DNA of 41,900 bases, from NCBI GenBank assembly GCA_030655955.1, contig JAUSOZ010000031.1, positions 1 through 41,900 on the forward strand. Reading direction: 5' to 3'. Below the pieces are notes generated by a model that was given only the letters and a program-made list of their open reading frames with translations, was not told the origin of the DNA and ran no database searches. Below, in pieces: positions 1-41,900 of this stretch; positions within the stretch are counted from its first letter, which is position 1; each line of letters starts with the position of its first letter. A program made the translations under genes and the position numbers. Origin of the DNA: Deltaproteobacteria bacterium. GTDB lineage: Bacteria > Desulfobacterota > Desulfobaccia > Desulfobaccales > 0-14-0-80-60-11.

Positions 1-188
1 GCATAAAAATTTAGGGGCACGGCTCGTCGTGCCCCTTTTTAGTACTGCCTAAGGTAGAAAAGCTGGTCCACATACAGCCTTTTTGCGTAGGGGCGGACCT
101 ATGTGTCCGCCCTTCTTGAGGGTGCATACGCAGGTGCGCTCCTACAATGGTTGATATTTGCTATAATATTTTTAATGAGGACAAGATG

Positions 189-494
189 ATGACGAGCCAG
201 AAATTACCCCCGGTGCACCCCGGCGAAATTCTCTTAGAGGAATATCTTAAACCCCTGGAAATCAGCCAGAACAAACTGGGGCGCGATTTAAACGTCCCGG
301 CGCAAAGAATCAATGACATTGTCCGGGGCCAGAGGGCCATCACGGTGGATACCGCCTTGCGCCTGGCCAGGTATTTTCACACGAGCCCCCAGTTTTGGCT
401 CAACCTGCAAGCCCGTTATGATCTGGAGATAGCGCAGGAAACCCGCTTGGTGGAGCGGGTTATCAAGGAAGTGCGGGAACGGGAAGTGCTTTAA
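189..494 (+). CDS. higA: HigA-family (XRE/HTH) antitoxin-like protein; ATG at 186/189 more likely than the ORF-track start 147
   Basis: Protein HPGEILLEEYLKPLEISQNKLGRDLNVPAQRINDIVRGQRAITVDTALRLARYFHTSPQFWLNLQARYDLEIA is the HigA-type HTH signature. Confidence 0.85.
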   Translation: MTSQKLPPVHPGEILLEEYLKPLEISQNKLGRDLNVPAQRINDIVRGQRAITVDTALRLARYFHTSPQFWLNLQARYDLEIAQETRLVERVIKEVREREVL

Positions 495-599
495 AGAATA
501 ATAAGCTGTAGTAACGAAGTCCCTCAGTCATAGAAGCCAGCCGGGGAAGGCGGACCTGATAGTTCGTCTTTACCCGGCCTTATTATTTCAACATCTAGG

Positions 600-649
600 G
601 TTTGGGGAAGGGGGCGGGGGAAATAATTCCCCCGCCCCCTTCCCCAAAC
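600..649. repeat. Perfect 23-bp inverted repeat, 4-nt loop, between convergent genes
   Basis: GTTTGGGGAAGGGGGCGGGGGAA-ATAA-TTCCCCCGCCCCCTTCCCCAAAC read directly. Confidence 0.95.
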
Positions 650-768
650 ACCGCATCTGAATCCCCTCTTCTGGGACTCTTTATCCACCACCTACCCACC
701 CGCGGCAAAGCTGGACGCAACTCTTACTACTTTAACAGAGAATTGAATAGATCTCAGAAAGATCGTGG

Positions 769-1923
769 TTACCGCACATCCTCTTGCATTTGCCTGAGTT
801 TACCGGTGGGAAATTGCATATTATCCAATAATGGGTAAAGATCTTGATAGATAATCTCAGCAACCTTCTGGCATCCGGTATTGCTAAAATGATAAGTATC
901 GTAATAATATTCCGTTATTTTTGGCATCTCTCTTGCCAAATCAATAAGCTCTACTTGATGTTGAGCTGCAATATTTCTCACAACATCATTGTAAAGCTCT
1001 AAAATCTGCCATAAAACTTTGCCATTCCAATTATGTGTGTTTGCTCTGGCAAGGTTTATTCCGGTAGTCTGGTCAACGAGATCACCGAAGACCGTTGGTT
1101 GAGTAATTAGTACTGGTTTTATTGAATTAAGCCGGCAAATATCCATAAGTCTGTTTAACCGCTCTGCGTATGGGGCAAGGTATTTTTGTTTATGCTCAAG
1201 TATTATCGGGATAACTTTCTCTGTAGGTATATCAGATTGATTTACTTCGTTAAAATTCCACAACGTATGAATCAACCCCCTCCTTTTGGCCTTAAAGAAT
1301 CGGCAGAAGTTGATGCTATAGTTCAACACCTCACTTTTGTCGACTAAGTAATTAAACAACGGTTCAACTAAACCGGTAAATGGTTTTTTAAGCTGTTCTT
1401 TGTCATAAATACGTGAGGTCTCCAAGCCAATGTCATTGGCACCCACAAGAAATAGCACAACCTTTGGTCGTATTCTTATTATATAATCTTCCATTAAAAC
1501 TATATGCCCATAAGTTGAGTGGCCATCCAGACCGGCATTATTCAGCCATAATGACTTAAATTTGCTTTTTAATTTGACAGCTAAAATATCACACCAGGTT
1601 TTGTGGTCAGAAATTAACTCACATGCCGTCGTGCTGCCACCAACAGCAATGATAGTTAAATATTCAGCAAAGTTTTTCGGAGGGGGCTCACCCCTGAACC
1701 CCATATGGTTCCGGGTGGTATAGACAATCTTGTCCAGCTTGTCGGTTTTATCATTGGTGATCTGATATTTTCTATCTTGCGGTAACCAGATTTTATTCCC
1801 TCTAACCCGGTACTCGATGGGTTGAAAGATCCTGAGCAGGCCCTCCAATAAGATAAATGATAGTACAAGGCCAATAACTACGGCCAAAATGTGTTTTAAT
1901 AGTACCTTACTCACGATTCGCAC
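769..1923 (-). CDS. Membrane-anchored SGNH/GDSL-type hydrolase family protein
   Basis: N-terminal TM segment; IIAVGGSTTACE (block I), VLFLVGANDIG (block III-like), DTYHFSNTGCQKVAEII (Dx2H block V). Confidence 0.7.
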   Translation of the reverse strand: MRIVSKVLLKHILAVVIGLVLSFILLEGLLRIFQPIEYRVRGNKIWLPQDRKYQITNDKTDKLDKIVYTTRNHMGFRGEPPPKNFAEYLTIIAVGGSTTACELISDHKTWCDILAVKLKSKFKSLWLNNAGLDGHSTYGHIVLMEDYIIRIRPKVVLFLVGANDIGLETSRIYDKEQLKKPFTGLVEPLFNYLVDKSEVLNYSINFCRFFKAKRRGLIHTLWNFNEVNQSDIPTEKVIPIILEHKQKYLAPYAERLNRLMDICRLNSIKPVLITQPTVFGDLVDQTTGINLARANTHNWNGKVLWQILELYNDVVRNIAAQHQVELIDLAREMPKITEYYYDTYHFSNTGCQKVAEIIYQDLYPLLDNMQFPTGKLRQMQEDVR

Positions 1924-1998
1924 CGGTGCAGGGGGTTTAACTTAATGAAATAATAGGTAATCTACGAAAAAGCCCCTGCCCCTTCCCTCAAAATATCC

Positions 1999-3018
1999 TT
2001 ATCTCTCGCCAAACCGCCGCTTCGCCATTTCCGCGGCCATCACGATCGCGGCCTTGAGGGAATCCGGCGACGCCTTGCCGGTGCCTGCCAGGTTGTAGGC
2101 GGTGCCGTGGTCGACGCTGGTGCGGATGATGGGCAGCCCCAGGGTGACGTTCACCCCGTCCATGAAGTGCAGGAGTTTGAGCGGTATGAGCCCCTGGTCG
2201 TGGTACATGCAGATGATGGCCGCGAACTCCCCTTGGCTATGGCGCCAGAACAGGGTGTCGGCCGGGAAGGGGCCCTCCACGGCCAGGCCCGCAGCCTGGG
2301 CCTCCTTGACCGCCGGGATGATGATGCTCTCTTCTTCGCGGCCGAACATGCCGTCTTCGCTGGCGTGGGGGTTGAGGGCCGCCACCCCCAAAGGCACGCC
2401 GGCCAGCCCAAAGTCCCGGTCCAGGGCCCGGGCGGCGAGGTGGAAAAGCCGCACCAGGCCTTCCTGGGTGATCTTCTTGGGCACCTCGGACAGGGCGCAG
2501 TGAATGGTGACCAGGATTACCCGGAACTCCCCCCCGGCCAGCATCATGGCAAACTCGGCCGTCTTGGTCTTCTCCGCCAAAAGCTCGGTGTGCCCCGGAT
2601 AATCGTAGCCCGATAGCTTCATGGAGATCTTGCTGATGGGCGCGGTGACCAGGCCCGCCACCCGGTGCGCCAGGGCCAGATCAATGGCGGTGAGGATGTA
2701 GCCCACCATGGCCGCACCGGATGCCGGGGTGGGGCGGCCGTACTTAAGGTCGGCGGGCGCCAGTTGGGAGCCGGGCATGAGGTCTATGGTGCCCAACTGA
2801 TAGCGCCCCGCCGCCGGGCGGTCGGCCAGATGGATTTTTAGGGCCGGGTCCAGGGCCAGGCGGGCCCGTTCCAGGGCGCTTAGATCGCCCAGAACCAGCG
2901 GCCGGCACACCTGGTAAATCCGGGCGTCAACCAGGGCCTTGACGATGATCTCGGGCCCCACCCCCACCGGGTCGCCCATGGTCAGGGCCAGAATGGGTTT
3001 AACGGTCGATCCGGTCAT
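1999..3018 (-). CDS. pdxA: 4-hydroxythreonine-4-phosphate dehydrogenase; likely start at 3018 (MTGSTVKPILALTMGDPVGVGPEI)
   Basis: ALTMGDPVGVGPEI, NPHASEDGMFGREE, MYHDQGLIPLKLLHFMDGVNVTLGLPIIRTSVDHGTAY motifs. Confidence 0.93.
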   Translation of the reverse strand: MTGSTVKPILALTMGDPVGVGPEIIVKALVDARIYQVCRPLVLGDLSALERARLALDPALKIHLADRPAAGRYQLGTIDLMPGSQLAPADLKYGRPTPASGAAMVGYILTAIDLALAHRVAGLVTAPISKISMKLSGYDYPGHTELLAEKTKTAEFAMMLAGGEFRVILVTIHCALSEVPKKITQEGLVRLFHLAARALDRDFGLAGVPLGVAALNPHASEDGMFGREEESIIIPAVKEAQAAGLAVEGPFPADTLFWRHSQGEFAAIICMYHDQGLIPLKLLHFMDGVNVTLGLPIIRTSVDHGTAYNLAGTGKASPDSLKAAIVMAAEMAKRRFGER

Positions 3019-3022
3019 AAGG

Positions 3023-3898
3023 CTAGTGCTCCCCTTCCGTTTTGATCCGCTGCACCTCGACGTGAACCTCACCCGCTTGGAGGGTGACCTTGAGGTAGTG
3101 ATAAAAAAAATGTTTGGGATCGGTCCCATAGAGGGGCGCCCCGGCCCCGGCGGCGATGGTATAGGGGACGCCGTCCCATTCGCCGGAAAAGTAGCTGTGG
3201 ATATGACCGGCAAAGATATGGGTCACGTGATATTGACGTAAGAGGGCGGCCAGTCGGCGGCCGGTGGCCTCCGGCAGGCAGTGGTGCTTGTCACCCCCCC
3301 GGGGGTCAAAAAGGGGAGTATGGAGAAACACCAGGCGGGTTTTATAAGACTGGGATTGCTTTAATTCCTTCTCCAGCCAGCGCCACTGGACCTCGCCGAC
3401 CCCGTTAGGCTCCACATCATTGACGACGATAAAATAGTGGTCCTTAAGCTGAAAGGCGTAGTAATCCGGGCCGAAAATCTCCCGGTAAAGGGTCAGGTCC
3501 TGATTCTTTCCCAGGTCGTGATTGCCCGCCGCCGTCAGAAACGGTATCCGGCTGTAAGGCCGGATTTGTTTGAAGAACTCGTCGAATTGCTCCAAGGTGC
3601 CCCGCTCCACCATATCCCCGACATCAATGGCGAAGGTCAGGCCGGGATCGCGGTCCAGTTGCTGGAGCACCCGGCCAAAGACCTCCGGGTTGCTGCGGTT
3701 GTCTCCCAGGACCGCGAAGGTCAGCTTACCCCCGGCGGGAGCCTGGAGGCGCTCCACCTGGCGGGGATTCCAATCCTTCGCCGGCAAGGCGGCGGAGTCG
3801 GCGGCCAGACCCGCTCCGGTCCAGGCCAGGAGCAACAGGATGATGAGACCGAGTTTGCATGTGTGAAGTCTGTTTAACCGGTTTTTAACCATCAGCAT
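3023..3898 (-). CDS. Calcineurin-like metallophosphoesterase, exported (signal peptide)
   Basis: AVLGDNRSN, DVGDMVERG, TAAGNHD, IFAGHIHSYFSGE metal-binding motifs; hydrophobic N-terminus. Confidence 0.85.
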   Translation of the reverse strand: MLMVKNRLNRLHTCKLGLIILLLLAWTGAGLAADSAALPAKDWNPRQVERLQAPAGGKLTFAVLGDNRSNPEVFGRVLQQLDRDPGLTFAIDVGDMVERGTLEQFDEFFKQIRPYSRIPFLTAAGNHDLGKNQDLTLYREIFGPDYYAFQLKDHYFIVVNDVEPNGVGEVQWRWLEKELKQSQSYKTRLVFLHTPLFDPRGGDKHHCLPEATGRRLAALLRQYHVTHIFAGHIHSYFSGEWDGVPYTIAAGAGAPLYGTDPKHFFYHYLKVTLQAGEVHVEVQRIKTEGEH

Positions 3899-4030
3899 CA
3901 GTTCTCTCCTAGCGCCCGGCGACCCACAAAGCCATGGGCTTGTGCGTTACACCCCACTTTTTCCATGCAATCAGGCTGGCAGGTGTGGCACAATAGCTCT
4001 TATCTGAAACTATGACGGGAGATAAGGTCC

Positions 4031-4867
4031 ATGTCAATGACAGAACCGGGGAAAGAGCGGTTGGCGGCAATAAAGCTGGGTTTCATCGGCGTCGGCAGCA
4101 TGGGCGGGGCCATCATAAAGCGGTTGCTGGCGGGGGGCGAGGTTCCCCGGGAAAACCTGATCTACTATGACCCGGATCCGGCCCGGCAGGCCCAGATGGA
4201 TGAGTTGGGGGTTGCGGCCGCCCTGGACAACCCCGAGGTGATGCACGCGCCCGTGGTGGTGCTGGGGGTCAAGCCTCAGGTGCTGCCCGCGGTCCTGGCC
4301 AGTGTCAAGGAATTCGCCCGGCCCTGGCATCTCATCATTTCCATCGCCGCCGGAGTTCCCCTGGCGGTGCTGGAAGGGGCCTTGCCCGACTCCCGGGTGA
4401 TCCGGGTCATGCCCAACACCCCCACCCTGGTGGGGGCCGGGATGGCAGCCCTGGCCCCGGGCCGCGGCGTCACCCCGGAAGACCTGGCCCTGGCCCTGGA
4501 CCTGTTTGGCGCCGTGGGGCAGGCCGTGGTGGTGGAGGAACGGCTCATGGACGCGGTTACCGGCCTGAGCGGCAGCGGCCCGGCCTTTGTGGCTGTGTTC
4601 ATCGAGGCCCTGGCCGACGGCGGGGTGAAAATGGGGCTGCCCCGTCCCCTGGCCCTCACCCTGGCCACCCAGACGGTCCTGGGCACCGCCCGCCTCTGCT
4701 ATGAAGAACAGATGCACCCGGCGGTCCTGAAGGACCTGGTGACCTCCCCGGGAGGCACCACCATCGCCGGTCTCCATGCCCTGGAGTCCAGAGGCTTTCG
4801 GGGCGCAGTCATGGACGCGGTGACCGCGGCGGCGGGGCGCTCAAAGGAATTGGGGAAGAAGAGTTGA
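4031..4867 (+). CDS. proC: Pyrroline-5-carboxylate reductase
   Basis: LGFIGVGSMGGAII Rossmann start; VIRVMPNTPTLVGAGM; GLSGSGPAFV; DLVTSPGGTTIAGLHALE. Confidence 0.95.
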   Translation: MSMTEPGKERLAAIKLGFIGVGSMGGAIIKRLLAGGEVPRENLIYYDPDPARQAQMDELGVAAALDNPEVMHAPVVVLGVKPQVLPAVLASVKEFARPWHLIISIAAGVPLAVLEGALPDSRVIRVMPNTPTLVGAGMAALAPGRGVTPEDLALALDLFGAVGQAVVVEERLMDAVTGLSGSGPAFVAVFIEALADGGVKMGLPRPLALTLATQTVLGTARLCYEEQMHPAVLKDLVTSPGGTTIAGLHALESRGFRGAVMDAVTAAAGRSKELGKKS

Positions 4868-5036
4868 GGGGAGGCTGGGAGTACTTGGGAGAGGGGGCGA
4901 GGGACAAAAGCCCCTCCCCCAAACCCTTACCTAACCTTTACCCACAAGAATATCTGCGTGCAGGGTTGCAATTTTTCTCCCTCTCCCCCCCCGCAGGGGA
5001 GAGGGAATTTTATCATGCCTACAGTCATGGGAGGGC

Positions 5037-5096
5037 CGTGTAGGGCCGGACCTGCGTGTCCGCCCAGGGCGCATACATAGGTGCGTCCCTACATCC
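5037..5096. repeat. Intergenic palindromic repeat of the GTAGGG(C)CGGACCTGCGTGTCCGCCC ... GGTGCGTCCCTAC family
   Basis: Related copies at 85-145, 6077-6135, 32899-32957 and 38958-39018. Confidence 0.85.
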
Positions 5097-5943
5097 ACGT
5101 CCTGATCAGCCGCAGGTGGATATCCACCGCCGGGGCGCTGTGGGTCAGGGCGCCCATGGAGATGAAGTTGACCCCGGTGGCCGCCACCTGCGGCAGACGT
5201 TCTTTGGTCATGCCGCCGGAGGCTTCCAACCAGGCCCGGCCCCCGGTGAGTTCCACCGCCTGGCGCAGGGTGCCGTCGTCCATGTTGTCCAGCAGGATGC
5301 GGTCGGCGCCGGCGTTCAGGGCTTCTTCCAGCCCCTCTAAGTCCGCCACTTCCACTTCGATATTGAGCTGGGGGTGGGCCCTGGCTTTGGCCTGGCGCAC
5401 CGCCTCGCCGATTGAGCCCACCGCAGTCAGGTGGTTGTTCTTGATCAGCACCGCGTCATAAAGCCCCAGGCGGTGATTGCGGCCGCCGCCCAGGCGCACG
5501 GCGTATTTCTCCAGGGCGCGCCAGCCCGGGGTGGTTTTGCGGGTGTCCACCAAAACCGCGTTGGAGCCGGCCACCTGGGCTGCCATGGCGCGGGTGAAGG
5601 TGGCGATCCCCGAGAGGCGCTGGAGAAAATTGAGGGCCACCCGTTCGCCGGTGAGGATCGAGGCCACGGGGCCGGTGAGGCGGGCCAGGACCGTGCCTGG
5701 CGCTACTTCCTGGCCGTCGTCCACTGCCGCCGCGAAGACTAGTTTGGCATCCAGCTTATGAAAAACCCGGGCCGCCACGGGCAGGCCCGCCACCACCAGG
5801 GTGGCCTTGGCCCGGATATGGGCCTCCCCCTGCAACTCCGGGTCCACCACGGCCTTGGTAGTAACATCCCCCGAGCCGATATCCTCTTCCAGGGCCAGGT
5901 CGATGAGGCGGTCAAGATGGGGCGAATTGAGCAGCTTATCCAT
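5089..5943 (-). CDS. nadC: Nicotinate-nucleotide pyrophosphorylase (carboxylating)
   Basis: EEDIGSGDVTT, LNFLQRLSGIAT, DTRKTTPGWRALEKYAVRLGGGRNHRLGLYDAVLIKNNH. Confidence 0.95.
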   Translation of the reverse strand: MDKLLNSPHLDRLIDLALEEDIGSGDVTTKAVVDPELQGEAHIRAKATLVVAGLPVAARVFHKLDAKLVFAAAVDDGQEVAPGTVLARLTGPVASILTGERVALNFLQRLSGIATFTRAMAAQVAGSNAVLVDTRKTTPGWRALEKYAVRLGGGRNHRLGLYDAVLIKNNHLTAVGSIGEAVRQAKARAHPQLNIEVEVADLEGLEEALNAGADRILLDNMDDGTLRQAVELTGGRAWLEASGGMTKERLPQVAATGVNFISMGALTHSAPAVDIHLRLIRTWM

Positions 5944-6076
5944 GAAAAAATCCCGGTGGGGCGGGCCTCAGTGCCCGCCGGCTTAACCAGCAAGGAGTGT
6001 GGCAATTATGGGCAGGCACGGAGGCCTGCCCCACCGATGCTTCTCATACCATTTGGCGGTCAAAGAACAATTTTCG

Positions 6077-6135
6077 TAGGGGGGGACCTGTGTGGCCCCC
6101 CGAGAGGGCGCACACACAGGTGCGCCCCTACATTC
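6077..6135. repeat. Intergenic palindromic repeat (GTAGGGGGGGACCTGTGTGGCCCCCC ... GGGCGCACACACAGGTGCGCCCCTAC)
   Basis: Same family as 5037-5096. Confidence 0.8.
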
Positions 6136-6185
6136 CCACTCGTTCCCAAGTTGCACTTGGGAACGTGGCGACAAAACGTCCAAGC

Positions 6186-6977
6186 CTAATCATAATCTTC
6201 ATAGAACGAAATAACGCACGGCCAGTCAGGGTTCCCGGACGAACCGGCCTCACCCGGGCCGCCGGTGTCGAAGCAGTCGCAGGTGCATTCCTCTTGGTCC
6301 TTATCCCAGAAATTGCAGCGCTCCCGGACGCAATGGCCCATACCGGGGAGGGGGCAGATGATGGTGGTATCAGGGATCATTTGTCTCCCCTTTGATTCAG
6401 TGGCAAAATCGGATTTGCCGATATGATGGCTACCACTTGCAAGATTGATAGCACTCATGGAAAAGAAAAATAAATACATTATAGCCATAAGAATAGGTAC
6501 CATTCTTGCTCTACTGGCCCACCATTTTTTATGATGCTTTACTGACCAGTTTACATAAAACTGATTTTTATTATCCAGAGGGTCTATAAGATATTTTCCA
6601 TTTTTTATATTTGCCCAATCGGTGAATAGAGTTGGTCCATTTAATATTTGCGTCTCCATTCGCTGAAGATGCCATTCGAATAAAGAGACACGCGCAACAA
6701 ATCTTCCCCAAGCTAGTGCCATTTGTAATGATAACATTCCCCCGACTACAGAGACGAGCATTACACTAATACCAACAATAGTGGAATAATGTTGATTTAA
6801 TGAAGAAAATAGAAGAGCTGCGGCAGCTATCAAGAATGAATGGGCCATAATGTAACCAGCCAACAGTGCATGCTGAGCTCCAACCGCGTCACCCCACAAT
6901 GAAGTAATTGTGGAGTATAAATCAAGGTTGTTTATAGGTGGCCCAGTTGAGTCCTGCTTATTATTAATCTGATTCAT
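6186..6977 (-). CDS. Hypothetical membrane protein with Cys-rich C-terminal tail
   Basis: About three hydrophobic segments, then CPLPGMGHCVRERCNFWDKDQEECTCDCFDTGG tail; AT-rich relative to neighbours. Confidence 0.65.
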   Translation of the reverse strand: MNQINNKQDSTGPPINNLDLYSTITSLWGDAVGAQHALLAGYIMAHSFLIAAAALLFSSLNQHYSTIVGISVMLVSVVGGMLSLQMALAWGRFVARVSLFEWHLQRMETQILNGPTLFTDWANIKNGKYLIDPLDNKNQFYVNWSVKHHKKWWASRARMVPILMAIMYLFFFSMSAINLASGSHHIGKSDFATESKGRQMIPDTTIICPLPGMGHCVRERCNFWDKDQEECTCDCFDTGGPGEAGSSGNPDWPCVISFYEDYD

Positions 6978-7058
6978 AATTGATTACATCGGAGGAATAA
7001 TGTGAAGTTATGTTTGTGCCAATATTCCTGGCCCTCCCCCACAGTCCCCATGCCACCC

Positions 7059-9731
7059 TCACCCCATCAGTTCCTTAATCCGTTCCCGGTGGGTTTTGAG
7101 TTTGTTCAGTTTATCGGTCTGGGCCTGGAGTTTGGCCTGTTCTTTGGCGACCACTTCGGGCGGGGCCTTGGCCAGGAAGTCTTCGTTGCTCATCTTGCGT
7201 TGGGCCTGGCTGACTTCTTTGCCCAGTTTCTCCAGTTCCCGGTCCAGGCGCTTGGCCTCTTCCGTGAAGTCGATGATCCCCGCCAGGGGCATGAAGATGT
7301 CCACCTTGTCGACCACGGCCTTGGCTGCGGCCGCGGGCGGGCCGGTGGTCGCGTTAAAGTGGAGATCCCGGACCCGGCCCAGGATCTGGATGGATTGCCG
7401 GTGGCGGTTCAGGGTTTGAATGGGTGCATTCTCCAGGCAGTGGAGAAAGACCTCCACCTGGGTGCCCGGGGGCACGTTCATCTCGCCCCGGATATTGCGG
7501 ATGGCGTTGATGGTGGCCATGACCAGGTTCATCTCGGCTTCGGCCTCGGGGTGGTCGAATTGAGGCTCCGGTTGGGGATAGGGCGCCACCATGATGCTGC
7601 CCTGGGCCCCGGGCAGCTGCTGCCAGATCTCCTCGGTCATAAAGGGCGTGAAGGGGTGCAGGAGGCGGAGAACGGCGCTGAGCACCTTGAGGAGGACTGA
7701 CTGGCACTGGCGCCGGGTGGCCGCGGCCTCTTTGTCATAGAGCTGAGGCTTGATGAACTCCAGATACCAGTCGCAGAACTCGTGCCAGACGAACTGGTAC
7801 AGTGTGTTGGCCGCCTGATCGAAGGCGTAGGTGTCCAGGCTCTTGCGGGTCTCCCGGATGACCTGTTGGAGGCGGCTCATGATCCAGGCCTCCACCGTGG
7901 TCAGTTTTTCGTCAGGGTCGAGGTCAGCCCCACCAGCCGGCGGCTCGGGGTCAAAGCCCTCCAGGTTCATGAAGGTGAAGCGGCAGGCGTTCCAGACCTT
8001 GTTGGCGAAATTGCGGTAGCCGGCGATGCGCTCCTCGGAAAGGCGCACGTCCCGGCCCATGGCGGCGAAGGCGGCCAGGGAAAAACGGAAGGCGTCGGTG
8101 CCGTATTTATCCATGAGTTCCAGGGGATCGATGACGTTGCCCTTGGACTTGCTCATTTTCTGGCCTTCCGGGTCTCGTACGAGGGCGTGGATATAGACCT
8201 CCCGGAACGGGACTTCCCCCATGAAGTGAATCCCCATCATCATCATCCGGGCCACCCAGAAAAACAGGATGTCGAAGGCGGTGATCAGGACCGACGTGGG
8301 GTAAAAGAGCTTGAGTTCCGGGGTCTCGGTGGGCCAGCCCAGGGTGGAGAAGGGCCACAGGGCCGAAGAGAACCAGGTGTCCAGGACGTCGGTTTCCTGG
8401 ACAAGGTCGACGCCGCCGCAGTCGGGGCAGGCAGCCGGGTCTTCCCGGCTGACGATTGCCCGGCCGCACTTGGCGCAGGTCCAGGCCGGGATGCGGTGGC
8501 CCCACCATATCTGCCGGGATATGCACCAGTCCCTGATATTGCTCATCCAGTCGTAATAGCTCTTGTCCCAGTTGGCGGGGATCAGCCGGGTGCGGCCGTC
8601 TTCCACCGCGGCCACGGCCTCCGCCGCCAGGGTCTTGACGGCCACGAACCACTGCTTGGAGATCAGGGGTTCCACCACGGTCTTGCAGCGGTAGCAGTGC
8701 CCCACCGGCACGGTGTACGGCTCCATTTTGACCAGAAGGCCGTCGGCTTTGAGATCCTTGAGGATCTGCGCCCGGCAGGCGAACCGGTCCATACCCTGGT
8801 ATTTCCCGGCCGCGGCGGTCATGAGGCCGGCTTCGTCGATGACCTTGATCGCGGGCAGATCGTGGCGCCGGGCCACCTCAAAGTCGTTGAGATCGTGGGC
8901 CGGGGTGATCTTCAGGGCGCCGGTGCCGAATTCCAGGGCCACGTAGGCATCGGTGATGACCGGAATGGGGCGCCCCAACACCGGCAGACTCAGGGTGGCG
9001 CCGTGGTATTTCTTATAGCGCTTGTCTGTGGGGTTCACGGCCACCGCGGTGTCACCCAACAGCGTCTCGGGGCGGGTGGTGGCCACGGTGACACTGCCTT
9101 CGCCCTCGGCCAGGGGGTACTTGATGTGGTAGAGGTGGCCGTCGGTGGGTTCGTGCTCCACCTCCAGGTCGGCCAGGGCCGTCTGGCAGCGGGGACACCA
9201 GTTGATGATGTAGTCCCCCTTGTAGATCAGGCCCTCTTCATAGAGACGCACGAAGACCTCTCGCACCGCCCGGGACAGGCCTTCGTCCAGGGTAAAGCGC
9301 TCCCGGCTCCAATCGCAGGAACAGCCCAGGCGTTTCAGCTGGGTGATGATGTGCCCGCCGGAGCTGGCCTTCCACTCCCAGACCCGCTTAATAAAGGCCT
9401 CCCGGCCCAGGGCGTGGCGGTCTTTGCCCTCGGCGGCCAGTTGGCGCTCCACCACGTTCTGGGTGGCGATGCCGGCGTGGTCGGTGCCCGGCATCCACAG
9501 GGCGTCGAAGCCGTCCATGCGCTTGAACCGGACCAGGATGTCTTGTAGCGTGTTGTTGAGGGCGTGGCCCATGTGCAGGACGCCGGTGACGTTGGGGGGC
9601 GGGATGACTATGCAGTAACCGGGTTTGGCGCCATCGGCCTTGGCATGGAAAAATCCCTGCCCTTCCCAATATTCATACCACTTGGCCTCGATCCGCTGGG
9701 GATCGTAAACTTTGTCCAAAATTTCCGTCAT
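7059..9731 (-). CDS. valS: Valyl-tRNA synthetase; likely start at 9731 (MTEILDKVYDPQRIEAKWYEYWEGQGFF)
   Basis: PPPNVTGVLHMGHALNNTLQD (HIGH region), GQKMSKSKGNVIDPLELM (KMSKS), C-terminal coiled coil. Confidence 0.97.
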   Translation of the reverse strand: MTEILDKVYDPQRIEAKWYEYWEGQGFFHAKADGAKPGYCIVIPPPNVTGVLHMGHALNNTLQDILVRFKRMDGFDALWMPGTDHAGIATQNVVERQLAAEGKDRHALGREAFIKRVWEWKASSGGHIITQLKRLGCSCDWSRERFTLDEGLSRAVREVFVRLYEEGLIYKGDYIINWCPRCQTALADLEVEHEPTDGHLYHIKYPLAEGEGSVTVATTRPETLLGDTAVAVNPTDKRYKKYHGATLSLPVLGRPIPVITDAYVALEFGTGALKITPAHDLNDFEVARRHDLPAIKVIDEAGLMTAAAGKYQGMDRFACRAQILKDLKADGLLVKMEPYTVPVGHCYRCKTVVEPLISKQWFVAVKTLAAEAVAAVEDGRTRLIPANWDKSYYDWMSNIRDWCISRQIWWGHRIPAWTCAKCGRAIVSREDPAACPDCGGVDLVQETDVLDTWFSSALWPFSTLGWPTETPELKLFYPTSVLITAFDILFFWVARMMMMGIHFMGEVPFREVYIHALVRDPEGQKMSKSKGNVIDPLELMDKYGTDAFRFSLAAFAAMGRDVRLSEERIAGYRNFANKVWNACRFTFMNLEGFDPEPPAGGADLDPDEKLTTVEAWIMSRLQQVIRETRKSLDTYAFDQAANTLYQFVWHEFCDWYLEFIKPQLYDKEAAATRRQCQSVLLKVLSAVLRLLHPFTPFMTEEIWQQLPGAQGSIMVAPYPQPEPQFDHPEAEAEMNLVMATINAIRNIRGEMNVPPGTQVEVFLHCLENAPIQTLNRHRQSIQILGRVRDLHFNATTGPPAAAAKAVVDKVDIFMPLAGIIDFTEEAKRLDRELEKLGKEVSQAQRKMSNEDFLAKAPPEVVAKEQAKLQAQTDKLNKLKTHRERIKELMG

Positions 9732-10030
9732 ATCGGTCCTTGTGGTGAATCGGCTGAGGAGACCAGCAGCCCGGCACCCATGCCCCTGCCTCAACCCCGG
9801 AAACCTGTGGAGAGATGAGTCCCGGGATGATATCCCCGAAGCCATCCGCATACTTGGCAGGATTATGGAAGGGTGGTGGTGAATCGAGGTCTAAGGGTCT
9901 GGGGCTCTCCCTAACCAATATTGAGACTAACTATTGAATATCATTGCTAAGTAACATGTAGGGGGGGAGATGTCAAGGGAATTGGGGCCCAGACTTGGGA
10001 AAGGCTTGACAGTTCACCGGCATATCTGTT

Positions 10031-10046
10031 ATGACCAACTGGTCAT
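10031..10046. promoter_or_regulatory. Candidate TetR operator overlapping the probable tetR start codon
   Basis: ATGACC-AACT-GGTCAT, 6-bp perfect arms; ATG at 10045 lies inside the right arm. Confidence 0.65.
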
Positions 10047-10695
10047 GGATGAAGAAGCGGCCCTCTCGACTTTTCGGCACCTGCCCCCGGACAAGCAGGA
10101 ACGCGTGCTGGATGCGGCGTTAGCGGAGTTCGCCGACCAGGGCTATCATCAGGCCTCGCTCAACCGCATGGTGGCCCAGGCCGGGATCGCCAAGGGGTCG
10201 CTGTATCAGTATTTCCCCAACAAAGAGGGGATCTTTGCCTATATCTTCCGCTATGCCCTCAAGCTGGTGCGGCGCACCCTGACCACGGTCAAGGAAGAGA
10301 CCCTGGAAGAGAATTTTTTTGTCCGGCTGGAAAAATCCCTGTTGGCCGGGGTGGCCTTCTCCCGGGAGCACCCGCGGATTTTCAGCCTCTATCTGAAGAT
10401 TCAGTTCGATAAGAATGTGCCGTTCCGGGATGAATTCCTGGCTGCGGTGCGGCGCCACGCCACGGAATATTTCGCCTCCCTGGTGCGCCGGGCCCAAAGC
10501 CGGGGGGAACTGCGGCCCGGCGTCCCCCGGGCCGCCACCCTGTTCCTGCTGGACGCGGTGTTCGACCGGTTTCTCCAGGCCGTGGCGGTCCCGGCCCTGG
10601 ACGTCACCCTGGGCCTGCACCAGGCTACTGATGCAGCCATCCATAAACACATCCGGGAACTCATCAGCCTCCTGCAGGAGGGCCTGGCGGCGTAG
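10045..10695 (+). CDS. TetR/AcrR-family transcriptional regulator (ORF track extends start to 9970)
   Basis: ERVLDAALAEFADQGYHQASLNRMVAQAGIAKGSLYQYFPNKEGIFAYIF is the TetR HTH. Confidence 0.9.
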   Translation: MDEEAALSTFRHLPPDKQERVLDAALAEFADQGYHQASLNRMVAQAGIAKGSLYQYFPNKEGIFAYIFRYALKLVRRTLTTVKEETLEENFFVRLEKSLLAGVAFSREHPRIFSLYLKIQFDKNVPFRDEFLAAVRRHATEYFASLVRRAQSRGELRPGVPRAATLFLLDAVFDRFLQAVAVPALDVTLGLHQATDAAIHKHIRELISLLQEGLAA

Positions 10696-10722
10696 GTAGT
10701 GGTCAGTAGTCAGTAGTCAGTG
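10696..10722. repeat. Period-7 tandem repeat (GTCAGTA)n immediately after tetR
   Basis: gtcagta gtcagta gtcagtg read directly. Confidence 0.9.
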
Positions 10723-10910
10723 GTTTCTCTCGTTCCCAAGCTCCAGCTTGGGAACGCAACTTGGCGGTGAAGCTCTGCTTTGCCAAAATGTAGGGTGCGC
10801 ATCGCGCACCGACTTGGTGGGCAAGACGCCCGCCCTACTGGACTTTTCATGCTTTACGGGTGAGCCAAAGGCCCAGGAGCAACTGTTCCGAAAATTTTTT
10901 TGTTATCATG

Positions 10911-10926
10911 GTGACCAACCGGTCAT
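10911..10926. promoter_or_regulatory. Candidate TetR operator 15 nt upstream of mqnE start
   Basis: TGACC-AACC-GGTCA, near-identical to 10031-10046. Confidence 0.65.
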
Positions 10927-10941
10927 AAAGGAGGCAGGTTC

Positions 10942-12042
10942 ATGGTCTGGGGAGGCATCCAAGACCCGGCGCTTCAGCCAATTTATGAGAAAGTGGCGGC
11001 GGGGGCGCGTCTGAGCCGGGAAGACGGCGTCACCCTGTTCGACAGCCCCGATCTGTTGGGGGTGGGGCGCCTGGCCCAGATGGTCAAGGAACGTCTCCAC
11101 GGCCGCAAGGCCTACTATATCTATAATCAGCATATCAACTACTCCAACATCTGCGTCAATGGCTGCAAGTTTTGCGCTTTCGGGCGCAAGGCCGGGGAAC
11201 CCGGGGCCTACGAGATGAGCCTCCCGGAGATCTTTGCCAAGGTGGAGGCCAGAGCGCAGGAGCCCATTACGGAGATTCACATCGTGGGCGGCTGCCACCC
11301 GGACCTGCCTTTTACCTATTATCTGGACATGCTCCGGGGCATCAAGGCCCGGCGGCCGGAGGTTCACCTCCAGGCCTTCACCGCCGTGGAGGTGGCCCAC
11401 CTGGCCCAAAAGGCCGAAATGAGCCTGCCCGACACCCTGGCGGCCCTGAAAGAGGCGGGCCTGGGGTCGCTCCCCGGCGGCGGCGCCGAAGTCTTCAGTT
11501 CCCGGGTGCGCCAAAGCCTCTGCCCGGAAAAGCTCTCCCCCGAGGGCTGGATAGAGGTGGCCCAGATGGCCCACCGGCTCGACCTCAACACCAATGCCAC
11601 CATGCTCTATGGGCACCTGGAGAGCGCGGCGGAGCGGGTGGATCATCTTGTGAGGCTGAGGGAAGCTCAGGATGAGACCGGCGGCTTTTTGGCCTTCATT
11701 CCCCTGGCCTTCCATCCCGCCAACACCGGCTTGAGCGAGCTGGCCGGCCCCAGCGCCATCGACGACCTCAAGACCCTGGCCATCTCCCGGTTGATGCTGG
11801 ACAATTTTCCCCACATCAAGGCGTTTTGGGTGATGCTGGGCCCGAAACTCTCCCAGATTTCCCTGTGTTTCGGGGTGGACGACGTGGACGGCACGGTGAT
11901 GGAGGAGCGCATCACCCACATGGCCGGGGCCCAGACCCCCCAAGGCCTGACCCGGGCGCAACTGCAAGGGCTGATCCGGGAGGCGGGCTGCGAGCCGGTG
12001 GAACGGGATACCCTGTATAAGATAGTAGTCAGTAGTCAGTAG
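10942..12042 (+). CDS. mqnE: Aminofutalosine synthase (radical SAM)
   Basis: NQHINYSNICVNGCKFCAFGRK (CxxxCxxC), HIVGGCHPDLPFTYYLDMLR; neighbours mqnC, mqnA. Confidence 0.92.
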   Translation: MVWGGIQDPALQPIYEKVAAGARLSREDGVTLFDSPDLLGVGRLAQMVKERLHGRKAYYIYNQHINYSNICVNGCKFCAFGRKAGEPGAYEMSLPEIFAKVEARAQEPITEIHIVGGCHPDLPFTYYLDMLRGIKARRPEVHLQAFTAVEVAHLAQKAEMSLPDTLAALKEAGLGSLPGGGAEVFSSRVRQSLCPEKLSPEGWIEVAQMAHRLDLNTNATMLYGHLESAAERVDHLVRLREAQDETGGFLAFIPLAFHPANTGLSELAGPSAIDDLKTLAISRLMLDNFPHIKAFWVMLGPKLSQISLCFGVDDVDGTVMEERITHMAGAQTPQGLTRAQLQGLIREAGCEPVERDTLYKIVVSSQ

Positions 12043-12089
12043 TCAGAGGTCAGTTGGTTTAGTGAGACAAAACATTTATAGAGGTTAAG

Positions 12090-13112
12090 ATGATTTTCGG
12101 CCAGCGTCTGGATTGTGATGCAGCCCGGCAACTGTGGGACCTGGACCTCCTGACCTTGGGGGCCGCGGCCGATCAGGTGCGCCGGCGCCTCAATCCCGGC
12201 AACCGGGTCACCTTCGTCATCGACCGGAATATCAACTACACCAACATCTGCACCTCTGGCTGCCGCTTCTGCGCCTTTTACCGGCCTCCCGGGGCCGACG
12301 ACGGCTACGTCCTCACTTGGGAGGCGCTGGCGGCCAAACTGGTGGAACTCAAGGACCACGGCGGCAGCGGCGTCCTGCTCCAGGGCGGCCTCAATCCTGA
12401 TTTGCCACTGGCCTATTACCTGAAACTCGTGAGCTTCATCCGGGACTTCGGCCTGGCGGTCCACGGCTTCTCCCCGCCGGAGATTTTTTATGTGGCCGCA
12501 AACAACGCTCTCAGCCTGGAAGAACTGATTCGCCGCCTGATGGACGCGGGGCTGAGTTCCATCCCCGGGGGCGGGGCCGAGATCCTGGTGGACCGGGTGC
12601 GGCAGCAGATTTCGCCGCAAAAATGCTCGGCCTCCCAGTGGCTCGAGGTCATGGCCGCGGCTCACCGCGCCGGTTTAAAGACCAGCGCCACCATGATGTT
12701 CGGCCACCTGGAGACCCGGGCGGAACGGGTCGAACACCTGGTCAAGATTCGGCAACTCCAGGACGACACCGGCGGCTTCACCGCCTTCATCCCCTGGACC
12801 TACCAGCCCGGGGGCACGCACCTGGCGGGCCAGGCCCTGGGCGCGGTGGAGTACTTGAAAACCCTGGCCATCTCCCGCCTGGTGCTGGATAACGTGCCCC
12901 ACCTCCAGGTCTCCTGGGTGACCCAGGGACCCAAGGTGGCCCAGGTGGCCCTGAAATTCGGGGCCGACGACTTCGGCTCCACCATGCTGGAAGAAAACGT
13001 GGTGGCCGCCACCGGGGTGGGCTTCCACCTGACGCGGGCCGAAATCGACACCCTGATCCGGCAGTGCGGCTATGAGCCGCAGGTAAGGGATCATCGGTAT
13101 GACTTGGAGTGA
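12090..13112 (+). CDS. mqnC: Cyclic dehypoxanthinyl futalosine synthase (radical SAM)
   Basis: DRNINYTNICTSGCRFCAFYRPPG, LLQGGLNPDLPLAYYL, IPGGGAEIL; cluster context. Confidence 0.92.
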   Translation: MIFGQRLDCDAARQLWDLDLLTLGAAADQVRRRLNPGNRVTFVIDRNINYTNICTSGCRFCAFYRPPGADDGYVLTWEALAAKLVELKDHGGSGVLLQGGLNPDLPLAYYLKLVSFIRDFGLAVHGFSPPEIFYVAANNALSLEELIRRLMDAGLSSIPGGGAEILVDRVRQQISPQKCSASQWLEVMAAAHRAGLKTSATMMFGHLETRAERVEHLVKIRQLQDDTGGFTAFIPWTYQPGGTHLAGQALGAVEYLKTLAISRLVLDNVPHLQVSWVTQGPKVAQVALKFGADDFGSTMLEENVVAATGVGFHLTRAEIDTLIRQCGYEPQVRDHRYDLE

Positions 13113-13125
13113 GCAGTGAGCAGTA
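13109..13125. repeat. Period-7 repeat (GAGCAGT)n overlapping the mqnC stop codon
   Basis: gtgagcagtgagcagta; TGA stop 13110-13112 lies within it. Confidence 0.85.
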
Positions 13126-13127
13126 GA

Positions 13128-13450
13128 TGTGTAGGGCGGGCACTGCCCGCCATGCGGTCCGCACAGGCTGGAAAGCCTGTGCCACCGGAAAAACTTTTCA
13201 GGACAGTTGGTTATGGGACTATCTATTTCTGGTTCCCAAGCTCCAGCTTGGGAACCCCATTGCAGGCAAAGCTCCTGCTTTGCGAGAGAATCATCTATTT
13301 ATGGCGCCATGCGCCCCAAGCAGGAGCTTGGGGGAAATTTACGTTCCCAAGCAGGAGCTTGGGAACGAGGGAAAGGCGGGATGCGCTGCCTTTTCCCGCC
13401 CTACGGGCTACGGGCTGGCATGATGGTGCGTAGAACGCACCCTACGAAAG
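13128..13450. repeat. Mosaic of several palindromic intergenic repeats
   Basis: GTAGGGCGGGCACTGCCCGCC; GCACAGGCTGGAAAGCCTGTGC; GGTTCCCAAGCTCCAGCTTGGGAACC; CAAGCAGGAGCTTGGG twice; GGTGCGTAGAACGCACCCTAC. Confidence 0.85.
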
Positions 13451-13478
13451 ACTTTTCGGAACTGAAATAAGGATAGTT

Positions 13479-14345
13479 ATGAACCCAAAAATCGCCATCA
13501 TAGCCCGGGTGGGGGCGCACAAGGCCCTGGCGGCGGCGGGTTTGCAGCCGCACCACACCGAGGTTTACTCCACGCCCTATGGCGACAGCCGCCCGGTGCA
13601 TTGGTTCCGGCAGGGCGAGATTGATTTCGTGGTCCTGTCCCGGCACGGTGAGGCGGGCTACGAGATTTCGGCGCCGTTTATCAATGCCCGGGCCAATCTC
13701 TATGCCTTGAAGGCGCTGGGGGTGTCCAAGATCCTGGCCTGGGTGGCGCCGGGGTCGCTCAGGCAGGAGATGGCGCCGGGGGACCTGGTGGCGCCCCACG
13801 ACGTGCTGGACGAAGGCAAAGGCGGGCCCCACACCTTCTATGCCGGGGTGGGGTGGGGTTTTATAAGGCACCACCCCCTGTTCTGCCCGGAGCTGAGGGC
13901 GGCCATGCTGGGGGCGCTGGTAGATGTTCCCTTTACGGTGCACGACCGGGCGGTCTACGTGGCCACGACGGGCCCGCGCCTTGAGACCGCGGCGGAAATC
14001 CGCAAGTTCGGCCTCCTGGGGGGCGACCTGGTGGGCCAGACCCTGGCGCCCGAGGTCTTCCTGGCCCGGGAACTGGAGCTGTGTTATACGGCCCTGACCT
14101 ACGTGGTGAATTACGCCGAAGGCTTGCTGGACCGGCCGTATGCGCCCGGAGTGCTTTTTGAAGGGCTGGCCACCCCGGCGGAAATCGAGCGGGTGCGGGC
14201 GGTGGAAGCGGCCTGGCCGGAATTAATCATCCGGTTGCTGCCGGCCCTGGCGGGAACCTCCCGCCGCTGCCCCTGCCCCCGACTCATGGAACGCTACCGT
14301 CTCAGGGGCGATATCAATGACGATTGGCGGACTTGGGTAAGGTGA
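13479..14345 (+). CDS. MTAP/MTIP-family purine nucleoside phosphorylase-like protein; candidate futalosine-cleaving enzyme
   Basis: VVLSRHGEAGYEISAPFINARANLYALKALGVSKILAWVAPGSLRQEMAPGDLV, TTGPRLETAAEI, GQTLAPEVFLARELELCYTALTYVVNYAEG. Confidence 0.85.
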   Translation: MNPKIAIIARVGAHKALAAAGLQPHHTEVYSTPYGDSRPVHWFRQGEIDFVVLSRHGEAGYEISAPFINARANLYALKALGVSKILAWVAPGSLRQEMAPGDLVAPHDVLDEGKGGPHTFYAGVGWGFIRHHPLFCPELRAAMLGALVDVPFTVHDRAVYVATTGPRLETAAEIRKFGLLGGDLVGQTLAPEVFLARELELCYTALTYVVNYAEGLLDRPYAPGVLFEGLATPAEIERVRAVEAAWPELIIRLLPALAGTSRRCPCPRLMERYRLRGDINDDWRTWVR

Positions 14346-14412
14346 TGGGGGAAAAGGGAAAAAGGCGAAAAGGGGAAAGGGTGGAAAGAGGTAAATTCGC
14401 CATGATTGATAA

Positions 14413-14436
14413 CTACTGCTCACTGCTCACTGCTTA
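14413..14436. repeat. Period-7 repeat (TGCTCAC)n, inverted copy of 13109-13125
   Basis: ctactgctcactgctcactgctta. Confidence 0.85.
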
Positions 14437-14451
14437 CGGCGCACTTTATAA

Positions 14452-15651
14452 ATGATTGCGCATGTAAGCAAATGGGTCTTGCCGGTAAGCGGGCCTCCCA
14501 TCCGGGACGGGGCGGTGGTGGTGGCCGGCGACCGGATTGCCGCGGTGGGTCCGGCGGCGGAAGTTTTGACCGGCTTTACCGGTTTGATCTGCGACCACGG
14601 CGACGGCGCTATCCTGCCCGGGTTGGTGAATTGCCATGTGCACCTGGAGTTTTCGGCCCTGTCCGGAAAGGTGCTGCCCCAGGCGCGCTGGGAGGACTGG
14701 CTGGAGGCGACCCTGGCGGCGTATGGGGCGCTGTCTCCGGCAGAGGTGGAGGCGGGCATCGGCTGCGGCGTTGAAGCCTTGCGGCAAAGCGGCACCATCC
14801 TGGTGGGGGAGATCACCAACACCGGGGCCTCGTGGCCGTTTCTCACAACCGGCCCGCTGGCGTACCACCTGTTCTATGAGTGCCTGGGGTTCGATTTAGT
14901 TTCGACCTTCGACCTGCCGGAGAAATTTCCCTGGTTCGGGCGGCCTGAGGTCGCGGCCGCAGCCTGGGTTTCAGCTGCGGCCCATGCCCCCTATTCCGTG
15001 TCCCCCGCCTTGTTCCGGGCTGTGGCGGCGTGGAACACTGCCCGGTCGGGGCTGCAGACGGTGCACCTGGCCGAATCCCAGGCGGAAATTGACTTTCTGG
15101 CGAGAGGCAACGGCTTCTTTGAGGGCTTGCTGAAACGCCGGGGCCGCTGGGTTCAGGATTTTCAGCCCCCGGGGCCGGGTGCCGCGGCTTATCTCGAAGG
15201 TCTGGGATTTCTGGGGCCCCGGACCCTTACGGTCCACGGGACCCAGCTGAGCCCGGCGGATTGCGGCTGCCTGGCCGGAACCAAGACCTGGCTGGTGCTG
15301 TGCCCCCGGGCCAACCGCTACACCGGCGCCGGGGTGCCGCCGGTGCCGGAGTTGCTTAAGGCCGGGGTGAACCTGGCCCTGGGCACCGACTCCCTGGCGG
15401 GCAACTGGGACCTGAATCTCTTTGGAGAGATGCTCTGGCTCTACAAAAACTTTTCCGCCTATCCCGGTGATTTGTGGCTTCGCCTGGGAACTCTGAACGG
15501 CGCCCAAGCCCTTGGCCGGGACCGGGAACTCGGCAGTCTGGAACCCGGCAAGCAGGCTGCCCTGGGGTTCATTCCCCTTAAAGGCGGCCGGGATTTCTGG
15601 GGTGAACTCTTTACCAATGGGGCGGCCGGGAAGTGGCGCTGGCTGGGATGA
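14452..15651 (+). CDS. mqnX: Amidohydrolase-family deaminase; candidate aminodeoxyfutalosine deaminase
   Basis: LPGLVNCHVHLEF (HxH), AHAPYSVSP, TVHLAESQAEIDFL, LALGTDSLAGN; between mqnC and mqnA. Confidence 0.75.
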   Translation: MIAHVSKWVLPVSGPPIRDGAVVVAGDRIAAVGPAAEVLTGFTGLICDHGDGAILPGLVNCHVHLEFSALSGKVLPQARWEDWLEATLAAYGALSPAEVEAGIGCGVEALRQSGTILVGEITNTGASWPFLTTGPLAYHLFYECLGFDLVSTFDLPEKFPWFGRPEVAAAAWVSAAAHAPYSVSPALFRAVAAWNTARSGLQTVHLAESQAEIDFLARGNGFFEGLLKRRGRWVQDFQPPGPGAAAYLEGLGFLGPRTLTVHGTQLSPADCGCLAGTKTWLVLCPRANRYTGAGVPPVPELLKAGVNLALGTDSLAGNWDLNLFGEMLWLYKNFSAYPGDLWLRLGTLNGAQALGRDRELGSLEPGKQAALGFIPLKGGRDFWGELFTNGAAGKWRWLG

Positions 15652-15655
15652 CAAG

Positions 15656-15687
15656 AGCTGTCAGCTATCAGCGATCAGCTGTCAGCC
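15656..15687. repeat. Period-7 repeat, left arm of stop-to-start inverted pair
   Basis: agctgtcagctatcagcgatcagctgtcagcc. Confidence 0.9.
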
Positions 15688-15738
15688 AAGATAAAGCACT
15701 ATGGCCGTTTGGGGTCACCCCCAATCATGAAATTCCTT

Positions 15739-15766
15739 GTAGGGGCGGTTCGCGAACCGCCCCTAC
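15739..15766. repeat. 28-bp perfect palindrome GTAGGGGCGGTTCGCGAACCGCCCCTAC
   Basis: Identical copy at 37439-37466; near-identical copy at 28279-28306. Confidence 0.95.
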
Positions 15767-15879
15767 GGGTGGACTTTCACGATAAAGCAAGGAATGTTAG
15801 ATTGCGCCATGATTACTTTATTCGGCGGGCAGTGCCCGCCCTAGAGGTTCAGGTCGAGTTTCAATAATTTTTGGCTTTT

Positions 15880-15910
15880 GCTGAAAGCTGACCGCTGATA
15901 GCTGACAGCT
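15880..15910. repeat. Period-7 repeat, right arm, ends 18 nt before mqnA
   Basis: gctgaaagctgaccgctgatagctgacagct; complementary to 15656-15687 with about 2 mismatches. Confidence 0.9.
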
Positions 15911-15928
15911 ATTCAAAGGGAGACACCC

Positions 15929-16771
15929 ATGATGGCCAAGGCCCGGCTGGGGCGCATTGCCTATCTCAACGTGCTGCCCATCTATTTTGCCATGGAAAAC
16001 ATTTTTGGCGAAAACGGTTTCCACCTGGTACGGGGTACCCCGGCGGAACTCAACGCCTTGATGCGCCGGGGCGAGATGGACCTGGGCTCTATTTCCGCCC
16101 TGGAGTATGGGCGGGCTTTTCGAGATTATCTGCTCCTGCCCGACCTGTCCATCAGCGCCACGGGGGCGGTGGGCAGCGTGCTCCTGTTCAGCCGGGTGCC
16201 GTTTTCCCGGCTGGACGGGCGCCTCATCCGGGTCAGCGCCGCCTCGGCCAGCGGCGCCGCCCTGGTCAAAGTCCTGATGGCCGAACTCTTTGAGGTGGCC
16301 CCCCGTTACCAGCCGGGTCAACTGGCGGGCGTGCCCCTGGGGGACGTAGCCGCGGTCATGGCTATCGGCGACGAGGCCCTGCGCCTCTCCGCCGCGGGAA
16401 CCATGCCCTTCGAACTGGACCTGGGGCAGGCCTGGCAGGAACTCACCGGGCTGCCCTTTGTGTTCGGGGTTTGGGCGGTGCGCCGGGACTTTGCCGCCGC
16501 CGCGCCCGAGATCACCGACTCTCTGCACCGGCTGCTGCTGCGGTCCCGGGATTGGGGCCTGGGGTCTTTACCGGAGTTGAGCCGCATCGCCGCGGCCCAC
16601 TTCGGCATGACCCCGGCCCGGATTCTGGCGTATTTTCGTCAGCTCAACTACTCCCTGGACCCGGAACACGAGGAAGGTCTGGCTACTTTTTTCAATTATT
16701 TGTATAACCTGGGAGAAATGCCGGAAGAACCGCAACTTAATTATTTTGGGCCAAGACAAGTAGGCAGTTAG
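15929..16771 (+). CDS. mqnA: Chorismate dehydratase
   Basis: RLGRIAYLNVLPIYFAM, VRGTPAELNALMRRGEMDLGSISALEYG; cluster context. Confidence 0.92.
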   Translation: MMAKARLGRIAYLNVLPIYFAMENIFGENGFHLVRGTPAELNALMRRGEMDLGSISALEYGRAFRDYLLLPDLSISATGAVGSVLLFSRVPFSRLDGRLIRVSAASASGAALVKVLMAELFEVAPRYQPGQLAGVPLGDVAAVMAIGDEALRLSAAGTMPFELDLGQAWQELTGLPFVFGVWAVRRDFAAAAPEITDSLHRLLLRSRDWGLGSLPELSRIAAAHFGMTPARILAYFRQLNYSLDPEHEEGLATFFNYLYNLGEMPEEPQLNYFGPRQVGS

Positions 16772-16858
16772 CTTTTGTTATCGGGATTTTGGGTTATGGT
16801 GCGTGGGACGCACCCTACGGAGACAGCCGCTACCTGACTTTTGGCCTTTAAACCAAAA

Positions 16859-16889
16859 GTTGACCGCTGATAGCTGAAAGCTGACCGCT
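16859..16889. repeat. Period-7 repeat ending 17 nt before mqnL
   Basis: gttgaccgctgatagctgaaagctgaccgct. Confidence 0.85.
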
Positions 16890-16906
16890 TCTCCGAAGGA
16901 GAATAC

Positions 16907-18352
16907 ATGGGTTATCGGAATTTGCAGGAATTCATTACCCGCCTGGAGCAGGCTGGGGAGTTGGTGCGCATCAAGGAGCCGGTGAGCCCGTATCTGACGA
17001 TTACCGAAATCACCGACCGGGTCTCCAAGGCCGGCGGCCCGGCCCTGTTGTTCGAAGCGGTGCCGGGCTATGACATGCCGGTGCTGATGAACGCCTTCGG
17101 GTCCATGCGGCGTATGTGCCTGGCGTTGGAGGTTGCGTCCCTGGATGACATCGCCACCGACCTCCTGAGCTTCATGGAGGCGGAAGCCAACACCCTGATG
17201 AAAAAGCTCAAGCTCATTCCCAAGCTGGCCCGCCTGGGCCGGATGTTCCCCAAAGAGGTGTCCAAGGCGCCGTGCCAGGAGGTTATCCTCAGAGGCGAGG
17301 ACGCGGACCTGACCAAGATCCCGGTCCTGACCTGCTGGCCCGGGGACGGCGGCCCCTTCATCACCCTGCCGGTGGTGTTTACCCATCACCCGGAGACCGG
17401 GAAGCGCAACGTGGGCATGTACCGCCTCCAGGTTTATGACGCCCGGACCACCGGCATGCACTGGCACGCCCACAAGGGCGGGGCCCAGCATTACCGGATC
17501 GCGGAGTCCCGGGGCGAGGCGCTGCCGGTGGCGGTGGCCATCGGGCCCGACCCCGCTGTGACCTATGCGGCCACCGCCCCGCTGCCGGAAGATATTGACG
17601 AGATTCTCTTTGCCGGGTTCCTTAGGGGAGAACCGGTGGAAATGGTGCCGTGCGTCACCCAGCCTTTGAGTGTGCCGGCGGCATCCCAGATCGTCCTGGA
17701 AGGTTACGTGGCGCCGGGGGAGAAGCGGGTGGAAGGCCCGTTCGGCGACCACACCGGCTATTACTCCCTGGCGGATGACTACCCGGTGTTCCATCTCACC
17801 GCCATCACCCGGAGGCGGGACGCCGTTTATCCGGCCACCATCGTGGGGCGCCCCCCCATGGAAGACTGTTTCATGGCCAAGGCTACGGAGCGCATCTTCT
17901 TCCCCCTGATGCAAAAAACCCTGCCGGAGATGGTGGACATGAACCTGCCGGTGGAGGGGGTCTTCCACAACCTGGCCTTTATCTCCATCGACAAACGCTA
18001 TCCCGGCCACGCCCGCAAGGTGATGCACGCCATCTGGGGCATGGGGCAGATGATGTTCACCAAGATCATTATTATTTTCGACAAGGAAATTGACGTGCAG
18101 GACCTGTCCCAGGTGCTGTGGCGCTTAGGGAACAACGTCGACCCGCGCCGGGACGTGGTGTTCGCCGATGGGCCGGTGGATGCCCTGGACCATGCCTCGC
18201 CCCTGCCCCGCTACGGCTCCAAGATGGGGATCGACGCCACCCGGAAATGGCCCGAGGAAGGGTTCACCCGGCCCTGGCCCGAAGTGATCCACATGGACCC
18301 GGAAATCAAGCGCCAGGTGGATGAGCTCTGGCCGCGCCTGGGGCTGGCATGA
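16907..18352 (+). CDS. mqnL: UbiD-family decarboxylase of the futalosine pathway
   Basis: GYRNLQEFITRLEQAGELVRI start; EGPFGDHTGYYSLADDYPVFHLTAITRRRDAVYPATIVGRPPMED. Confidence 0.92.
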   Translation: MGYRNLQEFITRLEQAGELVRIKEPVSPYLTITEITDRVSKAGGPALLFEAVPGYDMPVLMNAFGSMRRMCLALEVASLDDIATDLLSFMEAEANTLMKKLKLIPKLARLGRMFPKEVSKAPCQEVILRGEDADLTKIPVLTCWPGDGGPFITLPVVFTHHPETGKRNVGMYRLQVYDARTTGMHWHAHKGGAQHYRIAESRGEALPVAVAIGPDPAVTYAATAPLPEDIDEILFAGFLRGEPVEMVPCVTQPLSVPAASQIVLEGYVAPGEKRVEGPFGDHTGYYSLADDYPVFHLTAITRRRDAVYPATIVGRPPMEDCFMAKATERIFFPLMQKTLPEMVDMNLPVEGVFHNLAFISIDKRYPGHARKVMHAIWGMGQMMFTKIIIIFDKEIDVQDLSQVLWRLGNNVDPRRDVVFADGPVDALDHASPLPRYGSKMGIDATRKWPEEGFTRPWPEVIHMDPEIKRQVDELWPRLGLA

Positions 18353-18909
18353 ATCGCTACGTGGTGGCCATCACCGGGGCCTCGGGCATGATCTACGCCC
18401 GGGAACTGCTGGCCTATTTCGCCGGCCGCCCGGACCTGGAATTGCACGCCGTGATCTCCGGGGCCGGGGAGCAGGTGTTGGGCCTGGAGTTGGGGACCAC
18501 CCCGGCGGCTCTGGCTCCCGGGGCCATCTGGCACCGGGTGGACGACTTCACTTCGGGCCTGGCCAGCGGCTCGTTTCGGGCCCGGGCCATGGTGGTGATC
18601 CCCTGCTCCATGGGATCGCTGGGGGCCATCGCCACCGGGGTGGGCCGCAACCTGATCCACCGGGCTGGGGAGGTCTTTCTGAAAGAGCGGCGGCCCTTGA
18701 TCCTGGTGGTGCGGGAGACGCCTTTGAGCCTCATCCACTTGCGGAACCTGGCCCGGGCGGCGGAGGCGGGGGCCACCATTTTTCCGGCCTGCCCCGGGTT
18801 CTATCACCGGCCCCAGAATCTGGATGAACTGGCCCGCCAGTTTGCCGGGCGCGTCCTGGATCACCTGAGGCTTTCGCATCACCTGACCCGGCGCTGGGGC
18901 GAGGGTTGA
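18349..18909 (+). CDS. mqnM: UbiX-family flavin prenyltransferase
   Basis: VVAITGASGMIYARELL, MVVIPCSMGSLGAIATGVGRNLIHRAGEVFLKERRPLILVVRETPLSLIHLRNL, FPACPGFY; ATGA overlap with mqnL. Confidence 0.93.
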   Translation: MNRYVVAITGASGMIYARELLAYFAGRPDLELHAVISGAGEQVLGLELGTTPAALAPGAIWHRVDDFTSGLASGSFRARAMVVIPCSMGSLGAIATGVGRNLIHRAGEVFLKERRPLILVVRETPLSLIHLRNLARAAEAGATIFPACPGFYHRPQNLDELARQFAGRVLDHLRLSHHLTRRWGEG

Positions 18910-18945
18910 CCCGGGGAAAACTCGCACCTACCGGAGGGAGCTTCT

Positions 18946-19452
18946 ATGCTCTGGTATCTTTACCTGGCGGCCGTGGTGGTGGCGACCTGCCTCCATCTGT
19001 GGCTGGGAAAGCGGCCGGTCTCGGCCAGCCGGTGCGTCGAAGCGCTGCTGCTCAACCTGCTGGTATTTTTTGTGGGGCTGGGGGGACTGGTGGGCTTCTT
19101 GGGGCACACCTTCAAGGCCCGGGAAATCGCCCTGAAGATCGGCTGGCAACCGAGCCCCTTCCAGTTTGAAGTAGCCGTGGCCAACCTGGCCTTCGGCGTC
19201 CTGGGAATTATGTGCATCTGGCAGCGGCGGGGCTTCCGAACGGCCACCGGCATCGGGTTTGCCATCTTCCTGCTGGGGTGCGCCTACGGGCACGTCCGGG
19301 ATATGACCCTGCACGGCAATTTTTCGCCGTATAACGTCGGCCCGGTGCTCTGGGTCAATGACCTGGCTGTTCCCGTGGTTATTCTGCTCTTGCTCCTGGT
19401 GCGGCGTCATCTGGCTTTAACCCAGGCTGCAACCCCGGAGTCCAACCACTAA
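18946..19452 (+). CDS. DUF6790-like small integral membrane protein
   Basis: Four to five hydrophobic segments; IGWQPSPFQFEVAVANLAFGVLGIM; in line between mqnM and mqnP. Confidence 0.7.
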   Translation: MLWYLYLAAVVVATCLHLWLGKRPVSASRCVEALLLNLLVFFVGLGGLVGFLGHTFKAREIALKIGWQPSPFQFEVAVANLAFGVLGIMCIWQRRGFRTATGIGFAIFLLGCAYGHVRDMTLHGNFSPYNVGPVLWVNDLAVPVVILLLLLVRRHLALTQAATPESNH

Positions 19453-19455
19453 GTA

Positions 19456-20361
19456 ATGTTTCGGGTGAGGCTTTTCGTGAGCGGCAATCTGAGTTTAACC
19501 GTAAGACGCTTTTGGCATGACCTGGCCGAACTGTTGGAGATGATCAAGATCGGCCACAGCGTCCTGGCCCTGCCCTTCGCCTTCATGGGGGCCGTGCTGG
19601 CGGCTCGGGGTTTGCCGGACGGCCGGACCCTTTTCTTTATCCTGATAGCCATGGTGGGGGCCCGGAGTGCCGCCATGGCCTTCAATCGTCTGGCGGATGC
19701 CCGCATCGACGCCGCCAATCCGCGCACCGCCGACCGGGCCCTGCCCGCCGGCAAGATCAGTCGGCGAGCCACCATCTGGTTTATCGGGATGAGTGCGGTC
19801 CTCTTTATGGGGGCGGCGTCGCAACTCAACCGGGTCTGCTTTGCCCTGTCACCCGTGGCCCTCTTGGTGATCCTGGGATACTCCCTCACCAAGCGGTTTA
19901 CCGTGGGGTCCCACCTGGTTCTGGGGCTGAGCCTGGGTTTGGCGCCGCTGGGGGGCTGGCTGGCGGTCCGGGGCGATCTGGGCCTGCCAGTCCTGGTCCT
20001 GGCCGGGGCAGTGCTCTTCTGGGTGGCGGGTTTCGATATCCTCTATTCTCTCCAGGACGAGGAGTTTGACCGGCGGGTGGGGCTTTTTTCCCTGCCGGCC
20101 CGGGTCGGGCCGGTCTGGGCCCGCCGCCTGGCGGCTCTCTGCCACCTGGCGGCAGCCCTGGGGTTTGCCGTCACCGGCCGGTTGGCCGGTTTAGGTCCCA
20201 TCTATGCCGGGGCCGTGGCGGTAAGTGCCCTCATACTCCTGGTGCAGCACCTGCTGCTGTCCGTCCGGGAGCCGATCCGCCTGCCTCCCGCCTTCTTTAC
20301 CCTCAACGGTTTGGTGGGTTTCGCCCTGGGATTGGCTACCTGGATCAGCCTGGCGCTTTGA
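19456..20361 (+). CDS. mqnP: UbiA-family prenyltransferase of the menaquinone cluster
   Basis: NRLADARIDAANPRTADRALPAGKIS, ILYSLQDEEFDRRVGLFSLPAR (two Asp motifs), multiple TM segments. Confidence 0.92.
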   Translation: MFRVRLFVSGNLSLTVRRFWHDLAELLEMIKIGHSVLALPFAFMGAVLAARGLPDGRTLFFILIAMVGARSAAMAFNRLADARIDAANPRTADRALPAGKISRRATIWFIGMSAVLFMGAASQLNRVCFALSPVALLVILGYSLTKRFTVGSHLVLGLSLGLAPLGGWLAVRGDLGLPVLVLAGAVLFWVAGFDILYSLQDEEFDRRVGLFSLPARVGPVWARRLAALCHLAAALGFAVTGRLAGLGPIYAGAVAVSALILLVQHLLLSVREPIRLPPAFFTLNGLVGFALGLATWISLAL

Positions 20362-20398
20362 AGCAGAGATTTTTTTTATCATATTAAAGATTTTCTCC

Positions 20399-20428
20399 TT
20401 GACAATGATTTTTCGTGCAACTTATAAT
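20399..20428 (+). promoter_or_regulatory. Consensus sigma70-type promoter
   Basis: TTGACA (20399-20404), 18-nt spacer, TATAAT (20423-20428); about 120-nt leader to the ATG at 20555. Confidence 0.8.
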
Positions 20429-20554
20429 GAAGTCGCCCTCAATGGGGGGATGAGTCCGGGTCTTGGATAGCGAGGAAGGAGGGGACTTGGGAAAAAGTTC
20501 TTCGTTCGATTCAAGATCGCTAACCGTGGTTAAAAAATTTAGGGGGAACCAATC

Positions 20555-21313
20555 ATGAAGAAAAAGATGTACGTTTTGGGTGTGGCAGCGCTGGTGGCAG
20601 CAATGCTGGCTCTGTCAGGGGTGGCCCAGTCAGCCATGTGGGTCGGCGCCGAACTCGGGGGCAATTTCCCGTTGAATACGGACATTAATGCCAATTTAGG
20701 TCCGGTTGATGCAACCTTGAGCGGTGTCGGCATCCAGCCAGGGGTGATCGGCGGGGCGATCATCGGCTACGATTTCGTCAATACCGGCTTTGGGGCTTAT
20801 GCCTGGCCCGACTGGATGAAATATTTCAGCTTTGCCATGGATATCACCTATAACAAGTTAAATATCCGAGGCGGCCAAACGGTTGATGCTACCTTCCAGA
20901 ATTTAAGCGGTACTATTGACCTTGCAGACCTCGGTTTGTCTAGGAACATGTCCCTGAAAGGCTACGAAGTGGCCTGGACTTTCCTGTTCATGGCCCACTA
21001 CGGCTTCCTGAAGGATTCCGAGGTGCCGTCGGGCCGGATTAATCCTTACATCGGGGTGGGGCCGGCCTTATTGTGGAGCGGGTTTGAGAACCCGTGGGGT
21101 AATGGCGGGGCCAGTGCTATGAACGTCGCCCTGGTGGTCGAACCCGGCATCCGGTGGGTGTGCTTACCGAACGTCTCCATCGATACCGCCATGCGGTACC
21201 GCTATGCCGTACCTTCTTATGACATCGCTACTATCCCCGGAGTCGGCAACTTCAGCCTGTCGCCGACGCTGCACCAGCTTTCCTTCTTAGTGCGGGCCAA
21301 CTACCACTTCTAA
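20555..21313 (+). CDS. Outer-membrane beta-barrel protein
   Basis: Signal peptide MKKKMYVLGVAALVAAMLALSGVAQSA; alternating amphipathic strands; C-terminal SFLVRANYHF ending in aromatic. Confidence 0.8.
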   Translation: MKKKMYVLGVAALVAAMLALSGVAQSAMWVGAELGGNFPLNTDINANLGPVDATLSGVGIQPGVIGGAIIGYDFVNTGFGAYAWPDWMKYFSFAMDITYNKLNIRGGQTVDATFQNLSGTIDLADLGLSRNMSLKGYEVAWTFLFMAHYGFLKDSEVPSGRINPYIGVGPALLWSGFENPWGNGGASAMNVALVVEPGIRWVCLPNVSIDTAMRYRYAVPSYDIATIPGVGNFSLSPTLHQLSFLVRANYHF

Positions 21314-21336
21314 GTCTGATAAACTTTGACTGCTTC

Positions 21337-21366
21337 AACGGCGGCCTCCGGGCCGCCGTTTTTTTT
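21337..21366 (+). terminator. Rho-independent terminator
   Basis: AACGGCGGCC-TCCG-GGCCGCCGTT followed by a T tract. Confidence 0.95.
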
Positions 21367-21513
21367 GACTGCCCTTCCCGCCCAGTTTTCCCCGACTTAT
21401 ACCGCTAAGCTCACAACAGTCTTGTGGAGCACAGTCTAAAGATGATATGGTGATTCGGATTGCCTTGCGGCGCAATGACAGATCGCATCTAAGGGAAAAT
21501 TTCCTGCATCCTG

Positions 21514-22377
21514 ATGTTTTTCCAGCAACTAATCAACGGCCTGACCACCGGCAGTGTTTATGCCCTTATTGCCCTGGGGTACACCATGATCTATGGCATT
21601 TTGGGCCTGATCAATTTTGCCCAGGGGGAAATCTACATGTGCGGCGCCTTTGTGGCGGTGCTGCTCCTGGCTACCGGGAAAGTCAATTTCTTCCTGGCCT
21701 TTGCCCTGGGGATGGCGGCGGCCGCCCTTCTGGGCGTGATCCTGGAGCGGGTGGCTTTCCGGCCCTTGCGGGGGTTCCATCCCCTGGTGCCCCTCATCAG
21801 CGCCATCGGCGCCTCCATCTTTCTCCAGAGTCTGGCCCTGCTCCTGTTCGGTCCCAATGACCGGCCCTTCCCCATTCAATTTACCTTCAGCACCATCAAC
21901 ATCGCCGGCCTGCCGGTGTCCACCCTGCAGATAGCCATCCTGGGCGCGGCTTTGGGATTCATGGGTTTGCTCATAGTCTTTGTGCGTTACACTACCTACG
22001 GCAAGGCCATCATGGCCTGCGCCTTGGACCGGGATACGGCTCGGCTCATGGGCATCAACGTGGATCGCATGGTCTCCCTGACTTTTCTGGTGGGCTCGGC
22101 CTTAAGCGGCGCCGCGGGCATCATGATGGCCATCTACTACAATGCCACCTACCCCCGCATGGGATTGCTGCCGGGCCTCAAGGCCTTCAGCGCCGCCATC
22201 CTGGGGGGGGTGGGCAACATCCCCGGGGCCATCCTGGGGGGCTTGCTCCTGGGGGTGGCGGAATCTCTGGGCGCGGCCTATATCTCCTCGGGTTTCAAGG
22301 ACGCCATCGCCTTTGCCATCCTCATCCTGGTGCTCTTACTCCGGCCCCAGGGCATTTTAAGAGGCCGGGGGGACTGA
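21514..22377 (+). CDS. livH: Branched-chain amino-acid-type ABC transporter permease LivH
   Basis: FFQQLINGLTTGSVYALIALGYTMIYGILGLINFAQGEIYM; AAILGGVGNIPGAILGGLLLG. Confidence 0.94.
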   Translation: MFFQQLINGLTTGSVYALIALGYTMIYGILGLINFAQGEIYMCGAFVAVLLLATGKVNFFLAFALGMAAAALLGVILERVAFRPLRGFHPLVPLISAIGASIFLQSLALLLFGPNDRPFPIQFTFSTINIAGLPVSTLQIAILGAALGFMGLLIVFVRYTTYGKAIMACALDRDTARLMGINVDRMVSLTFLVGSALSGAAGIMMAIYYNATYPRMGLLPGLKAFSAAILGGVGNIPGAILGGLLLGVAESLGAAYISSGFKDAIAFAILILVLLLRPQGILRGRGD

Positions 22378-22378
22378 G

Positions 22379-23251
22379 ATGACTGCCTACGTGCTGCATC
22401 TGGCTATCCTGGCTGGCATCTATATCATCCTGACCGTCAGCATTAACCTGATCATCGGCTATGCCGGCCAGGTCTCCCTGGGCCATGCCGCCTTCTACGG
22501 CATCGGGGCGTATGCCTCGGCCCTGGTGTCGTTACATTGGCACTTTCCGTTCCCCGCCGCGGCCCTGACGGCTATGCTGGTGGCCGGCTTATGCGGGTTG
22601 GCCCTGGGGTTGCCGACCCTGAGGCTCAAAGAAGATTACCTGGCCATCGTTACCCTGGGCTTCGGGGTGATCGTGGACCTGGTCTTCCTCAACCTGGAGT
22701 TCACCGGGGGACCAGACGGCCTGCCGGGAATCCCGCCGCCCAGTTTTTGGGGGATAGACTTCCGGCCGCCCTGGCTCTACCTGATCCTGGTCGTCGTTAC
22801 CGTTATCCTGGTCCTGATCTTCACCTACCGCCTGGTCGATTCCTACCACGGCCGAGCCCTCCGGGCCATCCGGGACCACGAAATCACCGCCCAGGTCATG
22901 GGGATCAACACCCCGGCGTATAAGGTCGTCGTTTTCACTCTGGCCGCGGCCCTGGCCGGCCTGGCCGGTTCCCTCTACGCCCACTACATCACCTTCATCA
23001 ACCCCGAGACCTTTGGCCTGCACACCTCCATCCTCATTCTGGCCATGGTGGTGCTGGGAGGCATGGGGTCTATCGCCGGTTCGGTGCTGGGGGCGGTGAT
23101 CCTGACGATTCTGCCCGAGATGTTGCGGCAGGCCCATGCCTACCAGGAACTGATCTACGGCGGGCTCCTGATGCTCCTGCTCATCTGGCGGCCCGAGGGC
23201 CTCCTGGGCCGGGGCAAATTGAGCCTGAAGTTTTTAAAGCGGGAGAGTTGA
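22379..23251 (+). CDS. livM: Branched-chain amino-acid-type ABC transporter permease LivM
   Basis: LIIGYAGQVSLGHAAFYGIGAYASALV; RAIRDHEITAQVMGIN; VVLGGMGSIAGSVLGA. Confidence 0.94.
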   Translation: MTAYVLHLAILAGIYIILTVSINLIIGYAGQVSLGHAAFYGIGAYASALVSLHWHFPFPAAALTAMLVAGLCGLALGLPTLRLKEDYLAIVTLGFGVIVDLVFLNLEFTGGPDGLPGIPPPSFWGIDFRPPWLYLILVVVTVILVLIFTYRLVDSYHGRALRAIRDHEITAQVMGINTPAYKVVVFTLAAALAGLAGSLYAHYITFINPETFGLHTSILILAMVVLGGMGSIAGSVLGAVILTILPEMLRQAHAYQELIYGGLLMLLLIWRPEGLLGRGKLSLKFLKRES

Positions 23252-23255
23252 AGAG

Positions 23256-23290
23256 CGGGTTCTGGGTTTTAGGTTTTGGGTTTTGGGTCC
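23256..23290. repeat. Period-7 repeat (GGGTTTT/GGGTTCT), left arm
   Basis: gcgggttctgggttttaggttttgggttttgggtc. Confidence 0.9.
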
Positions 23291-23346
23291 GAAAAACAAT
23301 GGGAAGTTAAGGCTAACCAGCTGAAAGAACTAGAAAGAAGATATGA

Positions 23347-23380
23347 GAAACCCAGAACCTAAAACCCAGAACCCAGAACC
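23347..23380. repeat. Period-7 repeat, right arm, ends 9 nt before livF
   Basis: gaaacccagaacctaaaacccagaacccagaacc; complementary to 23256-23290. Confidence 0.9.
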
Positions 23381-23389
23381 TGTCTTATC

Positions 23390-24115
23390 ATGTTGACCTT
23401 AAAAAGCGTCCAGGCCGGGTATGGCCCTCTGCCGGTGCTCAAGGGCATTTCCCTCCACGTGCGCGCCGGCGAGGTGGTGACTTTGATCGGCGGCAACGGC
23501 GCCGGCAAGACTACCACCCTGCGGGCTATTTCCGGGCTGCTGCCGCCCCGCAAGGGGGTCATCGAGTTCGCCGGCCATGACCTCACCCATATGCCCGCAG
23601 AGCGCATGGTCACCCTGGGCCTATCCCTGGTTCCGGAAGGCCGCCGGGTTTTCCGCACCTTGAGCGTCACCGCCAACCTGGAACTGGGGGCCTTCCATCG
23701 CCGTGACAAGGGGGCGGTGCGACAGGACCTGGAGGATATCCGGGAGCGCTTCCCCATCCTCAAGGAACGGGCCCACCAGGCCGCGGGCACGCTTTCCGGC
23801 GGCGAGCAGCAGATCCTGGCCATCGGCCGGGCCCTCATGGCCCGCCCCCGCCTGTTGATGCTGGACGAGCCTTCCATGGGGCTGGCTCCCCAGATGGTCA
23901 CCCGGGTCTATGCTATCCTGGCGGAACTGAAGGCTGCGGGCACCACCATCCTGCTGGTGGAACAGAACGCCCGGGCGGCTCTCAAGGTGGCCGACCGGGG
24001 CTACGTGCTGGAGACTGGACGCATTATCCTGGATGGCAGCGCCGCGGATTTGCGCGACGACCCGGAAGTGCAGCGGGCCTATTTGGGCAAGGGATATCAG
24101 GAAGTGTGGGAATGA
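23390..24115 (+). CDS. livF: Branched-chain amino-acid-type ABC transporter ATPase LivF
   Basis: GGNGAGKTTTLRAISG Walker A; LSGGEQQILAIGRALMARPRLLMLDEPSMGLAP. Confidence 0.94.
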   Translation: MLTLKSVQAGYGPLPVLKGISLHVRAGEVVTLIGGNGAGKTTTLRAISGLLPPRKGVIEFAGHDLTHMPAERMVTLGLSLVPEGRRVFRTLSVTANLELGAFHRRDKGAVRQDLEDIRERFPILKERAHQAAGTLSGGEQQILAIGRALMARPRLLMLDEPSMGLAPQMVTRVYAILAELKAAGTTILLVEQNARAALKVADRGYVLETGRIILDGSAADLRDDPEVQRAYLGKGYQEVWE

Positions 24116-24118
24116 AAC

Positions 24119-24163
24119 AGGGGGCAAAAGGGGAAAAGGCGAAAAGGGCAAAAGGGGGAAAAA
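24119..24163. repeat. Period-8 repeat (AAAAGGGG-like), left arm
   Basis: ggggcaaaaggggaaaaggcgaaaagggcaaaaggggg. Confidence 0.85.
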
Positions 24164-24340
24164 CACCAAGACCTTTTCTAACTCGTTCCCAAGTTGCACT
24201 TGGGAATGACAATGACAAATGGCAGGCTAAGCTTGGCTGATTAAGCCGTTTTCCAGCCTATCTTGGGAATGAGGCAAAAGAAAAAATGACCGAAAAGCCG
24301 AAGACCGAGACGCGATACGGGGATAGCAGAGCTTTTTATT

Positions 24341-24383
24341 GCTTTTCTCTTTTCGCCTCTTCCCCTTTTCGCCTTTTTCCCCC
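24341..24383. repeat. Period-8 repeat, right arm, ends 11 nt before livG
   Basis: gcttttctcttttcgcctcttccccttttcgcctttttccccc. Confidence 0.85.
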
Positions 24384-24394
24384 AGGTTTTTACC

Positions 24395-25159
24395 ATGCTT
24401 GAAGTCAACGGGTTAAGCAAATCTTTCGGGGGCGTCCAGGCCCTGACCGACGTCTCCTTTGCGGTGGCCGCGGGAGAGATCGTCGGGTTGATCGGCCCCA
24501 ACGGCGCCGGCAAGACCACCTGCTTCAACCTGATTAACGGCTTGCTGCCCCCCAGCGCCGGCGAAATCCGGCTGGGAAGCACGGAGATGGTGGGCCTGCC
24601 CCCCTATCGCCGGGCCCGCCTGGGGCTCGCCCGCACCTTCCAAAATATCCAGCTCTTCGGGGGCATGACCGTGCTGGAAAACGTCCTCACCGGCTATCAC
24701 CTCCACCAGCAAGTGGGAGTGTTTGCCGCCCTCCTGCCGCTGCCGATGGTGAGCCGGGCCCGGGCTGAAAATCGCCGGTTGGCCTTAGAATTCCTGGAAC
24801 TGGTGGGCCTGGGGGGCAAGGAGGACGAGCCTGCCGAGGCCCTGGCCTACGGCGACCAGCGGCGTTTGGAAATCGCCCGGGCCCTGGCTCAGCAACCGCA
24901 GTTTCTGCTCATGGACGAGCCCGCCGCCGGCCTCAACCCCCGGGAGACCGAGGACCTCATGGCCTTGATGGAGAAACTCCTGCCCCTGGGCATTACCCTG
25001 CTGGTCATCGAACACGACATGACCCTGGTCATGGGCCTGTGCCACCGGATCGTCGTCCTGGACCACGGCGAGGTCATCGCCGCCGGCGCCCCCCGGGACA
25101 TCCGCCGGGACCCCCGGGTCATCGAGGCCTACCTGGGCCGGGAAGAGGATGAGCCGTAA
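24395..25159 (+). CDS. livG: Branched-chain amino-acid-type ABC transporter ATPase LivG
   Basis: GPNGAGKTTCFNLINGLLPPSAGEI; LARTFQNIQLFGGMTVLENV; YGDQRRLEIARALAQQPQFLLMDEPAAGLNP. Confidence 0.94.
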   Translation: MLEVNGLSKSFGGVQALTDVSFAVAAGEIVGLIGPNGAGKTTCFNLINGLLPPSAGEIRLGSTEMVGLPPYRRARLGLARTFQNIQLFGGMTVLENVLTGYHLHQQVGVFAALLPLPMVSRARAENRRLALEFLELVGLGGKEDEPAEALAYGDQRRLEIARALAQQPQFLLMDEPAAGLNPRETEDLMALMEKLLPLGITLLVIEHDMTLVMGLCHRIVVLDHGEVIAAGAPRDIRRDPRVIEAYLGREEDEP

Positions 25160-25317
25160 GCAGTAAGCAGTAGGGGCGGGCGTCCCGCCCGCCGCCTTTG
25201 GTGGCACAGGCTTCCAGCCTGTGCGCGGTGCCGAGAACTTTTCGGAACAGCGAGCCGCGCGCCGTAAGGGGTCAGGGGGTAAGACAGAGAATAGCCTAAG
25301 ATCGGAGGTCGGCTTCA

Positions 25318-25348
25318 CACCGAAAACCGAAAACCGAAAACCGAAAAC
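25318..25348. repeat. Period-7 repeat (CCGAAAA)n ending 11 nt before the PaaK-like gene
   Basis: caccgaaaaccgaaaaccgaaaaccgaaaac. Confidence 0.9.
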
Positions 25349-25359
25349 AGGATTTTAAA

Positions 25360-26673
25360 ATGGCAATCTTCGACCAAGATGCAGAGCAGATGGATCGGGA
25401 GGAGTTGGCTCAGATGCAGTTGGAGCGGCTCCAGGCCACTCTCACCCGGGTCTACAAGAACGTCACGTTCTACAAGAAGAAGTTCGACGAACTGGGCTTT
25501 CTCCCGGAAGATTGCCAGTCCCTGGATGACCTGGCCAGGCTGCCCTTCACCACCCGCCACGATCTGGCCCGGGCCTACCCCTACGAGATGTTTGCGGTGC
25601 CCTTGCGGGAGGTGGTGCGCATCCACTCCTCCACCGGCAGCCCCGGCAACCCCATCGTCATGGGCTACACCAGCCGGGACCTGCGCCACTGGGCCAAACT
25701 GGCGGCCCGCATCCTCACCGCCGCCGGGGTGGACCGGGACGACGTGGTCCAGGTGACCTTGAGCTACAGCCTCTTGACCAGCGCCTTCGGCCTCCACTAC
25801 GGCGTGGAGCTCCTGGGGGCCTCGGTGATCCCCAGCGGCCCCGGCTTTACCAATCGCCAGATCCAGGTGATGCGGGACTACCGCACCACCGTCCTGGTTT
25901 CCACCCCGTCCTACGCCCTGGTGCTGGCCGACGAGATGGAGGCCCTGGGGGTGGACCCCAAGAGCCTCCACCTCAAGCTGGCACTGTTGGCCGGGGAGCC
26001 CTGGACCGAGGCCATGCGGGCCGAAATCGAAGCCCGGCTGTTCTGCGCCGCCCTGGACCACTACGCCCTGTCCGAGGCTATGGGGCCGGGGGTGGCCGGG
26101 GAGTGCGCCGCCTACCCCCTGGCCGGCATGCATATCAGCGAGGACCATTTCCTGCCCCAGGTCATCGACCCGGCGACCGGCGAACTCCTGCCCGCCGGCG
26201 AACTGGGGGAACTGGTCATCACCACCCTCACCCGGGAGGCCACCCCCCTGGTGCGCTTCCGTACCGGCGATTTGGTGCGCCTGTCCTATGAACCCTGCAC
26301 CTGCGGCCGGACCCTGGCCCGCATAAGCCGCATCCAGGGCCGCTGCGACGAGGTGGTCATCGTCAAGGGCACCAACATCTTTCCCAACCGGGTGGGCCAG
26401 GTCCTGGCCGCCATCCGGGGGGAAGAGCCGGCCTATCAGCTGGTGGTGGGCCGGGAGGGGCATATGGACTACCTGGAGGTCAGGATCGAGGTCCGGGAGG
26501 AATTGTTCTTCGACAAGATGACCAAACAGCGGGAACTCCTACAGGAAATCGCCCACAAACTGGCCCAGGGCATCGGCGTCCAACCGCGGGTAAAACTGGT
26601 GGAACCGGGGTCGCTCAACCGGGAGGCCGAAACCTCGCCCTTGGTGATTGATTTGCGTCAGGGAGTTTGTTAG
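25360..26673 (+). CDS. Phenylacetate-CoA ligase family (AMP-forming)
   Basis: LPFTTRHDLARAYPYEMFAVPLREVVRIHSSTGSPGNPIVMGYT; PLVRFRTGDLVRLSYEPCTCGRTLARISRIQGRCDEVVIVKGTNIFPNRV. Confidence 0.92.
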   Translation: MAIFDQDAEQMDREELAQMQLERLQATLTRVYKNVTFYKKKFDELGFLPEDCQSLDDLARLPFTTRHDLARAYPYEMFAVPLREVVRIHSSTGSPGNPIVMGYTSRDLRHWAKLAARILTAAGVDRDDVVQVTLSYSLLTSAFGLHYGVELLGASVIPSGPGFTNRQIQVMRDYRTTVLVSTPSYALVLADEMEALGVDPKSLHLKLALLAGEPWTEAMRAEIEARLFCAALDHYALSEAMGPGVAGECAAYPLAGMHISEDHFLPQVIDPATGELLPAGELGELVITTLTREATPLVRFRTGDLVRLSYEPCTCGRTLARISRIQGRCDEVVIVKGTNIFPNRVGQVLAAIRGEEPAYQLVVGREGHMDYLEVRIEVREELFFDKMTKQRELLQEIAHKLAQGIGVQPRVKLVEPGSLNREAETSPLVIDLRQGVC

Positions 26674-26705
26674 CATGTGATGGGTGGGGCCATGAGACAG
26701 AACTA

Positions 26706-27632
26706 ATGCGGCAAATTAAGATATTCATCCTTAGTTGTGTACTCCTCCTGGCGGTGGGCTGCGCCGGGGTGCCGGTGCCGTCCGCGAACCTGGAAACTGC
26801 CTGGGGTGAGCCGAAAATCTTTGACTATCACGGCATCAAGATCAACTATTACGAGGCCGGGCAGGGACCGCCGGTAATCCTGCTGCATGGGTTCGGGGCC
26901 AGCGCCTATTCCTGGCGGTTTCTGGGCCCGGCCCTGGCCAAAGATCACCGGGTGTTCACCCTTGATCTCAAAGGTTATGGCCTGTCGGACAAGCCCGAGG
27001 ATGGCAAATACGCCATCAGCGACCAGGCCGACATGGTGGCGGAGTTCATCCGCACCCGGGACCTGCATGACCTGGTAGTGATCGGCCATTCCATGGGCGG
27101 CGGCGTGACCCTCATGACTTATTTTAAGGTGCGGGAGGTCGAACCGGCCCGGATCAAGAAACTGGTCCTCATCGACAGCGCCGGTTACCCTCAGAAGATG
27201 CCCTGGTTCATCGCCTTGGCCCAGGTCCCCGTGATCAATACCGTAGGCCCCCGGGTGCTGTCGCCCCGGCTCACCACCGCCATGGCCCTGCGAAAATGTT
27301 ATTATCATAAAGACAAAATCACCGACGAACAGATCGACACCTATGCTTATTACGGCAGTCTGCCCGGGGCCCGGGAGGCGGTGGTGGCCACAGCGCAGCA
27401 GATCGTGCCGGAGGCCATCGAGACCGTCATCGCCCGTTACAAGACCATCAAGGTCCCGGTCCTGATTGTCTGGGGGGCGGAGGACGAGGTGGTGCCGGTG
27501 GACGTCGGCCGGAATTTCAAGCGGGATATCCCGGACTCGAAATTGGTCATCCTCCCCCAATGCGGCCATATCCCCCAGGAAGAGGAGCCAGGGGTGACCA
27601 CCCGTACCGTCGAGGCTTTTTTAAGAAATTGA
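26706..27632 (+). CDS. Alpha/beta-hydrolase, predicted lipoprotein
   Basis: Lipobox LLAVGCAG; VILLHGFGASAYSWR, VIGHSMGGGVTL, C-terminal CGHIPQEE His. Confidence 0.85.
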   Translation: MRQIKIFILSCVLLLAVGCAGVPVPSANLETAWGEPKIFDYHGIKINYYEAGQGPPVILLHGFGASAYSWRFLGPALAKDHRVFTLDLKGYGLSDKPEDGKYAISDQADMVAEFIRTRDLHDLVVIGHSMGGGVTLMTYFKVREVEPARIKKLVLIDSAGYPQKMPWFIALAQVPVINTVGPRVLSPRLTTAMALRKCYYHKDKITDEQIDTYAYYGSLPGAREAVVATAQQIVPEAIETVIARYKTIKVPVLIVWGAEDEVVPVDVGRNFKRDIPDSKLVILPQCGHIPQEEEPGVTTRTVEAFLRN

Positions 27633-27656
27633 TATTTAAGGACAAAGTGACTATCT

Positions 27657-28259
27657 ATGCGACCATCATGGGATGAATACTTCATGCTTATCGCCAAGCT
27701 GGTGAGCACGCGCAGCACCTGCAACAGTCGCCCCACCGGGGCGGTGCTGGTGAAGGACCGGCAGATTTTGGCCACGGGCTACAACGGCTCCATGCCCGGG
27801 GCGCCCCACTGCTCGGATGAGGTTATGGCCGACGGCAGCCCCTACTGCCACCGCCGGGCCTTGAACATCGCCGACGTGGACAAGTACAATTACTGCCGGG
27901 CCTCCCACGCCGAGGCCAACGCCATCGCCCAGGCGGCCCGCTACGGCGTGGCCATCAAGGGGGCGACCCTCTACGTCACCTTGCAGCCCTGTTTCGTGTG
28001 CCTCAAGCTCTTGGCCACGGCTCAGATCAAGGGGATTTACTTCGAGTTGGCCTATGGGTCCAACGATGCGGCCCGGGACGAGTTCTGGAAGCAGGCGGTG
28101 GCCGAGGGGGGCTTCGAGGTCTTTAAACAATTACCCATCACCCCGGAGGCCCTGGAATTCATCCTGCCGAGCCTCACCGGGTTCACCTCGAAACGGCGCC
28201 TGACGGCTACCGCCGCGGCCCAGGAGCCTCACTTCGTCGGCGTGATGGAGTCGGAGTAG
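27657..28259 (+). CDS. dCMP deaminase / ComEB-family cytidine deaminase
   Basis: CNSRPTGAVLVKDRQILATGYNGSMPGAPHC, ASHAEANAIAQAA, TLQPCFVCLKLL. Confidence 0.88.
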   Translation: MRPSWDEYFMLIAKLVSTRSTCNSRPTGAVLVKDRQILATGYNGSMPGAPHCSDEVMADGSPYCHRRALNIADVDKYNYCRASHAEANAIAQAARYGVAIKGATLYVTLQPCFVCLKLLATAQIKGIYFELAYGSNDAARDEFWKQAVAEGGFEVFKQLPITPEALEFILPSLTGFTSKRRLTATAAAQEPHFVGVMESE

Positions 28260-28278
28260 GGGAAATGGTGCTGGACTG

Positions 28279-28306
28279 GTGGGGGCGGTTCGCGAACCGC
28301 CCCTAC
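28279..28306. repeat. Copy of the 28-bp palindrome family (one mismatch)
   Basis: GTGGGGGCGGTTCGCGAACCGCCCCTAC. Confidence 0.9.
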
Positions 28307-28508
28307 AGCGAGATACATTTCATTGCCGGAGTGTGGCATAGCCGGTTAAGAAACTTATTGCAATTTATGGAAAATTCGGGCATTAATGAGTAAACTGCCG
28401 AAATAACACGGATTCCCAACCGCTTTCTGGGTTTGGGAAAGAGATTTACAGTGGGCCTGGTACGAACAAGCTCCTGGCCCCCTTTTACAAGCATAATTCT
28501 TTATTACC

Positions 28509-30758
28509 ATGGCGAAAACCGAGACCCCGAAAAAAAAGCCCGCCACCCGGAAGCCCAAGGCCGCCCCGGCGCCTAAGCCCGAGCCCGCGCCCGAGGGTAC
28601 CTGGCAAGGGCGGTTGGGCCAGGAGATGGCGGCCCTGCTGTTATTGGGGCTGGCCGGGTTTTTCCTGCTGGCCCTCTGGACCTACACCCGCGTTGATTTT
28701 CCGGGGCTCAAGGCCCTGTGGGACGCCGCGGCGGTCCACAACAGTGCGGGCAAGGCCGGAGTCCTGGTAGCGTATTGCCTCCTCGGGCTGCTGGGTCTGG
28801 CCGCTTATTGGGCGCCCCTGATGCTCCTGGTTCTGGCTTGGCAGTCCCACCATGAAGGACTGGATGACCTGGGCTGGCTCCAAACCCTCTCGGGCCTGGG
28901 GGTCTTGCTGGCCTCAGCGGGGTTGTTGTCTCTGGGGTGGGGTGACAGTCCACATTACAGCGGCGGCTCCCTCGGGGGTTTCCTGGCGGCCGTCTTGCTT
29001 CCGAGCCTCAATACGGTCGGGGCCGCTCTGGCCCTGGCTCTGCTCCTGCTGGTCAGTATCATGGGGGCCACCCGCCTGTCTTACGTGGGACTCATGGCCC
29101 TCCTGGGCCAGGCGCTGAGGTCCGCCTGGGGCCGGGGGCGGGAGCCCGAAGAAGAGTTGCCGGAGGCGCCCCCCTACCACCCCCGGCGGCCAACCATCGG
29201 GCGCCAGACCGTCACCCCGACCGGGGGGGAGGCGGAAGTCCCGGTGCTGACGCCCTCGGTGGCGACGGCAGCCACCCCGGCGCCGGAGGCCCCCGGCTCC
29301 AAATCCCGGAAAGCCGCGCCCACCCCCGGGGTCTATACCCTGCCGGGCCTGGACCTGTTGGACCCGTTGCCGCCCTGGAACCACCAGGTGCAGGAAAACG
29401 CCATGCTGGCCCAGGCCGAGAAACTGGTGAACACCCTGCGTCATTTCGGGGTGGAGGGCCGGGTCACCGCCATTATGACCGGACCGGTGGTTAGCCGCTT
29501 CGAATACGAGCCGGCCCTGGGAGTGAAGATCAGCAAGATCACCGGGTTGGCCGACGACCTGGCCCTGGCCCTGAAGGCCCTGTCCATCCGCATCGTGGCC
29601 CCGGTGCCGGGTAAGGGGGTGCTGGGCATCGAGGTGCCCAACCCCAAGCGCCAGGTGGTGGGCCTCCGGGAGATTTTGGCCGACGCGGCCTACCAGAAGT
29701 CCGCCTCCCGCCTGACGCTGGCCCTGGGCAAAGACATCATGGGCCTCTCGGTGGTTACCGACCTGGCCAAGATGCCCCACCTGCTCATCGCCGGGGCCAC
29801 CGGCAGCGGCAAGAGCGTGGGCCTCAACGCCATGATCCTGAGCATCCTCTTCAAGGCCACCCCGGAGGAGGTGCGCTTCCTGATGGTGGACCCCAAGCGC
29901 ATCGAACTGTCGATGTACGAAGACATTCCCCACCTGCTGCACCCGGTGGTGTTCAACCCCAAGGAGGCCACCATGGCGCTGCACTGGGCCGTGGGGGAGA
30001 TGGAACGCCGCTATGCCTTCCTGAGCGATATGAGCGTGCGCAACATCGAAGGCTACAACCAAAAGGCCGGGGCCAAGAAGGCGGACCCCCGGATCGACGA
30101 GGGCATCCTGCCGCGCTCCCTGCCCTACCTGGTCATCGTTATTGACGAGTTGGCCGACCTGATGCTGGTGGCCTCCCGGGACACGGAAGAGTACCTGATC
30201 CGCCTGGCCCAGAAGGCCCGGGCCTCGGGCATCCACCTGATCGTTGCCACCCAGCGGCCCTCGGTGGACGTCATCACCGGCCTCATCAAGGCCAATTTTC
30301 CCACCCGGATCTCCTACCAGGTTTCGTCCCGGATGGACTCCCGGGTTATCCTGGACGCCATGGGGGCCGAGCGCCTCCTGGGCATGGGGGACCTCCTGTT
30401 CATGCCGCCCGGCACCTCCCGCTTGAGGCGCATCCACGGGCCTTTTGTCACGGAAGAGGAGGTCACCCGGGTCACGGAGTTCCTGAAGGCCCAGGCGGCG
30501 CCGGCGTATGAGCCCGGGATTACCGAGATGCGGGAGGCCGAAGAGGAGATCGCCGAAAACGGCGACCGGGACGAGAAGTATGCCGACGCGGTGGAACTGG
30601 TGGCCGAGACCCGGAACGCCTCCATTTCCATGCTGCAGCGCCGGCTCCGGGTGGGCTACAACCGGGCGGCCCGCATCATCGAGACCATGGAAAAAGAGGG
30701 CCTCATCGGCCCCTCCGACGGTGTCAAAGCCCGGGAGGTCTACGTCCCGAGGCGGTGA
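28509..30758 (+). CDS. ftsK: DNA translocase FtsK/SpoIIIE
   Basis: N-terminal TM domain; LLIAGATGSGKSVGLNAMI; LVIVIDELADLMLVA; C-terminal winged-helix RRLRVGYNRAARIIETMEKEGLIG. Confidence 0.95.
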   Translation: MAKTETPKKKPATRKPKAAPAPKPEPAPEGTWQGRLGQEMAALLLLGLAGFFLLALWTYTRVDFPGLKALWDAAAVHNSAGKAGVLVAYCLLGLLGLAAYWAPLMLLVLAWQSHHEGLDDLGWLQTLSGLGVLLASAGLLSLGWGDSPHYSGGSLGGFLAAVLLPSLNTVGAALALALLLLVSIMGATRLSYVGLMALLGQALRSAWGRGREPEEELPEAPPYHPRRPTIGRQTVTPTGGEAEVPVLTPSVATAATPAPEAPGSKSRKAAPTPGVYTLPGLDLLDPLPPWNHQVQENAMLAQAEKLVNTLRHFGVEGRVTAIMTGPVVSRFEYEPALGVKISKITGLADDLALALKALSIRIVAPVPGKGVLGIEVPNPKRQVVGLREILADAAYQKSASRLTLALGKDIMGLSVVTDLAKMPHLLIAGATGSGKSVGLNAMILSILFKATPEEVRFLMVDPKRIELSMYEDIPHLLHPVVFNPKEATMALHWAVGEMERRYAFLSDMSVRNIEGYNQKAGAKKADPRIDEGILPRSLPYLVIVIDELADLMLVASRDTEEYLIRLAQKARASGIHLIVATQRPSVDVITGLIKANFPTRISYQVSSRMDSRVILDAMGAERLLGMGDLLFMPPGTSRLRRIHGPFVTEEEVTRVTEFLKAQAAPAYEPGITEMREAEEEIAENGDRDEKYADAVELVAETRNASISMLQRRLRVGYNRAARIIETMEKEGLIGPSDGVKAREVYVPRR

Positions 30759-30867
30759 TTTTCGTCAGGCCCTGACTTGATCACCGGTTATAAGCAACCT
30801 GCCCTGACCCAGCTTGAACATGCATAAACCACAAGTGTTTCACCCTGGAGGCTGAAAATCTCCCTAC

Positions 30868-30893
30868 CCCCCCTTTTTCAAAGGGGGGTTTTT
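30868..30893 (+). terminator. Probable intrinsic terminator downstream of ftsK, followed by a second C/G-run hairpin
   Basis: CCCCCCTTT-TTC-AAAGGGGGG then TTTTT. Confidence 0.6.
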
Positions 30894-31003
30894 AAGTCCC
30901 CCTTTATTAAAGGGGGATTTAGGGGGATTTGAAGTTTTCACGGTAAAAGCCCCAGACTTTTTGGTCTTCACACTTCCGCCGATTTAATCCCCAGGATCTG
31001 CTA

Positions 31004-31035
31004 TTGTAAACCGATATTTTATTTATGGTTGACAA
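31004..31035. promoter_or_regulatory. BirA operator upstream of bioB
   Basis: TTGTAAACC-N14-GGTTGACAA, matching the known proteobacterial BirA box, 29 nt before the bioB ATG. Confidence 0.85.
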
Positions 31036-31064
31036 TCGGTTCGCCCTGGGCGATATTTTTCAAG

Positions 31065-32051
31065 ATGAATTATTCGGATTGGCAAGAGCTGTTTAGCCTG
31101 TCGGCGGCGGCGCTGTGGTCCCGGCTGGGTGAGGCCAGTGCCCTTAGAGAGCGGCATTTCGGGCCGCGGGTCAGTTTCTGCGTCATCATCAACGCCAAGT
31201 CCGGCCTCTGTTCCGAGGACTGCGCCTTTTGCTCCCAGTCGGCGAAGGCGGCCAGCCAGGCGCCCCACTATCCCCTGCTGCCCCAGGCCGAGTTGGTGGC
31301 CGCGGCCCGGCAGGCGGCGGCGGCGGGGGCCTCGCGTTTCTCCCTGGTGACCGCGGGCCGGGGGGTCAGCTCGCCAAAAGATCAGAGCGCCATTCTGGCG
31401 GCGGTGGCCGCCATCAAAGAGGCCGTGCCTATCCGTATCTGCGCCTCCTTGGGGATTGTGGACCGGGGTTTCCTTATGGAGTTGAAGGCCGCGGGGCTGT
31501 ACCGGTTTCACCACAACCTGGAGACCGCGGCGTCCTTTTTCCCCCGGATTTGCACCACCCACAGCTTTGCCGAGCGGGTGGCCACCATCGAGGCGGCGCA
31601 GGAAGCCGGGTTGTCGGTGTGCGCCGGGGGGATCTTCGGGTTGGGGGAGACCCTGGCCCAGCGCTGGGAGATGGCCCAGGCGCTCAAAACTCTGGCCGTG
31701 GACGCCATTCCCCTCAACTTTCTCCACCCCCTGGCCGGCACCCTCCTTTCGCACCGCCCGTTGCTGGACCCCCTCACGGCCCTGAAGATCGTCTGCGCCT
31801 TTCGCCTGACGTTCCCGGAGCGCTCGGTCATCATCTGCGGCGGCCGCCAGGTCACCCTGCGCTCCCTGGCCCCCCTGCTGTTTGCCGCCGGGGCTGACTC
31901 CCTGATGACCGGGGATTATCTCACCACCCGGGGCCGCCTGCCCGATGACGACCGGCAGATGCTGGCGGATTTGGGCCTGGAATTGGTGCAGGAGGGCTCG
32001 GCGCCTGCAGCCGGCCAGGGCGCCCTGGCCCAAACAGGGGAAGATGCGTGA
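31065..32051 (+). CDS. bioB: Biotin synthase (start moved downstream of the BirA box from ORF-track TTG at 31029)
   Basis: INAKSGLCSEDCAFCSQSAKA; GDYLTTRG; operon with bioD, bioF, bioC. Confidence 0.95.
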   Translation: MNYSDWQELFSLSAAALWSRLGEASALRERHFGPRVSFCVIINAKSGLCSEDCAFCSQSAKAASQAPHYPLLPQAELVAAARQAAAAGASRFSLVTAGRGVSSPKDQSAILAAVAAIKEAVPIRICASLGIVDRGFLMELKAAGLYRFHHNLETAASFFPRICTTHSFAERVATIEAAQEAGLSVCAGGIFGLGETLAQRWEMAQALKTLAVDAIPLNFLHPLAGTLLSHRPLLDPLTALKIVCAFRLTFPERSVIICGGRQVTLRSLAPLLFAAGADSLMTGDYLTTRGRLPDDDRQMLADLGLELVQEGSAPAAGQGALAQTGEDA

Positions 32052-32785
32052 ACCGGTCACTGCCACTGCTGCCCGCCATTCGAGGAATTTTTATCACCGG
32101 CACTGATACCGACGTGGGCAAGACCTGGGTGGCCGCGGGGTTGACCGCGGCGCTGCGGCAGCGGGGGGTGAAGGCGGTTTATTTCAAACCGGTCCAGAGC
32201 GGTTGCCCCGAGGCAGAGGGGCGCCTTGTCCCTACGGATGCCAAGTTTGCCCGGACCCTGGCCGGTTTGACCGAGCCCCTGGAAGTCCTCAGCCCCATCG
32301 CCCTGCGGCTGCCCCTGGCCCCCGGGGTGGCTGCGGCCCAGGCCGGGGTGGTGGTGGACCTGGAGTTGATTGCCGCCAGTCTCCGGGAACTGGCGGGGCG
32401 CTATGATTTTTTTGTGGTGGAAGGCGCCGGGGGGCTGTATGTCCCCCTCGTGGGCATGGACTTTCTGGTCCTGGACCTGATCCGCTGGCTGGGCTTACCC
32501 CTGGCGGTGGTGGCCCACTCCGGCCTGGGGACCATCAACCACACGGTTCTCACCGTCAAGGCGGCGCTGGCGGCCGACATCGAGGTGGCCGGGGTTATCC
32601 TCAACCGCTACCCCGAAAACCCGGGACTGGCGGCGGCCACCAATCCCGGGGTGATCGAGGCGCTCACCGGGGTGCCTATCCTGGGGCGACTGCCGGAAGT
32701 GCCTGACCTTACTTCCCCGGCGGGCCGGGAGGTTTTTCTGGCCGCGATTAAGCCTATTGCCGAGCAGCTCATGGGGTCATTTTGA
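32048..32785 (+). CDS. bioD: Dethiobiotin synthetase
   Basis: GIFITGTDTDVGKTWVAAGLTAALRQRGVKAVYFKPVQSG; VEGAGGLYVPL. Confidence 0.95.
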   Translation: MNRSLPLLPAIRGIFITGTDTDVGKTWVAAGLTAALRQRGVKAVYFKPVQSGCPEAEGRLVPTDAKFARTLAGLTEPLEVLSPIALRLPLAPGVAAAQAGVVVDLELIAASLRELAGRYDFFVVEGAGGLYVPLVGMDFLVLDLIRWLGLPLAVVAHSGLGTINHTVLTVKAALAADIEVAGVILNRYPENPGLAAATNPGVIEALTGVPILGRLPEVPDLTSPAGREVFLAAIKPIAEQLMGSF

Positions 32786-32898
32786 TGAGGTACAGGTGTC
32801 GCATTCTCCATGGCAGGCTCATGGTGCGTGAGACGCACCCTACTTTTTGTGACTTCGCTCGGATAATAATTCGCATTCAAAAGGGAACTATCTACATG

Positions 32899-32957
32899 TA
32901 GGGGTGCACCTGTGTGTGCGCCCTGGTTGAGGGCGGACACGCAGGTCCGCCCCTACG
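32899..32957. repeat. Intergenic palindromic repeat of the 5037-5096 family
   Basis: GTAGGGGTGCACCTGTGTGTGCGCCC ... GGGCGGACACGCAGGTCCGCCCCTAC. Confidence 0.85.
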
Positions 32958-32974
32958 TAACCTGTCGTATCAAT

Positions 32975-34147
32975 ATGGACGAGTTAACCAAAGAACTGGA
33001 CGCCTTGGATACCCGGTCGCTGCGGCGGCGCCTGCGGGTGGTGGACGAGGTGCTGCCCGGCGGCAAGGTCAGAGTGGCCGGGCAGGTTCGTCTCAATTTA
33101 TCCTCCAACGATTACCTGGGTCTGTCCCTGGACCCCCGGATTATCGCCGCGGCTTGCGCCGCGGCGTCCCGGTGGGGCGCCGGGGCCGGGGCCTCCCGCC
33201 TGGTGGTGGGGCACCTGGCCCTGCACGAGGCGGTGGAAGCCAGGCTGGCCGATTTTAAGGGCACCGAGGCCGCAGTGATTTTCCCCACCGGCTACATGGC
33301 TAACGTGGGGACCATCTCTGCCCTCATGGGACCCGGGGATGTGATTTTCAGCGACCGCCTCAACCACGCCAGCATCTATGACGGCATCAAGCTGTCCGGG
33401 GCGGCGCTCAAGCGCTTTCCCCACCGGGATCTGAACCGCCTGGAGCAACTGCTGCGTGAGGCCGGGGCCGCGCGGCGGCGCTTGATCGTCACCGACTCGG
33501 TGTTCTCGGTGGACGGCGACCTGGCGCCGCTCACGGAAATGGCGGCCTTAAAGGCGCGGTACGGGGCCTGGCTGATGGTAGATGAGGCCCACGCCACCGG
33601 CGTGTTGGGGGCCAAAGGCGGCGGACTGGCCGAAGCCTTGGGCCTGACCCGGGAGGTGGACATTCATCTGGGCACGTTTTCCAAGGCCTTGGGTTCCCAA
33701 GGGGGCTTCGTGGCCGGGGACCGGCGCCTGGTGGACTACCTCCACAACCGGGCCCGGTCCTTCATCTACTCCACCGCCCTGGCCCCACCGGTGCTGGGGG
33801 CCATCGACCAGGCGTTGCAGATTGTGGTGCAGGAGCCGGAGCGGCGGCTTTTTCTGCAGCGGCAATCCGAGAATTTTCGTCAGGACCTCCTGGCGGCCGG
33901 GCTGGATATCCTGGGGAGCGAAACCCAGATTATCCCGGTGCTGGTGGGAGAAAACGACCGCACCCTGAAGTTCGCCGCCCGTCTCATGGACCAGGGGCTC
34001 ATGGCGGTGGCCTTGCGCCCGCCGACGGTGCCGCCGGGCCGCGCCCGGGTGCGGTTTTCCCTGTGCGCGGCCCATGCCGAAGATGATTTAACCCGCGCCC
34101 GGGAGGTCATCGTAGCCACGGCCCGGGCCATGGGCCTGGGGTCATGA
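32975..34147 (+). CDS. bioF: 8-amino-7-oxononanoate synthase; likely start at 32975
   Basis: LNLSSNDYLGLSLDPRI, DRLNHASIYDGIKLSGA, VDEAHATGVLGAKGGGLAE, GTFSKALGSQGGFV. Confidence 0.94.
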   Translation: MDELTKELDALDTRSLRRRLRVVDEVLPGGKVRVAGQVRLNLSSNDYLGLSLDPRIIAAACAAASRWGAGAGASRLVVGHLALHEAVEARLADFKGTEAAVIFPTGYMANVGTISALMGPGDVIFSDRLNHASIYDGIKLSGAALKRFPHRDLNRLEQLLREAGAARRRLIVTDSVFSVDGDLAPLTEMAALKARYGAWLMVDEAHATGVLGAKGGGLAEALGLTREVDIHLGTFSKALGSQGGFVAGDRRLVDYLHNRARSFIYSTALAPPVLGAIDQALQIVVQEPERRLFLQRQSENFRQDLLAAGLDILGSETQIIPVLVGENDRTLKFAARLMDQGLMAVALRPPTVPPGRARVRFSLCAAHAEDDLTRAREVIVATARAMGLGS

Positions 34148-34857
34148 CCACCCTGGTTTTGTTCCACGGCTGGGGCGCCTCCGGCCGGGTTTGGGAACGA
34201 CAGGCCGCGGCCTTCGGCGACCGGATGCCGGTCTTGACGCCCACGGTGCCGGTCTGGGAGGTGGACTGGTTGGCTGAGTATTTACGGGGATTGGACCTGC
34301 AAGAATGCCTGCTGGTGGGGTGGTCCCTGGGAGGCATGCTCCTCCTGGAGGCCCTCAGCCAGCTGACGGACCCGCCGCCTAACGGGCTGGTCCTGGTGGG
34401 GGTGGCCCCGGTCTTTACTCAACGTCCCGATTACCCCTGGGGACAACCCCCGGCCGTGGTCCGGGCCATGCGCCGGGCTCTTATGAAAAATATGAAAAAT
34501 CCGCCGCAGGTGCTGGCTGAGTTTGCCGAACAGTGCCTGGCCCCGGGGGAGGCGGCATTTGCTTCCCAGGCCCGGGAGGCGTTTGCGGTTCCGGCAGGCG
34601 CCGGGACCCTGGCGGCAGGCCTCGATTATTTGTTGCGGCGTGACCTGAGGCCCCTGCTTGCCAGCCTGCCCGCCGGGGCAGTGGTCATCCAGGGGCAGGC
34701 GGACCGGATCGTGGACCCGGCCCAGGGACGGTTCCTGCAGGAACAGCTTCCCGGGGCCCGGCTCCATCTTCTGCCGGCAGCCGGGCATCTCCCCTTTCTG
34801 ACCCAGGCGGCGGCTTTTAACGGGATATTAGAGCAATGCTTGAGCACGGCGAGCTAA
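34144..34857 (+). CDS. bioH: BioH-like alpha/beta hydrolase (pimeloyl-ACP methyl ester esterase candidate)
   Basis: TLVLFHGWGASGRVWE, LLVGWSLGGMLLLEAL, AAGHLPFLTQ; overlaps bioF and bioC. Confidence 0.8.
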   Translation: MTTLVLFHGWGASGRVWERQAAAFGDRMPVLTPTVPVWEVDWLAEYLRGLDLQECLLVGWSLGGMLLLEALSQLTDPPPNGLVLVGVAPVFTQRPDYPWGQPPAVVRAMRRALMKNMKNPPQVLAEFAEQCLAPGEAAFASQAREAFAVPAGAGTLAAGLDYLLRRDLRPLLASLPAGAVVIQGQADRIVDPAQGRFLQEQLPGARLHLLPAAGHLPFLTQAAAFNGILEQCLSTAS

Positions 34858-35696
34858 AGATGCAGTTCGAGTTGGGACCTCTATCCTTCCTGGAGGATGA
34901 TCGGGAAGTCAAACAGGGCATCAGACGCAATTTTGCCCGGCGAGCCCGGTCCTATGACCGGCATGCCGAGATGCAGCGCCGCATGGCCCACGGACTGGTG
35001 GCGGCGGTGGGAGACGTGCTGGCCCGGGCCGGGCGTATCCTCGAGATCGGCTGCGGCACCGGTTATCTCACCGGCCTCCTCCGGCAGGCCAACCGGGAGG
35101 CCCGGCTGGTGGCTCTCGACCTGGACGCCGCCCTGGTGGATGCGGCCCGGCGGCGCCTGGGACCGGAGGCGGGGGTGGCGTGGCTGGTGGCGGACGGGGA
35201 GACCCCGCTCCGGGGCGAGTATGACCTGATTATCGCCAACGCCACCTTCCAGTGGTTCACCCGCCCCGAAGAGACCCTGGCGGCCTTATACCGGAATTTG
35301 GCTCCCGGAGGCGTCCTGGCCTTCTCCACCCTGGGACCCCAAACCTTTCAGGAACTGGCCGAGTCCTTGAACCGGGCCGCCCGAAACCTGAACCTCCCGG
35401 CGCTCCCCCCGATTCCGGCCCAAGGATTTGGCGATCGGGAGAGCTGGTCCGAGCGCTTATATCGGGCCGGATTCCCTCAGGTCCGGCTGGCCCGGGAAAT
35501 GGCCACCGCCACCTTCCCCTCGGTTAAGGAGTTTCTCCAGGCCCTCCAGGCCACGGGAGCCACCAACCCCCGGCCCGGCCAATTTTCTCCCCGCCTGCTG
35601 CACGCCCTCATCGCGGCGTATCAGACCAACTACGGCAGCGACGGCGCCATCCCGGTAAGCTACGAAATGATCTGGGCGGTGGCCGAAAAATATTGA
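34836..35696 (+). CDS. bioC: Malonyl-ACP O-methyltransferase
   Basis: IRRNFARRARSYDRHAEMQRRMA; ILEIGCGTGYLTGLL; ANATFQWF; LAFSTLGPQTFQEL. Confidence 0.92.
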   Translation: MLEHGELKMQFELGPLSFLEDDREVKQGIRRNFARRARSYDRHAEMQRRMAHGLVAAVGDVLARAGRILEIGCGTGYLTGLLRQANREARLVALDLDAALVDAARRRLGPEAGVAWLVADGETPLRGEYDLIIANATFQWFTRPEETLAALYRNLAPGGVLAFSTLGPQTFQELAESLNRAARNLNLPALPPIPAQGFGDRESWSERLYRAGFPQVRLAREMATATFPSVKEFLQALQATGATNPRPGQFSPRLLHALIAAYQTNYGSDGAIPVSYEMIWAVAEKY

Positions 35697-35709
35697 AGGC
35701 AGTTTTTGA

Positions 35710-35757
35710 GGGGAGGCCGGGGGAAGCCCTTACGAAAACTTCCCCCGGACCTCCCCT
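35710..35757. repeat. Inverted repeat between convergent bioC and HPF-CSD genes
   Basis: GGGGAGGCCGGGGGAAG ... CTTCCCCCGGACCTCCCC. Confidence 0.85.
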
Positions 35758-35883
35758 CCCATCCCCCTGTATGGGGGTGGGGGAGAGGCCAAGAGCCTTG
35801 GGTTCATGGCCCATCATGTGTAAATAGGTTGTAAGCGCATTCGGTCAGGAGCGGGCGCTCCTGACCTCCTCCCTCAAAAATTC

Positions 35884-36414
35884 TTACAGCGGCTGGACCC
35901 AGATGGCCTGGGGGCCCTGGTCCCCGGCCTCCTGGGTGAATTTCACTGGCGTGCCCGGCGTCAGGTGGCTGAACTTGCCTTTCTTTACCGCGTGGGCGTG
36001 GAAGTAGACCTCCAGGCCCTCGTCGCTTTCGATAAAGCCGTAGTCGTCATCCAGGAAAAGACGCACCACCCTCCCCCGTTGGGCAACTTCTTCGTGGGTT
36101 TTGATTTGCTGTTGGACAACCTGTGAGTGCTCGGCCAAGCGGCGGTCCAGGACGTCAAAAGCCTCCGAGGTCAGAGGAATGACCATTTCGCCCTGCCGCA
36201 TTATGGTGATGGTGTCTCCGGGGATGGAGACCACCAGGTGGACCTCGAAGGCCCCGAGCCGGTGGTGGGCCGTGCCGATGATTTCCACCCGGGCGTGGAG
36301 GATGGGGTCGTGATAGTGTTTCTGCAGGCGGGCCAGTTCTTCCTCAATCTTTTCCCGCCACTCGGGCAGGATTTCCAGATTACGGCCTTCAATATGAACA
36401 TCCTGGGGCAGCAT
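35884..36414 (-). CDS. HPF/RaiA-like ribosome-associated domain fused to a cold-shock domain
   Basis: N-part MLPQDVHIEGRNLEILPEWREKIEEELARLQKHYHDPILHARVEI; C-part GRVVRLFLDDDYGFIESDEGLEVYFHAHAVKKGKFSHLTPGTPVKFTQEAGDQGPQA. Confidence 0.85.
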   Translation of the reverse strand: MLPQDVHIEGRNLEILPEWREKIEEELARLQKHYHDPILHARVEIIGTAHHRLGAFEVHLVVSIPGDTITIMRQGEMVIPLTSEAFDVLDRRLAEHSQVVQQQIKTHEEVAQRGRVVRLFLDDDYGFIESDEGLEVYFHAHAVKKGKFSHLTPGTPVKFTQEAGDQGPQAIWVQPL

Positions 36415-36545
36415 CGAGCACCTCCTGTGGAATACGCAACTCATTAATTATTAAGAGTTGAAACCGTGCTTGTCAATCGGCGTCCGCTTATCAGGACGGG
36501 TGGCGGGGTCAGGGTGTCGAGGGGGAGAAGGGGAGATGTCTGGGG

Positions 36546-37421
36546 TTACTGCGTGCCGATGAAGAACGGGCGGAAGGTGGACTCGTCCTGGCACAGGGCC
36601 CGGCGCAGGGCCTCGAGCATGGCGTCCCGGTCCTCGGGCAGCCGGCCATTGATGTCGAGATAGTTGGTGTAGTGGTCGCTGGTAACCTGCGTGGGCGTCG
36701 TGATCTGCGACAGAAGAGTCATGGTTTCTGTGAGCGCCTGATGCGGGCTAAGCATCTGAAACCGCCCAGCCTGGACGTCGGCCAGCAAGGGGGTGTTGAC
36801 CTTGGGGACGAAGGTCCTGAGGCGCACCACCGCCGGATGCATATCGCTAATGACCCGGGCGGTTTCCCGGGCGTGGGTCTCGGAACGGTCCTGGCCGCCG
36901 ATTCCCACCATGACGTAGGCGTTGATCTTCAGGTCCGCGGCCCGGGCCATGTGGCCCGCCCGGATGTGGTCCTGGGCGGTAGCGCCTTTTTTGATTCGGG
37001 TCAGGATGACGTCGTCGCCGGATTCCACCCCGACGTGAATCCGCCCCAACCCGGCCTGGGCCAGGGTCTGAAGCTGATCCGGACCTTTGCGGTGGATGTA
37101 CTGGGACGAACCGTAGACCGTGATCCGCTCCAACCGGGGAAAGAAGGTGTAGCTGTAACGGCAGATTGCTGCCAGGGCCGCGGTCGGCATGGCGATGGTG
37201 TTGCCGGCGGGGAAAAACAGGGTGCGCACCCGGGCGCCATAAGTTGCCGCGGCATCAATCAGGTCGGCCTTGATCTCAGAGACCGGCCTCACCTTGAACT
37301 TCACGCCGTCTTTATAAACCATGCAAAAGGTGCAGAGGTTGTGGGGGCAACCCACGGTGGCCTGGACGAGCAGGCTGTCGGCTTCACTGGGGGGCCGGTA
37401 AATGGGGCCGTCGTAGCGCAT
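36546..37421 (-). CDS. Radical SAM protein (Elp3/HemN-like); likely start at 37421
   Basis: VGCPHNLCTFCMVYKDGVKFKVRPVSEIKADL; GRIHVGVESGDD. Confidence 0.85.
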   Translation of the reverse strand: MRYDGPIYRPPSEADSLLVQATVGCPHNLCTFCMVYKDGVKFKVRPVSEIKADLIDAAATYGARVRTLFFPAGNTIAMPTAALAAICRYSYTFFPRLERITVYGSSQYIHRKGPDQLQTLAQAGLGRIHVGVESGDDVILTRIKKGATAQDHIRAGHMARAADLKINAYVMVGIGGQDRSETHARETARVISDMHPAVVRLRTFVPKVNTPLLADVQAGRFQMLSPHQALTETMTLLSQITTPTQVTSDHYTNYLDINGRLPEDRDAMLEALRRALCQDESTFRPFFIGTQ

Positions 37422-37438
37422 GGAGAGGTGCCGGGGGC

Positions 37439-37466
37439 GTAGGGGCGGTTCGCGAACCGCCCCTAC
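37439..37466. repeat. 28-bp perfect palindrome GTAGGGGCGGTTCGCGAACCGCCCCTAC
   Basis: Identical to 15739-15766. Confidence 0.95.
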
Positions 37467-37591
37467 GGTCGAAGTCATAGTTATGTATATTATAACACAT
37501 CCTGGGAGAGACCACCGCAGTGACCGGCAACGACGCCGATTCCCGCAGGCCGGCCCGGCCCTGATTATGTACTGGGCAGGGCTGGGGATTA

Positions 37592-38911
37592 ATGGTAGTA
37601 TGTCTGTGTCTAAACCAAGTTAGGTGCAAGCAATACGTGGGAGCCAGGCACGAATCCATCATCTGTCCCGGTTGCGGCTGCCTCTGTGACGACCTGGATG
37701 TCACCGTCGACGGGGACCGGATTGTCGAGGTCAGCAATGTCTGCCTCTGGGGCGTGAGCCGCTTTTTCCACGCCAAAAAATTTCATCCCAAGAAAGAGCG
37801 TCACCGCCTGCGTGAGCCCGTGGTCCGTCATCGAGGGCGCCGGGAGACGGTGCCGTATGAGGCAGCCCTGGCGGAGGCGGCCCAGGTGCTGAGCCGGGCC
37901 CGCCGGCCGATCATCTAGGGGCTGACCAATTCCGGTTCCTGGGCCCAGGAAGCGGCCCTGAAACTGGCCTGCAGTTTACGAGCCCGGCTGGAACCGGCGG
38001 ATCTGGCCTTCAAGGCCCCCTACTACCAGAGCATCCAAGAGCACGGCCTGGCCTGGGCCCCCCTGGAGGTCATCCGGGATGAGGCCGACACGGTGCTGTT
38101 CTGGGGCGCCAATCCCATCCACTCCGCCCCCCGGCACGTGGTGCGCTACGCCGTCTTTGCCCGGGGCCGCTTCACCGAACGGGGTATTGAAGACCGGCAG
38201 ATGGCGGCGGTGGACATCTACCCCACCGAGCTGGCCCGGTTCTGCCCTCTGTTTATCAAGATCAACCCCGGGCAGGAAGTGGATCTGGTTGCCGGAGTCG
38301 CGGCCATCCTGGCCGGGGAGCCGCCGCCCGACCCCGTGGTCCGGGGCACCCGGCGGCTGGCCAAATTTCTGGCCGCTGCCTCCTGTGGAGTCATTTTTTG
38401 CGGCCGGGGGGTCAGTTATGGCCCGGGCCTGGAACTGTTTGACCGGCTGGCCCGCCTGGTGGCACTGCTCAATCAGCAGGCGAGGTTTTTCCTGTTTCCC
38501 CTGTCCGGCGACTTCAACTCCAACGGGCTGTACCATCTGCTGCTCAATGAGACGGGCCAGGCCGGGGCGCCGGATTTCGGGACGGGGGAGGTGGTGACCC
38601 ACTACACCCCGATGGATTTCCGGGAGGTGGACGCGGTCTTGGTCGCCGGGGCGGATTTATTGTGGTTTTTGCCGGACGAACAGGTGGAGGATCTGAAGCG
38701 CCGCCGGGTGCCGATCGTGGCCTTGAGCCCGTTTGCCAACCGGACCACCGGCCAGGCCGCGGTTATCTTGCCCACGGCCCTGGCCGGCATTGAGACGGCC
38801 GAGGTGGCCTATCGGATGGATGGGTTGCCCCTGGTCCTGAAGCAGCTGGTGGACTCGGCGCTGCCTCCGGACCACCAGGTGCTCACGGACCTGCAGCGGT
38901 TGATCGGGTGA
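37592..38911 (+). pseudogene. FwdB/FmdB-like formylmethanofuran dehydrogenase subunit B, interrupted by one in-frame TAG (37916-37918); alternative start GTG 37637
   Basis: IICPGCGCLCDDLDVTVDGDRIVEVSNVC; ...RRPII*GLTNSGSWAQEAALKLA...; VLFWGANPIHSAPRHVVRY; both halves in the same frame. Confidence 0.8.
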
Positions 38912-38957
38912 TTCAGGTTTGGGACTGGTGGCGACTGGCGATCAACCAAATGATTCC

Positions 38958-39018
38958 CGTAGGGGCGGACCTGTGTGTCCGCCCTCTTTGAGGCTGCACG
39001 CGCCAATACGCTCCTACG
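38958..39018. repeat. Intergenic palindromic repeat of the 5037-5096 family
   Basis: CGTAGGGGCGGACCTGTGTGTCCGCCC ... CTCCTACGG. Confidence 0.8.
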
Positions 39019-39104
39019 GCGTATCTTGATAGATTGATATGTTGCAAATAGATACCCTAAAGCTGATCGTGGGTTGCTGATCAGAGACCCGGGAGCACCG
39101 CACC

Positions 39105-40478
39105 ATGCGCCTTAAAATTGCCGGGGGACGCCTGTATGATCCAACCTGCGGCTTAGACGGTGAGGCCGGCGACCTCTACGTCGAAGACGGGCGGCTGGTG
39201 GCCCCGCTCCCCGAGGTGGACCGGGAGATCGAGGCCCGGGGTCAGATAGTGACGCCGGCGGGAATTGAGCTCCGGGGTCAGGTGGCCACCTACGGCCTCA
39301 ACTTTTTGCGTTTAACCGACGGGGCGCCTTCTCTCCGGGAATTGGGGGAGAGCTATGCCCTCCTGGGATATACCCATGTGCACGAGCCCTTTTTGACGGG
39401 CTTAACCGCGGGCTACGTCCAGCGCCAGCTGGCGGGCCTGCCCGTGGTGGACACCTCCGCCTCCCTGGTCCTCAACCTGCGGGAACTCGACCAGTGGCTG
39501 CGGTTTCCGGAGCTTCTTCCCGAAGTGGGGCAAACCCTCTTATATCTGCTGGACGAGACCCGGGCCCTCAATTTCCGGGTGGTGGAGCCCTTTGTCCGGT
39601 ACCGGCAGGGTTTTTACGCCCATCGCACCATCGAACCGGAGCCAACCCTGGAGATATTGGCCCACCTGTCCCGGATCACCGGGGCGCCCCTGTCCGTGGA
39701 GGCCTCCCCTGAGGTGCTGCGGGCCCGCCTGCCGGAGCCTGGGGCCTTTCATCTGGCCGCCCTGGGCCCGGCGCTGACGGCCGATGACCTGGTGGAGGCC
39801 GCCCTGGCCCATCTGGAGGCGGGGGCCACGGGGGACCTGGGGCTCATGCTCCCCGGACGAAAGAATGGGCCGACCCGGCTGCCGGTCCGGATAGACCTGG
39901 GGTGGTTCCGCTCCCTGGACCTCAACCCGGCGTTGGATGAGGCCGCAGGCCGGCGGGCCCTGGCCCTGGCCCTGTGCTGCCAGGGTTCCCAGGCAGCCTT
40001 TTCCGGGGCCGGGATGGCCCAGGCGCCGGTGAGCGAATACCCCCGGATGTTCTCCTGGCTGTGGGACCACGCCGCCCGCCGGCAGGATTGGCATGATGAC
40101 CTGGGGGCGCGGCGCTATTCGCTGTCGGACTGGGTCTGGGCCACCCGGGCCCTGCCCGCCCGGCTGCTGGGCCTTGAGGACCGGGGCCGTCTGAGCTTGG
40201 GCGCCCGGGCCGACGTGGCTATCTATGACGTGCCGGCGTACGCCCCCCCCGGCCAGTGGCACCATTACCTGGGCCGCTGCCGCACCCTGCTCAAGGCCGG
40301 GGAAGTCGTGGTGGACAACTTTAGCCTGGTAAATCCCGAGGCGCCCCGGGCCACGTATTACCGGCAAACCGGGGCCGAGGCCACCCCTATGCTGGCGGAA
40401 ATTTGCCAGTTCCAGAGTTTGCGCCGGGAAAACCTCTGGGTTAAGGAAGGTCTGGGCGGACCCTGGGTGGGAGTTTAG
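39105..40478 (+). CDS. FwdA/FmdA-like formylmethanofuran dehydrogenase subunit A, metal ligands apparently lost
   Basis: Amidohydrolase ends (IAGGRLYDP...; LEDRGRLSLGARADVAIYDV), GYTHVHEPFL, SEYPRMFSWLWDHAARRQDW; next to FwdB-like gene. Confidence 0.75.
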   Translation: MRLKIAGGRLYDPTCGLDGEAGDLYVEDGRLVAPLPEVDREIEARGQIVTPAGIELRGQVATYGLNFLRLTDGAPSLRELGESYALLGYTHVHEPFLTGLTAGYVQRQLAGLPVVDTSASLVLNLRELDQWLRFPELLPEVGQTLLYLLDETRALNFRVVEPFVRYRQGFYAHRTIEPEPTLEILAHLSRITGAPLSVEASPEVLRARLPEPGAFHLAALGPALTADDLVEAALAHLEAGATGDLGLMLPGRKNGPTRLPVRIDLGWFRSLDLNPALDEAAGRRALALALCCQGSQAAFSGAGMAQAPVSEYPRMFSWLWDHAARRQDWHDDLGARRYSLSDWVWATRALPARLLGLEDRGRLSLGARADVAIYDVPAYAPPGQWHHYLGRCRTLLKAGEVVVDNFSLVNPEAPRATYYRQTGAEATPMLAEICQFQSLRRENLWVKEGLGGPWVGV

Positions 40479-40481
40479 AAA

Positions 40482-40522
40482 CAGGTTTTAGGTTTTAGGT
40501 TCTGGGTTCTGGGTTTTGGGTT
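40482..40522. repeat. Period-7 repeat (AGGTTTT/GGGTTCT)
   Basis: aggttttaggttttaggttctgggttctgggttttgggtt. Confidence 0.9.
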
Positions 40523-40603
40523 ATTTGAGAGTGGGATTATGAAGTAATTATTCCCCGGAGGGTTCGATTGGTGGCACTAACAATAGGGCAAATGGCGTAA
40601 GGT

Positions 40604-41053
40604 ATGGCCACGGCAGAAGAACTCCTGGAATTTTTGCCCGGCACCGATTGCCGGCAGTGCGGCTTCATCTGCGCCGAGTTTGCCGGGTTGCTTCTGGCCC
40701 GGGAACGGCCGCCGGAGGACTGCCCGGTCCTCCATGAGCCCGACTATGCCGGGTTTATCGAGGCCTTGCACGAACTCCTGGGACCTTCGGCTTCGGCGGC
40801 GGGGATGCGCATCGACCCGGAAAAATGCAACGGCTGCGGCATCTGCGTGGCCATGTGCGAATTCCACCTGGGAAACTGTGATGCGGCCCGGCTGGGCAAG
40901 GGGCCCCGGCCCCAGGACCAGATGGTCTTCCACGTGGTCAACGGCACGGTGGTGGTGGTCCGCCAGGAACTGTGCACCCGGTTGGTCCAGGCGGCGGAGA
41001 AGTGCAGCAAGTGCGCCCAGTACTGCCCCACCGAGGCCATTGAGTTGTTTTGA
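40604..41053 (+). CDS. 4Fe-4S protein with N-terminal FeS (CODH/ACS gamma-like) motif and ferredoxin domain
   Basis: LPGTDCRQCGFICAEFAGLLLARERPPEDC; KCNGCGICVAMCEF; KCSKCAQYCPTEAIELF. Confidence 0.8.
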   Translation: MATAEELLEFLPGTDCRQCGFICAEFAGLLLARERPPEDCPVLHEPDYAGFIEALHELLGPSASAAGMRIDPEKCNGCGICVAMCEFHLGNCDAARLGKGPRPQDQMVFHVVNGTVVVVRQELCTRLVQAAEKCSKCAQYCPTEAIELF

Positions 41054-41054
41054 T

Positions 41055-41080
41055 CAGCAGTTAGCGGTTAGCAGTTAGTA
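41055..41080. repeat. Period-7 repeat (GCAGTTA), left arm
   Basis: cagcagttagcggttagcagttagta. Confidence 0.85.
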
Positions 41081-41138
41081 ACCCTATTGAACTGATAAAT
41101 TTATTGCGCCTGGATAGTGCTCATGATTTTTTTTTATG

Positions 41139-41167
41139 GCTAATAGCTAACTGCTAACAGCTGAAGG
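41139..41167. repeat. Period-7 repeat, right arm, ends 6 nt before the hdrC-like gene
   Basis: ggctaatagctaactgctaacagctgaag. Confidence 0.85.
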
Positions 41168-41173
41168 CTAAAT

Positions 41174-41641
41174 ATGACCGAAACCGTAAACCTTCAGGAT
41201 TTGGATCCCCATTTCAAAGATGAGGTGGCCACCGAGCCCGGTTGTCAGCACCTTTGGCGCTGCTTTGCCTGCGGGGTCTGTACCGCCACCTGCCCGGTAA
41301 GCGAAATCACGCCCGGCTTCAGCCCCAGCCAGATCATCCGCCAGGTGCTTTACGGCCAGCGAGCGGCCCTGCTGGGTTCTTCGGCCCTTTGGCATTGCGC
41401 CCGCTGCGCCCGGTGCTCCTTTCAGTGCCCCCAGGACGTGCGTTTTCTGGATATCATCCAGGGTCTGAGAAATCTGGCCCTGCGGGACGGCTGCATCAGC
41501 CCGGCCCGGGTGGCCCGGTTGGAGCAGGGGGAGCGGCTGATCCAGGAACTGAGGCGGCGCCTCATCGGCGAACTCCTGTCCGGGGAGGAAGAGTCGGAGG
41601 TGAAAGACGCCCTGGCCCGGCTAGCCGGTGAGGTAGAATAG
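41174..41641 (+). CDS. hdrC: Heterodisulfide reductase subunit C-like 4Fe-4S protein
   Basis: CFACGVCTATCPVSEITPGFSPSQIIRQVLYG; CARCARCSFQCPQDVRFLDIIQGLR. Confidence 0.88.
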   Translation: MTETVNLQDLDPHFKDEVATEPGCQHLWRCFACGVCTATCPVSEITPGFSPSQIIRQVLYGQRAALLGSSALWHCARCARCSFQCPQDVRFLDIIQGLRNLALRDGCISPARVARLEQGERLIQELRRRLIGELLSGEEESEVKDALARLAGEVE

Positions 41642-41705
41642 CCTGGGTGTTGTTCATGGCAGTCATTCATGGGCCGTCGGTCCACCCATAAATGATGAAA
41701 AGTTC

Positions 41706-41840
41706 GTAGGGCGGGCGTCTCGCCCGCCGCTTTAGTCCGCACAGGCGAGACGCCTGTGCCACCAAATTCTTATTAATTTTTCAAGACAGCCTGAAATCTG
41801 TTTGAGCCTCGTAAGGGCGACCCGCCGGGTCGCCCCTACC
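41706..41840. repeat. Cluster of palindromic intergenic repeats
   Basis: GTAGGGCGGGCGTCTCGCCCGCC; CACAGGCGAGACGCCTGTG; GGGCGACCCGCCGGGTCGCCC. Confidence 0.85.
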
Positions 41841-41900
41841 AGAACACCTCACTATGGAGTCGATTTCTTCCATCCATGAATAGCCCGGCAACAGTATTTT

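Follow-up and report, generated by a model that had tools for sequence, protein, structure and literature searches.

Paired heptad repeats at operon junctions of a Desulfobacterota genome are probably the ends of an S23p-linked class of insertions

Paired heptad arrays in the intergenic gaps of this genome are probably the ends of a class of insertions that is linked to the protein S23p and resembles the intervening sequences (IVS) of 23S rRNA. The paired arrays in the window, by which we mean the whole analyzed stretch of 41,900 nt, would be ORF-less members of this class that are tolerated at operon junctions. As part of the same explanation, and with the same confidence, the ends of a unit are likely to be fixed in their period (7, sometimes 8) and in their mutual complementarity rather than in their sequence. 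A sequence-only reading of the window had described the arrays as "clamps": arms that begin at a stop codon, inverted partners that end just before the next start codon, and a stem that joins the two. Much of that description stands, including the arms, their locus-specific pairing, and a predicted stem that would bring the stop codon of one gene close to the Shine-Dalgarno sequence of the next. The idea of a dedicated stop-to-start device does not, given that all types of gene border are used, words are swapped wholesale between related genomes, and a unit that one congener has may be missing from another. What is new here is the identity of the units to which the arms belong; the rule that places arrays at gene borders has already been published (PMC4692102).

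The source genome, of which the window is a part, is a 3.5 Mb draft in 323 contigs from the Desulfobacterota, and its nearest named relatives are metagenome-assembled genomes of Desulfobaccales, Desulfobacca, Syntrophobacterales or Deltaproteobacteria. Arrays in the window were located with TRF, and gene borders are the calls of a simple home-made gene caller. Every array listed by the sequence-only reading was found, within a few nucleotides of where it had been placed. Four gaps hold complementary arms, all on the + strand, and in each of them RNA folding gives a minimum-energy structure that pairs arm to arm, with 23–36 arm-arm pairs and z scores of −2.9 to −8.3. In the livM-livF gap, the left arm (word GGGTTTT, 23257..23288) pairs with the right arm (AACCCAG, 23349..23380) over 30 pairs (z −7.2). 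The livF-livG gap has arms of period 8, GGGGAAAA at 24122..24161 and CTTTTCGC at 24341..24383 (36 pairs, z −4.1). The gap at 15652, before an mqnA-like menaquinone-biosynthesis gene (PF02621), has AGCTATC at 15656..15686 and GCTGACA at 15880..15910 (29 pairs, z −8.3), and the gap at 41054, between an FeS gene and a Fer4 gene, has AGCAGTT at 41056..41078 and GCTAACA at 41139..41162 (23 pairs, z −2.9). From these folds we infer that the stem would also form in vivo.

The remaining arrays in the window, likewise on the + strand, are single or unmatched. The array scan, in addition to TRF, places AGTAGTC at a stop codon (10698..10721, partnerless) and again overlapping one (12024..12054), AGTGAGC at a stop codon (13108..13124), GCTGAAA, an array of the right type, ahead of the start codon of a UbiD-family gene (16866..16884), and AGGTTTT / GGGTTCT after a stop codon (40483..40522, partnerless). 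The pairing test covers a period-8 purine array 3′ of a stop codon (14349..14381), which fails to match ACTGCTC, located before a start codon at the far end of its gap (14415..14445); it also covers AGCAGTA at a stop codon (25152..25172), whose partner is unmatched, and ACCGAAA before a start codon (25319..25348). RNA folding gives no such stem in the unmatched gaps at ~14346 and ~25160, nor for the single arrays near 10696 and 40479. Of the arrays listed by the sequence-only reading, several single ones (10696 and 40482 among them) lack a partner, and at ~14345 and ~25159 the two arms fail to match each other. The gap at 14345-14451 holds two arrays of different word classes, and the same mismatch is seen in the congener G002, so this gap may contain two half-units.

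Arrays of this kind are common across the source genome. A scan of 744 kb for period-7 and period-8 arrays, of the sort that the sequence-only reading had proposed, found 54 period-7 arrays in gaps versus 0.6 in dinucleotide shuffles (~90-fold) and 6 period-8 arrays versus 0.2, together with 38 period-14 arrays; genes in the same 744 kb contain 5 period-7 arrays. The shuffled gaps rule out chance as the origin of the arrays, which fall into at least seven word classes. Where do the arrays lie? Across 1.97 Mb of the order, 178 of 232 arrays lie 30 nt or less from a gene border, where ~99 would be expected at random; the random placement that the sequence-only reading had set against its own claim is not seen. 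Distances from the array edge peak at 0–10 nt for stop codons and at 5–20 nt for start codons, the latter leaving space for a Shine-Dalgarno sequence. Read outward from the ORF, the strand sense of the word is constant at 44 of 45 family-assigned borders (27/28 at stops, 17/17 at starts), and so the arms are complementary at both ends of any type of gap. For example, two-arm cases occur in a convergent gap (L130:4911-5147) and in a divergent one (L042:16747-17050). Counts of near-border arrays per gap are 152/814 for codirectional, 18/130 for convergent (stop-stop) and 7/142 for divergent (start-start) gaps, the divergent gaps being poor in arrays (Fisher p 1.3e-5). We have therefore dropped a strict stop-to-start rule, because arms are also found at stop-stop and, rarely, at start-start gaps. 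Border hugging remains, and stop-to-start placement is a special case of the border rule published for the heptamers of Xanthomonas and Nostoc (PMC4692102).

The arms pair above chance, locus by locus, as had been claimed. In 44 two-arm gaps, the mean pairing score is 17.9 within a gap versus 8.1 when arms are swapped between gaps, a difference reached in 0 of 5000 permutations, and the direct-sense match is 4.6. This arm-swap test excludes a small dictionary of words as the sole cause of pairing. Comparison of orthologous liv gaps shows that the word differs between genomes and that both arms shift together. At livM-livF, the arms are GGGTTTT in the source genome and G003, CAGTGGT in G001, CGGTTTT in G011 and G017, CGTTTTT in G018 and G019, and GGTCTTC in G014. 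At livF-livG, they are GGGGAAAA in the source genome, G001, G004, G009, G010 and G019, AGCTNTC in G011, G014, G017 and G018, and of a non-heptad CCGCCGAT type in G003 and G021. At these gaps, arms pair if they come from the same genome or from genomes that share a word class, and not if their classes differ, which means that both arms have been replaced together at one junction. The livF-livG space is absent in G005, G006, G007, G013 and G016, and is 6 nt long in G008. At the livF-livG gap of L011 and L018, the inverted arms are those of another unit (CCGCCGAT..., not period 7), which suggests a second type of arm.

Whole units also come and go. At two same-genus junctions, a space of 5 or 10 bp in one genome corresponds in the other to a complete armed unit, consisting of a heptad array, an ORF for a four-helix bundle (S23p), and an inverted heptad array. 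In one pair, TAA and ATG enclose the arms and S23p in the source genome and only GGCAC in G001 (TAA-GGCAC-ATG); L051:12611 is the reverse case. These two are the only clean empty sites found, most presence/absence differences in array-bearing gaps being changes inside gaps that are already wide. No target-site duplication is discernible at TAA-GGCAC-ATG, where divergence would hide one.

The ORF inside armed units belongs to PF05635, the 23S rRNA-intervening sequence protein (S23p), which has a solved relative in 2GSC (XCC0516). The family is absent from the window and has three genes elsewhere in the source genome. Complementary arms enclose all three genes, with another word class at each one (CCGTTTT, AGTAGTC and GGGTAAAA); these are the same classes that occur at ORF-less gaps. 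Among 54 PF05635 ORFs from Desulfobacterota, a sample of the best-scoring loci per genome rather than a random draw, 41 are flanked by arms that complement each other (z>4) and 38 by an array on either side, compared with 7 and 2 of 300 random genes from the source genome. The z scores come from shuffles and vary slightly from run to run (26/31 versus 25/31). Flanks have a period of 7 (74 flanks), 14 (62) or 8 (8), with 0–2 for any other period. PF05635 is on the same strand as both neighbors at 34 of 38 loci. In cyanobacteria, S23p genes that run antisense to their neighbors also occur. For PF05635, dN/dS values of 0.05–0.16 indicate purifying selection. Phyla beyond Desulfobacterota were sampled by way of plasmids and viral contigs. 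Arms, mostly of period 7, flank 11 of 16 plasmid loci (Nostoc, Calothrix, Geminocystis, Trichormus and others) and 13 of 20 viral-contig loci, and in both sets the word varies locus by locus.

Within the family of the source genome, array presence tracks PF05635 count (Fisher p 0.002, for one word class only), and the commonest word class is missing from most genomes that have no more than two matches. Array count correlates weakly with PF05635 count (Spearman 0.40, p 0.06), and G009 has a single match yet is rich in arrays. Dozens of armed gaps lie in one fifth of the source genome versus three PF05635 genes in all of it. Since armed gaps far outnumber these genes, and most clamps have no cargo, the origin of the ORF-less clamps is something that we infer: they would descend from S23p-bearing units.

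The same architecture interrupts a 23S rRNA gene. On an Azospirillum plasmid (L287), a 23S gene (RF02541, 899 bits) is broken near model position 1218 by the arms GACGGATGACAGAGGACGGAGGAC / GTCCTCTGTCTTCTGTCATCCGTC around S23p. An S23p ORF is known in the 23S IVS of Coxiella, Leptospira, Xanthomonas and Brucella, and in Coxiella it lies inside an inverted-repeat stem that is cut by RNase III (PMC4990558). The Coxiella IVS also has tandem heptamers, two to three copies of GACAGAT plus a degenerate one, 5′ of the ORF, and heptamers are noted in that paper for Coxiella alone. The units described here thus resemble IVS in their complementary, stem-forming ends (four window gaps fold and 44 two-arm gaps pair) and in the S23p ORF between the arms, as in the heptamer-bearing IVS of Coxiella and the armed Azospirillum example. 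They differ in that the units of the window are located between genes for proteins, L287 alone being within 23S rRNA, and in that the window units lack the S23p ORF, are numerous, and vary in word from locus to locus. Because PF05635 genes are enclosed by such arms across phyla, and even inside 23S rRNA, we favor an insertion element that is tolerated at junctions over a coupling device of the host.

How might such units behave? Some would carry the gene for the S23p (PF05635) four-helix bundle, while most would be ORF-less. Units would occupy the narrow stop-to-start spaces of operons, with the ribosome-binding site kept after the right arm, and settling in such short junctions would explain why arms end at gene borders. 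In mRNA, the arms may form a stem of 23–36 pairs, as in the 23S IVS, and by analogy with rRNA this stem would probably be cut by RNase III. We propose that co-transcription with the operon, together with a stem long enough for RNase III, makes the insertion harmless, as it is in rRNA. S23p may serve to maintain the units or to move them. This picture is supported by the strand that PF05635 shares with its neighbors, by the purifying selection on it, by the shortage of arrays in divergent gaps, and by the tie between PF05635 count and the commonest word class in the family of the source genome.

Other explanations have points in their favor. A host device, in which the stem is selected for re-initiation coupling from the stop codon to the ribosome-binding site, for insulating cistrons or for protecting mRNA ends, and S23p enters by chance, would account for paired arms with strong predicted folds in just the places where such a device is expected. 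It would also fit the retention of complementarity while words diverge over a saturated synonymous distance. We nonetheless consider it unlikely: such arms are also found in stop-stop gaps, in start-start gaps and inside 23S rRNA, they are wholly missing at the same junction in congeners, and G005, G013 and similar genera run the same liv operon with neither livF-livG space nor arms.

A neutral DNA process seems somewhat less likely still. Here, slippage would make the heptads, template switching between inverted arms would keep them complementary, and selection would purge them from genes and promoters. Homogeneous units within each array, the joint change of both arms, and the depletion of divergent gaps are all in keeping with this, but it leaves unexplained why 44 of 45 border arrays strictly face outward, why there is a specific tie to PF05635 in several phyla, and why clean empty sites exist. 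Much the least probable is that the arrays act as single-stranded G-quadruplexes or protein-binding sites, as proposed for related repeats (Rehm 2015; MacGregor 2015). Some words, such as GGGTTTT and GGGGAAAA, are indeed rich in G, and some arrays stand alone and unpaired; however, the commonest words (AGTAGTC, AGCTGTC and AGTGAGC) lack the required G-runs, and words are interchangeable at one locus. As a general account of the arrays, G-quadruplexes were rejected because the words are not G-rich.

The proposed S23p-linked insertion class invites comparison with several described repeats. The heptamers of Xanthomonas and Nostoc (GGGAATC / GGGGA(C/T)T) are intergenic and within 50 bp of gene borders, lie on the coding strand after stops and on the non-coding strand before starts, and include many inverted pairs and few cases at divergent gaps (Rehm 2015, PMC4692102). 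The arrays of the window genome share the period of 7, confinement to gaps, proximity to borders, outward orientation and inverted pairs with these heptamers and with the STRRs of cyanobacteria. They differ in having at least seven classes, matched arm to arm at each locus, where the published heptamers have a single G-rich motif in each genome, interpreted as a G-quadruplex. The likeness to cyanobacterial STRRs that the sequence-only reading had pointed out is correct, and it is probably meaningful, as S23p genes in cyanobacteria are enclosed by arms of this type too. TAACTGA repeats of Beggiatoaceae, cyanobacteria and Bacteroidetes form arrays just before start codons, and a regulator of translation has been proposed to bind them (MacGregor 2015, PMC4679880). 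They have the strand sense of the right arms here, with a few toward stop codons, and differ in using a single word, usually in one array per gap. A text search for S23 found no mention in either heptamer paper (PMC4692102, PMC4679880), and literature searches found no paper that ties intergenic heptad repeats to S23p. Classical transposons and MITEs differ in that the present copies share no common terminal inverted repeat, each arm best matching its own partner.

S23p/PF05635 is homologous to Avd, the accessory protein of diversity-generating retroelements (PMC10053308), a likeness at the level of the protein; the PF05635 proteins of the source genome match the bAvd model (PF22296) weakly, with a best E of 1.3e-6 that is below its cut-off. 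This kinship permits an RNA route and does not demonstrate one. A broader and more tentative proposal, which we hold to be possible rather than probable, is that S23p is the dedicated factor of a widespread insertion class in which period and self-complementarity, and not sequence, define the ends, and that it recognizes and propagates heptad stems, perhaps via RNA. The rRNA IVS, cyanobacterial STRRs, Xanthomonas heptamers and window clamps would then be one phenomenon. Intergenic heptameric repeats and 23S rRNA IVS are two old puzzles that were handled separately in the literature searched, and a common architecture of heptad arms around S23p offers both a single explanation. For S23p, which is conserved but has no known role, it would supply a substrate that can be tested, and a unit that moves without a fixed terminal sequence would represent a novel form of insertion element.

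Several further observations concern the loci surveyed. At L277, L284, L286 and L250, PF05635 lies between cas6 and cas4 (two cyanobacterial plasmids) or between cas10 and cmr3, and within this set it also adjoins repeats that resemble a CRISPR array. About 12 PF05635 copies and fragments, some in tandem and several with stop codons, cluster at G024:C1:3064838-3086641. At L052 13221-13644, a strong inverted repeat that is not of the heptad kind (TTGACGGCAACTTGGTAT..., z 13.8) encloses a small secreted-protein-like gene. Loop sequence was considered as a common core of the element and rejected, palindromic repeats being present in 36 of 55 gaps with arrays and 140 of 354 without. The loop of one clamp in the window (15692-15786) is a dispersed repeat of ~95 bp with at least 20 more copies at 82–95% identity, mostly in G003. 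Dispersed palindromic REP-like repeats (for example, GTAGGGTGCGC...GCGCACC) lie at 25174-25226, 10816-10898 and 13226-13374, and such repeats recur genus-wide, occupying many gaps.
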